Part shown: positions 1 through 64,000 of the stretch, piece after piece
Layout of the letters: every line of letters begins with the position of its first letter
How positions within the stretch are numbered: the first letter of the stretch is position 1
Origin: a virus
Length of the DNA stretch: 64,000 nt
Strand: one strand, 5' to 3'
IMG/VR virus record: IMGVR_UViG_3300005337_000441
Span: 62,001-126,000 of that record
The notes under the pieces: generated by a model
Databases searched by the model: none
Seen by the model: only the letters and a program-made list of their open reading frames with translations
Told to the model about the DNA's origin: nothing
Position numbers and translations under genes: made by a program

Positions 1-1
1 T

Positions 2-577
2 CTGCGCGCCATGCGCATCCACAAGGCCTCACACCGCCTGTACAGCAGCCGCGACGGTGTCGTCGCCGATGACACTGGCTACCGTCCCACGCTCATCGAG
101 CGCGTTTGCGTGGACATGGGAATTCACGTCACGGCACGTCGCATCAAGCTGGGTTACCTGGCTTCGCAGTTCCATGAGCCTACCGGTCCCAACGAGACCA
201 AGGCCGACAAGCTCGCTGCTCTGGTGGAAACCTGGGCAGAGCTGCGTGCTGCACTGGTGCACCTGAACGGCGACAACTACATGAGCCGTGTCAACATGTC
301 GGCACAGACCATCTATCTGGAAGACATGGCGCGCGCCAAGCGCAAGATCAGCGGCAACTACCGCTTGATGATGAGTAAGGACGGTCACAAGGCGGTGCGC
401 ACCCTCGTCACCCACTTCAACGACCACCTGTTCATCTTGGCTCTGCGCCTGATCGGCCTGAGCCACACGGCGTTCATGAACCACTGGGTCAGCAGCAATG
501 GCACGCTGCTGTACACCAACATCTACCGCCCCCATCTGCACGAGGAAGAGAAGATCTCTCCCATCTTGCTGAGCTGA
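2..577 (+). CDS. Unknown phage protein, 5' end outside the window
   Basis: The frame is open to the left edge (CTG CGC GCC before the first ATG at 11), and no ribosome site is visible, so the true start probably lies upstream. At least 188 residues remain. The visible part is rich in Arg/His and helical stretches, with no motif I recognise. It ends directly in a bidirectional terminator and faces the minus-strand terminase operon. In a phiKZ-like phage a virion protein is a reasonable guess, but nothing in the sequence proves it. Confidence 0.7.
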   Translation: MRAMRIHKASHRLYSSRDGVVADDTGYRPTLIERVCVDMGIHVTARRIKLGYLASQFHEPTGPNETKADKLAALVETWAELRAALVHLNGDNYMSRVNMSAQTIYLEDMARAKRKISGNYRLMMSKDGHKAVRTLVTHFNDHLFILALRLIGLSHTAFMNHWVSSNGTLLYTNIYRPHLHEEEKISPILLS

Positions 578-632
578 CGGCATACGCCCCCAGGAGCTTC
601 ACGGCTCCTGGGGGCTCTATGCTGTCTCTTTT
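576..632. terminator. Bidirectional terminator between convergent genes
   Basis: An 11-bp GC-rich stem (587-597 with 604-614) is framed by GACGGCATA (576-584) and TATGCTGTC (618-626), which can extend the stem, followed by a T-tract at 628-634. It separates the + strand gene ending at 577 from the minus-strand gene ending at 634. Confidence 0.85.
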
Positions 633-633
633 T

Positions 634-2820
634 TCAGTGGTACGTGTAGCCGTACGGATTGCGGTTCCCGAAACCCGAGAAGTTACGGGCTTGGTTGTTA
701 AGGCGTCGCTGAAGCTTACGGCCTTCGCGCAGGTTGTTGATGAGCTCATCCACCGAGAGGTGTTGGTTGTCACTCTCGTTCAGACGCATCACGGCGCCGC
801 GCAAGCGGTTCTCCAACATGTCGATGGCGAAGTCATCGCGTTCGTTACGAATCTGCTCAGTGAGGACTTCCACCTGTTGGCGGTAGTACTCCTGTTCCAT
901 CCGTTTGTATTTGGCAGTGGGGTCGTTTTCAACCTGGTGTTGTTTGTTGTTCACCAAGATGTCACGAGCCTGAATACCGTAGTAGTGCAGATTGCGACCA
1001 GACAGCAAGATCCAAGCGCTCAAAAGCCAGGCGATGACCATGTCGTCATGCTTGCCTGCGGCGTGGTCGATACGCCCGTTGCGCACTTCCAGTCCCAGGA
1101 TCTGTTCAATGACCTTCTTGTCTTTGACCAGCTTGCCTGTGAGCTTGGCAGAATTTTGCAGTGTAGTGCTGTAGAGCTCCGTACGGCTTGTCGCACCGGT
1201 TGCCGAGGTGGCAAAGCCAAAGTGCTTCTTGAAGCGCACGTAGACATCTTCGCGGCGCATGGCCAGCGACACTTGAATCTCTTTCCAAGCCTCCGGATAG
1301 AGTTCCGGTTCTTGGACGATCTTGTTGTAGATCCGCTTGAACGGATCGATGCCACGCTTGGGCAGCATCAGCAGGAGGTAGTCCAGGATCGTGGCGCCAG
1401 AGGAGCGACGCTCCACGACCAGGGTGACGCTGGGGTACTTCTCCAACCAGTCACACAGCCACTCGGCGAACGTGATCAGGTTGGTTTCGTTGTAGTTGCC
1501 TGCAGCGGCCACAGAGCCGTCCTTGACCGCACGCAGCACCAAACCGATGTCGTCCTTGCCCACGGCGTCTGATGTGTCCACAGCCAGCGTATGGGCCTCT
1601 TGCATCTTGATGGCGATCTCACGCTCAGCGTAGTACCAGCGCGTGGTGTAGGCGTGAGGACGAGAGATGACGGTCTGGTAGTCGTCCGCTTGAGAGTTGC
1701 GGATGTCGTTGTTGAGCTCGGTCGTCAGCGGCGAGCTGATGCTACCAGACGTCCAGTGGTTCAGGTAGTCACGCTCAGCGGCTTCACCGGCAGCGTTGGT
1801 TGTCTTGATCTGTTCACGCAGCCATTCGTCGGTGTAACCCAGTTGACGATGGTTGAACGTGCAGTTCACTACGAGCTTGTCACCCGAAGACGCCTTGCGC
1901 ACGATCTCGCAGAGCTCTTCTTCGTTCTGTGCGTCCATGAACATCTCGGACCAAATGGCGGCTTCCATGAGGAGCTTGTGGGCGTAGGCACCGTCACGGT
2001 CGTCTTTCTTGCCGGCCGTTGTCGTGTAGATGATGCCAAACGGATCACCGTTGCGGCGCGCAATGTCACGAGCAGCCGTACCCGCAGCCAGTGCAGCAGG
2101 CAACGAGATACCGATGTTGGGCAGGAATGCAATTTCGTCAATCTGAAAGATCGGAGAAGTCAGACCCCGTCCGACGTTCAGTGCCATCTTCTCAGACTTC
2201 TGCGGCAGCAGACCCGTGTAGATGTTGCCCAGTGACTTGACCGTGAGCTGCTCTTGGCTGCCGATGTCCATGCGACCGCGCTGCTTGAGATAGAAGGGTA
2301 GCTCCATCTCAATCTTCTTCAAGCGATCCAAGTTGGCAGAGCGCAGCGTCTCGTCCTTGGTCAGCAAGTTGATGCTCGTCTTCTTGCAGCGGATGTTCAA
2401 GAGGTACGTCATCAGGTTGTCGGTTGAGAACGACTTACCCGTTTGACGGATCTGGATGAGCATCGTGGTGATGTGGTTCCAGAAGAGCCAGAACAACGCC
2501 ATGTTGCCACGATTGGCAGCAAAGCGGATCGGATCTTCCGGAGAGCCTGCAGGCGAGCGGGCTACTTCACGGATGTAGTAGTAGAAGTTGCGCCGACACT
2601 CCAACGCTATCCGAAGCATGAGCTCCTGGGAGTTGTAGACGTTGTCGCTGAACGGATCGATGTTCATCAGCTCCTTGTCATGCAGTTGCAATGGGTGGAG
2701 GTGGTTCTTGACCCCCATGGACTGCAAGAGCTGTGAGTAGCGGACAAACGAGGTATTCTTGGTGTTGGACTGGATCACCGCTTCAGGGAAGCGCTCCCAG
2801 TCTTCATTGAAGAGAATCAT
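634..2820 (-). CDS. terL: Terminase large subunit (DNA-packaging ATPase/nuclease)
   Basis: This 728-aa protein has the full terminase order. The ATPase shows a Walker A-like RQTGKS at about 125-130, Walker B FQIDE at about 226-230 and coupling motif TTTAG at about 267-271. The RNase H-like nuclease shows acidic residues in AVDTSD (about 414-419), VVERR (about 469-473) and HDD (592-594). TerL pumps DNA into the prohead and cuts the concatemer. The length and divergent Walker A fit phiKZ-type terminases. It is the last gene of a minus-strand operon. The start at 2820 is the only one that keeps the N-terminus; the ribosome site there is weak. Confidence 0.93.
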   Translation of the reverse strand: MILFNEDWERFPEAVIQSNTKNTSFVRYSQLLQSMGVKNHLHPLQLHDKELMNIDPFSDNVYNSQELMLRIALECRRNFYYYIREVARSPAGSPEDPIRFAANRGNMALFWLFWNHITTMLIQIRQTGKSFSTDNLMTYLLNIRCKKTSINLLTKDETLRSANLDRLKKIEMELPFYLKQRGRMDIGSQEQLTVKSLGNIYTGLLPQKSEKMALNVGRGLTSPIFQIDEIAFLPNIGISLPAALAAGTAARDIARRNGDPFGIIYTTTAGKKDDRDGAYAHKLLMEAAIWSEMFMDAQNEEELCEIVRKASSGDKLVVNCTFNHRQLGYTDEWLREQIKTTNAAGEAAERDYLNHWTSGSISSPLTTELNNDIRNSQADDYQTVISRPHAYTTRWYYAEREIAIKMQEAHTLAVDTSDAVGKDDIGLVLRAVKDGSVAAAGNYNETNLITFAEWLCDWLEKYPSVTLVVERRSSGATILDYLLLMLPKRGIDPFKRIYNKIVQEPELYPEAWKEIQVSLAMRREDVYVRFKKHFGFATSATGATSRTELYSTTLQNSAKLTGKLVKDKKVIEQILGLEVRNGRIDHAAGKHDDMVIAWLLSAWILLSGRNLHYYGIQARDILVNNKQHQVENDPTAKYKRMEQEYYRQQVEVLTEQIRNERDDFAIDMLENRLRGAVMRLNESDNQHLSVDELINNLREGRKLQRRLNNQARNFSGFGNRNPYGYTYH

Positions 2821-2886
2821 GGCTGTTACACTTCAGAGCACGACATAGAGGCCCTCCATCCAGCCCTGTGGAGGCTGGATGGAGGC

Positions 2887-3285
2887 TCACTGTTGTTGCA
2901 GTTCAGAGCGCAGGAAATCCAAATAGATCGCCAGCAGGTTCGAGGCGACTACATCTTCGTCTCGAATGAGGAAGTCCTTCGCGTTGAAGAAGAACTTCAG
3001 ATTGTTGAATTGCCGCAACTTCTCCGGCAGCCTGTCGTCGAACTCCGCCTGGATGACGTAGCCGATGAAAGTCTCACGCCGAATGCGGCCTCTTTTGAAG
3101 ATCAGGTCTTCACACTGTTCTCTGTAGAAGAAGAACTCGACCTGATGGTCTCCCACCGTTTCAAACTGTGCAGACTTGAAACGTGGAGACTTAGGGACCA
3201 TCGACGTTTGGTAAAAGCGAATTCCGCGATGGAACAGCGCCAACTTGAACATCAGGCCCTTGATGAATTTTGCTAAGTTGGGCAA
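2887..3285 (-). CDS. Unknown small protein upstream of terL
   Basis: 132 residues with a basic, hydrophobic N-terminus (MPNLAKFIKGLMFKLALFHR) and an aromatic, charged body. No motif is recognised and there is no clear membrane segment beyond the N-terminal amphipathic stretch. It lies between the 407-aa protein and terL on the minus strand and is probably co-transcribed. A virion or packaging accessory role is only inferred from position. Confidence 0.8.
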   Translation of the reverse strand: MPNLAKFIKGLMFKLALFHRGIRFYQTSMVPKSPRFKSAQFETVGDHQVEFFFYREQCEDLIFKRGRIRRETFIGYVIQAEFDDRLPEKLRQFNNLKFFFNAKDFLIRDEDVVASNLLAIYLDFLRSELQQQ

Positions 3286-3321
3286 GCTGAGACCTCCCGT
3301 GGTCTTTAGGGTTCCACAGGA

Positions 3322-4545
3322 TTAGGTGGCAGTTTGCCCGATGAGTGTGCGCAAAGCGATGTACAAGATGATGCTGGTCCGCGTGGACAGCGTCAAACTC
3401 TCGCTGATCTTGCCGTTGCTGGCCTTGATCAACTTGTAACCGATCTTGCGGATCGTCTCGATGTCCGGATCCACCGTGCGGGTGGACAGGTACAGGTTCT
3501 TGAGCTGGTGAAGGATGTACGGGTAGTCCCGCATGTTCTTCGGACTCATGTTGTTTTGGATCAAGTACATGCTCTGTACCACGACCAGTGCGATGAACTC
3601 CGAGATGTCCTTGTGGTACTTCTGATCGTTTTGGTGCTCATGGATCCACTTCAAAGTGGACCTGACCATGCGAAACGACGTGTTCGTGTTGATGCGTGCG
3701 ATGACGCCTACGAGATCGTCCTTGATGAACGTGTGTTCGTCCACGATCGCTTGTTGGATGTAGCCCACGTAGGCTTCAACCGACTTGGTCTTTTCCTTGA
3801 TGGTCTCTTCACCATCGGCGTCCAGGTAAGTGCCCGAGGTCACAGCGACGTTGACGCCCTCCTCGTGCACCTTGTAGAACTCCGCGGTGTAGTTCTTCAC
3901 CAGATCCTTCACACGCCCCTGGGAGTCGTTGATGGCGTAGACGATAGCCACGTCATCCGTGAAGCGAGCCAAAGCTTCCAGGTGGATGCTCTGACGATTG
4001 AGCAGGTTCGTGGCCCGGTACTCCATGACCTTGGCCCAGGAGCCCAGCTGCTTGATCAAGAACTTGTTCGACAGCCGCTGGTAGGCTGCCTGAGCGATCT
4101 TGGGATCGGTCGGGTACTTGAAGTAGTAGCTCATCAGCGCCGCAATGGAGCGGTAGAAGAACACGAGAGCCGTGTCCTTTGCAGCCTGCGTCTTGATGTT
4201 GCCAGGAAGCGTATCTGCCGTGATGAAGCGATGCATCACGTACATGAGCGTCAGGTTGAAGATGTCGCCGGAGATCTTGTACTCGTGGTCGATCGTGGGG
4301 ACCTTGCGGATCGCCTCCGACAACGCCTGGTAGTCGACGTCCAGCACATCGTTGAAGAAGCGCAGCACATCGCTGTCCTTGAACCGAATGACATGTGCTC
4401 CCAGGAGGTTCGAGCCGAAGAACTCGAAGTACTCCGGCGTGGAGTTCACATAGCCGATTTGATACCGATAGACAGCATGCGCCAGCTTCTTGTCGAAGTT
4501 CACGTGGACGAAGTGCTCGTCAAACGTTTGTTTCAAGCCGGCCAT
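3322..4545 (-). CDS. Probable virion-associated protein of the terminase operon
   Basis: 407 residues, largely helical, no enzyme motif seen. Its start is 8 bases after the preceding stop at 4554, so it is translated from the same minus-strand mRNA as terL. Proteins of this size next to terL in phiKZ-like phages are usually structural, but this is inference from context only. Confidence 0.85.
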   Translation of the reverse strand: MAGLKQTFDEHFVHVNFDKKLAHAVYRYQIGYVNSTPEYFEFFGSNLLGAHVIRFKDSDVLRFFNDVLDVDYQALSEAIRKVPTIDHEYKISGDIFNLTLMYVMHRFITADTLPGNIKTQAAKDTALVFFYRSIAALMSYYFKYPTDPKIAQAAYQRLSNKFLIKQLGSWAKVMEYRATNLLNRQSIHLEALARFTDDVAIVYAINDSQGRVKDLVKNYTAEFYKVHEEGVNVAVTSGTYLDADGEETIKEKTKSVEAYVGYIQQAIVDEHTFIKDDLVGVIARINTNTSFRMVRSTLKWIHEHQNDQKYHKDISEFIALVVVQSMYLIQNNMSPKNMRDYPYILHQLKNLYLSTRTVDPDIETIRKIGYKLIKASNGKISESLTLSTRTSIILYIALRTLIGQTAT

Positions 4546-4553
4546 GGGTTGTC

Positions 4554-5147
4554 CTAGCTCTTGAAGGACTTGCTGATGGCACGGAAGGCAGCGTCACGGG
4601 TGTAGACCACCTCGGCACCGACTTGCTTGGCGAGCTCTTCCACGAGGCCTGCTTTGCGGCTGACCTTGTTGTCTAGGCATTCCAGCGAGATGATGAGCTT
4701 CGGACGTGCCTCCAGTGGCTTGGCGCCTTCAGGCACCAGACCAAAGGTCTGCATCCAGTCCCAGGCAGGACCGAGCCCGTCGTTGTTCTCCAGCTCGCTC
4801 ATGTCCATCGCGTAGACGAACGTGCCCTTGGCCGGTTGATCAGCTTTGCGCTGCATGCCTTGAGCCACAGCCACCATCATGCCGGTGGATTCGTTGGCGT
4901 ACACGAGGTTCAGGGCCTGTGTGTACACACGACCCAGAGGACCATCGAGCACGACCATCGCTTCTTCTTGCTTTGCAGGATTCATCGGAGTGCCGTCCGG
5001 ATTGATCGTGGTCTGGTTGCCAGGCTGGAGCGCAGCGCTGGAAGTGTCTCCCTCGTTGACGTTCTGACCAGACGTCTTCGGGGGCACGATCTCCAACTGA
5101 GGACCGTGGTTGGTGGAGTCACCGGGGGTTACGTCGAAGACAGCCAT
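4554..5147 (-). CDS. Unknown protein, first gene of terminase operon
   Basis: I place the start at 5147 (MAVFDVTPGD...), preceded by an AAGGAGCGAG ribosome site, rather than at a longer upstream frame running to 5267 without a good site. The 197-aa product has a low-complexity polar N-terminal third (Pro/Gly/Asn/Thr) and a compact C-terminal half (about residues 65-197). No known domain recognised. It leads the four-gene minus-strand packaging operon. Confidence 0.8.
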   Translation of the reverse strand: MAVFDVTPGDSTNHGPQLEIVPPKTSGQNVNEGDTSSAALQPGNQTTINPDGTPMNPAKQEEAMVVLDGPLGRVYTQALNLVYANESTGMMVAVAQGMQRKADQPAKGTFVYAMDMSELENNDGLGPAWDWMQTFGLVPEGAKPLEARPKLIISLECLDNKVSRKAGLVEELAKQVGAEVVYTRDAAFRAISKSFKS

Positions 5148-5623
5148 GCTATCTCGCTCCTTGTACTCATGAGTAAGGGGCAGTGCACCACAAGGGGCGG
5201 TACACCACGTCATAGCATTGAGCTCGCGGAGCCCGCTAGAGCTACTAGGGCGTAGCTCTAGCTCCACCGTGCTGAAGGTGAAAAACTCTCCATGCTTTAT
5301 ATCTAGTGAGGAGCATGGCGACGAACTCTAGCGAGAGCGTAGCGACGTCGAAGTGAGGATACCGGAGGTAGCCGAACGAGACCACACGGAGGGCGGAGCC
5401 CTCCTTAGTTCCCCCTCAGGATACCGCCTGTTTCCAGTAGATCTAAATATTTACTAAAAAATTCCACAGCGCAATGATGCGTAGTGGGGCCAACCCTGCA
5501 CCTACACCAATGGCGACTTGCCGGGTGTGGGTCAGGATCCCGCTATGCCCTCTCGGTGTGGATTTGGGGGCTTTTCTAACGTGACCACGGTCACACATAC
5601 TTAACATGAGGTAACCCTTAAGG
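5148..5623. other. Divergent non-coding control region
   Basis: 476 bases without a convincing gene between the minus-strand terminase operon and the + strand lysin/PhuZ operon. It holds a perfect 10-bp hairpin (5236-5245 with 5252-5261), a GGAGGGC/GCCCTCC hairpin near 5391-5407, an A+T-rich patch at about 5440-5465, a GTGAC/GTCAC inverted repeat at 5581-5594 and a promoter element at 5592. Promoters for both directions must lie here; a replication origin is possible but unproven. Confidence 0.6.
5592..5601 (+). promoter_or_regulatory. CACATATACT-class promoter, variant CACACATACT
   Basis: One mismatch to the element found before about ten other genes. It lies 22 bases before the transglycosylase start, leaving a very short leader with TAAGGA as ribosome site. 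Confidence 0.6.
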
Positions 5624-6187
5624 ATGCGAATGTATCAACTCTTTACCCGAATATGTTGGCTCCTGGCTTTAACGCTGGGAGTACATACAACTGCTTTCGC
5701 CAAAGGGAGAGTCCTACTCCCGGTAAGAGCCCCTATCACGATGAGTGACTACATCGATCTCAACTGCAAGGCGAGTTGCGCCGAACAGGAGGAGCTGCTT
5801 GAGTCCACGAATGAGGCCGCACAAGCCAATGAAGTGGATCAGAGGTTGTTGTTAGCCATCGTGAGAGTCGAATCTTCGTTCAAGGTGAGAGCGAGAAACG
5901 GCAGTAACGCAGGTTTGATGCAGGTGCACACGCGCTGGCATCGAAAGAAGCTCGTGGGGCAAGATCCCTACGCTGTGAAACTGAACATTGCAGTTGGCGC
6001 CGCAATTTACCGCGGATGCCTTGATAAGCATGGAGGGAACACCACCAAGGCTCTGAAGTGTTACAACGGCGCAGCGGATCCTCGCTACGTCGACAAGATC
6101 AGGAAAGCTCAAAGAGAAATTGATGCTCTCCTGTTGTTCAACTCAAAATCCTTTATCGGATCCTCCCCTAGTGAAAGCGAGAAATAA
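5624..6187 (+). CDS. Exported lytic transglycosylase (SLT-like)
   Basis: 187 residues. It begins with a Sec signal peptide (basic MRMYQLFTR, hydrophobic core to about residue 25, AFA cleavage site). The mature part has the goose-lysozyme/SLT signature: catalytic Glu in IVRVESSF, then NAGLMQVH, then NIAVGAAIY and ALKCYNGA. It would cleave peptidoglycan glycan strands in the periplasm. phiKZ-like phages use SLT-type endolysins, but this one has its own export signal and no separate wall-binding domain. Only three bases separate it from the tubulin gene. Confidence 0.9.
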   Translation: MRMYQLFTRICWLLALTLGVHTTAFAKGRVLLPVRAPITMSDYIDLNCKASCAEQEELLESTNEAAQANEVDQRLLLAIVRVESSFKVRARNGSNAGLMQVHTRWHRKKLVGQDPYAVKLNIAVGAAIYRGCLDKHGGNTTKALKCYNGAADPRYVDKIRKAQREIDALLLFNSKSFIGSSPSESEK

Positions 6188-6190
6188 CAA

Positions 6191-7159
6191 ATGCGAATGA
6201 AACTCTACGCCTGCGGCGGTGCTGGCATCAACACGGTCAAGCAGTTTGCCCCGTTCAACGGTCAAGCCAATCCGGGCTTTGCCACGATCGAAACCGTCTT
6301 CATCGACACGAGCCGCTCCAACCTGGACAGCAGCATCCCCGAGCAGATGACCTACCTGGTCCAAGAGCTCGACGGTTCGGGCAAGCGCCGTGCCACGAAC
6401 CATGCCGCTCTGTCCGAGAGCATCAACGAGATCCTGCTGGAACACCGTCCTGGCGACATCAACATCATCGTGCACTCTGCCGGCGGTGGCTCGGGCTCGG
6501 TGATCGGCCCGCTACTCACCAACGAACTGCTGGGTCGCGAGCAACTCGTCATCGTCCTGGCCATCGGTTCGACCTCTTCGAAGATCGAGACCGAGAACAC
6601 CAAGAAGACGCTGCAGTCGCTGGAATCGATCAGCCAGCGCCGCTCGATGCCGGTGTGCGTGTACTACCGCGAGAACACGCTGGAAAAGCCCCGTGGCGAC
6701 ATCGACCGCGATGTGTCCACTGCCATCTCGCTGATGACGGCCATCTTCTCGGGCCAGAACCGCGAGTTCGACACCGAAGACCTGCGCAACTTCCTGAACT
6801 ACCCGCGCGTCACGAGCTACCCGGCCAAGCTGTCCTACCTGGACCTGTTTGCCAAGGACATCGACCTGGACACCAAGAACGAGGCCATCGTCTCGCTCAT
6901 CACGCTGTCCAACGGTGAAGTCCCCACCGAAGTGCCTCAGCACGTCGAGTACCAGGCCACGGGTTACCTGCACGAGGCTGCGTTCAAGGTGGTCAAGCAA
7001 TCCATGCCGATCCACACGGCCGTGATCGCCGGTCACTTCAGCAAGCTCATCGGTCGCCTGGACAAGCGTCTGGCCGAGTTCGCTGAAATCCGCTCCACCG
7101 TGCACGAGAAGTCCATCCTCGGCTCCGCCTCCACGACCGACGACGGTATGGTGCTGTAA
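6191..7159 (+). CDS. phuZ: PhuZ-like phage tubulin
   Basis: 322 residues, the usual PhuZ length. The N-terminal GGAGIN (9-14) matches the FtsZ/tubulin nucleotide loop, and SAGGGSGS (about 96-103) matches the tubulin signature GGGTGSG. The C-terminus ends in a short tail with adjacent Asp residues (TTDDGMVL), as in PhuZ tails that link filament subunits. In phiKZ-like phages PhuZ is a GTPase that builds the spindle which centres the phage nucleus and carries capsids. It shares a promoter with the transglycosylase and ends at a terminator. Confidence 0.93.
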   Translation: MRMKLYACGGAGINTVKQFAPFNGQANPGFATIETVFIDTSRSNLDSSIPEQMTYLVQELDGSGKRRATNHAALSESINEILLEHRPGDINIIVHSAGGGSGSVIGPLLTNELLGREQLVIVLAIGSTSSKIETENTKKTLQSLESISQRRSMPVCVYYRENTLEKPRGDIDRDVSTAISLMTAIFSGQNREFDTEDLRNFLNYPRVTSYPAKLSYLDLFAKDIDLDTKNEAIVSLITLSNGEVPTEVPQHVEYQATGYLHEAAFKVVKQSMPIHTAVIAGHFSKLIGRLDKRLAEFAEIRSTVHEKSILGSASTTDDGMVL

Positions 7160-7170
7160 CCCAGAACAGG

Positions 7171-7197
7171 AGGCACGGGTCACACCGTGCCTCTTTT
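7171..7197 (+). terminator. Terminator after phuZ
   Basis: Stem AGGCACGG (7171-7178) with CCGTGCCT (7185-7192), then CTTTTACCGTC, a degenerate form of the TATGCCGTC tail seen at other gene ends. Confidence 0.8.
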
Positions 7198-7214
7198 ACC
7201 GTCTAGGAGACTGT

Positions 7215-7757
7215 ATGGTTACTCAAACCAAAACCTTCACGGGGTCAGATGAAGACTTTGCGGCGTTGTTGCAAACGCTGGGACGTCAAGATGCAGAAAT
7301 GAAGGATCCGGTATACGGCATGGGTTATGGTTCCAGTGACCCCAGAGACTACTGCAACCTCTGGACCGATGGCCATGGCGGCATGAGTCGCTTCGCCAAA
7401 TGGCATCTTGATCAAGGCATACCGTTTGCCAAGCTCTTTGGACCTGGTAGGCCGACCACGCTGGAGAAAATGCAGTACGCGATCAAGCAGTCGTATTACG
7501 AGCAGGGGTATCCGATCGATATGCTGAATCTACCGCGGCATTTCACTGGTGCCAAAACTGCACCTGGCGCCTTTCGGCGTTTGGCGGAGATCACGCTGCG
7601 CAACACCGTGCGTGGGGCTCATGCGCCGCCGTCCGCCCTGTACGGAACAGGTCCAGTCGATCCCATCGAGTACCGAAAACAGCTGGACCGAGAGATCAGC
7701 GACATCTTCGGCGTGGCAGCAGAGTTTCTGAGCCCACCCAAAAACAACAAGACTTGA
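7215..7757 (+). CDS. Unknown protein
   Basis: 180 residues starting at ATG 7215 after CTAGGAGACT. Gly/Tyr-rich N-terminal part (PVYGMGYGSSDPRDY) and a helical, charged C-terminal half. No family recognised. It stands alone between the phuZ terminator and a promoter element at 7827. Confidence 0.8.
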   Translation: MVTQTKTFTGSDEDFAALLQTLGRQDAEMKDPVYGMGYGSSDPRDYCNLWTDGHGGMSRFAKWHLDQGIPFAKLFGPGRPTTLEKMQYAIKQSYYEQGYPIDMLNLPRHFTGAKTAPGAFRRLAEITLRNTVRGAHAPPSALYGTGPVDPIEYRKQLDREISDIFGVAAEFLSPPKNNKT

Positions 7758-7826
7758 GGCGATTCGGGGGGCATTCCGGATGCGCAGAATTCGTCTGTGA
7801 AATAGGGGTGCCTAAACAAATGCAGT

Positions 7827-7836
7827 CACATATACT
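7827..7836 (+). promoter_or_regulatory. CACATATACT promoter
   Basis: Exact consensus; TAGACC follows 8 bases later (likely start near 7845), 58 bases before the first tandem paralog. No TTGACA-like -35 box stands at the expected distance. Confidence 0.75.
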
Positions 7837-7902
7837 CTATTTGCTAGACCCCCCATCCTTAACCTTTTCTAACTAGATAGTTCCTGACGAAGGAGAAACA
7901 GC

Positions 7903-8379
7903 ATGACGACTGCTGAAACCTCTAGCGCTGAAACTCGCACAACTCGCCAAGACGCATGCCGTCAGCTCTTTGAAAGCGCATATGAACGCGCTCCGAAGAC
8001 GCTGGATTTCAACCCGGCATGGTCCAACGGTGTGGGTCTGTATGACCACGCCGTGTATGGCGAGCACGCACCAGCGCTGCCTTTCGGCACCATGGCTCGC
8101 TCCCAGACAGGGGCGGGCCGCAAACTCCTGATCATCAGCACCCGCCTCGGCAACGTGGTGGTGTTCGAGCGCTTTCTCTCCGGCTCCAAGAATGCTCAAC
8201 CAGTCTACTGCCTGCAGTCCACCTCTGCGATGGCTGAAGGCGGTTGGTTCAGCCGCATGGAGCTTGACGACTATGAGCTCGAACTCGCTGTGGGCACGGA
8301 CGTCTCTCACCACATCGGCGGGAGACTCGACGTGATCCATTCCGCCATGAAGAAAACGGCTGGCCAATCCAACGGCTGA
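7903..8379 (+). CDS. Tandem paralog family member 1
   Basis: 158 residues, good ribosome site GAAGGAGAAAC. It shares with the next two genes a layout of TLDFNP-W near the N-terminus and a core of LIISTRLGNVVVFERF, then a Gly-rich GGW turn and a C-terminal VG.D...IGG segment. Function unknown; the shared core looks like a small alpha/beta domain. The three genes are separated by 35-52 bases, each with its own ribosome site, so they look like successive duplications. Confidence 0.88.
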   Translation: MTTAETSSAETRTTRQDACRQLFESAYERAPKTLDFNPAWSNGVGLYDHAVYGEHAPALPFGTMARSQTGAGRKLLIISTRLGNVVVFERFLSGSKNAQPVYCLQSTSAMAEGGWFSRMELDDYELELAVGTDVSHHIGGRLDVIHSAMKKTAGQSNG

Positions 8380-8414
8380 CGTGATCTCCATTAGGACATG
8401 AAAGGAGCAAAATT

Positions 8415-8843
8415 GTGTCCTATGACAACCAGCGACCGAGGATGTACATGCTCTTTGAGTATGCGTTCTCGCGGGCTGAGCGGCAGATCCCGTATGACCC
8501 CAGGTGGGAAAAACCTCCTGGAAAGTACGAGGGCGCTGTCGCAGGCCCGTACGCACCTAGCGTGCAAGTCGGACGCACTCTGGCGTCCATAGACGAACGA
8601 GGTCTCAAATACCTCTTCGTCGGCACTCGCTTCGGGAACGTGCTCGTGTACGAGCCCTTTCCCAACAACGACACCGATGCTGTGGTCTACCGCATTCAAC
8701 TGCCCTCCCAAGTGCAGCGCATGCAGTGGTTCCATGGCTACCAGTTGAGCGAGGAGCTCATGCTCTTGGCAGTCGGTCATGACAGGACCCCCAACGTCGG
8801 CGTGAAGCTGGAGTTGACCCTGGGCACGGCAGACGGTCAGTGA
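8415..8843 (+). CDS. Tandem paralog family member 2
   Basis: 142 residues, GTG start at 8415 chosen because AAAGGAGCAA precedes it closely. Core is LFVGTRFGNVLVYEPF followed by an ending NVGVKLELTLG that matches the third copy's NIGVRIEQL. Most diverged at the N-terminus. Function unknown. Confidence 0.85.
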   Translation: MSYDNQRPRMYMLFEYAFSRAERQIPYDPRWEKPPGKYEGAVAGPYAPSVQVGRTLASIDERGLKYLFVGTRFGNVLVYEPFPNNDTDAVVYRIQLPSQVQRMQWFHGYQLSEELMLLAVGHDRTPNVGVKLELTLGTADGQ

Positions 8844-8895
8844 GCTGATTTATCGTTCCCCATAAACCTTATGTCACACTGAAGGAGAAAACGGC

Positions 8896-9312
8896 GTGAC
8901 AGCTCTTGAGTATTTCCTGAAAGCGTTCAACGAGATTCCCAACACGTTGGACTACGACCCCCTATGGCGCGGCGCCCGCTCCAAGGAGTTCGACTACGCG
9001 GTATTCAGCCGTCATTGCGCCAAGCTCCACAACGGGCAAATCGCAACGGCGGAGTCGGATCTCGGACAGAAGATGATTCTGATCGGGACCCGGTTTGGCA
9101 ACGTGGTGATCTTCGAGCGCTATTCTCCTGGCACAGGTGTACTGCCAGCGCTCGGTATCAACCACACCAAACATTTCCGCAAGGGCGGTTGGGTACGCGG
9201 GAGCGACCCCACTCTGCCTGAACTCGAAGTCCTGCTTGGAAACGAAGAAGAACCAAGCAACATCGGCGTGCGCATTGAGCAACTCTATGCGTTCATGCGG
9301 GGTCGGCGATAG
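8896..9312 (+). CDS. Tandem paralog family member 3
   Basis: 138 residues, GTG start at 8896 after AAGGAGAAAACGGC. Contains NTLDYDPLWRG and ILIGTRFGNVVIFERY, the closest match to copy 1. It ends just before a strong terminator, closing this three-gene unit. Function unknown. Confidence 0.87.
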   Translation: MTALEYFLKAFNEIPNTLDYDPLWRGARSKEFDYAVFSRHCAKLHNGQIATAESDLGQKMILIGTRFGNVVIFERYSPGTGVLPALGINHTKHFRKGGWVRGSDPTLPELEVLLGNEEEPSNIGVRIEQLYAFMRGRR

Positions 9313-9318
9313 ACATAG

Positions 9319-9372
9319 CACCACCACTCCGGCAGGCTGTAAGGCCCGCTGGAGTGGTGATGTTTTTTTTTT
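9319..9372 (+). terminator. Strong terminator after the paralog cluster
   Basis: CCACCACTCC (9321-9330) pairs with GGAGTGGTG (9351-9359), with an inner GC-rich hairpin, followed by a run of ten T. Confidence 0.9.
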
Positions 9373-9399
9373 CTTTGCCTTTCTGAGAGACACACTGAT

Positions 9400-9409
9400 C
9401 ACATATACT
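9400..9409 (+). promoter_or_regulatory. CACATATACT promoter
   Basis: Exact consensus directly after the preceding terminator; likely start near 9417 (AAACCC). An isolated TATGCCGTC also occurs at 9471-9479, between this element and the gene at 9496. Confidence 0.75.
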
Positions 9410-9495
9410 TTCCTTGAAACCCTCTAAGAGAAATCTCAGCGAGTGGACTTATCTAATGTAAACCCCTGGCTATGCCGTCGTGGAAAGAAACACCC

Positions 9496-9873
9496 ATGCT
9501 CAGCAGCACCTTCTACACGACCAAGATCGTGGACATTCAATCCTTGCAAAGGTTCTTCGATGAGCACATCGCAGCCATTGCTCGGGACTATTCACTGTCA
9601 ACAGCCGATGCGACTCACGCCTACGATTGGTGCGTAACCGAGGCACTTACCCGCACCTTTCAAGTTGTGATCCAGTCGCGCGTGGAAGGTCACTACCGAC
9701 ATGACGTCTATCGCTGTGTCTACGATACCTACGGCAGCTACTTCGAAAGCTACCTGAGGTACTTCATGCAGCAAAACGCCATCGGGTTTGCACCCAACCA
9801 ACCTGTCAAAGCAATGGTTGCCGGCGGCAATCTGTTTGTGGCTCAAGGAGTGCCAGCAAATGCAAGATTTTAA
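9496..9873 (+). CDS. Unknown protein
   Basis: 125 residues from ATG 9496 (GGAAAGAAA ribosome site). The ATG at 9472 lies inside the repeated TATGCCGTC motif and has no ribosome site, so I reject it as start. Rich in aromatic residues with a helical middle (YRHDVYRCVYDTYGSYFES). Overlaps the next gene by 14 bases. Function unknown. Confidence 0.82.
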   Translation: MLSSTFYTTKIVDIQSLQRFFDEHIAAIARDYSLSTADATHAYDWCVTEALTRTFQVVIQSRVEGHYRHDVYRCVYDTYGSYFESYLRYFMQQNAIGFAPNQPVKAMVAGGNLFVAQGVPANARF

Positions 9874-10609
9874 GAGCATGGAAGAAGTGTACGCCCACGT
9901 CGACGAGACGCTGGTCGTGGACTTGCTCAAACACGCGTTGTCTTTGGATGAGAAGTACAGCGCGATGCTCAAAGACGCCGACAAGGGTCTGTATCTGCCG
10001 GGCGATTTCGAGCCCACCTTCCGTCAAGACAAGCTCTATTTCCGCAAAGCGGGGATGGCCATGTCCACCACCGGCGTGCCCGAGATCATCGCGCACGAGG
10101 AAACGTCGCTGGCCAAGAAAGCGATCAAGGGTGGCGTGATGGACATGTCTACCAATCCCCCGATTGCGCTCGAAGGTCTGAGCAAGATCGTCGATGACAT
10201 CTACGACCAGGACTTCAACCTCATCATGTCCGCCAAGGACATGAGCAAGCTCGGTCGTCATCTCAAAGTCGATCCCACCATCCCTGCCAACGCCGTGCGC
10301 ATGGCCATGGGCATCATCCAGTCCACCGTGCACACCATGTGCCGGCACAGCACACCGGGCTTTCACTCGCACCGTCCTGACCGTTTGGTCAAACCGGAGC
10401 TGGACATCGATGTGTACGGGGAGTTCGAGAACGCGTTCGAGCGACTGCTCGTGCAAGTTCACAACTTCATTGACTGCAACCACTGGAACTTCTACACCTA
10501 CCGTCTTCGCGGAACAACGTTGATCATTCAACGTGGCTTGGACTGGCGGATCGCTGAGTACTACCGCATGAAGTTCGAAAAGGAAGAAGCACTACACCTG
10601 GAAGACTAG
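9860..10609 (+). CDS. Unknown protein, possibly virion
   Basis: 249 residues from ATG 9860, with AAGGAG ten bases upstream inside the previous gene. Mixed alpha/beta composition with a His-rich stretch (CRHSTPGFHSHRP) near residue 175. No enzyme motif recognised. First long member of a chain of overlapping genes to 12212. Confidence 0.85.
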   Translation: MQDFKSMEEVYAHVDETLVVDLLKHALSLDEKYSAMLKDADKGLYLPGDFEPTFRQDKLYFRKAGMAMSTTGVPEIIAHEETSLAKKAIKGGVMDMSTNPPIALEGLSKIVDDIYDQDFNLIMSAKDMSKLGRHLKVDPTIPANAVRMAMGIIQSTVHTMCRHSTPGFHSHRPDRLVKPELDIDVYGEFENAFERLLVQVHNFIDCNHWNFYTYRLRGTTLIIQRGLDWRIAEYYRMKFEKEEALHLED

Positions 10610-10614
10610 CAGCC

Positions 10615-11091
10615 ATGCATCTTTCGTTAGGCCGAGGGCCACGGTATGTTGCCGTGGACATGCGTGACTATTTGACGACTTTCGGACCGCTGCCCAACAT
10701 GCAGTATCTGTACGTTCGTTTTCCAGTCCGCGACCTCATAGCAACCATCCTCTCCATCAACCAGTACATCGGCTACAACGAGTCGATGTGGTTTGAGATG
10801 GAGAGGCGTTTCAGTGACGCCCTTTTCAACGATCCTCGGTTTGACCCGAACACGCTTGAGTTGTTTTTCGAGACCATGGCATATGCCATGGATGCACACA
10901 TCCGTGAACGGGTCCCATCGTCGATCGATATGTCGGAATACATTTTCGACAAATGGGTTGATGCAACTTCCATCATGATGAAACGAGATGAAACCGTCGA
11001 AATCTATCGCGATCATGGGGCGAATGACTACATTCCACCCATGCACCAGTTTCATCCTCATGGTGCTGGAAAACTATGGTCTTTCCCATGA
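10615..11091 (+). CDS. Unknown protein
   Basis: 158 residues, helical, five bases after the previous stop. Contains LIATILSINQYIGYNES and a His-rich C-terminus. Its last 32 bases overlap the next gene. No known family. Confidence 0.78.
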   Translation: MHLSLGRGPRYVAVDMRDYLTTFGPLPNMQYLYVRFPVRDLIATILSINQYIGYNESMWFEMERRFSDALFNDPRFDPNTLELFFETMAYAMDAHIRERVPSSIDMSEYIFDKWVDATSIMMKRDETVEIYRDHGANDYIPPMHQFHPHGAGKLWSFP

Positions 11092-11389
11092 GGAACTCGG
11101 CCAGGAGTTGACACGGGTCTATCGCAACCCGATCCTCTCCAAACTCTACCTCCAAGCACTGATGATCGATCTGGTGTCTATGGTGGAGGAAGACCCGACA
11201 GGTCTGCTGCGCGAACAGCAGATTCTGGATCAGGCTCTGTCCTTCATCGACAGCATCGAACAAGAACTCATGTGTCTGCTCGATGAGATCGGCTGGCTCC
11301 TGGACAAAGTCAAAGGAGACGTGCGCAGAGTGTTGCGCGTCCACATCCAAAAACCCGACACCCTCACCATCGAGGTACTCCTAGCATGA
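11060..11389 (+). CDS. Unknown helical protein
   Basis: 109 residues if started at ATG 11060 (MVLENYGLSHEELGQEL). A longer frame from 10988 would run through the previous gene and reads as low-quality sequence. Strongly acidic and helical, possibly coiled (REQQILDQALSFIDSIEQEL). Overlaps the next start by four bases, typical of translational coupling. Confidence 0.78.
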   Translation: MVLENYGLSHEELGQELTRVYRNPILSKLYLQALMIDLVSMVEEDPTGLLREQQILDQALSFIDSIEQELMCLLDEIGWLLDKVKGDVRRVLRVHIQKPDTLTIEVLLA

Positions 11390-11817
11390 ACCTGCCCCAG
11401 AGATACATTGTGGATCTCGAAGGTCACGGCAAGGTGTTCTACAACACGATCCGCTCCCTGGGTATCGGGGTGATGCAACCTTTTGATGACCAGATCCTGA
11501 ATGCACGCCAGAAATATGTGTACGACGAGTGCGCATCCCAGATCGGCACGGCGCTCTCGCCGCTGCCGGTTGAGTTTCTGACCGTCTTGTCAACGTTGCC
11601 AAACCCGCAGTACTTCGAGCATTTCGACGACTTCATAAACAGCCCGCAGATCGTGGCGCCGTTCATGGATGCCTTCAAAGTGTTCGCACTGGGGATCTAT
11701 AGTCGCATTCACCAGAAAATCGGCTTCAACCTGGGTTGCGACTATCATTTGGAAGCTGTGACTGAGGACTTCATGGTTGTCTATGTGTCCGCAAAACCCC
11801 AAGGAATCGCACCGTGA
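11386..11817 (+). CDS. Unknown protein
   Basis: 143 residues. ATG overlaps the previous stop (ATGA-type junction). Contains a central acidic/aromatic segment (PQYFEHFDDFINSPQ) and a possible beta-rich C-terminus. Function unknown. Confidence 0.83.
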   Translation: MNLPQRYIVDLEGHGKVFYNTIRSLGIGVMQPFDDQILNARQKYVYDECASQIGTALSPLPVEFLTVLSTLPNPQYFEHFDDFINSPQIVAPFMDAFKVFALGIYSRIHQKIGFNLGCDYHLEAVTEDFMVVYVSAKPQGIAP

Positions 11818-12212
11818 GTTACCCTTTTGAGATTTCGAAGGTCTACACCTTCAACACCCTGGCTCCTGGCATCCTCCAAGCCACGGTCAAAAACGCCAAG
11901 TTCATGGCTGCCATGGACTACGAAACCGCCATCACGTACGAGAACGTCGACTTGATGTTCCGTCAGATCTACCCGGTGCTGCCTCCCGGCACGCCGGATG
12001 ACCCGGCCAGCTGCGTGTACTACCGCTTCGCCACCGAGTCGGGCGCGAAGATCATCCTCGCCGACATCTGGATCGACGAAGGCACGATCGACACCATCGA
12101 GCACATCAACTTCATCTGCACCGTGACCAACGCGTCGCTGCAGGACATGAACCGTGTGCGTGACGTGATGAATGCGCTAGGCTTCACCAACTACGAGATC
12201 AAGCAGGTTTGA
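11814..12212 (+). CDS. Unknown protein
   Basis: 132 residues, GTG start overlapping the previous TGA. Compact alpha/beta composition with a run of beta-type residues (AKIILADIWIDEGTIDTIEHINFICTV is split here: AKIILADIWID, then HINFICTV). GC and codon usage are noticeably more biased to C-ending codons than in its neighbours, hinting at high expression. A structural role is possible but unproven. Confidence 0.83.
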   Translation: MSYPFEISKVYTFNTLAPGILQATVKNAKFMAAMDYETAITYENVDLMFRQIYPVLPPGTPDDPASCVYYRFATESGAKIILADIWIDEGTIDTIEHINFICTVTNASLQDMNRVRDVMNALGFTNYEIKQV

Positions 12213-12219
12213 GGCGGAC

Positions 12220-12498
12220 ATGCCCACTGTCTTCTATCACCATACCTCTTCGGAGGCATCGGCGGTATGCGTGGGGATCAATCGACACAAACCCACACAT
12301 GGTCCGGTGAAGTACTCGATCTACAAGCGTCACGCTGGATCGACCAAACTCGAACCCGTTGTCGAAGACGCGGAGTTCAAAGAAAACGACACCTCCCATC
12401 CGTCCGTGCATCTGCGCATGGAAAAGGGTGATATGCTTTACGGTATCACCGATGGAAAGGCGCTGTGGTTCACGGCGTCAGGTTTCCACATACCGTAA
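12220..12498 (+). CDS. FYHH family protein, copy 1
   Basis: 92 residues. Starts MPTVFYHHTSSE and continues as a predicted small beta-sandwich (VKYSIYKRHAG, GDMLYGITDG). The following gene has the same order: FYHH, an N-x-YRL strand and a PGD/KGD turn near the end. Function unknown; small beta domains repeated this way are common in tail or fibre-associated proteins. Confidence 0.82.
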   Translation: MPTVFYHHTSSEASAVCVGINRHKPTHGPVKYSIYKRHAGSTKLEPVVEDAEFKENDTSHPSVHLRMEKGDMLYGITDGKALWFTASGFHIP

Positions 12499-12508
12499 CC
12501 TCTGACCG

Positions 12509-12844
12509 ATGGGAGAGGTCAATACAAGTAGCATAGGGACCCAGTTCTACCACCACAAGGAAAAGTCACCCACCGTGGTGCACATCCATGCAAAGAGAGT
12601 AGGACGGGTACTGTATCGCAACGTTGTCAACGTATATCGTCTCACTGAGGATCAGGATCCGAAAGATGCCAAGCTTGTCATGTTCGGCATCACGATCCGC
12701 TCCAGTCAGGCGTACTTCAACCTCGGAGATGTGAGGGTTAATCCCGGGGACCGACTTTTTGCTCAGGTGATCAAACCGGGGCTCGCACTTTCTGCAACGA
12801 TCCACGGAGTGCCTGTGGATAACTTTGCAGCCTTGTTTGACTGA
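12509..12844 (+). CDS. FYHH family protein, copy 2
   Basis: 111 residues, with QFYHHKEKSPT near the N-terminus, NVYRLTEDQDPKDAKLVMF in the middle and VNPGDRLFAQV near the end. Appears paralogous to the preceding gene and, more distantly, to the one at 13811. Ribosome site weak. Function unknown. Confidence 0.8.
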   Translation: MGEVNTSSIGTQFYHHKEKSPTVVHIHAKRVGRVLYRNVVNVYRLTEDQDPKDAKLVMFGITIRSSQAYFNLGDVRVNPGDRLFAQVIKPGLALSATIHGVPVDNFAALFD

Positions 12845-12851
12845 GGAACAC

Positions 12852-13742
12852 ATGTCCAAGACCTACATTCTCCATCATCGAGACAGCGATGGGTACTGCG
12901 CTGCGCTGGCAGCCTATGTCGCTGGCCTGACCGAGGCTTGGCAACCTGGCAATCTTGCCAACGCGATCTACATCGACGTGCAGTACGGGGAAGCTTTCCC
13001 GAACATCGAGTTGACCGACAAGGACCGGGTCTACATCCTGGACTTCTCTTACGACCGCGCCACCCTCGACGCCGTCAACGCAAAAGTCAAAGACCTTGTC
13101 GTGATCGATCATCACAAGACAGCGGCCAAGGCGCTTCAAGGTGCTTCGTACGCGATCTTTGACATGACCAAGTCCGGCTCGGACCTTGCCTGGGAATACT
13201 TCCATGGTCACGTCCCGATGAACTGGATGCTCCAGCTCGTCTCCGAGTACGACATGGGTGTGCGTGACCACAAGGAAGCCCAGTGGTTGGAGAACACCAT
13301 GGTCGCCCACCCTCGCAAGGGTGACCTCGTGTTCTGGAAAAAGATCATGGATGATCCCGTCGAACTCCAAGAAGTCCTGGAGATCGGCAGAGGCATCCAG
13401 TTCAACAACGACCAGATCCTTCGCAACATCGTTGACAAGAAGTACTACAGGGAGATCCAGTGGTCTGGATATCGTGGCGCCGTGGTGAACTCCGCCATCC
13501 TGCGCAACGAGATCGCGTACGCCGTGCTAGACGCCAGGCCTGACCTGGAGTTCGTGTGCACGACACGCATCTTCCCTTCTGGTCAGATGAAGCTGGCACT
13601 GCGTGCTCGCAAAGAAGACAAGCACATCGACATCTCCACGATCGCCGAGTACCTGGGCGGCGGTGGACATCGGGCCTCTGCCAGCGTGGTTGTTTCTCTC
13701 AGCCAATCGCTGGCATTGCAGCGTGAGTGGTACTCCGTTTAA
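12852..13742 (+). CDS. DHH-DHHA1 family phosphoesterase (NrnA/NrnB-like)
   Basis: 296 residues from ATG 12852, after TGAGGAACAC. Motifs in order: HHRDSDG (8-14), LDFSYDR (about 63-69), VIDHHK (84-89), YDMGVRD, and near the C-terminus LGGGGHRASAS, the DHHA1 nucleic-acid-binding signature. DHH-DHHA1 enzymes hydrolyse short RNA oligonucleotides or cyclic dinucleotides with Mn2+. In a phage this could recycle nanoRNA or remove cyclic signalling nucleotides of host defence; the sequence cannot decide. A terminator follows immediately. Confidence 0.9.
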   Translation: MSKTYILHHRDSDGYCAALAAYVAGLTEAWQPGNLANAIYIDVQYGEAFPNIELTDKDRVYILDFSYDRATLDAVNAKVKDLVVIDHHKTAAKALQGASYAIFDMTKSGSDLAWEYFHGHVPMNWMLQLVSEYDMGVRDHKEAQWLENTMVAHPRKGDLVFWKKIMDDPVELQEVLEIGRGIQFNNDQILRNIVDKKYYREIQWSGYRGAVVNSAILRNEIAYAVLDARPDLEFVCTTRIFPSGQMKLALRARKEDKHIDISTIAEYLGGGGHRASASVVVSLSQSLALQREWYSV

Positions 13743-13750
13743 CCCACAGA

Positions 13751-13799
13751 CATAGATGCAGGGGCTTCGCGCTCCTGCATCTATACTGCTTCCTTTTTT
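13751..13799 (+). terminator. Terminator after the DHH gene
   Basis: Perfect 11-bp stem ATAGATGCAGG (13752-13762) with CCTGCATCTAT (13774-13784), then ACTGCTTCC and six T. Confidence 0.9.
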
Positions 13800-13810
13800 G
13801 AAAGACCAAC

Positions 13811-14260
13811 ATGTGGAAACATGGATTCCTGATTGCGGAGAACAAACAGAAGCAGCGCCCCATGTTGGTGGAGTTCCGTGCGTTCTTCCGCTTTGAAACG
13901 CACCACCTCTACCGCAAGTGCGGCAGTGCGGCGCCGGTGTATGTCTACATCTTGAAAATCGACGGCTATCGTGAAGTCGTCTCGATGTTCTACGCTCAAA
14001 ACTACTTCTGGTTCGGTAATGATCAGATCTTCCTGGAGCCTGGTGAGAAACTTATCATCGCCACCTCCGGCATGAAGAAGAAAGAGGATGCTTTCCTCAT
14101 GGAGAGTATCTCTGGTATCCTTCACGGTGAAGATGACGAACTCAAGCGTTACGACAAGCAGTTCCGTATCGTCAGAAGCTCAGAGATCAAACCGATCGAA
14201 AGCTACCGGCACAAAGTCCATCAGCCGAGGAGGAAGAAAGATGTCGCCCTCATCACCTGA
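13811..14260 (+). CDS. Unknown protein, distant FYHH-family relative
   Basis: 149 residues. The middle (VYVYILKIDGYREVVSMFY... LEPGEKLIIATSG) parallels the copies at 12220 and 12509 in strand order and the Pro-Gly-acidic turn. C-terminus very basic (RHKVHQPRRKK). Overlaps the next gene by 20 bases. Function unknown. Confidence 0.82.
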   Translation: MWKHGFLIAENKQKQRPMLVEFRAFFRFETHHLYRKCGSAAPVYVYILKIDGYREVVSMFYAQNYFWFGNDQIFLEPGEKLIIATSGMKKKEDAFLMESISGILHGEDDELKRYDKQFRIVRSSEIKPIESYRHKVHQPRRKKDVALIT

Positions 14261-14600
14261 GTTCGACCAACTCGATCTGCTCGTGCGTCGCATCGATGCA
14301 CTGCCTCCTTCAACGTTCGATGCGATCATGTACACCGACGACGATGATCGCAAGTGGATCCAAGCCCGCATGATCATGTCTGGCGGCTTGCAAGCCAGCG
14401 AGCAGGTCAAAGAGCTGATGACGGAGTTGGTGCGTCTTGTACAGCGCCTCTTCGTCACTGAGAAAAGCCGCTTTGAAAACTTCACGTGGTCACTCTACAT
14501 GAACGGCTACCGTGAACTCACAGCGGGACGGGACCTCAAGGACAAGCAGCACCATGCGCTGTATACACCGTACAACAAATGGTACGTCAGCTTCGGTTGA
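14241..14600 (+). CDS. Unknown protein
   Basis: 119 residues from ATG 14241, right behind a perfect AGGAGGAAGAAAG site; an upstream extension in this frame would cover the previous gene and is rejected. Helical, with no recognised motif. Last gene before the structured non-coding locus. Confidence 0.82.
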   Translation: MSPSSPEFDQLDLLVRRIDALPPSTFDAIMYTDDDDRKWIQARMIMSGGLQASEQVKELMTELVRLVQRLFVTEKSRFENFTWSLYMNGYRELTAGRDLKDKQHHALYTPYNKWYVSFG

Positions 14601-14605
14601 TGTAG

Positions 14606-14644
14606 GATGTAAAAACTTGTGTCGTTTTGGTATATCTATTGGAG
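14606..14644 (+). promoter_or_regulatory. Second-class promoter element (shared with chimallin leader)
   Basis: GATGTAAAAACTT (14606-14618) followed 11 bases later by GTATATCTATTGGAG (14630-14644). The same two blocks with nearly the same spacing stand at 30816-30855 before chimallin and nowhere else that I can see. Here no protein gene follows; structured RNA does. Confidence 0.65.
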
Positions 14645-15390
14645 CGAAATGAGCCACTACTCATGGAGCTTCAAAACAAATGCCCGGAAGCGATTTCGGG
14701 AAGTGGCTAGTCAAACGAGGAAGTCGGAAAGCCTCGTTCGAACAGCTGCGGCACATGACGTTCCGCATGGCTCATACCGGTATAGCAACCACTCGTTTCA
14801 CCCTTCTGGATGAAAACATCGTCCTCGGCGAGAACGCTACCCGAAAAGAGCTGCATCTGCCTGACGAGCCCGGGGAGCAATCCCCGGGCATGTGTTCCGT
14901 TCTTTAACAACTGGAAAAGAAGCCCATGAAAGCCAAGACTCGACTTGGCGCTGGATTCGATCGGTGATAAACCATCTACCAGCCAACGTTCATGGGAACT
15001 GACAGGTGCATTGCCCTCAGCGAGGGATGTGTGCAAAAAACCTGTCGGGGTGCCTAGCGGACTCGTTCGCGAGATGGTGAAAAAGCAGGGAGAAGTTGAG
15101 AAAACCGCTGCGGCGGCTGCTCCTTCTCCCTGCCTGGCATTTAGAGAATCGAATAAAGGACGTGCTTGGGGTGCCGAGACCAGACTCGGTGATGGGTTTT
15201 CGCGAATCACATTCAACCCCCCAAGAAGTAGCGCGTAGGGCGGACGAGAGTCGTTGCCTGATTATCGTGCTGCGGTACAAGCGCCGGGAGTTGCCCAACA
15301 TCCTCCGGCCATGCCCCCTGCCTCTGCATCATCTACCTCGACCGCGCTGGTCCAGGTTCGGTGCGGTTGGCAGGGGCGTGTGCTTTTTTT
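14645..15390 (+). ncRNA. Candidate large structured non-coding RNA
   Basis: About 750 bases without a convincing gene but full of stems: AGCCACT (14652-14658) with AGTGGCT (14702-14708) enclosing CCCGGAA-GCGA-TTTCGGG (14683-14700, a GNRA tetraloop); AACGAGG/CCTCGTT (14714-14738); a 9-bp stem at 14868-14889; an 11-bp perfect stem GCAGGGAGAAG (15085-15095) with CTTCTCCCTGC (15123-15133); CCGAG/CTCGG (15174-15189); and a final stem (15313-15322 with 15369-15377) before seven T, a good terminator. Not rRNA, tRNA or tmRNA by inspection. The internal 75-codon frame at 14680-14907 lacks a ribosome site and overlaps these stems. Confidence 0.5.
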
Positions 15391-15437
15391 GCCGTCTGCT
15401 ATTGGTATGGACACCCTGTTAGCTCGGAGAAAGAAAA

Positions 15438-15572
15438 ATGCTCTACCCTTCTTCTTATCGGCAGCTGCTTGCTGCTCTTTCGTTCATATCGCTGCCGGCC
15501 GTGGGGCCGCCGATTGCAACGAAAGACCATGCAGCAAACAACCAAGGAACATCGAGCGCTTCGGCGTCATGA
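15438..15572 (+). CDS. Small hydrophobic peptide ORF
   Basis: 44 codons from ATG 15438, behind CGGAGAAAGAAAA. The product (MLYPSSYRQLLAALSFISLP...) has a short hydrophobic segment like a weak signal or membrane helix, then a polar tail. It overlaps the start of the next gene by 44 bases. Real only if translation of the two is coupled; function unknown. Confidence 0.4.
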   Translation: MLYPSSYRQLLAALSFISLPAVGPPIATKDHAANNQGTSSASAS

Positions 15573-15795
15573 ACGTGCACGCCTTCTGAAAAAGCGTGCC
15601 AACTATTGGGGAGGTTGGGTTGCTTTACCTGACCGCGCAGGTAAACTCCTGCACACCCCTTGTAATTGCAGCTGCTTTATGTGTGGCAACCCGCGCAAAT
15701 ACTTCGGTAACGCGCGAGATGCTCTCACTGTAGCAGAGCAACGAGTCACCCAGCGCCAGCTTGGTGAGCACTTCACTCCCGACGAAAGGGAGTGA
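15529..15795 (+). CDS. Small CSCxxCGNPR-family protein
   Basis: 88 residues from ATG 15529. A very basic N-terminal helix (RALRRHERARLLKKR) is followed by ANYWGGW, then TPCNCSCFMCGNPRKYFG. This Cys pattern plus GNPR marks a small family found in many bacteria and phages; its function is not established as far as I know, and the basic arm plus likely zinc site suggests RNA binding. It sits alone between two structured non-coding stretches, which favours a role with those RNAs. Confidence 0.75.
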   Translation: MQQTTKEHRALRRHERARLLKKRANYWGGWVALPDRAGKLLHTPCNCSCFMCGNPRKYFGNARDALTVAEQRVTQRQLGEHFTPDERE

Positions 15796-16300
15796 GAGAT
15801 CCCCTAATTCTGAAACATGTCTCATCGGTGGTGGTTCATTCACCTTCTGGTAATATGACCGCCGTATAGCCGAGAATGTGGGAAGGAGCCAAACCCGTCT
15901 TCGGACGGGAGGTCGTTGAGCACACAAGGGATCTTCACCCATGTTCACGCCCCGGCGTGTCATAGGGTCACGGCTCAAGCGGAACCACATACCTAGGGGC
16001 CCCTGGGCGTGCAGTTGTTACGGGGCAACTGTCAATGGTGGACTGAAAGGTCATTCCGATATAGCTGCTGACAGCGACCTGGACATGAATACCGACAGGG
16101 TCAGCCCGTGTCGGACAAAAAGGCTTGGTGGTGGCTGAGATGCAGACTCAGTGCGGACTCACAGTAGGCCGCGGAAGACCCAAGAAGTGTCGCATGCGTT
16201 GTTAGCGCGCGAGGCGGCGCAAACCTTCATCGCTGGAAGATACTGGAGCAGTTGTCTCCATGACTTTCAGGATGAGGGAGTGCGCTTTTTGTTTTACCTC
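15796..16300 (+). ncRNA. Second candidate structured non-coding RNA
   Basis: About 500 bases with no plausible gene on the + strand. Clear helices: CCCGTC-TTCG-GACGGG (15894-15909, UUCG tetraloop), CAGTTG/CAACTG (16012-16031), AGGTC/GACCT (16048-16080) enclosing GCTG/CAGC, and CCGACAGGG (16092-16100) with CCC-TGTCGG (16105-16114). The 3' end runs into T-rich sequence (16286-16304). No RNase P or tmRNA core is visible. It may be a separate RNA or the 3' part of one locus with the preceding element. Confidence 0.45.
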
Positions 16301-16311
16301 TTTTGGACCTC

Positions 16312-16821
16312 ATGAGTTTCGAACAAACCCTCGGCAGTAAAGACTGGCTGAATCAAAACGAAACCGCTCTTCGTGAGATGTTTCCTGAAACATGGACTCA
16401 CGTTGAGAACATGAAACTCCTTCCGATCATGTACAGGCTCAAGACCTTGGGCGTGGACTGGCGTGAAGAGAATGAAATCCCGGAGATTCTGACGTTCTTC
16501 AGGAACGCCGGCGTCTACGCCATGAATGCTTCCAAGCAGGTCATGCGAAACCACAAGCATCTCGAATTCGAGATGACCTACAAACCGCAGGATCGTCGCC
16601 TGAGCGAAGTGATCCCGGATGAAACCGAAGAGAAGGAAGACAAAGTCACGATCCCCAATCCGGTCGGAACCATCGCGTGGTTCTTGCTGCTGTTCGGTTG
16701 GATTGGTGGCTTTGTGCTCGCCAAGGGCTTTTGGTCCACGGTGTGTTGTCTGTGTCCTCTGTGGGCCTGGTACTTGGTTGTCGAGCGTCTCTTCCAACTC
16801 TGGGGCATGATTCCCCTGTGA
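16312..16821 (+). CDS. Membrane-anchored protein of unknown function
   Basis: 169 residues from ATG 16312; ribosome site weak. A soluble, acidic N-terminal domain (1-115) is followed by two hydrophobic segments near the C-terminus (about 118-136 and 140-160, with CCLC between). It would sit in the inner membrane with the N-terminal domain exposed on one side. No family recognised. Confidence 0.8.
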   Translation: MSFEQTLGSKDWLNQNETALREMFPETWTHVENMKLLPIMYRLKTLGVDWREENEIPEILTFFRNAGVYAMNASKQVMRNHKHLEFEMTYKPQDRRLSEVIPDETEEKEDKVTIPNPVGTIAWFLLLFGWIGGFVLAKGFWSTVCCLCPLWAWYLVVERLFQLWGMIPL

Positions 16822-16871
16822 CGGCATACTACAGCGGGGTCATGCGCCCCGCTGTAGCTGCTTATGCCGTG
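16820..16871. terminator. Terminator with GACGGCATA/TATGCCGTG base
   Basis: CTACAGCGGGG pairs with CCCCGCTGTAG (16829-16857). The stem is framed by GACGGCATA (16820-16828) and TATGCCGTG (16863-16871), the clearest symmetrical example of this signal. Confidence 0.85.
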
Positions 16872-16893
16872 TCGGCTTAGAAAAGATTTCAGC

Positions 16894-16903
16894 AACACAT
16901 ACT
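16894..16903 (+). promoter_or_regulatory. CACATATACT-class promoter, variant AACACATACT
   Basis: Two mismatches from consensus; TTATGTGACC follows. 41 bases before the ATG at 16944. Confidence 0.55.
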
Positions 16904-16943
16904 TTATGTGACCCCTAACTCAAATCTTTCTCGGAGGGAGAAG

Positions 16944-17381
16944 ATGGATCAAGGTAAGGAAGCAATGAAGTTCTACGTGGTCACCGGTCACGTCATTGTG
17001 GCCGCTGCAAGACCAAAGGCACTGTCTCCTGTGCGGGAACTGGTGGTGGAGGTTGACGTCACGCACCGCCACGTCTTGGAACAGGACTTCAGACTGCATC
17101 GCTATTTGATGGCCTACGTCACGGAGCACGCAACCGAGTCGTTCATCCGTCACCTCAAGGCCGACAAGACGACGGCCAAGTCGATCGGGGGCACCCAGTG
17201 GCGTGTGTCCATTCGCGATCAAGAGTTCAAGCTTTTCCTCACCAGAGCGATGGCCGAGGAATACCTGAACAACCCTGAGCGGCCCAGTGGCCCTCATGAC
17301 CGTTTCACTTTCATGCGGGAGATGATCCTGGAAAACTATGACGACAGCACGAACAGCGTTATGCCTGCGAATCACGTCTAG
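16944..17381 (+). CDS. Unknown protein
   Basis: 145 residues from ATG 16944 behind GGAGGGAGAAG; the frame is open upstream but the ribosome site fixes this start. N-terminal beta-type segment (FYVVTGHVIVAAARP), then a helical charged part. No motif recognised. Overlaps the next gene by 44 bases. Confidence 0.82.
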   Translation: MDQGKEAMKFYVVTGHVIVAAARPKALSPVRELVVEVDVTHRHVLEQDFRLHRYLMAYVTEHATESFIRHLKADKTTAKSIGGTQWRVSIRDQEFKLFLTRAMAEEYLNNPERPSGPHDRFTFMREMILENYDDSTNSVMPANHV

Positions 17382-17631
17382 CGAACGTGAGACCTTGGAA
17401 AAGGTCAAGCCTTGGAAGGTGTCGGGCAACGCAGATCAAATCCAACAACAGCTGCCTCAACTGCTCAGCCAATTTTTGGTGGAGCCGCTGGAGAGCAGCA
17501 AACGACTGGGCCAAGACATCTACGTTGACAACAAAGTCACGGCCCGTTTCGAGCACCAAGAACACGCCAGAGAGCTGTACCATCTGCTCTCGGGCAATAA
17601 GATGGTTGCATTCCGCAACTGGCTCGATTGA
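17338..17631 (+). CDS. Unknown protein
   Basis: 97 residues if ATG 17338 is used; a TTG at 17395 would give a shorter product that avoids the overlap with the previous gene, so the start is uncertain. Helical, Gln/Leu-rich (ADQIQQQLPQLLSQFLVEPLE). Function unknown. Confidence 0.7.
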   Translation: MTTARTALCLRITSSERETLEKVKPWKVSGNADQIQQQLPQLLSQFLVEPLESSKRLGQDIYVDNKVTARFEHQEHARELYHLLSGNKMVAFRNWLD

Positions 17632-17649
17632 AAACCTAGGGAGTTTGTC

Positions 17650-17904
17650 ATGTTCTTTGATTGGCTGATGAATCTGTTGCCTGAATTTCACGGAGACATC
17701 CGGATCTTTCTGGCGATGGTCTATTTCGCCATGGGGGCGTTTGTGCTGCTGCATGCATACGGCGCCTCCAAGTACTACACCCGCCAATGGCATCAAGGTC
17801 AAGAACCGACCGTGATGTTGTTTGCACTCATCCTCTGCATCCTGCTCTGGCCGATTCTCATGACCAGGAAGGATGTCTCACTACCGAGGCCCAAACTCAA
17901 ATGA
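17650..17904 (+). CDS. Small two-helix membrane protein
   Basis: 84 residues with hydrophobic helices at about 20-38 and 54-71, and a basic C-terminus. Its stop overlaps the next ATG (ATGA). Size and shape allow a holin, but no lysin gene is adjacent and nothing else supports it. Confidence 0.78.
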   Translation: MFFDWLMNLLPEFHGDIRIFLAMVYFAMGAFVLLHAYGASKYYTRQWHQGQEPTVMLFALILCILLWPILMTRKDVSLPRPKLK

Positions 17905-18248
17905 CGCGAGCACTGATCCAAGCGGAGGTCGAGCTGGAGTACTTCCTCGCCCTCAACAGCATGATAGCCAACACGGAGCAGCTCACTCCGTTTGGTCCTT
18001 TCCCGTCCAGGGAAGACGCTCTGGCGTTTTACGACGCCGAGAAGGTCGAGCCGTATACCGAACCCGGTGAGAACGGCTTCACAGGTCTACCAACGACCTG
18101 GGGTAAGACCTTCCGTAAAGGTGGTCCGTTGGAGTGGATGAACCCACTCACGGATACAGAGCGTGAAGCTGCGGAACCACCTTTTGGCCGCGGTGTGCAT
18201 GAACGCTTGGGTCGGACTTACAACGTTCAGATTCTGAATCGCTTCTAA
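17901..18248 (+). CDS. Unknown protein
   Basis: 115 residues from ATG 17901, which overlaps the previous stop codon; longer in-frame readings lie inside the membrane-protein gene. Acidic and Pro/Gly-rich (TEPGENGFTGLPTTWGK). No motif. Followed by a hairpin. Confidence 0.78.
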   Translation: MTRALIQAEVELEYFLALNSMIANTEQLTPFGPFPSREDALAFYDAEKVEPYTEPGENGFTGLPTTWGKTFRKGGPLEWMNPLTDTEREAAEPPFGRGVHERLGRTYNVQILNRF

Positions 18249-18252
18249 ACCA

Positions 18253-18272
18253 GAGAGGGTGTTACCCCTCTC
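18253..18272 (+). terminator. Weak terminator or leader hairpin
   Basis: GAGAGGG with CCCTCTC around a six-base loop, without a long T-tract; TAGGAAGAACATCA and the next gene follow, so it may also act as a leader element. Confidence 0.5.
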
Positions 18273-18303
18273 GCCACTAACCTTGTTCTTAGGAAGAACA
18301 TCA

Positions 18304-18861
18304 ATGTCTTCGCAATACGACCGTGGTACCGTCGAACATGTTCTTCAGCACCTCCGGGAATGGGGAGTGCCAGACCGTGTCGTCGAGACAGTGACCATCG
18401 AAGTGGGAAAGAGACACCCGCCTGGCAGTGTCGGTGTGATTCGCTACTACGGTAATCTCTTCGCAGAGTACAAGTACTTTGAAGGGATCGAACAACCTCT
18501 GTTCCGCTTTCGGCAATCCGCCAAAGTGCACGCAGTTCAGAGAATCGAAGCGCAAGAAGACGGAACGCTTCGGGCAAAGTTTCGCTTGATGCTCAGCCCG
18601 CATCATACCCCCGCCTTGATGGTTGAGGGTCCAGAAGCTACTCCCGAGCTCCATGACTTCCTGGTCAAGGAATGTCTGAGTGGTCTGTCAGACAAACCCG
18701 GACACCGAGTGATGAAGGCAGCAGGCGCCTTCTTCCAAGGTGGTAGACATCAGCCCAGAGGTGGCTGGTTCTATGTGGAGTTCGCACATTCACGACATGC
18801 TCAGGCATTTGTGGACTTTGTGAACGCCAACTACCACCCCAAGCAAACAGAGCCTGCATGA
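18304..18861 (+). CDS. Paralog of the gene at 20710
   Basis: 185 residues. Shares with the 20710 product the blocks RG(T/S)V.HVL..LREWG(V/I)P, YGN.LFAEY.YF(E/D)GIEQPLF, ATPEL..FL and a C-terminal FYVE... AQAF.D..NA.Y. Same length and order throughout, so an old duplication. The domain is not one I know; the repeated aromatic and charged blocks suggest a compact alpha/beta fold. Confidence 0.87.
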   Translation: MSSQYDRGTVEHVLQHLREWGVPDRVVETVTIEVGKRHPPGSVGVIRYYGNLFAEYKYFEGIEQPLFRFRQSAKVHAVQRIEAQEDGTLRAKFRLMLSPHHTPALMVEGPEATPELHDFLVKECLSGLSDKPGHRVMKAAGAFFQGGRHQPRGGWFYVEFAHSRHAQAFVDFVNANYHPKQTEPA

Positions 18862-18870
18862 GGAACATCC

Positions 18871-19308
18871 TTGCTTTACAAAGAAACCGCATTGCTCTTG
18901 AGTGACTGGAACCAGTTTACTCTGAGCGATTTCCTTGAGCCGCTCAGCCCCTCCAAGCTGCGCGGCTTTTCCTTCAACCCCAAAGACAAGATCGTCGAGT
19001 TCTGCGAGCTGCTCATGCCGCGCCGAACCGAGATCGTCAAGAAGGTGCTGAAGGTCACGCTCATCGATGGCTCGACCATTTACTGTGCGGAGAACCTGAG
19101 GTTCCTCAAAGAAGAAGATCATACCTACGTCGAAGCCCGCCATCTTGTGGTAGGGACCAAGCTGCTCGGCGTCAAATCACTTCCCCGTACGAGGGAATAC
19201 ATCGTCGCGCAAGTGGAGATGCGAGACCGTGAAATGAGACCCGCCATGGTCTCCTCTATCCGGTTCAACAACTTCGCGCTTGGATGTGGAGTGTTTGTCC
19301 ATTCCTAG
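18871..19308 (+). CDS. Unknown protein
   Basis: 145 residues. TTG start at 18871 chosen because TGAGGAACATCC lies just upstream and no ATG or GTG occurs early in the frame. Begins MLYKETALLLSDW. Mixed composition with a beta-rich second half. Function unknown. Confidence 0.72.
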   Translation: MLYKETALLLSDWNQFTLSDFLEPLSPSKLRGFSFNPKDKIVEFCELLMPRRTEIVKKVLKVTLIDGSTIYCAENLRFLKEEDHTYVEARHLVVGTKLLGVKSLPRTREYIVAQVEMRDREMRPAMVSSIRFNNFALGCGVFVHS

Positions 19309-19422
19309 GACAACGACATCAGCGGAGGAGACGTGTCGTGAAATAATGAGCAGCAATAAGTAAGAAATGCGTGGTGAGGCATCGTTCTCACTAAACCTTC
19401 CCGATCAATAATTTACCCCCAA

Positions 19423-19743
19423 ATGGCAACCAAAACTTTTGAACTGCCGGTCCTGGTCTCTCTGATCAACGGCGTCATGTTCCGCGGCACCATCCAAGAG
19501 CAAATCGATGAGCTGGTGCAGCATGTCCTCGGCGAGGACGCTTCCGTCACGGATGCGGACAACGTCGATCGTGCGATCGACTTCGTGGTTCAAAACAATC
19601 CCAAGGCCAAGCAGGCTGCGGGCGCTGTTGCAATGGCTGGTGGTCACGTCGACCAAGGCCGTTGGAACAAGATGATCGACATGTTCCGCCTCAAGCACGA
19701 GGTGGGCAGTCTGGTTCAAGAAGAAATGGCTCTGGAAGCCTAA
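19423..19743 (+). CDS. Unknown small protein
   Basis: 106 residues, acidic, helical. An Ala/Gly-rich centre (KQAAGAVAMAGGHVDQG) separates two halves. 113 bases of non-coding sequence precede it, with no promoter element I recognise. A terminator follows at once. Confidence 0.8.
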   Translation: MATKTFELPVLVSLINGVMFRGTIQEQIDELVQHVLGEDASVTDADNVDRAIDFVVQNNPKAKQAAGAVAMAGGHVDQGRWNKMIDMFRLKHEVGSLVQEEMALEA

Positions 19744-19753
19744 CCCCCCGTTT

Positions 19754-19787
19754 GAGGAGTGGCATTGGCCGCTCCTCTTATGCCGTC
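19754..19787 (+). terminator. Terminator ending in TATGCCGTC
   Basis: GAGGAGTGGC (19754-19763) pairs with GCCGCTCCTC, then TATGCCGTC (19779-19787), which runs directly into the leader of the next gene. Confidence 0.8.
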
Positions 19788-19808
19788 AACTCATCGAAGG
19801 AGAAAACC

Positions 19809-20150
19809 GTGAGTATTCAAGAAGTCAATGATGTTGTCCAAAAGACCGAGCGCGGCTTTGAGCTGATCCGGTTCGAGGACAAGTACAAGCTGGTGTGCAG
19901 TCTGCAGCAGTCTAGCGCTGCCAGCGAAGAATGCATCTGGTTGGGTATCGATGACGCCAAGCCTCAGATTCTGGCCACGGACGCCCTGCGTCTGGGCCTG
20001 TATGACGGCCCTGTTCCCAACGGCTGGATTCCGTACAAGATCCCCGACGAAGTGATGCTGCACACTCGCATGCATCTCAACCGCGACCAAGTTCAGACGC
20101 TGATCCGTCGCCTCACTCACTGGGTGAAGACGGGTCAGCTGCAAGCCTAG
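19809..20150 (+). CDS. Unknown small protein
   Basis: 113 residues from GTG 19809 behind TCATCGAAGGAGAAAACC, a leader sequence repeated before the genes at 20710 and 33385. Compact alpha/beta sequence. Function unknown. Confidence 0.8.
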   Translation: MSIQEVNDVVQKTERGFELIRFEDKYKLVCSLQQSSAASEECIWLGIDDAKPQILATDALRLGLYDGPVPNGWIPYKIPDEVMLHTRMHLNRDQVQTLIRRLTHWVKTGQLQA

Positions 20151-20158
20151 GAAACAAC

Positions 20159-20680
20159 ATGCCCGAAAAACGTTTGTTCGTATCCATCCGTGATCTCACG
20201 GGTAAAGATCCTGCCGTGCTCAGCGGCGTGATCATCTTCAATACCGACTTGGTCGAACAGGTCAACTTTGAAGACCTCATCCGCAAGGATGTAAACACCG
20301 CCTTCGCCAACTGGTCCAGCCCTCGGATCCAGTGGACGCAGCTGTCGCCCCGCGATGGTGAGACGCTGTACAACCAGCACAACAAGCCGTTGCACCTGGA
20401 CGGCTACCCGGTCGGCGTGATTGTCGTTCGCAAGCTCGGCGAGGCCTTCAAGCCTGTCGTGCACTGTTACCAATCCATCGATTCGTCGATGTATCCGGAA
20501 GGCGACATACCTGGCTTGACGCGCCGCATCAGTCGCATTGCGCCGGAGATCCTGGTGGAAAACATCACTCGCCGGCTGTGGAAAGACATCAACTCGTTCA
20601 AAGAACAGTTCGTCGAGTTCAAGAACGCCGACTGGCAGATTCACTTCATCTATCCCAACCAGGTCCTCGGCCTGAACTAA
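20159..20680 (+). CDS. Unknown protein
   Basis: 173 residues, eight bases after the previous stop. Mixed alpha/beta with beta-type runs (YPVGVIVVRKLG) and a C-terminal WQIHFIYPNQVLGLN. No recognised family. Confidence 0.82.
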   Translation: MPEKRLFVSIRDLTGKDPAVLSGVIIFNTDLVEQVNFEDLIRKDVNTAFANWSSPRIQWTQLSPRDGETLYNQHNKPLHLDGYPVGVIVVRKLGEAFKPVVHCYQSIDSSMYPEGDIPGLTRRISRIAPEILVENITRRLWKDINSFKEQFVEFKNADWQIHFIYPNQVLGLN

Positions 20681-20709
20681 ATCAACCCGTCATCGAAAGG
20701 AGAAAACTC

Positions 20710-21264
20710 ATGGCGACCGAATATCCGCGTGGCTCTGTTGGTCACGTTCTTCACTATCTGCGTGAATGGGGTATCCCCGAGACGATCGCAGGCAGTGTCA
20801 GGCTGTTGCTTGGCAGGGTCGTCGATGGACCTCACCAAGGCAAGAACTGCGTGTTCTACGGCAACGAGCTCTTTGCGGAGTACGAGTACTTCGACGGCAT
20901 CGAGCAGCCGTTGTTCTTCTGGCGCATGCATCCGTTGTCATACGGCGCACAGCGCATGGTCCGTCAAGACGACAACTCCCTGAAACCGGAGTTCCGTCTG
21001 TCCTTGGATGAGACGACCTACATGGGCGGCATCCGCTACCCTGTGCTTCTCTTCCGTGGACATGACGCCACGCCGGAACTGCGTCAGTTTCTCTACGACA
21101 CGCTGGGCGCATACACCGCGACTACCAAAGACGTCACCCGGGCATCCTCGGCTTTCTTCAAGAACTGCGACGACGGCAACGGCTTCTACGTGGAGCTGAA
21201 TGACCCCAAAGGCGCACAAGCCTTCACGGACTACATCAACGCTACCTACCGACCCACCGTCTGA
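20710..21264 (+). CDS. Paralog of the gene at 18304
   Basis: 184 residues from ATG 20710, with the repeated TCATCGAAAGGAGAA leader. Carries GHVLHYLREWGIP, FAEYEYFDGIEQPLFFW, ATPELRQFL and a C-terminal FTDYINATYRP, all aligned with the 18304 protein. Last gene before the DNA polymerase. Confidence 0.87.
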   Translation: MATEYPRGSVGHVLHYLREWGIPETIAGSVRLLLGRVVDGPHQGKNCVFYGNELFAEYEYFDGIEQPLFFWRMHPLSYGAQRMVRQDDNSLKPEFRLSLDETTYMGGIRYPVLLFRGHDATPELRQFLYDTLGAYTATTKDVTRASSAFFKNCDDGNGFYVELNDPKGAQAFTDYINATYRPTV

Positions 21265-21277
21265 AAGACAGCCCAAA

Positions 21278-21321
21278 AGAGACCTCCTTCACAGGGGGTC
21301 TCCTAGGGTTTTCTTTTTTCT
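21278..21321 (+). terminator. Terminator before the DNA polymerase gene
   Basis: AGAGACCTCC pairs with GGGGTCTCCT (21278-21303), followed by T-rich sequence to 21321. Confidence 0.85.
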
Positions 21322-21357
21322 TTCGAGCCGAGCCATCCTTTGAATAAAGGAACGGCG

Positions 21358-23493
21358 ATGAACAGCAATGCATTTCTGCGAGACGCAGATTTCTATCAAC
21401 GCAACATCAACCCCATAGCGCAGTACGCCGAACAGTCGGCATTCTATCTCTCCAAGATGACCGGCAAACCCCTGGAGGATTGCAAGAAGTGGGTCATCGA
21501 CGGTATTCGTAACCGCAAGTTCGCTGGCGTGACCGATCCGCAAGTGGACTTCTACGAACGTGGCGACAATGGTGATCGCCAGGAGACCTCCATGAAGCTC
21601 TCGGGCTTCATCTCCACGGTGGTGCGGGACGATCTGATCCTGGCACCCACCTTCACCTGCTATGTCAAGCCCAAGGTCTACAAGTCCTTGTTGGCGGGCT
21701 TCACGGTGAACAACACCAAGGTGCGCTCCATTGCCAAGAAAGCAGCAGCAAAGGCCAAGGCTGCTGGCGACATGGAGCTTGCCATCATCAAGAACAACGA
21801 ACAGGACAACCGCAAGCGTTCGAACAACTCCCTCTCAGGGGCGTTCGTGGCCGGTGGCTCTGTCGTGAACAACCCGACCGCACACAGCACGTTGACCTCC
21901 ATCACGCGCACGGTGGGATCGCTGGGCAATGCGTCCAACGAGAAGATCATCATGGGCAACCGGCATTACCGCAATGCCGACATCACTCTGGACAACCTGG
22001 TCTGCATCACGTCCCTCATGGACCGTGAAGAGCTGCGACATGCGGTCGAGAAGTTCGGTCTGGTCTACCCGACGATCGAGCAGACGCTGGAGTGCATCAA
22101 GTACTCCTCGCAGCTGTATTGGAGTGATCCGATCTCGTTTGCCAAGATCTACAAGTTCGTGGAGAAGCTCGATCCGATCGAGCGAGCCGGTGTGGTCTAC
22201 ATCGGTGACTTCTACCACGTGCGCAAGTACAACGAAGCGTTTGCCCGACGCTTCATCGGCGAGCTGTCCAAGAAGGTCAAGGGCGTGCCCGTGGAGGAAC
22301 CCAAAGAGGTCCTCAAGAAGGCTGACGAAATGGTCATGAACTATGTGCACCAGATCTGCATCAGCGAAGTCAAGGGCATCGGTAAGGACTACGACAAGAT
22401 CAGCCTGGAAGACCAGCAGACGGTCGCTGCCACGGCGCTCAATGTTGACGCAGTGGTCGAGAAGTATCGTGAGTTCATCAATGCGATCTTCCTGACCAAG
22501 ATCGTGCCGGCCTCCACCGCCTACATCCCTGGGATGATCCGCCGATCGGTGGTGCTCTCGGACACGGACTCCACGATGTTCTCCATCGACAACTGGGTCG
22601 AGTGGTACTTCGGTGAGCTGCGTTTCGATGACGAAGGCTTTGCGGCCTCGGGTGCGGTGATGTTCATTGCCACGCAGTGCATCGCTCACAGCCTGGCGGT
22701 CTTTTCGGCCAACATGAACGTGGAGCGTGAGCATCTCTTCACGCTAGCCATGAAGCCCGAGTTCGTCTTCCCGGTGTTCGCCCAGAGCGCGGTGGCCAAG
22801 CACTACTACACCATCCAGTACGTGAAGGAAGGCAACGTCCACAAGGTGCCTGAAATGGAGATCAAGGGTGTGCACCTGAAGAACTCCGCTGCACCGCGTG
22901 AGATCGTGCTGGCTGCTGCTGAGAAGATGAAGGAGATCCTGATGCGGGTGATGAATGGGGAGAAGCTCTCCATCATCGACAACATCAACGAGGTCGTGGC
23001 TTTGGAGACCAAGATCACGGACTCCTTGAATTCGGGTAACGTCACCTACCTCAAGACCTCCAAGATCAAGCAGAAGGAAGCCTACGCGCTGTCCGAGACC
23101 GAGTCACCGTTCCAGCATCACACGCTCTGGGTCGAAGTCTTCGGCCCGAAGTACGGAGTGCCGGAACAGCCACCGTACGGGGTCTTCAAGATCCCTACCA
23201 CCTTGGACAACAAGACCCGGGTGAAGCAGTGGCTCGACACGATGGAGGACCGCGACGTTGCTCAACGCATGGGTAACTGGCTTGCCAAGATGGGTAAAAC
23301 CACTCTGGGAACGATGTACGTTTCGATCTCTTATGCCAAGTCCTACGGGATTCCAAAGGAGATCGTGCCCATCATCGACATGAAGAAGATCGTACTCGAT
23401 CTGACAAATGCCAATCGGATGATCCTCGGTACCCTCGGGTACTGTCCGAAAACCAATTGGCTGCTTCGTGACCAGGTGCATCACGCCTGCTAA
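21358..23493 (+). CDS. Family B DNA polymerase, palm subunit (phiKZ-type)
   Basis: 711 residues from ATG 21358 (AAAGGAACGGCG site); a TTG at 21340 is less likely. The block NNSLSGAF...NNPTAHSTLTS (about 154-178) resembles the fingers motif B region of phiKZ-like polymerases, and VLSDTDST (about 398-405) is palm motif C with the two catalytic Asp. I do not see the 3'-5' exonuclease motifs or the usual DxxSLYP motif A, so these are probably in another gene of a split polymerase. It would copy the phage genome inside the phage nucleus. Confidence 0.8.
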   Translation: MNSNAFLRDADFYQRNINPIAQYAEQSAFYLSKMTGKPLEDCKKWVIDGIRNRKFAGVTDPQVDFYERGDNGDRQETSMKLSGFISTVVRDDLILAPTFTCYVKPKVYKSLLAGFTVNNTKVRSIAKKAAAKAKAAGDMELAIIKNNEQDNRKRSNNSLSGAFVAGGSVVNNPTAHSTLTSITRTVGSLGNASNEKIIMGNRHYRNADITLDNLVCITSLMDREELRHAVEKFGLVYPTIEQTLECIKYSSQLYWSDPISFAKIYKFVEKLDPIERAGVVYIGDFYHVRKYNEAFARRFIGELSKKVKGVPVEEPKEVLKKADEMVMNYVHQICISEVKGIGKDYDKISLEDQQTVAATALNVDAVVEKYREFINAIFLTKIVPASTAYIPGMIRRSVVLSDTDSTMFSIDNWVEWYFGELRFDDEGFAASGAVMFIATQCIAHSLAVFSANMNVEREHLFTLAMKPEFVFPVFAQSAVAKHYYTIQYVKEGNVHKVPEMEIKGVHLKNSAAPREIVLAAAEKMKEILMRVMNGEKLSIIDNINEVVALETKITDSLNSGNVTYLKTSKIKQKEAYALSETESPFQHHTLWVEVFGPKYGVPEQPPYGVFKIPTTLDNKTRVKQWLDTMEDRDVAQRMGNWLAKMGKTTLGTMYVSISYAKSYGIPKEIVPIIDMKKIVLDLTNANRMILGTLGYCPKTNWLLRDQVHHAC

Positions 23494-23503
23494 AGAAGTA
23501 ACC

Positions 23504-23540
23504 GAGAGATCCCTGGAGCACTCGTCTCCAGGGTCTCTTC
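23504..23540 (+). terminator. Terminator after the DNA polymerase
   Basis: GAGAGATCCCTGGAG pairs with CTCCAGGGTCTCTTC; CTTTGCCATC follows, a diverged form of the TATGCCGTC tail. Confidence 0.85.
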
Positions 23541-23562
23541 CTTTGCCATCAACTCAATCGCT

Positions 23563-24162
23563 ATGGATCTCACCCTGTTGGATGAAGTGAAGACCCAGTA
23601 CCCGATCTCGCTGATCGAGCATGCGTCTTCCTCTTACGCTCCCCGGACCTACGAGAACGCCCACAAGTCCGATCTCACGATCGCCTTCGCGTTTGACTTC
23701 CAGACGGCGGGTGAGCGCTGCACGCTCAAAGCTGCGGGCAACAAGTACGTGGCGGTTCCCCTCACCTGGGGTGTCGAGCGTGCGGCTCAATACATCGGCA
23801 AGCACATCTTCGAAAGCGGTGCTCGCCGTCTGAACATCGCTGGCAACGGTATTTACACCTTGAGTCGCAGCTACGGCTACACTCAACACATCGTCAACCA
23901 AAAGGTCTACGATGTCCTCAAGCGTGTCGTGCAGAAGTACGACGTTTCCGAGATCCGCTCCGGTGGGCAGACCGGGGTGGATGTGGCAGGTCTGGTGGCA
24001 GGCATGAAGCTCAACATCCAGACTGTGGGGCTCTTTCCCAAAGGCTGGCGTCAGCGCTTTGACGACGGCGTGGATCAGATCCGTGAACGCGAGATGATCC
24101 TCACTGAACTCATGCACTACGTGGAAGACCTCAGTGAAGAAGAAAGGACCACGCAATGCTGA
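23563..24162 (+). CDS. SLOG/YpsA-like putative nucleotide-binding protein
   Basis: 199 residues. The C-terminal half has EIRSGGQTGVDVAGLVAG (about 131-148), the signature of the YpsA/DUF1273 and molybdenum-cofactor-carrier branch of the SLOG Rossmann superfamily, whose members bind NAD- or ADP-ribose-type ligands. The N-terminal half (LTIAFAFDFQTAGE... AAGNKYVAVPL) is another domain I cannot name. No catalytic triad is evident. It overlaps the following membrane-protein gene by seven bases. Confidence 0.75.
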   Translation: MDLTLLDEVKTQYPISLIEHASSSYAPRTYENAHKSDLTIAFAFDFQTAGERCTLKAAGNKYVAVPLTWGVERAAQYIGKHIFESGARRLNIAGNGIYTLSRSYGYTQHIVNQKVYDVLKRVVQKYDVSEIRSGGQTGVDVAGLVAGMKLNIQTVGLFPKGWRQRFDDGVDQIREREMILTELMHYVEDLSEEERTTQC

Positions 24163-24395
24163 AGTTCATCCTGGAGAAGCTGGTCGGGTACTTCTCGATC
24201 TTCTCCATTCTCCTGTGTGTCGTCATGGCCACGCTCACCTACACAGTGATCTACGCCTACACCGGCCCCTACGACGACGACAAGATGCTCTTGATGGGGC
24301 TCTCGATCACGATCGTGGCCTACCTGATCGTCACTGCCTGCGTCATCGAGTTCAAAAAGTACTGGAGGGAAAGACATGAATCTCAGAAGGTATAA
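24156..24395 (+). CDS. Small two-helix membrane protein
   Basis: 79 residues with hydrophobic helices at about 11-36 and 45-65, an acidic hinge (PYDDDK) and a charged C-terminus. Overlaps both neighbours, so translation is coupled with the SLOG gene and the lipoprotein gene. Holin-like in shape only. Confidence 0.8.
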   Translation: MLKFILEKLVGYFSIFSILLCVVMATLTYTVIYAYTGPYDDDKMLLMGLSITIVAYLIVTACVIEFKKYWRERHESQKV

Positions 24396-25125
24396 CAGCG
24401 TCCTGCTGTTCAGCTTGATCGTGGCGGTGTTCCTCACCGCGTGCACGGCACCTCGTGTGGTGACATCACCTGGTCCCGAGATCACGATGCCTCCGGCAGC
24501 GCCGCCGCCTGCGCCTCCCGTGGTTGCCGCTGCACCGCCTCCGCCGGTCTACGCGCCCGCTCCAGCCCCTGCGCCGTCCGTTTCAAAGGCCACGCTAACC
24601 GTGCGGGACTTCCTCTACCCTGAGGACAAGCTGGATCAGGACGTTGCCAACCTGATCCTCTTCGCGAGGAAGCCGGCGAACAAAGCCGAACGCGATGTCT
24701 ACGTGAACATCTGTGAGACCTGGAAGGCCACTTTCCCGGACTCCAAGGAAGTGAACATGAAGGAGCTCCCTCAGGAGTTCTTGATTGTTCGTTTCTACTG
24801 GATGCTCAAGTCCAAGAAGACCGACGTCGAGTCCTGCGACAAACTGGTGGGCGACTATGACTACGGGCGCGCCAAGGTCTACCTCACGAAGATGAAGCTC
24901 AAGGCCACCAAGAACCAGATGGTCTGTCAGCTTCCCAACGGCTTCGTGGTGATGGACATCAACGCACTCAAGAAGACGACCGACATTACCCTGGCGGTAA
25001 CGGCCTGGCAAAACCGCATGACGATCATCCCCACCAAAGGCGGGGTCGTGCATGTCTACACCCTCTTTCAATCCGCCAAAGTAGTACTCGGCGCGCTCGG
25101 CTCCCTCATCACCCTCAAGATCTAG
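24376..25125 (+). CDS. Lipoprotein with proline-rich spacer
   Basis: 249 residues. A signal segment ends in the lipobox LTAC (Cys23), predicting lipidation. Residues about 24-75 are a Pro/Ala-rich linker that could span peptidoglycan, followed by a globular domain with several Cys. Such an architecture fits an outer-membrane lipoprotein reaching through the wall, e.g. a spanin-like or surface-exclusion protein. No family recognised. Confidence 0.82.
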   Translation: MNLRRYNSVLLFSLIVAVFLTACTAPRVVTSPGPEITMPPAAPPPAPPVVAAAPPPPVYAPAPAPAPSVSKATLTVRDFLYPEDKLDQDVANLILFARKPANKAERDVYVNICETWKATFPDSKEVNMKELPQEFLIVRFYWMLKSKKTDVESCDKLVGDYDYGRAKVYLTKMKLKATKNQMVCQLPNGFVVMDINALKKTTDITLAVTAWQNRMTIIPTKGGVVHVYTLFQSAKVVLGALGSLITLKI

Positions 25126-25152
25126 CTACGTCCATAACCCTCGGAGGAGACC

Positions 25153-25542
25153 ATGTCTGGACGCAACAAAGAGATCAGCGTATACGCTAAAGAACTCCTG
25201 GACACTTCGTTCTTGTTGACGTTCTTCTGTTACTGCGTTAACAACCACTTCTACCACACCGGCAGACTTGATCAAGGCGCCTACGACAATATCGTGGCGA
25301 TGTTGATTGTGATCAGTGTGGTGAGTCTCATCATCCGCTGGACCGTGGTGAAGGTCTGGGGATTCCGAAAACTGCCCTTAAAGCAGTACATCGGGCTCCT
25401 AGAGATGATGCTGGGACTCGGGGTCATCTACGGCATGTACAACATGAACCTCATGGGTGAGGAACTCTACCGACTGATCTCTCAGTCAGGGTACTGCATC
25501 ATCATGTTTTGCCTGACCAGCGCCAAGATTCGAAACGCTTGA
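25153..25542 (+). CDS. Multi-pass membrane protein
   Basis: 129 residues with about four hydrophobic helices (about 18-34, 45-66, 80-96 and 105-122). Good TCGGAGGAGACC site. Follows the lipoprotein gene; no family recognised. Confidence 0.8.
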   Translation: MSGRNKEISVYAKELLDTSFLLTFFCYCVNNHFYHTGRLDQGAYDNIVAMLIVISVVSLIIRWTVVKVWGFRKLPLKQYIGLLEMMLGLGVIYGMYNMNLMGEELYRLISQSGYCIIMFCLTSAKIRNA

Positions 25543-25569
25543 TCTTCTGGTGATAACTCCTCCCTCCAG

Positions 25570-25992
25570 ATGGATCCAATGAAATCGATCTTTCAGAAAA
25601 TCGGCGGTCGCAAGTTCATCCTCGTGTTGATCGTTGCCATCGTTTCCTACCTGTTCCTGCTTCAGGGTAGCGTGGCCAAAGGCGACTTCGTGTCGCTGGC
25701 CAAGATGCTGTTGGTGGCGTATCCGGCCAGTGCGGTCGGCCAGACGCTGCTCACTCAAGCGGTCGCTCCTGAAGTTGAGGAAGAGTCCATCAAAACGGAC
25801 TACCGCAAATTCTTCTTCACGCTGCTGATCTTTGCATTGACCTGTGACCTGCTGATGCGCTCTCGCATCGACAGCGCGCAGTTCATGGATCTTTGCCAGT
25901 GGCTCGTGGGGTTGTACCTCTCCGGCAACGTTCTGACCAAGTTCACGGACTCCTTGCCCGCCATTGCTGCCGCTTTCGGCAAAAAAACATGA
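25570..25992 (+). CDS. Multi-pass membrane protein
   Basis: 140 residues, ATG 25570. Hydrophobic helices at about 15-33, 40-58, 82-97 and 106-123, with an acidic loop (APEVEEESIKTD). Topology resembles a holin of the four-helix kind, but there is no proof. Ends in a strong bidirectional terminator. Confidence 0.8.
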   Translation: MDPMKSIFQKIGGRKFILVLIVAIVSYLFLLQGSVAKGDFVSLAKMLLVAYPASAVGQTLLTQAVAPEVEEESIKTDYRKFFFTLLIFALTCDLLMRSRIDSAQFMDLCQWLVGLYLSGNVLTKFTDSLPAIAAAFGKKT

Positions 25993-26045
25993 CGCCATAG
26001 AGCCCCGGGGTTTCCCGGGGCTCTATGCTGTCTGCTTTCTTTTTG
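25991..26045. terminator. Terminator with very long stem
   Basis: GACGCCATAGAGCCCCGGG pairs with CCCGGGGCTCTATGCTGTC around TTTC (25991-26032), with a T-rich run behind. One of the most symmetrical members of the GACGGCATA/TATGCYGTC group. Confidence 0.88.
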
Positions 26046-26096
26046 GAGTGACCACATCGTGTGAAGAGCTGGTCGGCTTAGTAGGCGACAGCACAA

Positions 26097-26120
26097 TAGG
26101 AGGAGCCGCGGCTCCTCCTA
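26097..26120. terminator. 24-base perfect palindrome after minus-strand gene
   Basis: TAGGAGGAGCCG followed by its exact reverse complement, ten bases beyond the stop of the minus-strand gene at 26130. Together with the hairpin at 25991 it insulates the convergent genes. Confidence 0.75.
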
Positions 26121-26129
26121 GAGTCAGGC

Positions 26130-26510
26130 TTAAGTCAGCCAGGGCGGGAGCTTGTTGCTTTGGAGCGCGTTGAAGACGGTGGGCAGCACGCCGAGGAAGC
26201 GTGCGACCTCGATCGCGATCACGGCCACCAGAGGGGCCAACGTGCTGAAGAACGCGTCCAGGGCCGAGACCTCGTGAGGAGGTGCCTCGCCGCGGGCCTT
26301 GGCGTTCTTGTTGTCGAACCACTGGGTGCCTTCGACCGAGATGGCCGCGAGCAGGCCGCCTTCCAGCAGCATGATCGACACCGGGTGCAGACCGACTTGG
26401 TAACCGACGAACAGGATCGCGATGCTCAGGAGCAGCACGCCAATGCTGCCCTTGCCATGCAAGACCTTGTCCGGAGCGGTCAGAGTTGCAAGAATGGTTT
26501 TGAAGCTCAT
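26130..26510 (-). CDS. Membrane protein, lone minus-strand gene
   Basis: 126 residues with hydrophobic helices at about 22-40, 44-58 and 88-106. The pattern APDKVLHGKGSIG and later SVEGTQWFDNK recalls DKxxH/ExxQ motifs of small VanZ/YfiM-like membrane proteins, but the match is loose. It is transcribed against the surrounding genes and isolated by terminators, like an independently acquired gene with its own control. Confidence 0.78.
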   Translation of the reverse strand: MSFKTILATLTAPDKVLHGKGSIGVLLLSIAILFVGYQVGLHPVSIMLLEGGLLAAISVEGTQWFDNKNAKARGEAPPHEVSALDAFFSTLAPLVAVIAIEVARFLGVLPTVFNALQSNKLPPWLT

Positions 26511-26585
26511 AAACCTTAGGGTGTAGCATGATCAACTCGATCACATAGGATTCGTTTATTTGTAACACTTCAAAACTATTTGAAT

Positions 26586-26595
26586 CACATATACT
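26586..26595 (+). promoter_or_regulatory. CACATATACT promoter
   Basis: Exact consensus; TAGAAC follows at about 26604, 34 bases before the gene at 26638. Lies in an A+T-rich gap between divergent genes. Confidence 0.78.
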
Positions 26596-26637
26596 TCACT
26601 CGTTAGAACAGAACTGCTCGTTTCAAAGGAGAACGTA

Positions 26638-27171
26638 ATGAGCACTGAGAGTTTGGATAGACAACAAGTCCGTCACCCTTACCGTGGCCGTGCGCCGCGG
26701 GGTCCTGACCTCTCCACCTTCGCAGCCATGGTGCGCAACCATGACTTCCTCTTCGAGAAGGCACGCATGGCGTCTGACGCCCCGCACGACTTCCTCGGGA
26801 GCTACGTGCCTCTCATGGCGCGCGAAATGGAGATCCTCCAGATGGCCTGGGAAGGCGGCGATGATTTCGTGCGGGTGCTTTCTTCGCACCTCGAACGCCG
26901 GCGCTCTGCGCTCGTCCCTCAGAAGACCCGTGACGACGATGCCGCCGAGGCCATCATCGCCACCGTGAGCGATGCCGAAAGAGAATACGCCGTGCAACTG
27001 GCGCACTTCGACTGGTGGCATTACATGGCCGACGATGGCGGTACGCTGCGTAAAGGCGGCGACCGCGAAGATGCGCTCAAGAAGATCGCCACAGAAAAAG
27101 GCGGCATGTTCCAAAGACTCTTCGACTTCTTCATCGAAAAGCGAAACGCGGCTCTTCGGAGCCACAAGTAA
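26638..27171 (+). CDS. Unknown protein
   Basis: 177 residues, strong AAAGGAGAACGTA site. Basic N-terminus, then charged helices with aromatic clusters (HFDWWHYMADD). No motif recognised. First gene behind a CACATATACT promoter. Confidence 0.83.
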   Translation: MSTESLDRQQVRHPYRGRAPRGPDLSTFAAMVRNHDFLFEKARMASDAPHDFLGSYVPLMAREMEILQMAWEGGDDFVRVLSSHLERRRSALVPQKTRDDDAAEAIIATVSDAEREYAVQLAHFDWWHYMADDGGTLRKGGDREDALKKIATEKGGMFQRLFDFFIEKRNAALRSHK

Positions 27172-27219
27172 ATCTGCGACCCAGTACGCCCGATTTCGCA
27201 TCGTTCAAGGAGAGATCCG

Positions 27220-27264
27220 ATGCACCACGCCCAGCGTGATCAAGAGGTGAGCCATGCCCGTTGA
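27220..27264 (+). CDS. Possible 14-codon leader peptide
   Basis: ATG 27220 behind CAAGGAGAGATCC gives a 14-residue peptide (MHHAQRDQEVSHAR) whose stop lies ten bases inside the next gene. The ribosome site is better than that of the next gene, so it may couple or tune its translation. No other support. Confidence 0.3.
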   Translation: MHHAQRDQEVSHAR

Positions 27265-27505
27265 GGTTCACTACCGAGTTGTCGTCGACTTCGAAGGGGT
27301 TCAACACAGCGCGATCCTGGAGAAAGTCAAACCTCTCATGGAAGCCTTTGGTATTGAGGACACATGGATAGCACTCCATAAGACCTCGTACATGCCAGAC
27401 AGCTTATCTTTGATCGTCACCGACCACAAGGTGGCCTTGGCCCTTGATGAAGTTGCCGTAGAAGCAGTAAGAGAATTGGGCGGCACGTTACTCATGCCCC
27501 GATAA
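27254..27505 (+). CDS. Unknown small protein
   Basis: 83 residues, alternating beta and alpha segments (VHYRVVVDFEG, DSLSLIVTDHKVALALDEVAVEAV), about the size of a ferredoxin-like domain. AAGAGGTGAGCC lies upstream. Function unknown; terminator follows. Confidence 0.78.
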   Translation: MPVEVHYRVVVDFEGVQHSAILEKVKPLMEAFGIEDTWIALHKTSYMPDSLSLIVTDHKVALALDEVAVEAVRELGGTLLMPR

Positions 27506-27511
27506 ACCCGT

Positions 27512-27537
27512 GAGGAGCCTGCGGGCTCCTCTTTTAC
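27512..27537 (+). terminator. Terminator
   Basis: GAGGAGCC-TGC-GGGCTCCTC hairpin followed by TTTTACCCTC. Confidence 0.82.
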
Positions 27538-27573
27538 CCTCATCCTTAAAACCCTAACGCTAAAGGAGAAACC

Positions 27574-28194
27574 ATGCGTTACCAAGTCGGACAGAAGTAT
27601 CTGTTCATCGATGTTCAATTCAAACCCGCCCAACCCAGGTTTGGTCACATGTACTGCCCCTGGGAGGACACCCTCGAAAGCGTCACGATTGTGGAACTCA
27701 CCTGTGCTGAGCACCACCGTGTGCCCGGCGAGTGGGACGACGAAGTCAAGTACGACGGCTTCATTTTCACCGACGCCCAAGGCAACAAGTGGGACAACCA
27801 GTACCCCCGCGCCGCCTACGGCCAACTCGACACCAGCAACGACCAGCGCGTTCTGCGCTATACCACGGGGTTCGACGGAAAACCTCAACAGCTCAACATG
27901 ACGGACTTCTCGTCCTACATGGAAACGCTGCTGCGGGGTGTGCGTGACCTGAAGAAACGGGCCACTGAACCGAAGGACCGCGACACCCCTGAGTGGCTCA
28001 ACAATGCCGCAGAGTCTCTGAACAAGTTCTACAAGGACCTCGACGAGAAACTGCGCGCTGAGTTCGGTCGCAAGGCCGTCAACGTGGGCTGGACGGCCAA
28101 CTACACCGACGGCCGCCCGCCTGAGCACGTGCCGGAAATTCCGGACGTGCAGATCGTGCCGGTGGATCAAGAACTCGCACACATCGAGTACTGA
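27574..28194 (+). CDS. Unknown protein
   Basis: 206 residues, strong AAAGGAGAAACC site. Tyr/Trp/Asp-rich first half that looks beta-structured (YLFIDVQFKP, YDGFIFTDAQGNKWDNQYP) and a helical second half. No recognised motif. One base separates it from the next ATG. Confidence 0.82.
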   Translation: MRYQVGQKYLFIDVQFKPAQPRFGHMYCPWEDTLESVTIVELTCAEHHRVPGEWDDEVKYDGFIFTDAQGNKWDNQYPRAAYGQLDTSNDQRVLRYTTGFDGKPQQLNMTDFSSYMETLLRGVRDLKKRATEPKDRDTPEWLNNAAESLNKFYKDLDEKLRAEFGRKAVNVGWTANYTDGRPPEHVPEIPDVQIVPVDQELAHIEY

Positions 28195-28195
28195 C

Positions 28196-28459
28196 ATGCC
28201 GGGACAATTCTCGCAGCTCATTCAGGCATTGACGATCTTGGACCGGTACGAAGTCATGGACCTCAGTGCCGGCATGGTCGAAGGTGAGATCGAGGTCGAA
28301 CTGATGGAAGACATCAAGCACAGCGATGCGCTGGTGTTGAAAGAACTCGGCTGGAAGAACTGGGGTCGTCGGTGGCGGCAAACTGAACGCGAGTTCGGTT
28401 TGATCGAAGGGATGTTTGATACACGTCCGAATCAACCCACGGGCATCTTGCCGCCGTGA
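28196..28459 (+). CDS. Unknown small protein
   Basis: 87 residues, acidic N-terminal half (MDLSAGMVEGEIEVELMED) and a Trp-rich basic patch (WKNWGRRWRQ). Coupled to the preceding gene; ends at a terminator. Function unknown. Confidence 0.78.
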   Translation: MPGQFSQLIQALTILDRYEVMDLSAGMVEGEIEVELMEDIKHSDALVLKELGWKNWGRRWRQTEREFGLIEGMFDTRPNQPTGILPP

Positions 28460-28467
28460 CAGCAAAA

Positions 28468-28499
28468 AGAGGAGCCCACCGGCCCCTCTTTTTTTTTTG
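28468..28499. terminator. Terminator between convergent genes
   Basis: AAGAGGAGCC with GGCCCCTCTT and a ten-base T-tract; A-rich on the other side, so it can also serve the minus-strand gene ending at 28502. Confidence 0.88.
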
Positions 28500-28501
28500 C
28501 C

Positions 28502-29326
28502 TCAAAGGCCAGGATTGATCTGAACCTTGATGAACCGCTGGTGCGAGTTCACATCGTTCATGATGGCGATGCGCGACCACTTCTCCTTCAAGAAGGTGAT
28601 GTACATGTCCTCAGCGTCCACGCAGTTGTCCACGTACTGCTTGACCATGCCGAGGTCTTGACCACCGCTCAGGTAGGCCTTGTCCAGCTTCACGATCAGT
28701 TCGTTGTAGATGTGGCTCTTCACTGCGAGTTTGCACAGCTCCGCAAAGTCGAAGTAGGACTTGGGGTTGATGTTCCGCAGGTTCTCTTCGTTGGCCACCA
28801 AGCAACGCAGGTGGTACGCGGCTGTGATGCGACGGAAGTTGCGGATCACGACCGTGTTGTAGCCCACGAGGTCACAGGTGGCCTCAGACACCGGCGGGAT
28901 GTTGGATGCTGCGTCACCCACACGCTGGCCAGCGCCAGTCAAGTCAGTGATGCCGCTCGGGCCCACGGTCCCGACACCTGCTCCGAACGCGGAAAAACTC
29001 ACCGCGTAGGGTAAATATCCTATGGACTTCACTGCAACGATCTGACGGTTATTCACCATCTCAGGAGGAATCTCGATCATGACCGTGAAGTCGTCGATGT
29101 ACTCCTCACGTAAGCCTTCGATGGGGACGATGACTTCGTTGCTGGAGTAGATGTTTGCATCCACCAATACTCGGGGTCGAATGACCTTGACCAGGAGTTG
29201 CTCATCCAGACTGATCGGAGCGGAAACGCTCCTCCAATTGGGACGATGATCCAGGAAGGCAATCTTCAGGATCTCGCGCGGGATCGTCCGCTTGATGGTG
29301 TCAAGCGCCTTGGCGATGGCGTCCAT
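28502..29326 (-). CDS. Probable virion protein
   Basis: 274 residues on the minus strand. Beta-rich N-terminal two thirds including a Gly-rich loop (FGAGVGTVGPSGITDLTGAG), helical C-terminus. No enzyme motif. Minus-strand placement together with the 29670 gene and the terminase operon suggests the late virion class, an inference only. Confidence 0.82.
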   Translation of the reverse strand: MDAIAKALDTIKRTIPREILKIAFLDHRPNWRSVSAPISLDEQLLVKVIRPRVLVDANIYSSNEVIVPIEGLREEYIDDFTVMIEIPPEMVNNRQIVAVKSIGYLPYAVSFSAFGAGVGTVGPSGITDLTGAGQRVGDAASNIPPVSEATCDLVGYNTVVIRNFRRITAAYHLRCLVANEENLRNINPKSYFDFAELCKLAVKSHIYNELIVKLDKAYLSGGQDLGMVKQYVDNCVDAEDMYITFLKEKWSRIAIMNDVNSHQRFIKVQINPGL

Positions 29327-29341
29327 AGGGAAGGTACCTCA

Positions 29342-29611
29342 ATGTTTGTTTCTGCACAAGAATTCCTCGACAAGACTCAACAACTTGGCTTTGACGTTCG
29401 GGAATTCCAATCGACTATGTGGAACCTGACGGAGAATCCACACTCATTGGATCAGGCAAAGATCCAGGGCCGTTCGCCCTTCATCGTGCTTTATGCCGAT
29501 ACTGATTGCATCTCGGTGACGTTCATCGAGAAAAAGCATCTTCCGATCGCTGAGGATGACGACAACACGGTCGTCGACGCGTTCGAGCTCCTCAAACACG
29601 TAGCCCACTAA
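29342..29611 (+). CDS. Unknown small protein
   Basis: 89 residues from ATG 29342 behind GGAAGGTACCTCA; upstream in-frame codons lie opposite the minus-strand gene and are rejected. Acidic, with a beta core (FIVLYADTDCISVTFIE). Only 15 bases lie between its start and the divergent gene's start, leaving no room for a conventional promoter, so promoters must overlap the neighbouring coding sequence. Confidence 0.75.
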   Translation: MFVSAQEFLDKTQQLGFDVREFQSTMWNLTENPHSLDQAKIQGRSPFIVLYADTDCISVTFIEKKHLPIAEDDDNTVVDAFELLKHVAH

Positions 29612-29625
29612 ACCACACAGCACAC

Positions 29626-29658
29626 GACCCCCCGGAGCTCCAACGGCTCCGGGGGGTC
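29626..29658. terminator. Bidirectional terminator
   Basis: 12-bp stem GACCCCCCGGAG (29626-29637) with CTCCGGGGGGTC (29647-29658), followed by CCTATGCAGTTC, a partial TATGCYGTC tail; sits between convergent genes. Confidence 0.87.
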
Positions 29659-29669
29659 CCTATGCAGTT

Positions 29670-30764
29670 CTATAGCGCCATCACTTCACCGATGAAGGCA
29701 TCCACCTCCAGCCCAAGGGTTGAAGGCAGAATGGTTTTGAGCATGTTCTCGCGATCCAGGTACTGACAGGTGCGTTGCAGCTGATGGATGAGCGTCGTGT
29801 TGGAATTCACGCCGCCCTCACCGCCGAGCTGGATCAAGAAGGCCATGATCTCAAAGCGCGTGATGTTCAACGCCCACCAGGCTTGACGAGTTCTCGCCAT
29901 GTCCGGCATGATCAGGCTCACCTGCATGTCCTTCTCGAAGATGCTCGGGATGTTTTGCAGGTATGCGTAGTAGCTACCCTTGTAGTCTTCGAGCCGCTTC
30001 AGGATCTCCCTGAGCACATTGTCCATCTTGTCGCCATAGTCGACCACCAAGAAAGCGTGCTTCCTCGTGGCGCGACTCATGTCGATGTCGTGGTACAAGT
30101 TGTACATGCGGTTCATGATCACGTAGTCGATGTGACTGTAGAGCATGGACGGCAGCACGTACATGTGTACGAAATGTGTCACACCCAGCAGTCCCTGAGA
30201 CTCACCCTTGGAATCCAGTCGAGCTGACTGATCCATCAGGAACCCTCGGTACATGCACAGGAGCATGGGCACATTGATCGAGATGGCGCAGAACCCTTGA
30301 CCTGTGCTGGCGTTCTTACCGTCCGGTAAAAGAAGCCCAAAGTCACTGATTTGATGCGACAACACTTTGATAGGTTGCAACGCCTTCCAATTCTGGACGG
30401 CGTCAAACGGGTTGAAGTAGTCTTCGTTGTAGAAGATCAGTTCTTTGTTTCCAGGACCGTAGAACACTCCGTCATGAAAGACACCGTAGTCGATGTCGCT
30501 CGTGAAGCGGAAGTGCTTGGCCACATAGGGCGACCTCGCAGAGATCACCTCCATGAAACGTTCGATGTCGTATTCAACGGGCACACTGGCTGTCATCAGC
30601 AGACGACACAGCAAGTGATTGCCCTGCACAGCGAACACCCGATTGTTGTAGTAGTTCACAATCGTGGTGATTTCTCGCTGGTAAGTTCGCTGGATCAACT
30701 CGAACCCGGGGGGTCTGACCACGGGCAAGTTGCCTGCGAACTCGCTGGCAAAGAGGTTATACAT
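29670..30764 (-). CDS. Probable virion protein
   Basis: 364 residues, mixed alpha/beta, aromatic-rich, no enzyme motif. Start at 30764 lies directly opposite the chimallin leader. Like the gene at 28502, it is on the minor strand. Virion role inferred from strand and size only. Confidence 0.82.
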   Translation of the reverse strand: MYNLFASEFAGNLPVVRPPGFELIQRTYQREITTIVNYYNNRVFAVQGNHLLCRLLMTASVPVEYDIERFMEVISARSPYVAKHFRFTSDIDYGVFHDGVFYGPGNKELIFYNEDYFNPFDAVQNWKALQPIKVLSHQISDFGLLLPDGKNASTGQGFCAISINVPMLLCMYRGFLMDQSARLDSKGESQGLLGVTHFVHMYVLPSMLYSHIDYVIMNRMYNLYHDIDMSRATRKHAFLVVDYGDKMDNVLREILKRLEDYKGSYYAYLQNIPSIFEKDMQVSLIMPDMARTRQAWWALNITRFEIMAFLIQLGGEGGVNSNTTLIHQLQRTCQYLDRENMLKTILPSTLGLEVDAFIGEVMAL

Positions 30765-30815
30765 GAGCTCCTCAGCATGTCTATCATAGGATCAGGAGGA
30801 GTCCATCGAAGTGGT

Positions 30816-30855
30816 GATGTAAAAAACTTCCTCCCTTTCCGTATATCTATTGGAG
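30816..30855 (+). promoter_or_regulatory. Second-class promoter element before chimallin
   Basis: GATGTAAAAAACTT (30816-30829) and GTATATCTATTGGAG (30841-30855), matching 14606-14644 with one extra A between blocks. It points toward chimallin over a 220-base leader. Confidence 0.68.
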
Positions 30856-31077
30856 ACAAGTGCTCCTTACATCCACCTGGAGGCAACTCCAGGTGGAGAT
30901 ATAAGGTTCACTACGTTGTCTCGGGATCAAATCCCGTTTCTAACGTTGTTCAGCCCCTTATACTTTAACTGGAAAAAGGTAGCTGATGACTTGCTTCCCC
31001 CTTGTACACGGTGGGGTGTACCGTGTAGTGTGTTTTAGCTAAAACGTTCTTAGAAAACCTCTTTGGAGAAAATTGCA
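30856..31077 (+). promoter_or_regulatory. Long structured 5' leader of chimallin
   Basis: No gene. Contains a 9-bp hairpin CCACCTGGA/TCCAGGTGG (30873-30896), CGGGA/TCCCG (30922-30936), a TTATACTTTAACTGG element near 30958 that may be another promoter, TACACGGT/ACCGTGTA (31005-31027), and the perfect palindrome GTTTTAGCTAAAAC (31032-31045) before GGAGAA and the ATG. Such a leader suggests mRNA stabilisation or translational control of a very abundant protein. Confidence 0.6.
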
Positions 31078-32937
31078 ATGGCAATCCACGACGACCAAAA
31101 CGACGGCAACCGTACCTCCGCTGCAAGCGCGCAGGGCGGTTTCAACGCCTTCGACAGCTTCCACACCGGCGGCCTGTTCGCTGCCCCCATCAGCCAGGGC
31201 ATGGGCTCCGAGTTCTACACCAAGGTGAAGCAGGGCCTGCTGGACCTGTACAAGGACGTCAACCCCAACGTCAAGATCGCCCTGATCGACCTGGACAACG
31301 TCAACAACCCCGCTTTTGACTTCTCCAACATCATCGTCGCCGCGCAGCTGAAGAACGCTCCGGAACTCGGCGTCGCCTACCACATCCTGGCCCTGGAAGC
31401 CACCGGCGAGAAGCTGGGCCCGGTCATGGACACCATCAACAACCAGACCATCGAGATCCAGCGCGTCACCTCCGACACCATCGACACCGCCCTGGTCAAG
31501 GCCGCCGCCGCCAAGGTCGAAGCTGCCTTCCCCGGCGTCGCCAGCCACTGGGTCGATGCGACCGTGGTGCCCGACACCTTCAACCCCGATGACAAGACCG
31601 CCATGCACAAGCTGGCGCTGTTCACCGGCCTGGCCTGCTCCACCGAGCTGCAGATCCACTCGCCTGACTTCCGTGACCTGAACCTGGCTCACATCAAGAA
31701 CGAAGGCCAGCTGACCGTGCGCCTGGACTTCGGCCGCCAGCAAGTCGAGAACATCGTCGGCCAGCCGCAGCGCTCCGACGTCAGCGGCTCCCTGACCAGC
31801 CGCAAGAACGTCCCGGGCCGTCAGGCTCAGGTCAACACCGGTGACAAGGAAGCTCACGTCGCCCGCGTCGGCGGCTTCATCGATCTGGTCTGGGCGCCGC
31901 GCGGCGGTGACACGGGCTTCAACCCGTGGCTCGCCCAGCAGCAGCAACAGCAAATGGCCATGAACCCGATGCTCACGCAGAAGTACGCTGCGCGTCTGGT
32001 CCTGACCGACATCCAATCCCGCTTCGCCTACACGCCTTCGCTGGTGCTGCTGGCCGTGGCCACCTCGCTGACCGCGAGCGACAACAACAACTGGTTCCAA
32101 GCCTACCGTCCCACTCCGTCGGCCGGCAAGGGTTCCATCGACCTCAACGACATCGGCGCTCTGAACATCGAGGCCAACATCTCCAACGAACCCGGCGGCT
32201 TCGGCTCGCGCATCAACACGAAGGGCGAGGAATTCCAGCTGTCGCAGCTGGGCACGCTGATCGGCATGATGGTGCAACCGGGCATGATGCTGGCCATCGA
32301 CGTGCCGGAAGCTGGTCCGCAGTCGTGGTACCTGTCCATGTTCGCCAACGCGGCGAACGGCAGCCAGGCCGCCTACGACGCCATCTACAACGCCGCCAAC
32401 GAGCTGACCAACGGCGCCTTCAGCCGCCACTTCGCTGCTGGCACGCAGATGTTCGTCGACACGAACAACCGCGTCCACCTCGGCAACTGGACGGACCGTC
32501 TGGGCAACAAGCGCGACATCCGCGACATCGACTACCTGGCCGTCGCCAACCTGCTGGGCGACTCCAACCCGTCGGCGATCCGCGACTGGAGCGACACGTT
32601 CCTGCGCACCGAGTACCCGCTGCCCCAGCGTCTGGCCGCTCGCAAGCGCATGATCAGCAGCCTCACCGGCGAGACCGCGGTCTTCACCGGCTTCGCTCAG
32701 CGCGTCACCTTCAGCGGCAAGTTCCTGGCCGCCTTCGGTGCTGCTCTGCGTGAAGTCAGCCCGCCGATGCGCGTCACCACCCCGCTGTCGGCTTCCGAGC
32801 TGAGCAACCAGCGCGGCTACGCCGGCTTCGCCGAGCAGGCCATGCTGGCTCCGGGCCAGACGTTCGCCCAGGTCGGCGGCTTCGGCAACGCCAACGCCTA
32901 CGCCGGTTACTTCGGTCCGGCGCAGCGCTGGATGTAA
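31078..32937 (+). CDS. chmA: Chimallin-like phage-nucleus shell protein
   Basis: 619 residues from ATG 31078 behind CTTTGGAGAAAATTGCA; a TTG at 31063 overlaps the ribosome site and is rejected. Length agrees with ChmA (about 600-665). An Ala/Gly-rich flexible N-terminal stretch is followed by a domain with NPNVKIALIDLDNV and LGVAYHILALEATGEKLGP, then VDATVVPDTFN, a layout I recognise from chimallins; Gly/Ala-rich C-terminal tail. ChmA self-assembles into the shell that shields phage DNA. Extreme bias to C-ending codons marks high expression. A capsid protein is the main alternative, less likely given the N-terminal half. Confidence 0.83.
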   Translation: MAIHDDQNDGNRTSAASAQGGFNAFDSFHTGGLFAAPISQGMGSEFYTKVKQGLLDLYKDVNPNVKIALIDLDNVNNPAFDFSNIIVAAQLKNAPELGVAYHILALEATGEKLGPVMDTINNQTIEIQRVTSDTIDTALVKAAAAKVEAAFPGVASHWVDATVVPDTFNPDDKTAMHKLALFTGLACSTELQIHSPDFRDLNLAHIKNEGQLTVRLDFGRQQVENIVGQPQRSDVSGSLTSRKNVPGRQAQVNTGDKEAHVARVGGFIDLVWAPRGGDTGFNPWLAQQQQQQMAMNPMLTQKYAARLVLTDIQSRFAYTPSLVLLAVATSLTASDNNNWFQAYRPTPSAGKGSIDLNDIGALNIEANISNEPGGFGSRINTKGEEFQLSQLGTLIGMMVQPGMMLAIDVPEAGPQSWYLSMFANAANGSQAAYDAIYNAANELTNGAFSRHFAAGTQMFVDTNNRVHLGNWTDRLGNKRDIRDIDYLAVANLLGDSNPSAIRDWSDTFLRTEYPLPQRLAARKRMISSLTGETAVFTGFAQRVTFSGKFLAAFGAALREVSPPMRVTTPLSASELSNQRGYAGFAEQAMLAPGQTFAQVGGFGNANAYAGYFGPAQRWM

Positions 32938-32948
32938 AACCAGCACAG

Positions 32949-33018
32949 GCCAGGTTCGCCTGGCTTGTCATTGCAACTTGAGATCTCCAGGGCTTTGCGG
33001 CTCTGGAGATCTTTTTCT
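32949..33018 (+). terminator. Double hairpin terminator after chimallin
   Basis: GCCAGG-TTCG-CCTGGC (32949-32964) and AGATCTCCAG/CTGGAGATCT (32981-33012) with T-rich end; CCGTCAAC follows. Confidence 0.88.
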
Positions 33019-33050
33019 TTTTTGTCCGTCAACTTCGGAGAATTACTACC

Positions 33051-33353
33051 GTGTCCAACAAGATTGATCCTGCTGTCGAACGTGAGCAGATGTTCCAGCT
33101 CACCAAGCTTCAGCCGTTGAAAACGACGCCTTTCTCGCTCGAAGATACGGTGATGTACTCGTACAACATCATGCAACTGCTGCGCGGTAAGGCGGTGATG
33201 CACCGCACGACCGTCACGCACTTCGAGATCGCTGTCGAGGATCGCACGCTCGCCGTGTTCGACGAGTTCTACCCCAATCAGTGGACGATCTCCGTCTGCC
33301 CCGCTCTGACCCTCGTGATGCTCGAAGGCTTCCAGCTTTTCAAGAACAACTGA
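33051..33353 (+). CDS. Unknown small protein
   Basis: 100 residues from GTG 33051 (CTTCGGAGAATTACTACC site). Basic N-terminal half, aromatic C-terminus. No motif. First of a series of small genes behind chimallin. Confidence 0.8.
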   Translation: MSNKIDPAVEREQMFQLTKLQPLKTTPFSLEDTVMYSYNIMQLLRGKAVMHRTTVTHFEIAVEDRTLAVFDEFYPNQWTISVCPALTLVMLEGFQLFKNN

Positions 33354-33384
33354 ATTTCAACTGCTCATCGAAAGGAGAAAGATC

Positions 33385-33708
33385 ATGAGCGAACAACCTG
33401 AAGTCATCACGCCGGCGACACCCACTGAACTGGTGTTGTCTCCTTTCAAGGCGGTGCGTGAAGGCGAATCCATCAAGCTGTACTACCGCGACAAGTACGT
33501 GGGTACGGCGCAAGATGGTGATCTCCAGTCGTTTCTGGAAGTCATCGATGTCGTCACCGACCGCGTCCTGGAGCGAGCCCGGGACAGCATGCTCAAGGGC
33601 GTCGAAGCACTGGTCCCTGAGCTCAACCGACAGGTCGCGCAGCACATGCAGGCTGCAGTCGTTTATGACCGCAAGAAACGCGGTCTTCTGAGCCGTATCT
33701 TCGGCTAA
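33385..33708 (+). CDS. Unknown small protein
   Basis: 107 residues behind the repeated leader TCATCGAAAGGAGAA. Mostly helical, ends in a basic amphipathic tail (KKRGLLSRIFG) that could touch a membrane or nucleic acid. Function unknown. Confidence 0.8.
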   Translation: MSEQPEVITPATPTELVLSPFKAVREGESIKLYYRDKYVGTAQDGDLQSFLEVIDVVTDRVLERARDSMLKGVEALVPELNRQVAQHMQAAVVYDRKKRGLLSRIFG

Positions 33709-33728
33709 CAGCAACACCAAGAGGACCT

Positions 33729-34181
33729 ATGGCATTCGCCCTTGACTTCGGTGACCACCAGGTCGCCGACACCGCGCGCGTCATCAGTGCGCTGGATCCC
33801 AACGTTCCCAACCACGATCAACAAATCCCCGTGGTCGTGCCGCATGATGGCGGCATCCAGCTGACGTTCCGTGACGTCGGCCGTACTGAAGAGCAGCAAA
33901 AGGAATGGGACCGGCATACAGTGCGCGCCAATCAAGAGGTCATGATCTATGGCTTTGTGGTGCGCATCGTCGCTGAACTCAATCTGCTGGACTTCTTCGA
34001 GCGCTTCAAGCATTACGTCGAAGAGACGGGCATGGCCGTGTATGACAGCTTTGCATTCACCAAGTGGTTGATGCAAGACGAACGCCTGGCCGTGCAGGAT
34101 CAGGGGGTCGCCGTCGACCTCGACAATCTCCAGAAGTTCTGGGGGTTCCAAGACAAGTGGCTCGAAGAACAACGAGCTTGA
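33729..34181 (+). CDS. Unknown protein
   Basis: 150 residues, ATG 33729 behind CAAGAGGACCT. Acidic helical second half (NLLDFFERFKHYVEETG). No motif recognised. Confidence 0.8.
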   Translation: MAFALDFGDHQVADTARVISALDPNVPNHDQQIPVVVPHDGGIQLTFRDVGRTEEQQKEWDRHTVRANQEVMIYGFVVRIVAELNLLDFFERFKHYVEETGMAVYDSFAFTKWLMQDERLAVQDQGVAVDLDNLQKFWGFQDKWLEEQRA

Positions 34182-34206
34182 TCAATACAACTGAGAAAGG
34201 GCAACC

Positions 34207-35028
34207 ATGCCTGCATTGAAACTTCACAAGACGGGTTCGGACACCTTCCGTGTGTTGGTTGACGGCAACGTCAGTCCGTACCTCGTGGGCTTTCGTGAAC
34301 CCAACGAAGCTGTCGTCTGTGCCAAAGAACGATTTCTTGCGGAGCATCCCACCGCCAGCATCGACATCGATGGCGCTTCGGTGTACCTGATGGATGCCGT
34401 CGACTGCCTGAGGCTCCTGAGCCAAAAGCACGACGAGCAGCTGTCTTGGTCCGGCGCTGAGTACATCAGCCAGGCTGAGGAAACGGTGATGGAGCTCTAC
34501 GGTGGCGCTCATCACACGCCGCCTGCCTTCAAGAACGCCATCCGCTTCAGCGTCCGCGCTTTCATGCTCAAGACCCTGGGGGAATACCCGGAACGTCTGA
34601 ACAAGTGGCTGCTCGCAGCCGAGCGCTATGGCGTCGGGGAGGATCCCGAGGTCCTTCGTGGCGAACTGGGCATCGGTTTGCTGTTTCCGCTCATGGAGGA
34701 CAAACATTTCGGTCGACTGTTCCCGATCACGTGCGTTGCGTACTTCGTCTCCAACGAGTGGGCCCGCAATCCTGTCAACAGCGAACTGCGTGAATTGGCT
34801 TCCTACGCACTGGGGCGCGCCTTCACGGAAAACGACGATCTGCGAGAAGTGCAGCAATGTCTGGACAGTGGGGTTTTCCGTTCCAAGGAGATCGGCCATA
34901 TCTGGGACGGATACTCGAACCGCAACAGCATCGAGGACGATGAGACGCGCCTGCAAGTCAGCGACGATTGGCACCAGTTGCGCGATGAACTCGGCCCTGA
35001 CATCTTCGTCTTGCCTGCGGTGAGGTGA
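34207..35028 (+). CDS. Unknown protein
   Basis: 273 residues, GAAAGGGCAACC site. Short beta N-terminus (residues 1-60), then a largely helical domain. No catalytic motif seen. Stop overlaps the next ATG by one base. Confidence 0.83.
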   Translation: MPALKLHKTGSDTFRVLVDGNVSPYLVGFREPNEAVVCAKERFLAEHPTASIDIDGASVYLMDAVDCLRLLSQKHDEQLSWSGAEYISQAEETVMELYGGAHHTPPAFKNAIRFSVRAFMLKTLGEYPERLNKWLLAAERYGVGEDPEVLRGELGIGLLFPLMEDKHFGRLFPITCVAYFVSNEWARNPVNSELRELASYALGRAFTENDDLREVQQCLDSGVFRSKEIGHIWDGYSNRNSIEDDETRLQVSDDWHQLRDELGPDIFVLPAVR

Positions 35029-35447
35029 TGGTGAGCTCCGTCGTGAAACCAGCGCGAGTTCAGCTGGAGGCGCGCGAGAAGGCGGGGATTAACCACCGGG
35101 TGAAACAAGCACTGGACACGGTCACCAAGATCGTGAGTGACGCGAAACTCATGCGCATGCACGCTCGTGAGATGAAGTGTCACAACACCGCTCATCTGCG
35201 CATCCGCGTGGACGTCTTACTCACCCGACCCGAGATCAATCAGCTGCGAGAGCAACTTGCTGACGCCGTCCAACACTACCCGCGTGTCATCATTGACAAC
35301 GCGGAGTGGAGTAACCGGTGGTTCAGCAAGAGACAAGGACTCGAAGTCAAGCTGTTCTTCGAACCTTATTCCAAAGAGCTGGCTCGCGGTGTCTGGCGAG
35401 CACCGGAATGGTGGATGCGTGCCAACCCCAGACCACCCAAAACCTAA
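35028..35447 (+). CDS. Unknown basic protein
   Basis: 139 residues from ATG 35028 (a GTG three bases earlier is possible). Strongly basic with many Arg/Lys/His, including LMRMHAREMKCHNTAHLRIR, and a Trp/Pro-rich C-terminus. Nucleic-acid binding is plausible from charge only. Confidence 0.78.
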   Translation: MVSSVVKPARVQLEAREKAGINHRVKQALDTVTKIVSDAKLMRMHAREMKCHNTAHLRIRVDVLLTRPEINQLREQLADAVQHYPRVIIDNAEWSNRWFSKRQGLEVKLFFEPYSKELARGVWRAPEWWMRANPRPPKT

Positions 35448-35459
35448 AGGAAACGCCAA

Positions 35460-35948
35460 GTGGCAATCAACAACAAGCTCGACCTGATCTCCGTGGCCAT
35501 CCGTGGTGAAGGGGACATGAAGGCGCGGCTGGACAAGTGCCTGAGAGAACTTCAGACCACAGCCATCACCCACGCTCAACAGGTGGTGAAGATCGGCGGC
35601 ATCTCGGCATGCTTTCGCAGCGCCAATGGGCTGTGGAAGTCGTTTGCCAAGCATCTGAAGGACAATGCCAAGGACTTCGCGGACCAGGGTTTCAAGCTCG
35701 AAGCCTTCCCGCAGCTGGACGACATGTACGTGCAGATGCTCGCACAGCTGGAGCCCGAGATGTTCTACCTGTGTCTGGAACAGAAAGCGTTCCTCGGCTA
35801 CACGTTGACTCCGGGCGATCAAGAGCGCATCAACCGGGCCAAGAAGACGTTGCAGACCGACAAGCAGCCACGCTTGGCGCTGCGCATGTACCAGAACTTC
35901 AATGATTCGGCCAATAAAGCCTCGGTGAAAAATCAACATAAACGTTGA
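35460..35948 (+). CDS. Unknown helical protein
   Basis: 162 residues from GTG 35460 behind AAAGGAAACGCCAA. Charged helices throughout, with Cys-rich short segment (ISACFRS). No motif recognised. Confidence 0.8.
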   Translation: MAINNKLDLISVAIRGEGDMKARLDKCLRELQTTAITHAQQVVKIGGISACFRSANGLWKSFAKHLKDNAKDFADQGFKLEAFPQLDDMYVQMLAQLEPEMFYLCLEQKAFLGYTLTPGDQERINRAKKTLQTDKQPRLALRMYQNFNDSANKASVKNQHKR

Positions 35949-35986
35949 TCCAATGATGACACATTGTGTCTCTAAGATCGAAGAAT

Positions 35987-36175
35987 ATGAATGAGTCGTT
36001 CGCCGTTGTTTTGTACTGGCTAATGACGGCGAGTCCTGTGCTCATCGTCGTTGCCTACGGTTGGTGGTTTCACTGGCGTCCTTACAAGGCCCAGCGTCAA
36101 TTCAACCAAAGCCACCTCGATCAGATCAACGCTTTGATCGAGGCTGCCAAGCGAGAAGAGAAAGCAGGCAAGTGA
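35987..36175 (+). CDS. Small single-helix membrane protein
   Basis: 62 residues from ATG 35987; one hydrophobic helix (about 5-27) followed by a basic, then charged helical tail. A GTG at 35966 is possible but lacks a ribosome site. Function unknown. Confidence 0.68.
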   Translation: MNESFAVVLYWLMTASPVLIVVAYGWWFHWRPYKAQRQFNQSHLDQINALIEAAKREEKAGK

Positions 36176-36177
36176 GA

Positions 36178-36220
36178 CAGCGCGGGGCTTCGGCTCCGTG
36201 CTGCACTCGGTTTCTTTTTT
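36178..36220 (+). terminator. Terminator
   Basis: AGCGCGGGGC-TTCG-GCTCCGTGCT hairpin with T-rich end at 36211-36220. Confidence 0.82.
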
Positions 36221-36235
36221 GTTGGGGAGATCAAG

Positions 36236-36703
36236 TTGGACAGCTTCATTCAAAGGGCCACCTCTGGCCGTCCCGAGCCGGTGAGTACGCTCACGCACCT
36301 CTACCATGGCCGCGCCAAGATGGTCATGAACTTGGTTCCCGAGACCCAGATCACTCTGGCACGGTGCGACATCGAACGCGCCAAGCTTGACGCATTCCTC
36401 GCTGTCTTCAACGAAGAATACCAGATCAAAGAGTACCGCGCTGAAGGCAACAACATCTCCATCGCTCTGTGCAAGTCCAAGGCACCTACCAAGAGCTTCA
36501 TGGACCGGCTGCGCAGACGTGAGTTCTTTGTCTACCATCTCCGGTTCGAACAAAAGGACTGGCAGAAAACGCCCCAGTTCCTGGACACATACTCCACCTC
36601 CAAGGTGCTGTCCGCTGAGATCGACCGCTACGAGGCCATCAAGGTGGCGCAGTGGATGTCCACCAAAACTTTCATCTTCGGGGAATTGCCCCCACGGAGT
36701 TAA
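36236..36703 (+). CDS. Unknown protein
   Basis: 155 residues. TTG start at 36236 chosen because GGGGAGATCAAG lies directly upstream; the first ATG is far inside. Mixed composition, basic middle (KSKAPTKSFMDRLRRREFF). Function unknown. Confidence 0.75.
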   Translation: MDSFIQRATSGRPEPVSTLTHLYHGRAKMVMNLVPETQITLARCDIERAKLDAFLAVFNEEYQIKEYRAEGNNISIALCKSKAPTKSFMDRLRRREFFVYHLRFEQKDWQKTPQFLDTYSTSKVLSAEIDRYEAIKVAQWMSTKTFIFGELPPRS

Positions 36704-36706
36704 ACC

Positions 36707-37195
36707 ATGGCCAGCTACAATGGCTTGTCTGAAGCTGAAGAGGAACGCGCTGCGCTCTTCATCGAGGAAAACGGCGAAGGCCTGCAAGCCATTGGCAAGG
36801 TCATCCGTCACGGGTACGAGTCGTTCAATCCGTTCGACCCTGACAAGATCACCAACCGCACCACCTTAACCAAGGAAGTCGGTGACATGTTGATCGCCAT
36901 CGAGCTCATGCTCAGCGCTGGCGACATTGACCCCTACATCCTGATGCACCACATCCGGCAGAAGGTCAACAAGATGCGCCCGTACATCCATTGCGAAGAG
37001 AATCTCGACGCACTGCCGCATTTCACGGGCAACGAATTCCCCTTTGTCTCACTCAGGCGTCACTTGAGTGAGGGTTTCGAGTACCTGGGTCAACTGGGCT
37101 ACGTCAACAAGAACGAGGCACCTATCCCATGTCCCGACGCGAACGCTTCGCTGCCACCCTTGCCCGAGGAATTGCCACAGGCAGCCTTTACCTGA
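36707..37195 (+). CDS. Unknown acidic protein
   Basis: 162 residues, three bases after the previous stop. Acidic helical N-terminus (SEAEEERAALFIEENGEG), no recognised motif. Its last 67 bases overlap a small membrane-protein gene in another frame. Confidence 0.8.
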   Translation: MASYNGLSEAEEERAALFIEENGEGLQAIGKVIRHGYESFNPFDPDKITNRTTLTKEVGDMLIAIELMLSAGDIDPYILMHHIRQKVNKMRPYIHCEENLDALPHFTGNEFPFVSLRRHLSEGFEYLGQLGYVNKNEAPIPCPDANASLPPLPEELPQAAFT

Positions 37196-37266
37196 GTGTG
37201 ATCATCTACGCTTTTGCTGAGACCATTCGGCAGAGTCGCAAAAAAGAAGACAATCCTGTGGAGTAA
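37129..37266 (+). CDS. Small overlapping membrane protein
   Basis: 45 residues from ATG 37129. Basic N-terminus (MSRRERFAATLARG), one hydrophobic helix (GSLYLSVIIYAFA) and a charged tail: a clean single-pass pattern. GAACGAGGCACC upstream can serve as ribosome site. It overlaps the end of the preceding gene, as other small membrane genes here do. Confidence 0.55.
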   Translation: MSRRERFAATLARGIATGSLYLSVIIYAFAETIRQSRKKEDNPVE

Positions 37267-37294
37267 GCTCCATTCTTCCACAGGAGGCCAAAGT

Positions 37295-37504
37295 GTGAAT
37301 GTCTTCGCCTACACTCCTTCCGACGGTGCATCGCATCCGCCGTACATCTCGCTCAACGAGGATGACGCGGGCAAGATCACTTTGTCCGCACGTGAAGGTC
37401 CTGCTGACAACTTCAGGCTCGTGAACATCAACCTTCCTTTCGAGGAAGTCGTCGCGATGCACAGAGAACTCGGCATCTTCATCGAACGTCGTCAAGCTCG
37501 TTGA
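37295..37504 (+). CDS. Unknown small protein
   Basis: 69 residues from GTG 37295, chosen because AGGAGGCCAAA precedes it; longer readings run through the small membrane gene. Acidic beta-rich sequence. Function unknown. Confidence 0.75.
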   Translation: MNVFAYTPSDGASHPPYISLNEDDAGKITLSAREGPADNFRLVNINLPFEEVVAMHRELGIFIERRQAR

Positions 37505-37560
37505 GCCCATAGGTCCAGGCGCGGTTCATTCCGCCCTGGACTTATGCTGTGTTTTTCTTT
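37505..37560 (+). terminator. Terminator with TATGCTGTG tail
   Basis: GTCCAGG pairs with CCTGGAC (37513-37541), framed by CCCATA and TATGCTGTG (37543-37551), then a T-rich run. Confidence 0.85.
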
Positions 37561-37614
37561 TTGATCAGGCCCATCCGTATGGATATCCAGATCTGACATT
37601 TGAAGGGAGAAGTC

Positions 37615-38364
37615 ATGATCCGCACTCCTGATACCGTCTCTTTCTCCGGCGCGGACAACAAGACGGATCTCAACGAGCTGTTGCGCATCTCGCGCGAATG
37701 GCCCCAGGTGGAATGGGGCATCCTGCTCATGCCCGAAAAGATGCATGAGTCACGCTACCCCAGCTGGCTCTTCATCGAACGGCTGGGACCCATGGGGATG
37801 AACACCGCCGTACATCTGTGCGGTCAGTACATCTTCAACGACTTGCTGGCTGAACACACCCGCAATGTGGCGTTGTACCACATCAAGATGTTCGGCAAGA
37901 TCCAGGTCAACATCAATGCCCGCACGGAGCACTTCACGCCCGAGCAGGTGATGAAGATCTACGACGTCCTCTACAGTACAGGCCGCAAGCTGATCCTGCA
38001 GTACCACTCGCAGTCCGCCGAGACGATCAAAACCTGGATCAAGAACCGTCCAAACCTGGATCACTCCAAGCTGATCTTGCTGTACGACAGCTCCAAGGGC
38101 AAAGGTGTGACGCCTGACAGCTGGCCTGAACCTCAGAATGAGTTCGAACTCACCTTGAAGCGCCGCTTTGCCGGTGGTATCAAGCCTGACAATGTGCTGC
38201 CGCAGATCGCCAAGATCTGTGAAGTGCCGATGGTGATCGAGACCGGCTACGACATCGACCTGGAGTCGGGCGCTCGCAACGAAGACAACCTCTTCGATCC
38301 GGGTATCTGTGAGTCGATGCTCAAGGCGATCTACCAACCTCCCGTCGTGGAGAGTCGCGAATGA
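37615..38364 (+). CDS. Unknown alpha/beta protein, possibly TIM barrel
   Basis: 249 residues from ATG 37615 (GAAGGGAGAAGTC site). Alternating strands and helices (WGILLMP, WLFIERLG, TAVHLCGQYIFND, KIQVNINA, KLILQYHS, KLILLYDSS, VPMVIETGYD) look like a beta/alpha barrel; the order HLCG...QVNINA recalls phosphoribosylanthranilate-isomerase-like proteins, but active-site residues are not clear. I would not assign an activity. Overlaps the next gene by four bases. Confidence 0.8.
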   Translation: MIRTPDTVSFSGADNKTDLNELLRISREWPQVEWGILLMPEKMHESRYPSWLFIERLGPMGMNTAVHLCGQYIFNDLLAEHTRNVALYHIKMFGKIQVNINARTEHFTPEQVMKIYDVLYSTGRKLILQYHSQSAETIKTWIKNRPNLDHSKLILLYDSSKGKGVTPDSWPEPQNEFELTLKRRFAGGIKPDNVLPQIAKICEVPMVIETGYDIDLESGARNEDNLFDPGICESMLKAIYQPPVVESRE

Positions 38365-38825
38365 ATCCGATTCAACTCAAAGCAGCTCTTGACAAGCTGC
38401 CTGAGCAGAAAACCATCCTCTGCCAGATGGTGGATCGGTCCGGGCACGCCTTCAACGCACATTTCGACCTCATCGATGTCCAAGACAGCTGGATGATCCA
38501 GTTGCGCGTGTCGCATCCTGAGTTGGTCGATCTCTACGACATCCTCACGATCGATGAAGAAGAAGCCAAGCCGTTCTACCACGTGCAGGCGGTGGCCATG
38601 ATCGTCAAGCGGGTCGTCCTCATCGCAGGCGGCGGCATCACGGTTCAGCACGGTCTGGCGTCGGAGCTCTTTCCAGCCACAGCCATCATGGTGCGTGAGC
38701 GCAGCAGCGTGATGTTGAGCATGGGACCGGCGGGAAACATCACCGTCACTCGAAACGGCGTCGTGATGCCGCACGAGAGTGAACGCAGTCTGCCCAAGTA
38801 CATCGCAAACCTATTGCGAGTTTGA
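38361..38825 (+). CDS. Unknown protein
   Basis: 154 residues, ATGA overlap with the previous stop. Beta-rich, with VVLIAGGGITVQ and SVMLSMGPAGNITV. Function unknown. Confidence 0.82.
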   Translation: MNPIQLKAALDKLPEQKTILCQMVDRSGHAFNAHFDLIDVQDSWMIQLRVSHPELVDLYDILTIDEEEAKPFYHVQAVAMIVKRVVLIAGGGITVQHGLASELFPATAIMVRERSSVMLSMGPAGNITVTRNGVVMPHESERSLPKYIANLLRV

Positions 38826-38926
38826 TGAACCCACTGCTTCAAATCCTCAAAGAAACTGACCTTTGGCTGCTGGGTCTGGCGGCCTTGGTCGCAATTGGAC
38901 TGTTCATCAACAGCAGAAAGAAATAA
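38825..38926 (+). CDS. 33-residue membrane peptide
   Basis: ATG 38825 overlaps the previous stop (TGATG) and its TAA overlaps the next ATG (TAATG), so it fits exactly into a translationally coupled chain. One hydrophobic helix (LWLLGLAALVAIGLFI) and a basic end (NSRKK). Confidence 0.6.
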   Translation: MNPLLQILKETDLWLLGLAALVAIGLFINSRKK

Positions 38927-39228
38927 TGACCGTCCAACAATTCATCGTGAAGTACCTCCCGTGGCTCTTGAGCTGCATCACGATCTACATGACGTTGCTG
39001 GCGGGCAACAAGCATCCCAAGGCTTGGGCTTTTGGTCTGGGAAACCAGATCCTCTGGGCAGTTTGGATTTGCCTGTCGGAGAACTGGGGTTTGGCACCGA
39101 TGTGTGCTGCACTCACGTTTCTCTACCTTCGCAATCACTTCAAGTGGAACGAGATCAAACTACCATGGGTGCAGAAATTGCTTTCCTTGCGATCGCGGCT
39201 TCGGTTCCGGTGGCCGTGGTCTGCGTAG
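38926..39228 (+). CDS. Small membrane protein
   Basis: 100 residues from ATG 38926. Hydrophobic helices at about 11-26, 36-50 and 54-66, basic C-terminus. Overlaps the next gene by 64 bases. Reminiscent in shape of small phage inner-membrane proteins; no assignment. Confidence 0.72.
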   Translation: MTVQQFIVKYLPWLLSCITIYMTLLAGNKHPKAWAFGLGNQILWAVWICLSENWGLAPMCAALTFLYLRNHFKWNEIKLPWVQKLLSLRSRLRFRWPWSA

Positions 39229-39299
39229 TGATGTTCCTTGAAGACGTCGTCAATTGCTACGAGTACTGGAAACAAAGGATGTCTTCCCGTGAAAAATGA
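39165..39299 (+). CDS. Small single-helix membrane protein
   Basis: 44 residues from ATG 39165: a helix IAFLAIAASVPVAVVCVVMF followed by a charged tail ending RMSSREK. Overlaps the gene before and the one after (39289), again in a coupled chain. Confidence 0.6.
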   Translation: MGAEIAFLAIAASVPVAVVCVVMFLEDVVNCYEYWKQRMSSREK

Positions 39300-40002
39300 A
39301 AAGGCCCTCGGGCTGGCGGAGATCCTCAACGGAACTCTGGACATCGTGAGGAAACACTTCACGAAGGGATCAACCCGAACCCTGTCTGAACTCACGCACG
39401 ATGAGTTCGATGAGATGAGAGCAAAGCTCAAAAGCAATTTCCATGCTTGGGTGGTGTATAGCAATTTGCACCAGATGCCCGGCATGAAGCAAATCGATCT
39501 GGAACCGGAGATCGTCATCGACGTCCCTGGTTCTGTCTTGAGCTACAAGACGTCTGAGCGCATGACGGCTTATCTCAAGGGTGAGATCCCGGAAACCACG
39601 TTGATGATGGACTACCCGGTGGAGAAGTTGCGCTGGCGCACCGAGCCCTACCGACACATCAACTTCGCTCTGGACTACGACGACACAGCCAGTGAAGACC
39701 TGGAGCTGTGGGTCTACTTCTGCAAGATGGCGCGCTCACGAGGACACAGCGTCTACATCGTGACAATGCGCTATCCGAGCGAGTGCTACGACATCCCCAA
39801 AGTGCTGGCGGACAACACGTGCGGCGTGTATCCGACTTCACGCCGGGCGAAGAACCCGTTCATGCTCGCGCAGGGTATCGTCATCCACAACTGGATCGAC
39901 GACAACCCCCGAGCCATCTACATGAACGCAGGCGAAGCGTTCGGTCGTACCGCTCAAGAAGGAGACGTTCAAAGTGCTGCCCTCGTCAGTGCCGCTGGAT
40001 AA
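39289..40002 (+). CDS. HAD-superfamily phosphatase-like protein, first of two
   Basis: 237 residues from GTG 39289 (AAAGGA nine bases upstream). HAD motifs: FALDYDDT (nucleophile Asp in DxDxT-like YDDT, about 127-133), IVTMR (motif II Thr, about 157-161) and NWIDDNP (motif IV, about 200-206). An N-terminal helical region of about 120 residues precedes the catalytic part. Likely substrates are nucleotide or nucleic-acid phosphates, but this cannot be read from sequence. Overlaps the second HAD gene by 29 bases. Confidence 0.78.
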   Translation: MKNEKALGLAEILNGTLDIVRKHFTKGSTRTLSELTHDEFDEMRAKLKSNFHAWVVYSNLHQMPGMKQIDLEPEIVIDVPGSVLSYKTSERMTAYLKGEIPETTLMMDYPVEKLRWRTEPYRHINFALDYDDTASEDLELWVYFCKMARSRGHSVYIVTMRYPSECYDIPKVLADNTCGVYPTSRRAKNPFMLAQGIVIHNWIDDNPRAIYMNAGEAFGRTAQEGDVQSAALVSAAG

Positions 40003-40495
40003 CTGGTTCCTCTTCAAGGAACTGCACCTGGATCTGGATGGTCTTTACGCTGACTTTGTTGGCGGTGTGAGACGTCTGACAGGGAAGCATCCCGACGCCA
40101 TGAAAACCGAAGACATGTGGGCCAAGATCGACGCCGATCCCTACTTCTTCGAACAACTTCAATTGCTCCCGGGTTCCGAGAAACTCTGGGCTGCAATTCG
40201 TGACCTTCCGGTACCCAAGAAGTTCTTGACCGGCAAGCTCCAAACCGAACGATTCAACAGTCAAAAGCGTATCTGGGTCGGCAAGACTTTCGGCAACGCT
40301 TTTGAAGTCAACATTGTCCCGAGCGAGGAAAAGCAAAAGTTCTCTCGCGAAGGGATGGTTCTCATCGATGACGATGCCGAGAACATCGCACGGTGGAATG
40401 CCAAGGGTGGCCACGGTATCCAGCATACCGGCAGCTACAGCGACACCATCGAGAAACTCTTCGACTACGTCAAGGGTTTGTCCGAAAAAGAATAG
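39974..40495 (+). CDS. HAD-superfamily 5'(3')-deoxyribonucleotidase-like protein
   Basis: 173 residues from GTG 39974 behind AAGGAGACGTTCAAA. LHLDLDGLYADF (about 16-27) is the nucleophile motif of the NT5C/deoxyribonucleotidase branch; KKFLTGK and MVLIDDDAENIARW supply motifs II and IV. It may dephosphorylate dNMPs and so work in nucleotide control together with dCTP deaminase 230 bases downstream. Adjacent HAD genes suggest duplication or a two-step pathway. Confidence 0.8.
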   Translation: MLPSSVPLDNWFLFKELHLDLDGLYADFVGGVRRLTGKHPDAMKTEDMWAKIDADPYFFEQLQLLPGSEKLWAAIRDLPVPKKFLTGKLQTERFNSQKRIWVGKTFGNAFEVNIVPSEEKQKFSREGMVLIDDDAENIARWNAKGGHGIQHTGSYSDTIEKLFDYVKGLSEKE

Positions 40496-40515
40496 ATACC
40501 GTTTGGGGGCGCCAA

Positions 40516-40698
40516 ATGACCTTCGAAAAACTGATGTGGTTCTTCGAAAACACCCGACTGGGGAAGTGGTCCTTTGTGTTGTTGATCATCATCGTGGTGT
40601 TCACAATGCTCATGATCGCTTCCGTTGTCTTTATCTGGGACCATCTCGTGAAAGAGCTCCTCAAGGATTGCCTCACGGACGAAGTCCCTTTGCCATAA
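40516..40698 (+). CDS. Small membrane protein
   Basis: 60 residues from ATG 40516, one long hydrophobic helix (WSFVLLIIIVVFTMLMIASV) and an acidic C-terminus. Lies between the HAD pair and dcd. Confidence 0.68.
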   Translation: MTFEKLMWFFENTRLGKWSFVLLIIIVVFTMLMIASVVFIWDHLVKELLKDCLTDEVPLP

Positions 40699-40722
40699 CT
40701 CCAATAACCTCTGAGTTAGAAC

Positions 40723-41346
40723 ATGAGTATCCTTTCCGACCAAGAACTCATCGAACTGGTCCACAAGCAGGCCGACAAGGGTGAGACACCCATGATCGCG
40801 CCGTTCATGACCTCCTCGGTTCGCAAGATCCAGGACACGCACGGCAAGTCCGAGCGCCGTCTGATCAGCTACGGCGTGACGAGCTACGGCTACGACGTCA
40901 CGCTGGGCAAGGACGTCAAGATCTTCACGAACGCCAATGGCGGCATCGTGGATCCCAAGAAGTTCGACGCTGATGCCGTGCTGATCGATGCCCGCGTCCA
41001 CAAGGACGAAGATGACAGCGAGTACGTCATCCTGCCGCCGAACAGCTACTTGCTGGGTACGACCAACGAGTACTTCAACATCCCGCGCGACATCATGGTG
41101 CTGTGCGTGGGCAAATCGACGTACGCACGCGTGTGTGCGATCGTCAACGTCACTCCGATCGAGCCCGGTTTCCAAGGCAACGTCGTGATCGAAATCGCCA
41201 ACGGTTCGGGCCTGCCGGTGAAGATCTACCTGGGCGAAGGCATTGCCCAGTTCATGTTCTTCCGCGGCAAGCCCTGCAAGACCAGCTACGCTGATCGCGG
41301 CGGCAAGTACCAAGGACAAACTGGCGTCACGATGGCGCGAGTCTGA
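40723..41346 (+). CDS. dcd: dCTP deaminase-like enzyme
   Basis: 207 residues, in the usual length range. Contains SYGVTSYGYDVTLG near residue 47, CVGKSTYARVC and the catalytic Glu in TPIEPGFQG, followed by VVIEIANG and the C-terminal GGKYQGQTGVTMARV that closes over the nucleotide. It deaminates dCTP to dUTP (or dUMP if bifunctional) for dTTP supply. It follows the HAD nucleotidase genes and ends at a terminator. Confidence 0.93.
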   Translation: MSILSDQELIELVHKQADKGETPMIAPFMTSSVRKIQDTHGKSERRLISYGVTSYGYDVTLGKDVKIFTNANGGIVDPKKFDADAVLIDARVHKDEDDSEYVILPPNSYLLGTTNEYFNIPRDIMVLCVGKSTYARVCAIVNVTPIEPGFQGNVVIEIANGSGLPVKIYLGEGIAQFMFFRGKPCKTSYADRGGKYQGQTGVTMARV

Positions 41347-41390
41347 CCCATGGAGTCCCGGGGGAAACCCTGGGGCTTTATGCCGTCTTC
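41344..41390. terminator. Terminator after dcd
   Basis: GTCCCGGGG with CCCTGGGGC forms the stem; GACCCATGG and TATGCCGTC (41379-41387) frame it. Confidence 0.82.
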
Positions 41391-41407
41391 TTGTAAACCA
41401 ACTCAGT

Positions 41408-41417
41408 CACATATACT
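41408..41417 (+). promoter_or_regulatory. CACATATACT promoter
   Basis: Exact consensus; TAATACC at about 41425, 56 bases before the gene at 41481. Confidence 0.78.
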
Positions 41418-41480
41418 TTCAGTGTAATACCCGCGCACTTACACCTTCAACCCCGCCTACGACTAAAGGAGAAACTGGTC

Positions 41481-41756
41481 ATGGCACTGAAAGTAAACGT
41501 CATTCAAGTCCGTGCACAATTGGAGCACGATCGCATTGTGTTGGATGCTGCGATCCAACGTGAAAAGATCAGAATGGTCAGATCCCTCGTGGTGATGGCC
41601 AAACTGGCTCGCGACTATCTGGCGCCGGAATTCCTGCGCTTTTATGAACAACTGGAAAAATTGCTGGTCGACCAACCATATGAGGTTGAACTCATCGGGG
41701 AGCGTCTCGATGAGGTTATTGATTTCTTCGGCCAGAAGAATCCTACCTTCCACTAG
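41481..41756 (+). CDS. Unknown small helical protein
   Basis: 91 residues, strong AAAGGAGAAACTGGTC site. Charged helices with heptad-like spacing (VIQVRAQLEHDRIVLDAAI). Function unknown. Confidence 0.8.
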   Translation: MALKVNVIQVRAQLEHDRIVLDAAIQREKIRMVRSLVVMAKLARDYLAPEFLRFYEQLEKLLVDQPYEVELIGERLDEVIDFFGQKNPTFH

Positions 41757-41767
41757 GAAACAAAACC

Positions 41768-42415
41768 ATGCCTCCTCCAAGCCTTGATTACAAGCTGCTC
41801 ATCAACATGACAGCCGGCGATCTCCATGTGGACGACATGCTCACCATGTCAGGCACCGTCCTCACGGACTCCGTCGACCAGGCGCTTGAAACGCTGGAGC
41901 GACGTGGTGTCCCGACGGTGATCACCATGGTCGGCGTGCTGAGTAACAACACGCGTGACCGCCGCGACGTCTCGATCTGGAAATTCGTGAACAGTCTCAA
42001 AGCGTATCTCGAACGCAGAGAGACCGAAAAGGGCTACGGTCTGGATGCGCCCATCCATCTCCTCACCCCCATGCCCATGAAGGACCTGCGTGAGGGTGAC
42101 CCGGAAAAGCTGAGACAGCATCAGTCTTCCGAAGCCATCCTGAACGTCGAGATCAACAAAGTCAACGAGTACTACGCGCTCAAGCAAGTTCTCCTTCGCC
42201 GCCATCAAAAGGTGATGAAGGAGATGTCCGGTGCTTTCGAGACGTTCATGCGTCTGGGCAAGTTCGGCTGCTGTGTGCAGTGTCCTCGCATCATGATGTC
42301 CGGTGGTGCTTACCTCGTACTGCCGGAGCAGTGTGAGAACAAAAACAAGTACGACCACAACTTCCAATCCAGCGACCTCTTTGCGTCCTACAGCGAACGC
42401 ATGTCGCGCCCCTAG
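41768..42415 (+). CDS. Unknown protein
   Basis: 215 residues. N-terminal alpha/beta part (VPTVITMVGVLSNN) and a C-terminal Cys cluster (GCCVQCPRIMMSGG...PEQCEN) that may bind zinc. No family recognised. Confidence 0.82.
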   Translation: MPPPSLDYKLLINMTAGDLHVDDMLTMSGTVLTDSVDQALETLERRGVPTVITMVGVLSNNTRDRRDVSIWKFVNSLKAYLERRETEKGYGLDAPIHLLTPMPMKDLREGDPEKLRQHQSSEAILNVEINKVNEYYALKQVLLRRHQKVMKEMSGAFETFMRLGKFGCCVQCPRIMMSGGAYLVLPEQCENKNKYDHNFQSSDLFASYSERMSRP

Positions 42416-42434
42416 TCTCACCTGAAAGAACAAC

Positions 42435-42833
42435 ATGCACGTCGATGCACTTGAAGAACAGAGGGTTCACGAACAAGCCCTCGCCAAGGTCACATTGACC
42501 GTGGAGAAGAAGACCGGCTATCTGGTCTTTGGCTGTACCGGCTGCAGCTGTTGCGAAAGCGAAAACTTCATCAACGGCATCTACGAGAGCTGTGATGACG
42601 CAGAGGAGTCCGCCAAGCAGTCCCACTGTCGCAAGTCGGTGGCCTCCCAGTACGCAGCCAGCGGCATCTACACGGTGCGTGAGGTCAAGTACGAGGAGCT
42701 TTCCGACGGTCGAATCATCCTGGGTAACCGGGTGTTCGATGACGTCAACATCTACGAAAGCGGCGCCGTGGCCAACGAACTGCGCCACGAAGGCCAAGAG
42801 CTCGCTGTTGTCGGCGAGTACGACAAACACTAA
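42435..42833 (+). CDS. Unknown Cys-rich protein
   Basis: 132 residues. FGCTGCSCCESENF near residue 32 and later SCDD and SHCRK give six Cys in 45 residues, likely metal-binding. C-terminal part beta-rich and acidic. Function unknown. Confidence 0.8.
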   Translation: MHVDALEEQRVHEQALAKVTLTVEKKTGYLVFGCTGCSCCESENFINGIYESCDDAEESAKQSHCRKSVASQYAASGIYTVREVKYEELSDGRIILGNRVFDDVNIYESGAVANELRHEGQELAVVGEYDKH

Positions 42834-42907
42834 AAGCTGTACCTAACAACGACATTGTAGTGGAGGGGATAGGACCTTCATGAAGTGTAAAAAATAGGGA
42901 GCAACCT

Positions 42908-43852
42908 ATGTCTCAATGCGCTTACCCTATAGTGCGCTTGTATCAAGACAAGCCATGGGGAAAATCAGAAAGCAAGGCCGTCGAGAGCGTGGCACCGGAA
43001 CAGGTCACGGTCGAATTGGTCAAAGCTCTACTGGACACAGCAGGACCGGATTCTGGAATAGAGTACTATTTCGAAAACCGGGACATGCTGTCTCTCATGA
43101 CGAGCCACACTGATCACTACCGGCTAAGCAGCTTCAAACACTTGACGCTCTGTTACGGTGAACATATGGAGGGCGTCTTTGACGACGAGGACTCTTGGAC
43201 GGCGATCGGAAATCAGTACTTCCATCCGTCGTACCGGGATCACGCCATCGAAGCGTTTGTGGCGCGTCTAAAGTCGATACAGGCCTACGTGTACTACCAG
43301 TCCAACTACGCTGAAAAGTTGGACGTCATCTGGATCCGTCAGATGCTCCGGTTGCGTTACGAGAGTCACTACGACTACTTGGACGCCATGCTGGAGCCGT
43401 TTTGGATGTTGGTGTTTGCGGCCTCTCCTGCAGCCACCAATTGCGCCGGAATTGTGACTGCCCATGGAGACAAGGGCTACAGCTACCGCGACGACTGGCA
43501 AGACGTTGGCATCCCGTTTGAACATGGCATGCTGCTGTACCTGCTCACTTACACGACTGAGCGAGGAGAAGTCCTCAAACAACAGTCGCACAAGTGGGTG
43601 ATCGACAACTACGCAAGATATCTTCTGCGCATCACACTGGCCGAACAGACCGTACTCAGAAACAAGTACGGCTTGAACGCTCCACGTGACTTGCAGTTGG
43701 TCAATGTGACCCCGACGATCGACAGCGAACGTCAGGGTTTGAAGCACTGGGCCTATCTGGAGCGGGGTGTCCAGAAAGGCACGATCATCGCGGCGACGGA
43801 ACTCGACGCGGTGAAGATGTACCTACACAAACACCCAAAGAAGTTCGTCTAA
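42908..43852 (+). CDS. Unknown protein
   Basis: 314 residues behind GGGAGCAACCT. Helical, Tyr/His-rich, with no recognised catalytic pattern. The 74 bases upstream are A+T-rich (TGTAAAAAATAGGG) and recall part of the second promoter class, without its second block. Terminator-like hairpin follows. Confidence 0.82.
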   Translation: MSQCAYPIVRLYQDKPWGKSESKAVESVAPEQVTVELVKALLDTAGPDSGIEYYFENRDMLSLMTSHTDHYRLSSFKHLTLCYGEHMEGVFDDEDSWTAIGNQYFHPSYRDHAIEAFVARLKSIQAYVYYQSNYAEKLDVIWIRQMLRLRYESHYDYLDAMLEPFWMLVFAASPAATNCAGIVTAHGDKGYSYRDDWQDVGIPFEHGMLLYLLTYTTERGEVLKQQSHKWVIDNYARYLLRITLAEQTVLRNKYGLNAPRDLQLVNVTPTIDSERQGLKHWAYLERGVQKGTIIAATELDAVKMYLHKHPKKFV

Positions 43853-43871
43853 TTCTGGACGAATAAAAAAG

Positions 43872-43896
43872 CAGGCGGTTGAACAATCGTCTGCTA
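43872..43896 (+). terminator. Terminator-like hairpin
   Basis: GCAGGCG pairs with CGTCTGC around GTTGAACAAT; A-tract in front, weak T content behind. Confidence 0.6.
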
Positions 43897-43925
43897 GATA
43901 TTATCAACCCGTTCAAGAGGACTCA

Positions 43926-44579
43926 ATGCCCCAAGTTTCTCCTCGTACCGAGCGGACTTCCGCTCCTGGCCATATCGCGCATCCGGTTGTCCGCTCCGCG
44001 AATCTGTTGTCCAAGCCCGTTACCGCGGGTGTGAAGGCGATCGTTCCCGGTGACCGCATTTCGACTGTGCGACACGAGACCTTCACGTTTGACGACGTGG
44101 CCACGGCGCTTGCCAAGCGCTATCGTGGTGAAAAGAACCAGCTCGCTGCACGTGCGGCGCGCCAGATCGAAGCCGCCGTCGACAAGTTCGACACGATCGC
44201 TGAAGCGGTCGAAGCGGTGAAGGCTGAACTCGTCATCCAAGACGGCAGCGACCGCAACGTCATCCTGACGCCGGCCGAACTCAAGGACCGCGAAGTCACG
44301 CAAGAAGCCGTCGGCATCATGAATGCGCTCATGGGTTGCCTGGCCAAGGGCAACGCCGGCGAGAAGCAGATCAAGGCCATCATGCGCCCGCAGTTCTCGA
44401 TGCGCAAGGTTCGTCGCGACTGCGATACCGTGTGTGATACGCTGCTGCGCACGCTGAAGTACGAGGGCTACATCTTCCTGACGGGCGGTGGCACGTGCTT
44501 TGGCCTGCGGGCTGACAACCCGCTCAAGCCCGAGCAGTACGCCGCGTACTACAAGCGCGTGATCTATAACGTCGAGTGA
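43926..44579 (+). CDS. Unknown protein
   Basis: 217 residues, strong C-ending codon bias. Basic, flexible N-terminus (about 1-45), then a helical core (DDVATALAKRYRGEKNQLAARAARQIEAAV is split here: DDVATALAKRY and NQLAARAARQ) and a C-terminal domain that resembles a winged-helix shape (CDTVCDTLLRTLKYEGYIFLT). DNA binding is possible but unproven. Ends at a terminator. Confidence 0.82.
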   Translation: MPQVSPRTERTSAPGHIAHPVVRSANLLSKPVTAGVKAIVPGDRISTVRHETFTFDDVATALAKRYRGEKNQLAARAARQIEAAVDKFDTIAEAVEAVKAELVIQDGSDRNVILTPAELKDREVTQEAVGIMNALMGCLAKGNAGEKQIKAIMRPQFSMRKVRRDCDTVCDTLLRTLKYEGYIFLTGGGTCFGLRADNPLKPEQYAAYYKRVIYNVE

Positions 44580-44587
44580 CGGACAGC

Positions 44588-44637
44588 GATGACGAGGAGC
44601 TTTCGGGCCCCTCGTCATCTTGTTTGTTCTCTTTTGA
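44588..44637 (+). terminator. Terminator
   Basis: GATGACGAGG pairs with CCTCGTCATC, followed by T-rich sequence to 44637. Confidence 0.85.
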
Positions 44638-44641
44638 GATC

Positions 44642-45010
44642 ATGACCAGCCTGCTTAACCTGATCATCGAGAAAGACAATTGCGACGAGTTCCCTCAGCA
44701 AGGGGACCCGAAGATGTTCTATCTCGATCGATCCGACCGACACCTGTACCGTTGGTGTGGTGACAAATACGTCGCCATCAGCTACGAAGTGCAGGAAGAG
44801 ATTTCGGACGAAGACCTGAAAAAGATCGCTGACCTCTTCGGTTATCCGATCGAAAACATCGACCGCTTGCGCCGTGCATTCGGCAATCGCGAAGTCATCA
44901 ACGCCTACACGAACCTCAGGACTCTTCTGGGGATGTTTGTCCTTCAAGAAAACCCTGACATATGGTCAAACCGCTTAAGACCCGACTTAACATCGTCCAG
45001 CGACGAATAG
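44642..45010 (+). CDS. Unknown acidic protein
   Basis: 122 residues from ATG 44642; the longer frame from 44576 would cross the terminator and is rejected. Very acidic, with EEISDEDLKKIADLFG and a C-terminus rich in Ser/Asp. Overlaps the next gene by 49 bases. Confidence 0.75.
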   Translation: MTSLLNLIIEKDNCDEFPQQGDPKMFYLDRSDRHLYRWCGDKYVAISYEVQEEISDEDLKKIADLFGYPIENIDRLRRAFGNREVINAYTNLRTLLGMFVLQENPDIWSNRLRPDLTSSSDE

Positions 45011-45564
45011 CTGCGCGCAACCCCGGCAAGGGCAACCGCGCTGAGTCCAAGCCGCTGCCGGACAAGGGCCTCAACAAGGGCTACTACCTCGGCGCTTGTA
45101 ACCGCAGCGCTTGCCTTGCGCCTGGCGCGGACTGGTACAACCACGGTTCGCTGGCGTATTATTGCGGCAACTGTGCGCATGATCTGAGCAACGATGCGTT
45201 CAACAAGCGTGAAACCCTCTTCGACTGGGGTCATGATCTGTGCACGCCGGGCAAGTACGACCGTGAAGCCACCTACGAGCAACACGCACAGCACCGCATC
45301 CGCCTGGGCAACATGCTCGCACGTCAGCCCGGCCTCCAGCTGCGCGAGATCCCGACTGGTACTTTCGAACTCCTGCTGCGTCAGGAAGTCGCAGCCGACG
45401 AGATCAAAGCAGCCAAGGAAGAAACCGTGCTCGACTATGACACCTGGCACACCCTGATGTGCGAGAAGGTGCCGGCCATCACACGACACAACAGTGAACG
45501 CGCTCAAGAGGTCAGGAAGCTGATCTATCAAGAGTACGTTCGTCACGAAACAACCACAACCTAG
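44962..45564 (+). CDS. Putative zinc-binding protein
   Basis: 200 residues. A very basic N-terminus (1-45) is followed by CNRSACL...YYCGNCAHDLS (about 46-76), four Cys in treble-clef-like spacing. C-terminal half helical. Nucleic-acid binding is likely by charge and zinc motif; nothing more specific can be said. Confidence 0.8.
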   Translation: MVKPLKTRLNIVQRRIAARNPGKGNRAESKPLPDKGLNKGYYLGACNRSACLAPGADWYNHGSLAYYCGNCAHDLSNDAFNKRETLFDWGHDLCTPGKYDREATYEQHAQHRIRLGNMLARQPGLQLREIPTGTFELLLRQEVAADEIKAAKEETVLDYDTWHTLMCEKVPAITRHNSERAQEVRKLIYQEYVRHETTTT

Positions 45565-45571
45565 GAACAAC

Positions 45572-46255
45572 ATGTACTCACGTGGCAAGTTCCCCATGCC
45601 GCCGACTTACGAAGGTAAGTTCGAGGAATATCAGAGCGCACTGAACGAGGCCACGCAGCCGGTTCTGGAAGCTTGGCAGACCCGCATGCACGGCTCAGCG
45701 GTGTCAGGTCTGATCAAGCAAGCTGTGGACGATACCCTGTATCGCTTCATCGCCCGAGACCGCGTGCTCATGGTGGCCAACGGCCTGCGTCTGGCGCGGG
45801 TCGAAACCAGGTTCGAAGAATACGTACCACCGGAAGATCGACTGGAGCGGTTACGGCTGGAACGAGAAGATCTGGCCCGTGATCTCCATGTCACGGAACT
45901 GATCTTGGAGTTCTTCCCGGGACCCTCGCACGGCTTTGACCAAGCGGGCAGTCACGGCGGCATTCCTCTCGGCCGTTTCCTCACGGGTCTCGACCAACCG
46001 GAAGCGTACCGTCGCTTCTATGACCTGTACTTTCAACCTCAGCACGGGCTGCCGCCAACCCTGGTGGCTCGCTACGGTGAAGTTGGTGAGGACTACCATA
46101 GTCTGAACCCGTCGCTGGCTCAAATCAGCGTGGAAGGCGACACCCATGCACCGTTCCGAGCAGCGTATCAGCGCGCCGTGAAGTTCGGTCTGATGGAACA
46201 GCAACCTTTGCAATACAACATCAAGTTGCTGGGTGCGGAAAGCACCTGGCTCTAG
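45572..46255 (+). CDS. Unknown protein
   Basis: 227 residues, seven bases after the previous stop. A charged helix (PPEDRLERLRLEREDLARDL) near residue 90 looks coiled-coil; C-terminal part Pro/Gly-rich. No family recognised. Confidence 0.83.
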   Translation: MYSRGKFPMPPTYEGKFEEYQSALNEATQPVLEAWQTRMHGSAVSGLIKQAVDDTLYRFIARDRVLMVANGLRLARVETRFEEYVPPEDRLERLRLEREDLARDLHVTELILEFFPGPSHGFDQAGSHGGIPLGRFLTGLDQPEAYRRFYDLYFQPQHGLPPTLVARYGEVGEDYHSLNPSLAQISVEGDTHAPFRAAYQRAVKFGLMEQQPLQYNIKLLGAESTWL

Positions 46256-46286
46256 TACAACCGTCCCAATCGGAAGGAGAAAAACC

Positions 46287-46655
46287 ATGGGTAAATGGAG
46301 TTTCACGAGCGTGAAATTCTCTGATGAGTATCGTGACAAATCTGCGGTCGTCGAAAAGATGACCAAGGAAGAAGTCCAGGCTGAATGGGAGCGCCTCGGC
46401 TCTCCTGAACTCGGTGAATACGGACTCAACCTGTGGTCCGGTATCTCGGGTGACGGTTGGGCCACGATCGACAACAGCGCTGCCAAGTCCTACGACTACA
46501 AGAGTCATCCCTTGCAGTTGTTCTGTGACCGTCAGGAGTTCTTGCAGCACTACTACGGCAAACCCGAACCGTTCAAGCACTGGTTCCAGCGTGCTTGCAT
46601 CTTGGCCGACCGTGTGGGTGTCCCCCGCAGCAAGCCGGAGGTGTCTCATGCATGA
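46287..46655 (+). CDS. Unknown protein
   Basis: 122 residues from ATG 46287 behind GGAAGGAGAAAAACC. Aromatic, acidic; no motif. Overlaps the next ATG by eight bases. Confidence 0.8.
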   Translation: MGKWSFTSVKFSDEYRDKSAVVEKMTKEEVQAEWERLGSPELGEYGLNLWSGISGDGWATIDNSAAKSYDYKSHPLQLFCDRQEFLQHYYGKPEPFKHWFQRACILADRVGVPRSKPEVSHA

Positions 46656-47127
46656 TCACATGAGGCTCAAGATCAAGGCTCGCAAGCGTGAACACCGGCG
46701 CGCCCACCCGGCACCGACCCTGCGCCGGGTCCCTGAGCACAAGCAGCTTAGCGAACTCGAACATGCACGCCACATCCGTGGCCCGCACGAGTCGCTGCTG
46801 CGGTTCCAAGAAGGCAAGCAAACGGCTGCGGACTGGTACTTGCTGAATTTCCGAATTCGGTTTGGCCTGTACGCAGCGGTGGAGCGTTTCCACGGTGAGA
46901 CAGAGGAACTGATGAGCAGTGCCCATCAACTCATGCAAACGCTACTCGCAAGGTATCGCAAGCTGAGCACTCACCTGAACACCGGCTGGACCGTCAGCAC
47001 TGAAGAACTCGAAATCTTTACCAGGGCCGTCAAGGCCACCGATTGGATGCAGATCCAGCTGGAGCGTAAGGCCATCGAACGCTTCACGCACAAGGTCCAC
47101 AAGGAGATGATTCGCCATGTCCAGTAA
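46648..47127 (+). CDS. Unknown basic helical protein
   Basis: 159 residues from ATG 46648 (CCGGAGGTGTCTC site). N-terminal Arg/Lys/His stretch (LKIKARKREHRRAHPAP), then long helices. May bind nucleic acid by charge. Overlaps the next gene by 11 bases. Confidence 0.77.
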   Translation: MHDHMRLKIKARKREHRRAHPAPTLRRVPEHKQLSELEHARHIRGPHESLLRFQEGKQTAADWYLLNFRIRFGLYAAVERFHGETEELMSSAHQLMQTLLARYRKLSTHLNTGWTVSTEELEIFTRAVKATDWMQIQLERKAIERFTHKVHKEMIRHVQ

Positions 47128-47665
47128 CCGTAATGGGGCCGGAGCGCCGGTCCCTTTGCAGATGTTGCTCAGCTGGGATCAGGTCTACGGCCAGATGCCC
47201 AGAAAGGACAATCAGGTCTGGGACTCCTTTTGTCAAAAGTTCCGACCCCGTGTGGAACAGCAGCTCGTCAAAGAAAATGACGGGCTTGCTCCGACGGAAG
47301 AGCAGATCGAAACCGCGCTCATCAAAGCGTTGGTCCAGGTCGATCATCCGTCACACACGTACATGCATGTGTATCGTTGTGCGTCGTGCCCGGAAATTCA
47401 CCGAGCCGAATCTCCGTGTTTTCTCATCGCCGCTCAAACGTTTGATGACTCTGAAAACCCGGGTGAACGCATGACGATGCACAACGTGACCCTTGCGTTC
47501 CCGGTGGCCACGGAAAGCAACGACACTCCGGGGGTGCTTTTCAGCGTGCATCGCAACATCCCCGAACTCAAGGTCTACTTGGGGGGCATTTTCGGCAACA
47601 TGGTTCTCGTTGATCCGACGATGACCGAGTACGTGAATGTCTCTCAAGACGCCCTTGTCCATTAA
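47117..47665 (+). CDS. Unknown protein
   Basis: 182 residues. YRCASCPEIHRAESPCF (about 86-102) contains CxxC and a further Cys/His pair, a possible metal site. C-terminal half beta-rich. Function unknown. Confidence 0.82.
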   Translation: MSSNRNGAGAPVPLQMLLSWDQVYGQMPRKDNQVWDSFCQKFRPRVEQQLVKENDGLAPTEEQIETALIKALVQVDHPSHTYMHVYRCASCPEIHRAESPCFLIAAQTFDDSENPGERMTMHNVTLAFPVATESNDTPGVLFSVHRNIPELKVYLGGIFGNMVLVDPTMTEYVNVSQDALVH

Positions 47666-47685
47666 CCACTATCAACACTACCACC

Positions 47686-48057
47686 ATGATCACCTCTGCT
47701 CAACTTGACGCGACCACGCAACGCTGGCCCGCTAGGGCTGGCGGCTTGCGCCAGCTCTACGTCGGTGTTCTCACTCTGGCCGAGGCGCAGCAGTGTGTCA
47801 CCGATTTCCACCGCCTCACGGTCGTCAAAGACCAAGAGGTGTACTTCTTCACGGCGGACCATCAATACGGCTACACGGTCTTGCCCCGTGCCTTTGTGCC
47901 GGTGTCCTACAGCTTCCCCATGTTCAACATGAACCGCTTCCGCGGTCCGAGCACCCTGAACACCACGGCTGAACTGATCGACGCTCACTACAGCGACCAC
48001 CGTCTGCTGGAGACGGTCGATGGCGTGGTCGCCTACATCAACGAAAGGTACCCATGA
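47686..48057 (+). CDS. Unknown protein
   Basis: 123 residues, ATG 47686. Compact alpha/beta sequence; no motif. Stop overlaps the next ATG. Confidence 0.78.
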   Translation: MITSAQLDATTQRWPARAGGLRQLYVGVLTLAEAQQCVTDFHRLTVVKDQEVYFFTADHQYGYTVLPRAFVPVSYSFPMFNMNRFRGPSTLNTTAELIDAHYSDHRLLETVDGVVAYINERYP

Positions 48058-48458
48058 CCGGCAATGACTACAAGTCCGTGCGCCTGACACGCTGGATCGT
48101 GATGCTGTCTTGCACTGTCACCTTCTTGTACGTGCTCGGCAGTGCGTTCCTGATTTACGTCTGGAGCCCGTACGAGGCCTGTCGAGCAGGCCGCTGCTAC
48201 ATGGCACACAACTGGAGTTACGTCATCGAGACGTTCGGCCTGTGGCACGTCGTCTGGCTCACCGTCAGCGGCACGCTCTTCTACTTCCTCAAGCAGTGGA
48301 AGATCCCCAAACCCTACGAGAAGCCCAACCACTACGAAAAGTGGCTGATGCATGAAGAGGACCCCGCTTGGGACGTCATCGGTCAACAGGCACACGTGCC
48401 GGAGTGGACCGCCACCGACATCCAAGTGCGTCGACACCTTCCCAATCAGAAGGACTGA
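48054..48458 (+). CDS. Two-helix membrane protein
   Basis: 134 residues with hydrophobic helices at about 13-37 and 58-79, separated by a Cys-containing loop (CRAGRC), and a soluble C-terminal tail rich in Pro/Glu. Terminator follows. Confidence 0.8.
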   Translation: MTGNDYKSVRLTRWIVMLSCTVTFLYVLGSAFLIYVWSPYEACRAGRCYMAHNWSYVIETFGLWHVVWLTVSGTLFYFLKQWKIPKPYEKPNHYEKWLMHEEDPAWDVIGQQAHVPEWTATDIQVRRHLPNQKD

Positions 48459-48464
48459 CAAGAA

Positions 48465-48490
48465 GGGACCCTCCGGGGTCTCTTTTTTTG
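48465..48490 (+). terminator. Terminator
   Basis: GGGACCC-TCC-GGGGTCTC hairpin with seven T. Confidence 0.88.
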
Positions 48491-48514
48491 TCCCTTTCTG
48501 AATCCTCCGTGAGC

Positions 48515-48524
48515 CACATATACT
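48515..48524 (+). promoter_or_regulatory. CACATATACT promoter
   Basis: Exact consensus; TAGAACC at about 48532, 29 bases before the ATG at 48561. Confidence 0.78.
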
Positions 48525-48560
48525 TTGACTGTAGAACCAACCACCTCACCAGGAGTCTTC

Positions 48561-48842
48561 ATGCAAACTCTGCCCGCTTCCGCTATCGAGAAACTCAACC
48601 GCGACGACAAGGGTCTGTTCGCGAAGATCACTGGCGTGACCAAGAACAGCGTCACGATCGACTTGAAGGATGGTTTCTCCTTCACTGTGCAGACCGAGGG
48701 CGACGGCGTCAAGTACTACATCGACGACACCCTGCGCTTCAACGACCTGGGCGATGTGATCGAAAAAGAAGAAGCGCCGCAGAGCCACGTCAAGGCCGGC
48801 TCGACCCGCACGAGTTCGTCCTACGTGAAGTCACCCCTCTGA
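48561..48842 (+). CDS. Unknown small protein
   Basis: 93 residues from ATG 48561 behind CAGGAGTCTTC. Beta-rich small domain (FAKITGVTKNSVTIDLKDGFSF is split here: FAKITGVTKNS and TIDLKDGFSF) that reads like an OB/SH3-type barrel, with a Ser/Thr-rich tail. Function unknown. Confidence 0.8.
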   Translation: MQTLPASAIEKLNRDDKGLFAKITGVTKNSVTIDLKDGFSFTVQTEGDGVKYYIDDTLRFNDLGDVIEKEEAPQSHVKAGSTRTSSSYVKSPL

Positions 48843-48851
48843 CCACAAGAC

Positions 48852-48881
48852 GCGGACGGGTAACCGTCCGCCTATGCCGTC
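48852..48881 (+). terminator. Terminator abutting the next start codon
   Basis: GCGGACGG-GTAA-CCGTCCGC hairpin then TATGCCGTC (48873-48881); the next gene's ATG follows with no gap, so its mRNA leader must lie in this element or come by read-through. Confidence 0.82.
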
Positions 48882-49490
48882 ATGACCATCATTGCCTACC
48901 ATAACGGGGCACTCCATGCGGACGACTGCATGATCTGTCCGCTGCCCAACGAGTACGTGAAAACGTCCGGCATGAAGATTCACGTCTCCAAGTGCAAGCG
49001 CTTTGCGATGGCGTTCACTGGCTTCATTCCCGACGCCAACCAGATCAACTATCTGGACGGTTTCTTTGTGATGAAGTTGCACGACTTCTACCAAAGCTGT
49101 AACGAGCAAGTCCCCATCAAGCGAGACGACCACAAGCACATCCCTATGCTCATCGATTCGATGTTCCTCATGACCGCCGAGCATTGCTGGCAGTTTGGTG
49201 GCACTCGAAGCGAGAACTCCATCTTCAGCCCTTGTGACAACGGCGTGCCCGTGGTCAATGGCTCGGGAGGAGATGTACTGCTGTCGTACTGGGCGCTCGG
49301 CTTTGATGTCGAGGAGTCAATGAAGAAGGTCAACTTCTTCGACTCGCGCTGCTCCAAGAACATCCAGACGGTCCGCAAGACGGATCTTCTACCCTTCAAA
49401 TACCTCAAGGTCGACAAAGAAGATGCCAAGTCACCTCCTGCTAATAAAAGACGGAAGGCTGTTCGCGCCAAAGGTGTACCAGCGTCCTAA
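48882..49490 (+). CDS. Proteasome-like Ntn-hydrolase
   Basis: 202 residues. MTIIAYHNGALHADD matches the start of proteasome-beta/HslV-type Ntn hydrolases, where Thr2 becomes the catalytic N-terminal residue after Met removal. Then FAMAFTGF, VVNGSGGDVLLSYWALGFDVEESMKKVNFFD (a Gly-rich turn plus the following helix, typical of the family fold) and a basic tail KRRKAVRAKG. If active it would be a self-compartmentalising peptidase or an amidase. No signal peptide, so cytoplasmic. Overlaps the next gene by 68 bases. Confidence 0.7.
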   Translation: MTIIAYHNGALHADDCMICPLPNEYVKTSGMKIHVSKCKRFAMAFTGFIPDANQINYLDGFFVMKLHDFYQSCNEQVPIKRDDHKHIPMLIDSMFLMTAEHCWQFGGTRSENSIFSPCDNGVPVVNGSGGDVLLSYWALGFDVEESMKKVNFFDSRCSKNIQTVRKTDLLPFKYLKVDKEDAKSPPANKRRKAVRAKGVPAS

Positions 49491-49980
49491 CGCTTCGCCG
49501 GTGTTCGCTACACCGATGAGCTTCCTCACGAACTACGGGATCATGATCCCCGTGGAGTATCACGCGTTTGAACTAGTGGAGATGCTCAACTCCAACTACC
49601 GCACACCCATGTACAACTTGGGCCTTCTCAAGGGAGTGCTGCTGGGGTGCGACCGGATGATCTACGAGATCAGCGCCGGAAAGATCGAAGGCGGTGAGGA
49701 CGCATTCATCGTGACGCCGTTTACCTATGAGAAGGGTTTCTCCTACGGTCGCTCCAACAACCAGCGCATTGACATGTTGCTGAGCGTGGGGATTCACGAG
49801 AAATGTGACCCTGCAGACATGATCATTGCCGCAGGCAAGCTCGCGGAGTTGCAACCTGCGCACTACATGGAGCGCAACGTCTCCGCGATCTTCACCAGTC
49901 TCAACAAGCCCGAAGCTGAAATCCAACCCTTCTCCGTCTTCATGGACAGGAGTGCCCCCAAGAAGGCTGAGAAGAGGTAA
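49423..49980 (+). CDS. Unknown protein, coupled to the Ntn-hydrolase
   Basis: 185 residues from ATG 49423 (MPSHLLLIKDGRLFAPKVYQR). The 68-base overlap with the Ntn-hydrolase gene suggests coupled translation and possible partnership. Mixed alpha/beta with Tyr-rich loops (FTYEKGFSYGRS). No motif recognised. Confidence 0.78.
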   Translation: MPSHLLLIKDGRLFAPKVYQRPNASPVFATPMSFLTNYGIMIPVEYHAFELVEMLNSNYRTPMYNLGLLKGVLLGCDRMIYEISAGKIEGGEDAFIVTPFTYEKGFSYGRSNNQRIDMLLSVGIHEKCDPADMIIAAGKLAELQPAHYMERNVSAIFTSLNKPEAEIQPFSVFMDRSAPKKAEKR

Positions 49981-50002
49981 GGCTTTTGAAATTCTTCATG
50001 GG

Positions 50003-50013
50003 CACACATATCT
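50003..50013 (+). promoter_or_regulatory. CACATATACT-class promoter, variant CACACATATCT
   Basis: One base shorter than consensus; TACGTATAGG follows. About 70 bases before the RNA polymerase gene at 50084. Confidence 0.6.
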
Positions 50014-50083
50014 TACGTATAGGCAGGTGGGTCCCCGCCTGTTTCTACGTACTCCTAAATCCGACCTCTGAGGAGCAAGAGCC

Positions 50084-51490
50084 TTGCCAGTTTACCAGAA
50101 ACTGCTGAACCTGTCCGAGATGTTCCAGCAGCTCTCCGAGCCGCCCATCATCATCAACGATCTGTTCAGTGGCACGCAAGATGATCGTGCCAACATCATG
50201 GAGCTGATCACCACCCGCTACACGTCCGACATGGTGAGCCTGCTCCCCTCGTGTCGATGTGGACTGACGAAGGGGGAATTCTCCAAGAACACGATCTGCG
50301 ACACCTGCAAGACGCCGGTGAAGTCGATGATCGACTCCGACATCGAACCGATCGTCTGGTTCCGCAAACCCAACGGCGTGCAAAAGCTCATCAATCCGAT
50401 CGTCTGGATGATGCTGAGCCACCGGTTCAAGAAGGGCAGCTACAGCGTCCTGAACTGGATCATCGACACGAAGTACAACCCCAACACGAAGCCGCCCACC
50501 GCCATCTTGAACAAGATGATGCAAGCCGGCATTCAGCAGGGCTACAACTACTTTGTGGAGAACTTCGACGACATCATGGAGTTCATGTTCTCCCTGAAGG
50601 AGTTCAAGAAAAAGCCTGACGACCGGCTGCAAGAGCTGATCCGTCGTGACCGGCATCTGGTGTTCTCGGACTACATCCCGATTCCCAACAAGTCGATCCT
50701 GGTGGTGGAGAAGACCAACTTCTCGACCTATGTGGACGAGATCATCACGAACGCGGTCAACGCGATCCAGATGCTCGTCTCCATCGACCGGGACTACCAC
50801 GACCAGTCGGTGCGCGGCAAGGAGAACCGAACCGCGAAGGCGATGACGCTGCTGTGGGACTTCTACCTGAAGTACTTCAGCGACAACGTCTCCTCCAAGC
50901 AAGGCCAGTTCCGCCGCCACATCTTTGGCTCTCGAACCAACTTCTCGTTCCGTGCCGTGATCACCTCGATCACGGGGCCGCACAACTACAACGAGATCGA
51001 GATCCCGTGGGGTGTGGGTCTGACGGTCTTCCGTGAGCACTTGCTCAACAAGCTCGCTCGCATGGGTCTATCCATGAACCAAGCGGTCGGCTTGCTGCAC
51101 AAGCACATCGAGAAGTACAACCCGATGCTCGACGGGATCTTGAACGAGATCATCGCTGAGTTCCCGGGTGGTGCAGTTCCGCTGTTGCTCAACCGCAATC
51201 CGTCGCTGCTGCAAGGCTCGATCCTGGCGCTGCAATGCCGCACCATCAAGAAGGATCCGAAGGATCGCACGATTGGCCTGTCCATCCTCGTCGTCAAGCA
51301 ACTCAATGCTGACTTCGACGGTGACGAAGTCAACTGCTCGCTCCTGCTGGACAACAAGATGGCCGCGGCCTGCTATCCCTTGGAGCCGAAGTTCTCGATC
51401 TACGGTATGGGCAAACCCCTGGCCGTCTCGGGCAACGTCTCCATCCCGCGTCCCAACATCAGCAGCATCAGCCGCTGGCTCTCTGCGTAA
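50084..51490 (+). CDS. Multisubunit RNA polymerase beta-prime, N-terminal part
   Basis: 468 residues; TTG start at 50084 behind GAGGAGCAAGAGCC. Zinc-ribbon Cys57, Cys59, Cys72, Cys75; KQGQFRRHIFGSRTNFSFR (272-290) equals the conserved switch region; LLLNRNPSLLQGSI (367-380) equals the RAPTLHR region; and NADFDGDEV (408-416) carries the three Mg2+-binding Asp of the active site. The reading ends soon after, so the C-terminal half of beta-prime must be another gene, as in phiKZ. Whether it belongs to the virion or the non-virion enzyme cannot be told here. Confidence 0.93.
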   Translation: MPVYQKLLNLSEMFQQLSEPPIIINDLFSGTQDDRANIMELITTRYTSDMVSLLPSCRCGLTKGEFSKNTICDTCKTPVKSMIDSDIEPIVWFRKPNGVQKLINPIVWMMLSHRFKKGSYSVLNWIIDTKYNPNTKPPTAILNKMMQAGIQQGYNYFVENFDDIMEFMFSLKEFKKKPDDRLQELIRRDRHLVFSDYIPIPNKSILVVEKTNFSTYVDEIITNAVNAIQMLVSIDRDYHDQSVRGKENRTAKAMTLLWDFYLKYFSDNVSSKQGQFRRHIFGSRTNFSFRAVITSITGPHNYNEIEIPWGVGLTVFREHLLNKLARMGLSMNQAVGLLHKHIEKYNPMLDGILNEIIAEFPGGAVPLLLNRNPSLLQGSILALQCRTIKKDPKDRTIGLSILVVKQLNADFDGDEVNCSLLLDNKMAAACYPLEPKFSIYGMGKPLAVSGNVSIPRPNISSISRWLSA

Positions 51491-51499
51491 GGAGTCCCC

Positions 51500-51862
51500 A
51501 TGGACGTTACGTCCGATCCCGACGATGGGATCAGTTCTCTCACGAGTGTCGAGGCCTGCAACGAGGTCGTCAAGGTCTCGGAGATCGTTGAGAAGTTCCT
51601 CTCGCGAAAGCTCGTTCAAGTGCAAAACACCATGGCCTTCGATCAGGAGCTTTTTCACGACATCCTTCTGAGCATCGAGATGGCCAAGGTCTGCGTGGGT
51701 TTCCCCGTCAGCAACGCCGTCACCATCGAGAAGCTCGCCCAGGACTTCGAATCCTGGAAGGTCATCCTGACCGAAGACATCGTGAACTTCCGACGCCACA
51801 TCGAGCTCGCCATGCAAAAGGGGCTCAAGCGTCACAAAGAGCTGCTCAACCAGCCGTCGTAA
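51500..51862 (+). CDS. Unknown helical protein
   Basis: 120 residues, nine bases after the RNAP gene, TAAGGAGTCCCC site. Helical, with a charged amphipathic centre (VVKVSEIVEKFLSRKLV). Probably co-expressed with the polymerase subunit; function unknown. Confidence 0.8.
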   Translation: MDVTSDPDDGISSLTSVEACNEVVKVSEIVEKFLSRKLVQVQNTMAFDQELFHDILLSIEMAKVCVGFPVSNAVTIEKLAQDFESWKVILTEDIVNFRRHIELAMQKGLKRHKELLNQPS

Positions 51863-51865
51863 CAG

Positions 51866-51916
51866 CATAGGCAGGAGGGGCTCGCGCTCCTCCTGCTCTT
51901 GCGTCTGCTAATTTTT
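51866..51916 (+). terminator. Terminator
   Basis: GCAGGAGG pairs with CCTCCTGC around a G/C-rich loop (51871-51896), then TTGCGTCTGC and six T. Confidence 0.88.
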
Positions 51917-51953
51917 TCACCCTGACTGATTCTATGTCATATCGGAGTGAACC

Positions 51954-52967
51954 ATGGAACTGCTGAACAAGCACAAACACGGCACGCCGAGAGGATCGAT
52001 CTACATCGGAAGAGGATCGCCATTTGGTAATCCCTACCGCATCGGTGAGCACGGGACTCGTGAAGAAGTCATCGAAAAGTACAAGGGCTGGCTCACACGC
52101 AAACTCATCGACCATGATCCTGAAGTGACTCATGCGATGAAGAGCCTGAATGCTGACTCCAAGCTTCTGTGCTTTTGCCATCCCGCTCCCTGCCATGGTT
52201 CTGTGATCGACGCCACGTGGCAAGAGATCATGGACAACGGCAACGGAGACTTTGCCACCGGTCTGCGCAACTTCCGTAACAAACGGATTCAGTCGACAGA
52301 AGAAGAGTATCGACGCTACCTCGTTGAGAAACTCGTCTGTCGCGATGCCGATGTCACGGTTGATTTCCGTGAACAGATCCTCTCGCAACACACCATCCCT
52401 GAACGGTTTCGCTGCTGCAACGTCACACCCATCATGGTGAAGCTGCACACCGAGATCATGGCGCAGCAAGACTACGATCAAGCGATCGCGGATCTGGCCA
52501 AGCGCGAAGGCATGGTGCATCTGCCCAACCTCGACGGGATCACGCACATCAACGTCTACAGCAAAGGTCAAACCAAGCTCGGACGAGGACTCTCTAACTT
52601 CGCCCATACACCCTTTGATCATCCCAAAGATGGTCACTGCGAGAGTGTGGAAGGGTATTGGTATTACCTGAAGTCAGGACGTGAATTCCCGTACCTCAAA
52701 ACCCTCTGGGGTAATGAAGCCAAACAAGAAGGCAAACGTTATCCCCGCGTGGAGTCTTCGGACTTCCTGGAAAACATCAAAGAAGCGATCACTTGCAAAA
52801 TCCTGCAAACTCCGGAACTCCTCAAAGACTTCCGTGAAAGCACCTTGCCGTTTTCGCACTACTACTGGTACGGCTCCATCTTCAATCCCCGTGTCCTGGC
52901 CAAGGACGCAGACAAGTGGATGGTCGACCATCTTGAGGAACTGCGCAGCAGACTCAAACAGGAGTAG
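51954..52967 (+). CDS. DUF4326-NADAR fusion protein
   Basis: 337 residues. N-terminal domain (1-100): IYIGRGSPFGNPYRIG followed by EKYKGWL and LLCFCHPAPCHGSVI, the DUF4326 pattern. C-terminal domain (about 198-330): INVYSKGQTKLGRGLSNF, ESVEGYWYYLKSG and LWGNEAKQEGKRYP, as in NADAR proteins, which act on ADP-ribose/NAD-linked substrates including removal of ADP-ribose from DNA. The two together in one phage polypeptide suggest a function in ADP-ribose or NAD metabolism, e.g. answering a host ADP-ribosylating defence. Stand-alone transcription unit. Confidence 0.8.
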   Translation: MELLNKHKHGTPRGSIYIGRGSPFGNPYRIGEHGTREEVIEKYKGWLTRKLIDHDPEVTHAMKSLNADSKLLCFCHPAPCHGSVIDATWQEIMDNGNGDFATGLRNFRNKRIQSTEEEYRRYLVEKLVCRDADVTVDFREQILSQHTIPERFRCCNVTPIMVKLHTEIMAQQDYDQAIADLAKREGMVHLPNLDGITHINVYSKGQTKLGRGLSNFAHTPFDHPKDGHCESVEGYWYYLKSGREFPYLKTLWGNEAKQEGKRYPRVESSDFLENIKEAITCKILQTPELLKDFRESTLPFSHYYWYGSIFNPRVLAKDADKWMVDHLEELRSRLKQE

Positions 52968-52988
52968 ACCTTTTAAAACAAGCTTGGT

Positions 52989-52998
52989 CACATATACT
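52989..52998 (+). promoter_or_regulatory. CACATATACT promoter
   Basis: Exact consensus; AAGCAG at about 53006, 51 bases before the gene at 53057. Confidence 0.76.
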
Positions 52999-53056
52999 CA
53001 ACTTGAAGCAGTGTAGTGATCACTAGCTAACAAATTTTAAAGCAGAGGAAACTCTC

Positions 53057-53680
53057 ATGATTCAAGTCATTCAGGCGGATGACCCGCGGGTGTTCGACTA
53101 TTCGATCTTCCCGCAGCAGTCGCCGATGAACATGGTGTACATCCAGCAGAACTTGTCGCAGTTCTCGGATGCTCTGAGTGAAAGCGGGCGCGCTTTCATG
53201 GAGCACCATCGCGCCATCTACGAAGCCATCGACCACAGCGAGATTGCCCGCAAGGCACGTCGCGTCATGCGCTCAGTCAAAGGTCTCTTCACGCCTGACA
53301 GCATTGTTGCGCTGGAGACACTGGAAGACCTGCAAAACGCACAACTGCAAATGCAGCGGTACATGATGGCGATGCCGGACATCCGCAAGCTGTACTTCCG
53401 CAACAAGTGTGACGGCTTCCGTGACACGTACGTGGACATGGAACCCAACCGCATCGGTGACGATCACTACGACTACCGCAAGGTCATGAGCGGTCACGTT
53501 GAAGTCATGGACGACGGCAGCTGGTGCGCTCGCCAGTACTTTGACGAACTGCACGAAGGCGATCGAGCGCTCGACGCAGATGAGCGCATGCTCATCCGTA
53601 AGACTTGGGATGCCATGCGCCTGGCAATCCAACAAGGGCAAGATCCGACGAACATGTTCGGCGGAGATCTCGGCGTTTAA
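53057..53680 (+). CDS. Unknown protein
   Basis: 207 residues, GCAGAGGAAACTCTC site. Helical with many Met/His/Asp; C-terminal segment ends FGGDLGV. No motif recognised. Confidence 0.82.
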   Translation: MIQVIQADDPRVFDYSIFPQQSPMNMVYIQQNLSQFSDALSESGRAFMEHHRAIYEAIDHSEIARKARRVMRSVKGLFTPDSIVALETLEDLQNAQLQMQRYMMAMPDIRKLYFRNKCDGFRDTYVDMEPNRIGDDHYDYRKVMSGHVEVMDDGSWCARQYFDELHEGDRALDADERMLIRKTWDAMRLAIQQGQDPTNMFGGDLGV

Positions 53681-53713
53681 CACCACTACCACCACCAAGA
53701 GGAATCCCTAACC

Positions 53714-53938
53714 ATGAGTAATCCGGAACAAGCAGCCAAGATTACAGTGAAGTACACCTGCGCTTGTGACAAGTGCAGCACAGTGAATATCACGGATGAC
53801 CGTGAGATGACGCTGGAATACTTCAACGCGCAATCGCTGTCGACCCCCGGTGAATTCTGGCGGGAGGACAAAGGCGGTGCGACGGTCTATCGGCAGCACG
53901 AGGAATCTCGTGAAGGCCGCTGTAATCGAGGTTGCTGA
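53714..53938 (+). CDS. Small putative zinc-binding protein
   Basis: 74 residues with YTCACDKCSTVN and a C-terminal GRCNRGC: five Cys in two pairs, likely metal-binding. AAGAGGAATCCCTAACC site. Function unknown; terminator follows. Confidence 0.78.
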   Translation: MSNPEQAAKITVKYTCACDKCSTVNITDDREMTLEYFNAQSLSTPGEFWREDKGGATVYRQHEESREGRCNRGC

Positions 53939-53946
53939 ACGCATTG

Positions 53947-53996
53947 AGAGCAGACAGGGGTAACCTGTCTGCTCTCATGTCGTTCTTTTTCTCTTT
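53947..53996 (+). terminator. Terminator
   Basis: GAGAGCAGACAGG pairs with CCTGTCTGCTCTC around GGTAA; CATGTCGTTC and a T-rich run follow. Confidence 0.9.
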
Positions 53997-54053
53997 TGCA
54001 GATTTTGTACAGGGGGTCTGATTCTATGAGAACGCCATTCAAGAGGACCCTAC

Positions 54054-54461
54054 ATGGCCGGAACTGTTGCTTTTCCCTGCCTGAGTGAAGACGCTTGGGT
54101 GACGAACACCGTGAAGGTGGCCGATCAGATGATGGCTCACTTCTTCACCTCCAACTACAGCCAAAGTTACATCTACGCTGGGTACGTGAGTTCTTTCCCG
54201 TACATCCTGGCGATCAACCATGGCAGCATCAGCTCGATCTGTTCGGAAACGAAGAACGCGCTGGTGAGCTACTTCAGCCGCTTCTTTCAGAACGTGGTCG
54301 TTGAAGTGCAAGAAGTTCCGAACGAAGATGAACCGAGCAAAGCGCAAATCTCGATTCTCGTGCAGTTCGTGGACTACGAAAACAAGCCGTACTCCGTGGG
54401 ACAAATCCTGCGGGTGACGGGTTCCACGTTCGAGAAGGTCGCCGCCATCAACAACGGCTAG
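54054..54461 (+). CDS. Unknown protein
   Basis: 135 residues, CAAGAGGACCCTAC site. Alternating beta and helix, Ser/Tyr-rich (SNYSQSYIYAGYVSSFPYIL). No motif. The upstream gap carries TGTACAGG and GATTCTATG but not the CACATATACT element. Confidence 0.82.
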   Translation: MAGTVAFPCLSEDAWVTNTVKVADQMMAHFFTSNYSQSYIYAGYVSSFPYILAINHGSISSICSETKNALVSYFSRFFQNVVVEVQEVPNEDEPSKAQISILVQFVDYENKPYSVGQILRVTGSTFEKVAAINNG

Positions 54462-54473
54462 TAGGAGATAGAC

Positions 54474-55061
54474 ATGTCGCAAAACAACGCAGCGAATCCG
54501 GCGGCCGCAGCTCAACAGACTGTGGTGAACGCCCAACTCAAAGGCATCATGGAAGTCGTCGACGGTTCGTTCGACGCCCTGGTCGCCAACCAACCGCGTG
54601 CTCGCATTCCCGAGCCCGTGTTCGTGCACCACTTCCTGCCGTACTTCACCGGCAACGGCACGGGCAATCCCGAACGCAACCCGATGGCCGAATGGATCGG
54701 CGTCGCAGGTTCGGCCACTGCTCAGGTGGACGTGATCAACGAAGGCGGTGAAGTGCTCTTCACGGTACCTCCGATGATGGATTCGAACATCATCAACCTG
54801 AACCAAGTCGGCGGTCGTCGTCTGAACGACCTCATCGTCGACTACCAGCTCCACGGCGAAGGCCTGCCGGGCTCGGCTGCGCGTTTCTACGCCACTGAGA
54901 TCCAGAAGAAGCTCCAGCAGATCGCCCCGGGTCATGCCGACGAGACGCAAGCCACCAAGCAATGGCGTCAGATCTTCACGCGCTACGACGTGAAGGCTCC
55001 GGGCGCTGAAGCTGAAGCCGCCGCCAAAGTCGAGGCCGAACCTGACGATCTGGTGTACTGA
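54474..55061 (+). CDS. Unknown protein
   Basis: 195 residues, TAGGAGATAGAC site. Ala/Asn/Gln-rich flexible N-terminus, central globular part, and a Glu/Ala-rich tail ending PDDLVY, similar in character to the acidic tail of the SSB-like protein at 57189. Possibly part of the replication/recombination group, since it overlaps the SbcD-like gene by one base. Function unknown. Confidence 0.83.
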   Translation: MSQNNAANPAAAAQQTVVNAQLKGIMEVVDGSFDALVANQPRARIPEPVFVHHFLPYFTGNGTGNPERNPMAEWIGVAGSATAQVDVINEGGEVLFTVPPMMDSNIINLNQVGGRRLNDLIVDYQLHGEGLPGSAARFYATEIQKKLQQIAPGHADETQATKQWRQIFTRYDVKAPGAEAEAAAKVEAEPDDLVY

Positions 55062-56230
55062 TGCTGAACCGGCGCCACAAGCGCAAGTTGAAGAAAGTTC
55101 TAAAGTATCTCGTGCTCGGGGATGTACACCTCGGGCACGAGAGAAATAGAACTGTTGACGTCATCCGAAATCTTGACCATTATTTCGGCTGGTATACGGA
55201 CAAGTCACCGTTCTGTCAACTTGACGCGATTTTCATCGCTGGTGACCTCTTTGACCACCTCTTGAACTTCTCCAGCACCGATGTGCACGAGATCCAGTTG
55301 TGGCTTTCCCGTCTGATGCGTTTTTGTTCACGACACAACATCGTGCTGCGTATCCTGGAAGGCACACCGAGTCACGACCGCAAGCAATCCAAGGTTGCTG
55401 ACGTGGTCTACGACTTGCTCAAGTGTGAGCTGGACTTCCGCTACATCGACACGCTGCACGTGGAGCACATCGAGAGTCTGGATCTGAACGTGCTGTATGT
55501 CCCTGATGAATGGACCGCAGACACGGAGCTCACGCTCACCCAGGCCAAAGAGCTCATCAAAGAAGCGGGGCTGGAACAAGTGGACATTGCCATCATGCAT
55601 GGTGCGTTCGCCTACCAGCTTCCCATGGCGCCCAACACGGTGCCCAAACACAACGAAGCCGAGTATCTGGGTCTCGTGGAGCGATTCATCCACATCGGAC
55701 ACGTGCACAACTTCTCCACCTTTGACCGCATCATCGCCGAAGGGTCGTTCGATCGACTCGCTCACGGTGAAGAAGAAGCCAAGGGTGCAGTGGTGGCCAC
55801 GTTGTCTCCCGATGGGGATAGTTTTGACTTCATCGAGAACAAAGAAGCTCGTATCTTCAAAACCATTGAGCTGAAGAGCAAAGATCTGGAAAAGAGCATG
55901 GCGGAGATCAAGAAGATCCTCGCCAAGATCCCGGAGAACTCTTTTGTGCGCATCAAGAGCACGAAGGATCATCCGGTTTACCAGGCTTTCGACGAACTCA
56001 AGAGCTTTTGGCCGATGTACACGTTCTCCAAGTCAACGACCGAGGACGATCAGGACAGCTACCAGCTCATCAACAACGCCGTGGAACTGGACAGGGAATT
56101 CACTCCCATTCATATCCACCGCGACAACATCGTGAGCTTGCTCACCCAAGCCGTCCTCTCCAAACACAGCCTCAATCCGAGGCAGCGTGAGATACTGAAT
56201 AACACATTGGAGTCCACCAATGCCGCCTGA
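55061..56230 (+). CDS. SbcD/Mre11-like recombination endonuclease subunit
   Basis: 389 residues, ATG 55061 overlapping the previous stop. Metallophosphoesterase motifs in order: LGDVHLGHE (about 19-27), IAGDLFDHL, EGTPSHDR (the GNHD motif with substitutions), IMHGAF, and IGHVHNF. Mre11/SbcD (T4 gp47) proteins are Mn2+-dependent nucleases that with an SbcC/gp46 ATPase resect DNA ends. The ATPase partner is not in this window. Replacement of GNHD by GTPSHD is unusual but keeps Asp and His. Confidence 0.87.
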   Translation: MLNRRHKRKLKKVLKYLVLGDVHLGHERNRTVDVIRNLDHYFGWYTDKSPFCQLDAIFIAGDLFDHLLNFSSTDVHEIQLWLSRLMRFCSRHNIVLRILEGTPSHDRKQSKVADVVYDLLKCELDFRYIDTLHVEHIESLDLNVLYVPDEWTADTELTLTQAKELIKEAGLEQVDIAIMHGAFAYQLPMAPNTVPKHNEAEYLGLVERFIHIGHVHNFSTFDRIIAEGSFDRLAHGEEEAKGAVVATLSPDGDSFDFIENKEARIFKTIELKSKDLEKSMAEIKKILAKIPENSFVRIKSTKDHPVYQAFDELKSFWPMYTFSKSTTEDDQDSYQLINNAVELDREFTPIHIHRDNIVSLLTQAVLSKHSLNPRQREILNNTLESTNAA

Positions 56231-57095
56231 GAGAATGCCCACCGGGGACAGTCTGGCCACCCGGACTATCTCCGGTTTCCCTTTGAGCATTGGTACTGGC
56301 CTGGCGATGGAGACGCTCTTTGCTCCTCGCCAGCAGCCTTACGATCCGTCGCGCAAAGTGCCGGATCAGGTCAACTTGACCGAGTACCAGGAATGCTGGA
56401 TCAACCTCACGACGCTGTTCCGCAACATGATCGGCGCCGTCAACAAGGAGGTCTTCCTCACTTCCAGCGAGGGCGAGTTCAAGGACACGCTGCTCATGGA
56501 GATGGAAGTCATCGACAGCCTCTTCCAAAACGAAGGGGGTGCGCAATGCAAACCGCGTTACTACTTCTGCACGTACGACACGCTGACCAAGCGTACGCCG
56601 CAGGAGATCAAGTTCCGCGAAGACAAGACCGACGCCCAAAAGGCCGTGACGTTCAAGATGATGCGAGTCCTTGAACGCCTCATGAAGGAGACCGAAGCCG
56701 CCCAACGCCTGGACAGCGGCATCAAGCCCCCCCGCCGGGAGAACGCCCTGATTGTCACGCACATCGCGTACGACCTGGTGAGTTACCCTGCTTTCAACAA
56801 GTTGACCCTGCTGGAATCCCACACCGGCCGGATCAAGAACCGCAACCAATGGTACACCAAGTACCACACCGTGGGGACTGAAGACCTCTCGCACATGCCG
56901 TTCCTGCGCAAACTCCTCCTCGTCTTTGGTGATCGTGTTTTGATCGCCCCGAGTGAGTTCAAGTTGCGCTCGCAACTGCTGGAGATCGCCCACAAGCGCC
57001 AGTGGACCAACCTCACCAGTGAGGACAAGGTCATGCTAGACCTGAGCCTGGAGATCAAAGAACCCTTTGTTCTCAAGCTTCTCAAGTCGTTGTGA
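56220..57095 (+). CDS. Conserved-type phage protein of the recombination module
   Basis: 291 residues, overlapping the SbcD-like gene by 11 bases. Helical with several basic patches (PQEIKFREDKTDAQK; RIKNRNQWYTKYHT). No catalytic motif recognised. Tight coupling to the nuclease upstream suggests a DNA-metabolism role. Confidence 0.83.
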   Translation: MPPERMPTGDSLATRTISGFPLSIGTGLAMETLFAPRQQPYDPSRKVPDQVNLTEYQECWINLTTLFRNMIGAVNKEVFLTSSEGEFKDTLLMEMEVIDSLFQNEGGAQCKPRYYFCTYDTLTKRTPQEIKFREDKTDAQKAVTFKMMRVLERLMKETEAAQRLDSGIKPPRRENALIVTHIAYDLVSYPAFNKLTLLESHTGRIKNRNQWYTKYHTVGTEDLSHMPFLRKLLLVFGDRVLIAPSEFKLRSQLLEIAHKRQWTNLTSEDKVMLDLSLEIKEPFVLKLLKSL

Positions 57096-57188
57096 ATAAG
57101 ATATAGGAAATAAATTTTTAGAGCCACTGCAATTCCTATAGATACAGGTATGATCGCCTGTTAGTAGTGGCTAATAAGGAGAACTCCC
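57096..57188 (+). promoter_or_regulatory. A+T-rich leader/promoter region of the SSB-like gene
   Basis: 93 bases clearly richer in A+T than its surroundings, with GATATAGGAAATAAATTTTT, TTCCTATAGATACAGG and TATGATCG. It lacks the CACATATACT element, so a different promoter type must drive the next gene. Ribosome site AATAAGGAGAACTCCC. Confidence 0.5.
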
Positions 57189-57881
57189 GTGAGTACCGAG
57201 ACCGAACAAACCTTCCAGTTCAAAGAGCTGGACAAATTCGCCATGTTCACCGACGCCCCCGGCGTCCAGAACCGTCGCAGCCGTCTGCAATGGAGCAGCT
57301 ACCGCGGCAATCCGCGCATTGCCGTCTTCACCGGCGTGCCCGACGACACGAACAAGGGCGTCATCACGGCCCCGATGAATCCCGAAACGGCCATGATCCT
57401 GTTCGATCTGCTGGACGATTTGCGCCTCGGTGCTCCCGATCGCAAGTACAAGGTCGAGAACTACACGCTGCCCAAGGCCGAAGAGGGCGAGAAGCGCAGC
57501 AGCGAGAAGATCCACCTGTCCGACACCTGGATCGGCAAGGACAAGGAAGGCGTGCTGTGGATCTCGGTGCGTGCACCGAACCGTCCGACCATCGTCTTCA
57601 AGTTCACGGTCAGCGACTTCCACAAGCTGTTCAAGGGCAACGGCGAGCAGCTCACCGAAGCCGAAGCCAGCTGCCTGCAAGCCAAGGCCGTCGTCGAAAA
57701 CCTGCGCGCCATCTTCCAGGTGCACTCGGCCGAACTGCGTCCGCCCTTCGATGCCGAAGCGGCCAAGGCACGTCGTGCCGGTGGCGGCGGTGGCTACGGT
57801 AACCGTGGCGGTGGTCAGCAGCGTTCCGGTGGTGGTAGCACCAACGCCTTCTCCGATCTGACGGACGACATTCCGTACTGA
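57189..57881 (+). CDS. SSB-like single-stranded DNA-binding protein
   Basis: 230 residues from GTG 57189. The body has beta-type runs but no clear OB signature. The C-terminal 45 residues are a Gly/Arg-rich linker (GGGGGYGNRGGGQQRSGGGS) ending in FSDLTDDIPY, close to the DDIPF tip by which bacterial SSB recruits partner proteins. Strong C-ending codon bias suggests abundance, as expected of SSB. Position next to recombination genes agrees. The fold of residues 1-185 is the uncertain part. Confidence 0.75.
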   Translation: MSTETEQTFQFKELDKFAMFTDAPGVQNRRSRLQWSSYRGNPRIAVFTGVPDDTNKGVITAPMNPETAMILFDLLDDLRLGAPDRKYKVENYTLPKAEEGEKRSSEKIHLSDTWIGKDKEGVLWISVRAPNRPTIVFKFTVSDFHKLFKGNGEQLTEAEASCLQAKAVVENLRAIFQVHSAELRPPFDAEAAKARRAGGGGGYGNRGGGQQRSGGGSTNAFSDLTDDIPY

Positions 57882-57909
57882 TCCAGCGACAAAACACGAC
57901 ACCATCATG

Positions 57910-57940
57910 GCACGGGACTGACGAGGAGTCAGTCCCGTGC
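57910..57940 (+). terminator. Terminator after the SSB-like gene
   Basis: Perfect 13-bp stem GCACGGGACTGAC with GTCAGTCCCGTGC around GAGGA; little T behind it. Confidence 0.8.
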
Positions 57941-57956
57941 TTAACCGGTTCACGGC

Positions 57957-57966
57957 CACATATACT
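57957..57966 (+). promoter_or_regulatory. CACATATACT promoter
   Basis: Exact consensus; TAGAAG at about 57974, 51 bases before the ATG at 58025. Confidence 0.78.
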
Positions 57967-58024
57967 CTATGTGTAGAAGCGCTACGGAAGTGGCCTTCAA
58001 AGTCCGCGTTGACACCGAGGGGAT

Positions 58025-59587
58025 ATGCAAGCAACTGCGCACGTTCATGTTCCGAGTGCGACACCATACGTCAAGCTCGAACACGGAGAAGATAGCGTCA
58101 CCTTCTCCATCTCTGTTTTCAGTCGAAAGAACTTCCAAGGAGAGTCTGAGGGAACTTTCGATCACATCAACCAGTACTGGGCACAACTCCCCGCAGCCCG
58201 CCAAAACAAGATCTTCGAAATCTACAAGGCCATCGAGCATGGCATGGACAACATCTACAAGCAACAAGACCTGACGGAATACCTGACGGATCGTGTTGCT
58301 GAGCTGATCGCGGCGCATGACCTGGACGCCGTGCAGTACTGGGTCCAAAACAAGTCCACCATCGTGATCCCTGGTGTTTTCGATGTGGACTACCAGCATT
58401 CCTTTGACAACAACACAAGCCGCGAGAAGACCTACACCCGTGGGGACTACGTCAAGCTGGTGTCGTTGTCGGTGTTGCTGCGCTGCATGATCCCGGTGTG
58501 GGGTACGTACATCTCCCACGTCCGTTCACTCACCGGCACGCTCTTCAAGGAAACGGCTGCGTTCAAGCTGCTCAACAAGTCCCCGATCGTTCACAGCGAA
58601 GCCATGCAAAAGCTGCGGACCTACGTCGAGAACATCGTCGGCGAGGACAAGTACAACCCGAACGTCGTTCACCAGGGCATCTCCTCCGAGGACTTCTGCT
58701 ACTGGCTCACCGCCATGATCTGCATTCGCAGGTTGTGCGTGGGTAACGTCTACGGAGCCGAGCCGCGTGCTCACCTCGTGGCGTTCATCTACAAGTTCAT
58801 CATGCGGCACATCCAGGGTGCGGAGACTTCCTCCGAAACCGCGGTGCGCGACAAGAAGAACGACGAGCAAGAAGCCAGCAGCTTCGGTGACAAGATCTCG
58901 GTGCTGGAGCGGTACAAGATCAAGTTCAATCTCTCGCCTGGCGAGATGGTCGAGCTTGAGATGACCATGCGCGACATGTGGGAAGCCGCGAACAAGATCA
59001 CGAGTCGTATCGACCCGGACGTCTTTAGGCGGGCGATGGTCACGTCGCTGGAACTGGCCAACAAACGCTTGACGGACCCGCAGATCAACATCCTGCGCTG
59101 GGTTTTCAAGAGCGTCATCTCGCCGCGCGGCATGATGTACCTACCCAATCCCACGGTCGTGGCAGCGCTCGGTGCCTGCGAAGCGATCCTCTGGTCGCTC
59201 GGCTACAAGTACCCGGCCATCCTCGTGACGTGCTATCCCGAGGTGAGTGAGCGTCCGTCCGAGTTGCGTGTCTCGCACACCGACTCCAAGATGCAGATCC
59301 CGGCCGATCTCCAGGCGAAGCTCGCCTATCTCTATCCCTTCAGCCGTCAAGTGAAGGGCAAGAAGTCCGACAACAATGGTCAAGACGTCAAGGTGGTGAA
59401 CCCCACTGCCAAGACCATCTCTGACCTCGCTGACAACCTGCGTATGTTCGCTTGGCGCCCCACGTGCCATGAAGACATGCTCATGGAAGTCTTTGGTGTG
59501 ACCAACCGCCGTGCGCCCGTGCGTCCTGACATCAAGATCGAGATCACTCGTCTGGTGGTGGACATCGGTGAACGCCGCTGGACTTAA
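58025..59587 (+). CDS. Protein in the position of phiKZ gp68 (possible RNAP accessory subunit)
   Basis: 520 residues, ATG 58025 with GAGGGGAT upstream. Largely helical, with no motif I can name. Its length and its place three genes before the beta C-terminal gene parallel phiKZ gp68, the extra promoter-recognition subunit of the non-virion RNA polymerase. This is inference from gene order and size, not sequence recognition. It has its own CACATATACT promoter. Confidence 0.7.
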   Translation: MQATAHVHVPSATPYVKLEHGEDSVTFSISVFSRKNFQGESEGTFDHINQYWAQLPAARQNKIFEIYKAIEHGMDNIYKQQDLTEYLTDRVAELIAAHDLDAVQYWVQNKSTIVIPGVFDVDYQHSFDNNTSREKTYTRGDYVKLVSLSVLLRCMIPVWGTYISHVRSLTGTLFKETAAFKLLNKSPIVHSEAMQKLRTYVENIVGEDKYNPNVVHQGISSEDFCYWLTAMICIRRLCVGNVYGAEPRAHLVAFIYKFIMRHIQGAETSSETAVRDKKNDEQEASSFGDKISVLERYKIKFNLSPGEMVELEMTMRDMWEAANKITSRIDPDVFRRAMVTSLELANKRLTDPQINILRWVFKSVISPRGMMYLPNPTVVAALGACEAILWSLGYKYPAILVTCYPEVSERPSELRVSHTDSKMQIPADLQAKLAYLYPFSRQVKGKKSDNNGQDVKVVNPTAKTISDLADNLRMFAWRPTCHEDMLMEVFGVTNRRAPVRPDIKIEITRLVVDIGERRWT

Positions 59588-59628
59588 ACCACATCTCCCC
59601 CCGTATTTACAGCACAAGGAATACCACA

Positions 59629-61089
59629 GTGTTTGAACAAGTCCTGCCGACTCAGGCTCAGCTTCAGATCACTCAACTGGACATCTTGGAAACTGGGACT
59701 TACAACCCCATGTATGCCAGGCCGTTTCAGATGAACGTCTCCGGCGATCGGTTGCAAGACATCACGGCGCGCGTCGAGAACTCGGGCGGTCAAGGTGTCA
59801 GTGCTTCGCTGCTTGGCGGTATTGCAGGTTCTATCCTGCGTCCGACCGAAGCCGCGCAGCATCAAGTGCCCATCCACATGGGTTGGGCTGAAAGGCGTTT
59901 GCGTTTCGTGATGTGGGTCGAGGCTCGCTCGCCCGCAGGCACGGTCTCCAACTACATCTTCCAAGGCTTCACGTCCTACGCGGGTGTCAGCCATGGTGGC
60001 GCCATCGACGAGAAGGAGATGGAGTTCTTCATCAACTCCTACATCCGCACCAATGGCGTCATGGTGCAGACCGATTACGGTACCGAGATGCGATACCAGG
60101 TGACCGAGTCCGCTCAGGTCATCAACGGCCAGATCGTGCGCAACTTGGAAAACCCCGAAGCCGACGTGTACGGTATGCGGCCGGGTGACATCTACACCGG
60201 CATCCAAAGCGGCTACCTGCAAAACGCCTACAGCGGTTACGGTCAAGGTTCGTTGTTGGACACGCGTGTGCAGCTGGGCGGCGACTCCGTCAACTCCAAG
60301 CGTGGCAACTGCCTGCCGAGCAACTACCTGGCCGGCATCGTCACCAACTACCGCACTGCGTCGGACCTCATCAGTTTCGGCCAAGGAACCGAGGACATCT
60401 ACGGTCGTGCGCGTGAGCTCAGCTACGAGCCCTCGCCCAACGAGAACCCGTTCATCCGTCAGCTCTCGCATGTGCGGAGCATGCCCAACCAAACGCGCTT
60501 CACCTATTCCAACCTGCGCACCATCTCTCCCCACATCGACAGCGTGACCACGTTCCGCGTGCTCGGTCCGACGGCGCGTGCCACCATGCACCAAGCCGGT
60601 CAGACCGCGTACTGGCACGGTCGTGACCACGACACGATCTGGGCGAGCCTGCTGAGCAATGCGGTTCCTGCACTCATGACTGAGCTCATGATCGGCCGCA
60701 TCGACTTCAGCTCCACCAACGACGCCATCGGCGGGGTCATCAACACCGCCATCGGCGACATCAGCGGCTTGTCCAACGTGGACATGTCCAGCAACATGAG
60801 GATGTTCATCCACCGTCTGCAGTCCGAGATCCTCTCTGATCTCGCCTACGACGGCCACATCTTCCATCTGCGCATGAGCTGCAACATCTACGGGGAGTCG
60901 ACGATCGATCTGAAGCTGGACGCCAGTCCGCCGTCACGCTTCACCACGCCGTCCTTCAGCGATGGTCTTTTCGCGCCTGTGTTCACTTCGGAGGTCAACT
61001 CCTACAGTAGCATGGTCAACAACTTCGAAGTGCTCATGAACCAGCTGCCGGGTAACGCCGGCAACAAGGGCTTGAACACGGCCATCTGA
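59629..61089 (+). CDS. Unknown conserved-type protein of the RNAP module
   Basis: 486 residues from GTG 59629 (GCACAAGGAATACCACA site). Beta-rich, Ser/Gly/Asn-rich, without catalytic motif: structural character. In gene order it would match phiKZ gp69. Strong codon bias suggests an abundant product, perhaps a virion component. Confidence 0.8.
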   Translation: MFEQVLPTQAQLQITQLDILETGTYNPMYARPFQMNVSGDRLQDITARVENSGGQGVSASLLGGIAGSILRPTEAAQHQVPIHMGWAERRLRFVMWVEARSPAGTVSNYIFQGFTSYAGVSHGGAIDEKEMEFFINSYIRTNGVMVQTDYGTEMRYQVTESAQVINGQIVRNLENPEADVYGMRPGDIYTGIQSGYLQNAYSGYGQGSLLDTRVQLGGDSVNSKRGNCLPSNYLAGIVTNYRTASDLISFGQGTEDIYGRARELSYEPSPNENPFIRQLSHVRSMPNQTRFTYSNLRTISPHIDSVTTFRVLGPTARATMHQAGQTAYWHGRDHDTIWASLLSNAVPALMTELMIGRIDFSSTNDAIGGVINTAIGDISGLSNVDMSSNMRMFIHRLQSEILSDLAYDGHIFHLRMSCNIYGESTIDLKLDASPPSRFTTPSFSDGLFAPVFTSEVNSYSSMVNNFEVLMNQLPGNAGNKGLNTAI

Positions 61090-61099
61090 AAGCAACAAC

Positions 61100-62491
61100 A
61101 TGAATTTGATCCAAGTCTACGAGCCCCTGTTGCAGTTCGCCGGCATGACCGCCGACGAGAAAGGGTACGTCTCGACCTTCGCGAAGGAACCGGTGATCAT
61201 CGGCGGCAACCGCCTGGTGCTGCCCACGGTGTTCCAGCTGCGTGAGTGCATGGAGCGTGAGCGCATCGTCTTTCACCCGATGGCCGAGGACATTGTCCAA
61301 AGCGAATCGCCGGTTGTGAAGAAGCTGCGGCACAACATCGCCGTGCGCGTGAACCAAGCCATCGGCGTGCTGGGTCAAGCCCTCTTGAGCCTTGCGGCCT
61401 CGCCCGCGCTGCACAAGAAGCTCGACCCTCAGCAGTTGAAGCTGCTCACCTCCATCCGCGAAGTCGACCACAAGTCGGCGGAGAACTTCGGCATGGCGGC
61501 AGTGGCCAACATGAAGGAAGCGGCCGATCGGGCATTCGTGCACCTCTACCTCTGCCGGGGTGGCACGCACGAAGGCAAGAAGTACTCGCGCCTGGGCGTG
61601 GTGAGCTTCCCTTGCATCGCCAAGATCAAGGAAGGTGACTTCTACGCCAAGGCCCGGGTCAAGGACAAGGACACGTTCCTGGAGTTGCTGAACTACATGT
61701 TCCCCAACTGCGAGAACGACGACGCCTACAACGTCGGCTCCGATTCCCTGAAGGCGCCGTTCCTGCATGCGCTCATGCTCACCGCCGGTCAACTGGCTGC
61801 CCGCATCAACGAGCTGGTCGAGCTCTTCGAGGAGTACATCCCCTTCTCCGAAGACTTCACCAAGGAAGCGGTGATGTTCAACATGGACTGGTCGCCTGTG
61901 ATCATGAACATGGAAGAACACACGCAGCTCATCAACAGCGTGCCGCCTCAGAGCAGCGCGGTGGTGCCGCCTGAACCCGAAGCGCCTGTGGTGACTGCCG
62001 CTGCGCCGATGGTGCCGGTGATGCATGATCGTCGTGCGCCAGCTCCCGTGGCCGCTCCTGCTCCTGTGATGGCGCCTGAAGTCGTGAAGACCAACGGCGG
62101 CCTGGACTTCAACTCGGTCCTGCGCAAGGCTCAAGCCACAGCCGTGGCCTCAGCCTATCCGGGCGGTGTTGTCGTGCCGCAAGGCATGATGATGGTTCCC
62201 GTGGGCGGCTTGCCTCCGGGTCTGATGCCGGCTGGTGTGCCGATGGGTTATCCGCAGCAAGGCATGATGCCTCAGGGCATGATGCCTCAAGTGCGTGTTC
62301 CGACCTGGGCTCAGCCCTCGCCGGACCAGGTGATGGTGCAGACGCCGCAAGGTCCCATGACGCAAGCCGTGGCCATGCAGTACGGTCTGCAAATCCTGGG
62401 CATCATCGGTCCCGTGAATCAAGGCGCTCCGCAAATGACGCCGAGTGGTTACGGCATGCATCCCGTGCCGGGTTGGGCACAAGGCCGTTGA
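61100..62491 (+). CDS. Unknown protein with Pro/Met/Gly-rich C-terminal tail
   Basis: 463 residues, ten bases after the preceding gene. Helical domain to about residue 280, then a low-complexity tail rich in Pro, Ala, Val and Met (PQQGMMPQGMMPQVRVP) of about 180 residues. Such tails are seen in phage structural or scaffold-like proteins. It would correspond to phiKZ gp70 by order. Ends in a bidirectional terminator. Confidence 0.8.
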   Translation: MNLIQVYEPLLQFAGMTADEKGYVSTFAKEPVIIGGNRLVLPTVFQLRECMERERIVFHPMAEDIVQSESPVVKKLRHNIAVRVNQAIGVLGQALLSLAASPALHKKLDPQQLKLLTSIREVDHKSAENFGMAAVANMKEAADRAFVHLYLCRGGTHEGKKYSRLGVVSFPCIAKIKEGDFYAKARVKDKDTFLELLNYMFPNCENDDAYNVGSDSLKAPFLHALMLTAGQLAARINELVELFEEYIPFSEDFTKEAVMFNMDWSPVIMNMEEHTQLINSVPPQSSAVVPPEPEAPVVTAAAPMVPVMHDRRAPAPVAAPAPVMAPEVVKTNGGLDFNSVLRKAQATAVASAYPGGVVVPQGMMMVPVGGLPPGLMPAGVPMGYPQQGMMPQGMMPQVRVPTWAQPSPDQVMVQTPQGPMTQAVAMQYGLQILGIIGPVNQGAPQMTPSGYGMHPVPGWAQGR

Positions 62492-62492
62492 T

Positions 62493-62550
62493 GACGGCAT
62501 AGACGGCATAGAGCCTGGGCCCCAAAGCCCAGGCTCTAGCCATCTCTTTT
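62493..62550. terminator. Bidirectional terminator with doubled GACGGCATA
   Basis: GACGGCATA occurs twice in direct repeat (62493-62501 and 62502-62510) before a stem TAGAGCCTGGGC with GCCCAGGCTCTA (about 62509-62538), then CATCTCTTTTTT. Serves the + gene ending at 62491 and the minus gene ending at 62559. Confidence 0.87.
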
Positions 62551-62558
62551 TTGAGGTG

Positions 62559-62885
62559 TCAGGGTTTGGTTTGGTAGATGTTTTTCAGCAGATCGATCTC
62601 GTCGAGCTTGGGCACCACCACCTGGCTGATGTCGCCGGTGAAGTCCGCGGGACTGAAGAGGTCGTTGACACGCATCACGGCGTAGTGGTAGCGCTTGTCA
62701 ATCTTCAGGTCCAAAAGCAAACCGAAGAAGTCGCCCTGGTATTTCACGCATTGCGTGTTGGTGAGTTGGTTCACGACCACGCCATCCAGCGTGCGCAGGT
62801 AGGTCAAGTGGTCTTCGATGACCTGCATGAATCCCGCCGAGTAGTAGTCGTCCTCGACAGTGGGGGAAAGTGTATCGATGTCCAT
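62559..62885 (-). CDS. Unknown protein on the minus strand
   Basis: 108 residues from ATG at 62885 (AGGAACCGTTCC upstream on the minus strand); a longer frame to 62942 has no ribosome site. Begins MDIDTLSPTVEDDYYS; acidic alpha/beta sequence. It interrupts the RNAP gene run on the opposite strand. Function unknown. Confidence 0.72.
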   Translation of the reverse strand: MDIDTLSPTVEDDYYSAGFMQVIEDHLTYLRTLDGVVVNQLTNTQCVKYQGDFFGLLLDLKIDKRYHYAVMRVNDLFSPADFTGDISQVVVPKLDEIDLLKNIYQTKP

Positions 62886-62911
62886 GGAACGGTTCCTAAA
62901 TTGTTGCTGGC

Positions 62912-62921
62912 CACATATACT
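62912..62921 (+). promoter_or_regulatory. CACATATACT promoter before the RNAP beta gene
   Basis: Exact consensus; TAGACC at about 62929, 72 bases before the ATG at 63001. Confidence 0.78.
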
Positions 62922-63000
62922 TTCTATGTAGACCCTGATCATCCGATTAGCCGGATGGTTGTAAAAGCCAATCTGAATTGAAGTAAAGAGAGATCCTTCA

Positions 63001-64000
63001 ATGTCGCAAGTTAATGAACTTCGTCCGGAGTTTTGCGGTATTCATTCCGTGAACTTCTTCCCCGCAGGGGACTCCGGTAGCCGTGCCGTCATGTTCGGCG
63101 GCCATTTCTCTCAACGTCTGATCCTGGAGCACTCCACCCCGCAGCGCATTCAAACCGGTGTTGCCCAAGAGCTGGGCAAGTTCACGTTCGGCATCAAGAT
63201 GCCCGAGAACGGCCGCATCATCAAGATCCTGCAACGCTATCCGGCGGGCGTGTCCATCGATTCGCTGGACTACAACCCCGAAACCCTGGTCATCTACGAG
63301 ATCGACGAGACGCACGTCATCGACTGCTTCACGATCCCCAACTTCCAGAGCTTCCACCAGACTTTCGGCTACCGGCTCGTCTTCAAGGACGCGATGAGCC
63401 TGTTGCGACCCAATGCCTTCATCGGCAAGGGCACGGTCTTTGCTGACAGCCCTGGCGTCGGTGACAACCAGAACTACATGTTCGGTGTCGAGCTGGAAAC
63501 TGCCTTCATGTCGCTGCCTGCGACCGCTGAGGACGGCATCATCATCTCGGAAGACGCGCTGCCGAAGCTGAAGTTCCACACCTTCGAAACCCGCAAGGTC
63601 AACTTCGGGGCCAACCAGTTCCCGCTGAACCTGTACGGGACGCTGGAACACTACAAGCCCTTCCCCGATATCGGTGAGCAAATCCGTGAAGACGGCCTGC
63701 TCATGATGTTCCGCTCCTACGACAGCGACCTGGCTCCTGTCGAGATGAGCATCTACGACACGATGGAGCCGGACTTCTACTTCGACACCGCCCTGTACAC
63801 CAAGCCGGGCAAGGGTCGCATCGTGGACATCCAGGTCATCTCCAACAACAACCCCAACCGTCAGCTCCCCGAGCTCATGGCCACTCAGCTGCGCAAGTAC
63901 GAGCGGGCCAAGGTGCGGTTCCACCAGGAGATTGTCGACACCGAGAAGGCGCTGCGTGCCGCGCACAAGAAGAAGTTCGGCACCAACAAGCTCTCGATCA
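63001..64000 (+). CDS. Multisubunit RNA polymerase beta, C-terminal part (3' end outside window)
   Basis: At least 333 residues; the reading is still open at the right edge. SRAVMFGGHFSQ (27-38) matches the beta block around the RALMGSNMQRQ region; GKGTVFADSPGVGDNQ (142-157) and FMSLPATAEDGIIISEDAL (169-187) match the GxxLADG...NMLVAFMPWxGYxYEDAIIIS region. This is the second half of beta; the first half must be elsewhere. By gene order it fits phiKZ gp71-73 of the non-virion polymerase. Confidence 0.9.
   Translation, partial: MSQVNELRPEFCGIHSVNFFPAGDSGSRAVMFGGHFSQRLILEHSTPQRIQTGVAQELGKFTFGIKMPENGRIIKILQRYPAGVSIDSLDYNPETLVIYEIDETHVIDCFTIPNFQSFHQTFGYRLVFKDAMSLLRPNAFIGKGTVFADSPGVGDNQNYMFGVELETAFMSLPATAEDGIIISEDALPKLKFHTFETRKVNFGANQFPLNLYGTLEHYKPFPDIGEQIREDGLLMMFRSYDSDLAPVEMSIYDTMEPDFYFDTALYTKPGKGRIVDIQVISNNNPNRQLPELMATQLRKYERAKVRFHQEIVDTEKALRAAHKKKFGTNKLSI

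Follow-up and report, generated by a model that had tools for sequence, protein, structure and literature searches.

The window analysed here, i.e., the whole stretch of 64,000 nucleotides, corresponds to G000:62001-126000, G000 being the 215,768-base IMG/VR record IMGVR_UViG_3300005337_000441. Judging from orthology with phiKZ genes and from PHROG and Pfam matches, the DNA is that of a nucleus-forming, phiKZ-related phage with chimallin, PhuZ, and both RNA polymerases (RNAPs). The two multisubunit enzymes are encoded by orthologs of gp178, gp180, gp149, and gp80 (virion RNAP) and of gp55, gp68, gp71-73, gp74, and gp123 (non-virion RNAP, nvRNAP); this division of the phiKZ gene products follows established phiKZ knowledge, together with annotated records. 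The genes of the window to which a function could be assigned were the following:

5624-6187: SLT lytic transglycosylase-domain protein (PF01464), between a variant promoter and PhuZ
6191-7159, + strand: PhuZ phage tubulin, phiKZ gp39 ortholog (Pfam tubulin PF00091; phmmer)
31078-32937, + strand: chimallin, the major nuclear shell protein, phiKZ gp54 ortholog (phrog_4795, 1.5e-86)
50084-51490, + strand: nvRNAP subunit, phiKZ gp55 ortholog (phrog_2987, 1.5e-146)
58025-59587, + strand: fifth nvRNAP subunit, phiKZ gp68 ortholog (phrog_3209)
63001-64000, continuing to G000:127106, + strand: nvRNAP subunit, fused phiKZ gp71/gp73 ortholog (phrog_3295, 1.8e-190)

The putative early promoters of the window, some of which recur in the relative G003 (see below), were distributed as follows:

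5574-5608, + strand: variant core CACACATACT at 5592 with RNA predicted to start at G 5608, 16 nt upstream of the SLT transglycosylase gene, which is followed by PhuZ
7809-7843, + strand: exact core at 7827 with RNA predicted to start at 7843, upstream of gene 7903-8379 (no PHROG match)
9382-9416, + strand: exact core at 9400 with RNA predicted to start at 9416, upstream of gene 9472-9873 (no PHROG match)
16876-16910, + strand: variant core AACACATACT at 16894 with RNA predicted to start at 16910, upstream of gene 16944-17381 (no PHROG match)
26568-26602, + strand: exact core at 26586 with RNA predicted to start at 26602, upstream of gene 26638-27171 (no PHROG match)
30937-30971, + strand: degenerate core CCCTTATACT at 30955; precedes chimallin; also before the G003 ortholog
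41390-41424, + strand: exact core at 41408 with RNA predicted to start at 41424, upstream of gene 41481-41756 (no PHROG match)
48497-48531, + strand: exact core at 48515 with RNA predicted to start at 48531, upstream of gene 48561-48842 (no PHROG match)
49985-50019, + strand: weak, degenerate site, core CACACATATC at 50003, lacking the G at +16; precedes the gp55 ortholog; also in G003
52971-53005, + strand: exact core at 52989 with RNA predicted to start at 53005, upstream of gene 53057-53680, phiKZ gp59 ortholog; also in G003
57939-57973, + strand: exact core at 57957 with RNA predicted to start at 57973, upstream of an operon of gp68, gp69, and gp70 orthologs; also in G003
62894-62928, + strand: exact core at 62912 with RNA predicted to start at 62928, upstream of an operon of nvRNAP gp71/73 and gp74 orthologs; also in G003

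The SLT transglycosylase gene is predicted to be early because of its position between the variant promoter and PhuZ. The six promoter-proximal genes without PHROG match are candidates for encoding host-takeover proteins. Three promoter-proximal genes (5624-6187, 9472-9873, and 41481-41756) were overlooked by the codon model, hinting at an unusual composition.

The motif is an overrepresented AT-rich element of about 10 nt, seven of its ten core bases being A or T. All eight exact copies of CACATATACT listed in the initial annotation were found at the positions given there, on the + strand; dinucleotide shuffles predicted 0.03 copies by chance and none of them produced eight. The two variants reported at 5592 and 16894 were likewise present and high-scoring. 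The one reported at 50003 does exist but is weak, with a degraded core and without G at +16, and the degenerate site at 30955 before the chimallin gene had been overlooked. Over the whole record, CACATATACT occurred 15 times, always on the + strand, with no copy on the reverse strand and none of a reversed control sequence. An equal motif density inside genes, named beforehand as an observation that would speak against promoters, was not seen genome-wide, since none of the 15 exact copies fell within the 87% of the genome that is coding (genes from a self-trained codon model plus a few added ORFs; p ~6e-14).

A search profile built from 24 sites, all from this same genome, recovered 29 + strand sites scoring at least 16, the next match scoring 8, and no minus-strand site scoring at least 8 anywhere in the genome. 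All but one of these 29 sites were intergenic. Where it could be resolved, the start codon lay 10-107 bases past the predicted transcription start, usually with a ribosome-binding-like sequence; the first start codon is less certain at G000:46755 and at the window site 9400. A partial match to the extended motif, CACATGTACT at window position 27646, lies within a called gene, was absent from the initial annotation, and is probably due to chance.

Alignment of the 15 exact sites, then of 28 intergenic sites (position 0 being the first C in the core), revealed a longer element, in which TTnTRAAA and TTTYRGY, in this order, precede CACATATACT and a near-invariant G follows after six more bases. 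The first block lies about 11-18 bases upstream of the core, with T-rich columns at -18 to -16 and A at -14 to -12 (22 of 28 sites at -13). The second abuts the core, with T/T/T/C at -7 to -4 followed by a purine and G at -3/-2 (G in 23/28); it corresponds to the upstream TTTYARR block of OBP, N1M2, and 201phi2-1, which is thus present here. Within the core, which spans 0 to 9, C occupied +8 in 26 of the 28 sites, and downstream of it we observed T at 10/11 as well as at 15 (23/28 for the latter), followed by G at 16 in 27 of 28 sites. The absence of a shared -35 box noted initially was confirmed as far as the sigma70 hexamer TTGACA is concerned, but the idea that nothing is shared upstream needs correction because the aligned sites have TTnTRAAA and TTTYRGY in common. 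Transcription had been proposed to start 7-8 bases past the element; by analogy with phiKZ and AR9, the likely start is instead a G located six bases past the core, at +16 from its first base. This six-base gap was found in 27 of 28 sites here and in all 18 sites of G003.

A site precedes all nvRNAP subunit operons (gp55, gp68, gp71/73-74, and gp123), the chimallin gene, and the PhuZ operon, the gp123 ortholog (G000:207859) being the second gene past an exact site at G000:206695. Of the genes that the initial annotation placed under control of the motif, PhuZ is second in its operon, behind the transglycosylase gene, and the two RNAP genes encode non-virion subunits, just the kind of gene that one would expect behind an early promoter. 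No site was found directly upstream of the gp178, gp180, gp149, gp80, or major capsid genes; for gp149, the closest upstream site is about 4.8 kb away, before the RNase H ortholog. Sites at the nvRNAP operons and none directly at the virion polymerase genes form the pattern expected if an injected polymerase makes the second one. The "early" status of the genes was taken from their phiKZ orthologs.

We compared these sites with those of G003 (IMGVR_UViG_3300046096_000189), a 164 kb genome of 41% GC vs 57% in this phage, with a median protein identity of 43% (reciprocal best matches, a set that includes some antisense ORFs). The profile of this phage detected 18 sites scoring at least 14 in G003, all on one strand. 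Among reciprocally matched called genes, 9 of the 10 with a site here also had one in G003 vs none of the 76 others (Fisher 2e-11). The sites retained include those of chimallin, gp55, gp59, gp68, gp71/73, the gene preceding gp123, and gp124, the exception being the phiKZ gp155 RNase H ortholog, which has a site here and none in G003. The promoters that we derived for G003 share the core, including two exact CACATATACTTAACTTGA copies, as well as the orthologous positions, although their consensus is looser (CAYATATAYT); most columns of the extended element were conserved, with one visible difference, T instead of A at -14. A scan of IMG/VR with the extended DNA pattern returned six contigs, among which only G003 carries the gp71/73 polymerase gene. 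A single-protein search of IMG/VR with chimallin gave no relatives, and a near-identity DNA search among phages gave no match.

According to the literature, every RNAP-encoding jumbo phage carries such a motif before presumed early operons (PMC7598289). The published early promoters of OBP (BSHAWWWWWTTTYARRYAKATATTATYWWADTG), 201phi2-1 (ending in TATATTACDWHDGTG), and phiKZ (TATATTAC) (PMC7058600) align in register, and the geometry seen here recurs in OBP, N1M2, and 201phi2-1. With phiKZ, 201phi2-1, OBP, N1M2, and EL, it shares a TTTYARR-type block, an AT-rich core of about 10 nt, and a single motif per phage placed before early operons, as well as TG at +15/+16 wherever the published consensus reaches that far. 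It differs from these five phages by having ACT at +7 to +9 instead of TAC, TAT, or CAC, and its core, in a 57% GC genome, contains three G/C bases. The early promoter of AR9, AAATATATATTAT-(6N)-G, was mapped experimentally, and phiKZ and phiR1-37 also have a conserved start 6 nt past the element (PMC5312081). AR9 thus exhibits the same six-base gap to the start G and a core centered near -10, although it is a uracil-DNA Bacillus phage without phage nucleus and its core is entirely A/T. In the Burkholderia phage FLC9, whose chimallin is 38% identical, we derived CACATAT then ...ACTTG in the same register, with CAC/TAC at +7 to +9 as the difference. Our scan recovered the promoters of phiKZ, 201phi2-1, SA002, RAY, and FLC9, most sites having TG at +15/+16; in LucasX, no convincing motif was obtained with the seed used.

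The dedicated phage RNAP promoter proposed initially was thus retained as the best explanation and can be specified further. Sequence, position, orthology, and conservation together make it very probable that the motif family represents early promoters read by the virion (injected) RNAP. What is known of phiKZ and AR9 leads us to predict that the virion polymerase recognizes these sites, that RNA starts at the nucleotide indicated, and that transcription is early and resists rifampicin. The virion-packaged multisubunit RNAP (gp178, gp180, gp149, and gp80 orthologs) would enter with the DNA, recognize TTnTRAAA-n-TTTYRGY-CACATATACT, melt the AT-rich part, and begin RNA at the G six bases past the core. 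This first wave would yield early takeover proteins, chimallin, PhuZ, and all subunits of the non-virion polymerase, which would then transcribe later genes. In phiKZ, 28 early promoters drive nvRNAP subunit expression according to a 2026 review (PMC13282480). The degenerate sites before chimallin and gp55, the latter without the +16 G, are points against the early-promoter reading, as are the RNase H ortholog that has its site here only and the training of the search profile on sites of this very genome.

The sites could alternatively be promoters read by the non-virion polymerase, since the genome encodes this enzyme as well, and both phiKZ and AR9 possess phage promoters that it reads. We regard this as unlikely: the sites precede all the genes of an enzyme that must exist before it can act, and none lies immediately ahead of the major capsid gene or of the virion polymerase genes. 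Moreover, the late signals known from phiKZ (TATG) and AR9 (AACA-6N-TA/G) differ from this motif and are shorter; our sites carry YG at +15/+16 with no fixed TA preceding it, and correspond to neither.

Host sigma70-type promoters seem even less plausible, although TATACT matches the sigma70 consensus -10 box TATAAT at five of six bases and a start about 6-7 bases downstream would be compatible with sigma70 spacing. The consensus TATAAT itself was found in none of the sites, C being present at +8 in 26 of 28, and TTGACA, which sigma70 promoters would have 15-19 bp from a TATAAT-like -10 box, showed no enrichment (mean best match 3.18 of 6 vs 2.86 in shuffled sequences). Sigma70 promoters do not feature the conserved CACA, TTTYRGY, and +15/+16 TG, the orthologous promoters of relatives carry TATATTAC-type cores, and phiKZ infection is rifampicin-resistant. 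Finally, a strand-specific and intergenic motif would also fit a non-promoter signal between genes, such as a nick, packaging, or RNA-processing site; we give this almost no credence, given the tight spacing to start codons, the conserved G at a fixed distance, the association with particular orthologous genes, and a layout identical to that of the mapped AR9 promoters.

We searched IMG/VR with a gp71/73 alignment and retrieved 80 relatives. Among about 77 related loci, most had a site of this architecture upstream of gp68, gp71, or both. The generic-seed scan was permissive (235 matches on the coding strand vs 96 on the opposite strand), so that single weak matches count little and it is recurrence at the gp68/gp71 positions that counts. 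Of 50 related records, 8 contained exact CACATATACT-6N-G, always confined to a single strand of the record. Nearly all relatives have ATAT-YAY at +3 to +9, whereas ATAT-AYT was found in this phage, G003 (L089), L048, L049, L061, and L082. In separate scans, these six genomes had AYT sites, whereas YAY sites above background were few or lacking, the situation being reversed in FLC9, 201phi2-1, and others; L094, L119, and L127 were mixed AYT/YAY loci.

In the gp71 tree, the six AYT genomes formed a single clade with strong support (100/99), and in its sister clade some rows had no clear promoter class. Automatic labeling gave ten AYT loci, among them L058, L106, L122, and L125 elsewhere on the tree, and four changes when all ten were counted, but on inspection these four loci look like shifted-register or weak matches. 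Upstream of gp71, L058 and L106 have a promoter-like GTTACATATTACC offset by about two bases from the usual register. Since the six AYT genomes form one supported clade, we are inclined to think that its ancestor underwent a single change, from ATAT-YAY to ATAT-AYT, in the promoter specificity of the sigma-less virion polymerase, the rest of the promoter remaining fixed. The early-promoter type is already known, but the altered ATAT-AYT core looks new; a literature search for the literal core returned only unrelated primer-type matches among the matches listed.

If this single change is real, the AYT clade and its neighbors would form a natural experiment to locate the promoter-reading part of the virion polymerase. 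In the family-wide comparison, promoter geometry is fixed across genomes of about 30-60% GC, bases +7 to +9 varying by lineage, and such natural core variants make sigma-less promoter recognition testable by base and subunit swaps. The early regulon of an uncultured nucleus-forming phage could be assigned, at the level of prediction, from sequence alone, and it includes several small early genes without known relatives as host-takeover candidates.

We also observed that the gp178 gene, intact in this phage (G000:37158-41603), is interrupted around phiKZ residue 1073 by about 300-2000 inserted bases in G003 (G003:13713-19143), G007, G031, G015, G012, G022, and 201phi2-1. An intron with a homing endonuclease is known in an RNAP gene of PhiPA3 (PMC11620839, PMC12908238), and the interruption of gp178 suggests a recurrent intron or homing-endonuclease site.

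Follow-up and report, generated by a model that had tools for sequence, protein, structure and literature searches.

A stretch of about 750 bases in the genome of a nucleus-forming jumbo phage is best read, with the support of the tests that we ran, as a large, structured RNA that is non-coding and has a putative promoter and terminator of its own; we call it RNA A. The region is non-coding and structured, with a promoter-like element in front of it and a terminator-type sequence at its end. It is related in structure to a second RNA close by (RNA B), and structured regions lie at the syntenic position in two relatives. RNA A is very probably a genuine non-coding RNA gene. For the explanation that we prefer as a whole, in which RNA A would act in trans as a scaffold, be transcribed from a promoter of the class found at the chimallin gene and stop at its own terminator, we estimate a probability of about one half.

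The window analysed here is the whole 64,000-nucleotide stretch of DNA, which comprises bases 62001–126000 of a 215,768-base virus record. Among its gene products are the tubulin PhuZ (6191–7159; phrog_4733, E 4e-82), the nuclear-shell protein chimallin (31078–32937; PF25677, phrog_4795) and a phiKZ-type DNA polymerase (21358–23493); these identify the virus as a jumbo phage of the nucleus-forming (Chimalliviridae) type. Among deposited polymerases, the nearest comes from Burkholderia phage FLC9 and is just 41% identical.

A gene-free, structured region

A first-pass annotation, made from the sequence alone, had pointed out that about 750 bases lack a convincing open reading frame (ORF) in a genome packed with genes, and its coordinates proved correct. 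A simple trained gene finder leaves its longest gap in the genome between 14601 and the gene at 16312; a small gene with homologues (15529–15795) sits within this gap, uncalled by that finder. The ORFs in 14645–15390 have log-odds per codon of −0.07 to −0.24, as compared with a median of 0.24 for the predicted genes. A conserved reading frame was also sought by tblastn among the fetched loci, which contained no relative of any of these ORFs.

The many strong stems remarked on in the same annotation are borne out by folding. The + strand of 14632–15390 folds at −313.7 kcal/mol, versus −268.3 ± 8.0 kcal/mol for shuffled sequences (z = −5.66), with none of 20 shuffles being equally good; the opposite strand gives a z of −3.40. 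When the genome is surveyed in 200-nt windows, two regions stand out as the most structured, and RNA A is one of them. The other was considered as a further RNA and rejected, as it turned out to consist of a gene (a 154-aa ORF) and a strong bidirectional terminator. Its fold z is equally extreme, so that a folding z alone is not decisive for an RNA gene. The parts of RNA A are as follows; MFE denotes the minimum free energy fold.

14645–15390, + strand: RNA A, predicted large structured non-coding RNA (fold z, coding test, Rfam; ends placed by the promoter-like element and the T-tract)
14683–14700, + strand: hairpin with a GCGA (GNRA) tetraloop, loop at 14690–14693 (sequence and MFE fold)
14868–14889, + strand: 9-bp hairpin GCCCGGGGA-GCAA-UCCCCGGGC with a GNRA tetraloop (sequence and MFE fold)
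14923–14999, + strand: three-way-junction module A1, closing stem CCCATGAA/TTCATGGG, hairpin HP1 at 14932–14949 (MFE fold, descriptor, HP1 covariation)
15072–15086, + strand: A-rich strand, candidate partner of the terminal U-tract (MFE fold to 15400)
15085–15133, + strand: hairpin with an 11-bp perfect stem, GCAGGGAGAAG at 15085–15095 with CUUCUCCCUGC at 15123–15133 (sequence and MFE fold)
15165–15229, + strand: three-way-junction module A2, CTTGGGG/CCCCAAG, HP1 at 15173–15190, then AAGT (MFE fold, alignment with RNA B, descriptor, HP1 covariation)
15313–15390, + strand: putative terminator of RNA A, branched hairpin and seven-T tract (sequence and MFE fold)

Three of these parts, namely the GNRA hairpin at 14868–14889, the 11-bp perfect stem and the T-tract terminator, had been named in the first-pass annotation and are all present; the hairpin with the GCGA loop is a second one of the same kind. 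The terminator has an 8-bp basal stem within 15313–15377, followed by seven T at 15384–15390. It is absent from the output of a simple terminator scan, because such a scan covers short-loop hairpins only. Module A1 folds with an MFE z of −3.88. The predicted pairing of the terminal U-tract with the A-rich strand at 15072–15086, which also appears in the MFE fold of the corresponding RNA of the relative L017, was no better than in shuffles (5/40), and is suggestive only.

The promoter-like element and its copy before the chimallin gene

The promoter that had been postulated for the RNA corresponds to a promoter-like element ending at the base before RNA A, and a closely matching element precedes the chimallin gene.

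14609–14644, + strand: promoter-like element of RNA A, GTAAAAACTTG-N10-GTATATCTATTGGAG (block counts, near copy at chimallin, L017)
30819–30855, + strand: matching promoter-like element before chimallin, GTAAAAAACTT-N11-GTATATCTATTGGAG (near-identical copy)

The exact 15-mer of the element occurs at two sites only in the genome, before RNA A and before chimallin. With up to two errors allowed, its downstream block is found five times, each time in an intergenic position and on the + strand, and has no occurrence in three shuffled genomes. In L017, whose chimallin is 57% identical to that of the window phage, the block stands before the syntenic RNA (4552) and again before the chimallin gene (16722). 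The element is not of the sigma-70 type; because of its near copy at chimallin and the presence of both sites in L017, we assign it to a shell-protein class. From these sequence matches we infer that the element may be active, and strong or early, and RNA A is likely to be expressed with chimallin.

Several further observations concern these upstream regions. The chimallin gene has a leader of ~220 nt behind its promoter-like element, both in the window (30856–31077) and in L017 (L017:16737–16963), and an AGCTAA-AACGTTC block, perhaps cis-regulatory, lies near the chimallin start codon of both phages (TTTTAGCTAAAACGTTC and TTAGCTAACAAAAACGTTC). The sequence AACTGGAAAA (~30967, after the chimallin promoter) was considered as a further copy of the core and rejected, as the module is absent there. 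A short, conserved intergenic element of a different kind, AAAAGATTTCAG...CATA-TTTAT, occurs at 16876–16906 of the window and at L020:7146–7176 and L018:8279–8309; it is perhaps another class of phage promoter.

RNA B, the recurrent module and the relatives

The first-pass annotation contained neither RNA B, nor the promoter shared with chimallin, nor the structured syntenic regions of relatives. Between RNA A and the gene at 16312 we found the following.

15529–15795, + strand: gene of a small CxCxxC protein, phrog_4499, 88 aa, between RNA A and RNA B (homologues)
15855–16295 (about; 5′ end uncertain), + strand: RNA B, second predicted structured non-coding RNA (fold z, A–B structural alignment)
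16124–16188, + strand: three-way-junction module of RNA B, closing stem CTTGG/CCAAG, HP1 at 16134–16152, then AAGT (descriptor, covariation, alignment)

RNA B has a moderate fold z of −2.62 and a T-tract at 16286, with no clear promoter of its own. A local alignment of RNA A and RNA B that takes account of both structure and sequence scores 103.8, more than each of 150 shuffles of RNA B (mean 72.7, maximum 94.5) and each of 150 pieces taken at random from the genome (maximum 98.4). By sequence alone, the similarity is non-significant, 29 of 150 shuffles being equally good. These results show that RNA B is related to RNA A in structure and not in sequence.

The recurrent module consists, in order, of a closing stem, the 6-bp HP1, a second hairpin, a short A-rich strand, the closing 3′ strand and AAG/AAC. 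It is present twice in RNA A (14923–14999 and 15165–15229) and once in RNA B (16124–16188); when the RNA B module was folded as an isolated 94-nt piece, the MFE preferred a different fold. A descriptor of the module matches three places in the genome, all of them in the A/B region, and none in 200 sets of shuffles; these counts overstate the case because the descriptor was drawn from the very instances that it counts. HP1 lends itself to a test of covariation. In its five instances (A1, A2, RNA B, L017 and L018) the hairpin is fully paired, four of the six pairs show changes on both sides, and the covariation score was reached by none of 500 shuffles, a result that covers the HP1 hairpin in these five instances and not the whole fold of RNA A.

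Relatives were gathered with polymerase alignments, which gave 80 and 47 loci; searches with single proteins found none, and scans of a genome collection and with the DHH phosphoesterase revealed none closer than L017 and L018, whose polymerases are 56% identical to that of the window phage. Both keep the order DHH phosphoesterase, homologue of the gene at 14241 (detected in L017), non-coding stretch and homologue of the gene at 16312; in L017 the interval additionally holds small genes and a tRNA-Thr. The non-coding stretches are structured, with fold z values of −4.87 for L017 4565–4932, −6.51 for L018 6155–7098 and −3.99 for L018 7110–7735, and they end in a stem and a T-run. The L017 RNA and the first L018 RNA contain one HP1-type hairpin each, in similar surroundings.

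Sequence and structure searches did not connect these RNAs further. A covariance model built from the three window modules left L017 and L018 not above noise, direct structural alignments of RNA A with the L017 and L018 RNAs were no better than shuffles, a model of all five modules matched no further phage, and blastn of RNA A and the L018 RNAs against phages gave no match. Since the window-only model and the structural alignments fail to recover the relatives, the case for homology among the RNAs of these three phages rests on their position and general character, the shared motif being suggestive.

The phrog_4499 gene and the tRNA-Thr of L017 place RNA A in a setting reminiscent of RNA islands: relatives of the gene adjoin tRNA clusters in the two T5-like phages inspected, and in L019 three tRNAs lie upstream of the polymerase. 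No tRNA gene was found in the genome of the window phage itself, and ARAGORN reported neither tmRNA nor tRNA.

Known RNA classes, possible roles and a comparable RNA in FLC9

The first-pass annotation had compared the region in scale to the phage and bacterial RNAs GOLLD and ROOL while matching it to neither. In the covariance search that it called for, the Rfam part was carried through without yielding a family: at the gathering score, nothing but tRNAs in relatives was found in the window, the remainder of the genome and the relatives, and up to an E value of 5 the RNA A region drew just two matches, both to animal RNAs; they score far below the cut-offs and are due to chance. The GOLLD and ROOL models gave no match to RNA A at either level, and those for group I and II introns, RNase P RNA and other ribozymes gave none either, so that an intron or ribozyme identity was rejected. 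As to the other part, a model that includes related phages, the five-module model described above matched no further phage. By the Rfam test, RNA A is thus not a member of GOLLD, ROOL or another Rfam family. Large structured RNAs of nucleus-forming phages did not come up in text searches of an open-access library. By these searches, RNA A and RNA B are previously undescribed predicted structured RNAs.

We nevertheless group RNA A with the GOLLD and ROOL kind because of its size, its setting and the lack of a known protein partner. RNA on its own assembles into a 14-mer cage in the case of GOLLD and an octamer cage in that of ROOL. RNA A resembles GOLLD in being a large structured phage RNA in which one module, near the 3′ end, is recurrent and the remainder differs; unlike GOLLD, it has no Rfam match, belongs to a phage without tRNA and has a promoter-like element of the chimallin class. 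It resembles ROOL in its length and in being encoded by a phage, and differs from ROOL in the missing Rfam match and in the second, shorter related RNA alongside. Both known classes are phage RNAs that often lie near tRNA islands and form RNA-only assemblies; GOLLD is structured, often over 800 nt long and of unknown function, and the solved ROOL example is a phage-encoded RNA of 659 nt with no known protein partner (PMC12286853).

In the preferred explanation, RNA A would be transcribed separately, from a phage promoter of the chimallin class, stop at its own terminator and act in trans. The chimallin-class promoter and the terminator together lead us to expect abundant RNA A during shell making, so that it would probably be made in quantity alongside the nuclear shell. 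It would fold into several rigid domains, including the three-way-junction module that occurs twice in RNA A and once in RNA B. Most likely, many copies, possibly with RNA B, would assemble through loops and junctions into an RNA scaffold, which might hold or sequester translation components (tRNAs, ribosomes) as proposed for GOLLD and ROOL. It is this transcription, abundance, assembly and set of bound partners that we infer for RNA A; the scaffold mechanism as such, drawn by analogy with these two classes, is put forward tentatively.

RNA A might instead work as single molecules, as a regulator, sponge or decoy of a protein (the phage RNA polymerase, chimallin or a host factor, for example) or of RNAs, with no assembly. 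The repeated three-way-junction module would make a natural multi-copy binding site, and having a promoter in common with chimallin would suit a function in early infection, but no binding partner or target was found and a decoy could do without some 750 nt of varied structure; we think it rather unlikely. RNA A could also be a long cis-acting 5′ leader, a riboswitch or attenuator in which transcription would begin at 14645 and either halt at the T-tract at 15384–15390 or pass it, and so control the phrog_4499 gene and its neighbours. A promoter-like start, structure, a terminator and, behind it on the same strand, a gene all fit such a leader, as does the ~220-nt leader of chimallin behind the same promoter. 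About 750 nt is, however, very long for a leader, other genes follow the RNA in L017 and L018, which have no phrog_4499 homologue there, and RNA B repeats the module with a different gene after it. We regard a leader function as unlikely.

Two further readings deny that a new RNA gene exists here. According to one, the region is spacer or decayed coding DNA that folds by chance and carries a promoter for the downstream genes. The equally low fold z of a coding region in the same genome speaks for this, as does the fact that RNA homology to the relatives is unproven by sequence. Against it stand structured non-coding stretches at the same place in two relatives with polymerases 56% identical, a structure shared by A and B without significant sequence similarity, the covariation of HP1, and the promoter-like start and terminator-type end that bracket the structured part; chance folding is very unlikely. 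According to the other, RNA A is a diverged form of a known RNA or ribozyme (group I or II intron, RNase P RNA, tmRNA). Its size and complexity would be compatible with this, but the Rfam and ARAGORN results given above argue against it, and no interrupted gene was recognised in the flanks among the genes scanned, which makes this reading extremely unlikely.

A better-supported cousin of RNA A, with no detected sequence relation to it, occurs in Burkholderia phage FLC9. Directly after PhuZ, this phage has 770 unannotated bases (LC667451.1 7020–7789, minus strand; L002:14908–15677) with a fold z of −7.06, conserved at 73–84% in six metagenomic contigs (L039, L041–L043, L045 and L046). In an alignment of five members, 40 of the 229 predicted pairs have changes on both sides, versus 23.4 ± 3.0 in shuffles and at most 5 when the structure is slid. 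Like RNA A, the FLC9-type RNA belongs to a PhuZ-bearing phage, has the same length, ends in a stem and T-tract and matches no Rfam family. Both lie on the coding strand between PhuZ and the DNA polymerase, but the FLC9-type RNA follows PhuZ directly, whereas RNA A lies ~7.5 kb further on. Searched with blastn against phages, the FLC9 RNA found FLC9 itself only; it shows no blastn similarity to RNA A and lacks the module descriptor, and a profile of the FLC9 family, run over all loci and this genome, recovered FLC9-type members and left RNA A unmatched. The FLC9 class shows that large structured RNAs, as modelled here, also occur in other jumbo phages that have PhuZ.

The number of known large structured RNAs without an assigned function is small. 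If RNA A is expressed together with chimallin, and since a comparable covarying RNA is found in FLC9, a phage in culture, the role of such RNAs, be it in translation, in the phage nucleus or elsewhere, becomes directly testable. A more general proposition, which we regard as quite unlikely on present grounds, is that abundant large RNAs are made by nucleus-forming jumbo phages under joint regulation with chimallin, belong to unrelated families in different lineages and are working parts of the phage nucleus or its translation surroundings; they might, for example, serve as an RNA scaffold at the shell or as an RNA cage for tRNAs or ribosomes.

FLC9 has a second unannotated structured gap just before its DNA polymerase (L002:19453–19988; z −4.25), which ends in a stem and T-tracts. 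Conserved stretches right after PhuZ are also found in the further jumbo phages L121 (from 1748), L138 (from 1119), L040, L052 and L064, and may be genes missed by the simple finder, or RNAs; those of L121 and L138 share 447 bases at 80% identity.
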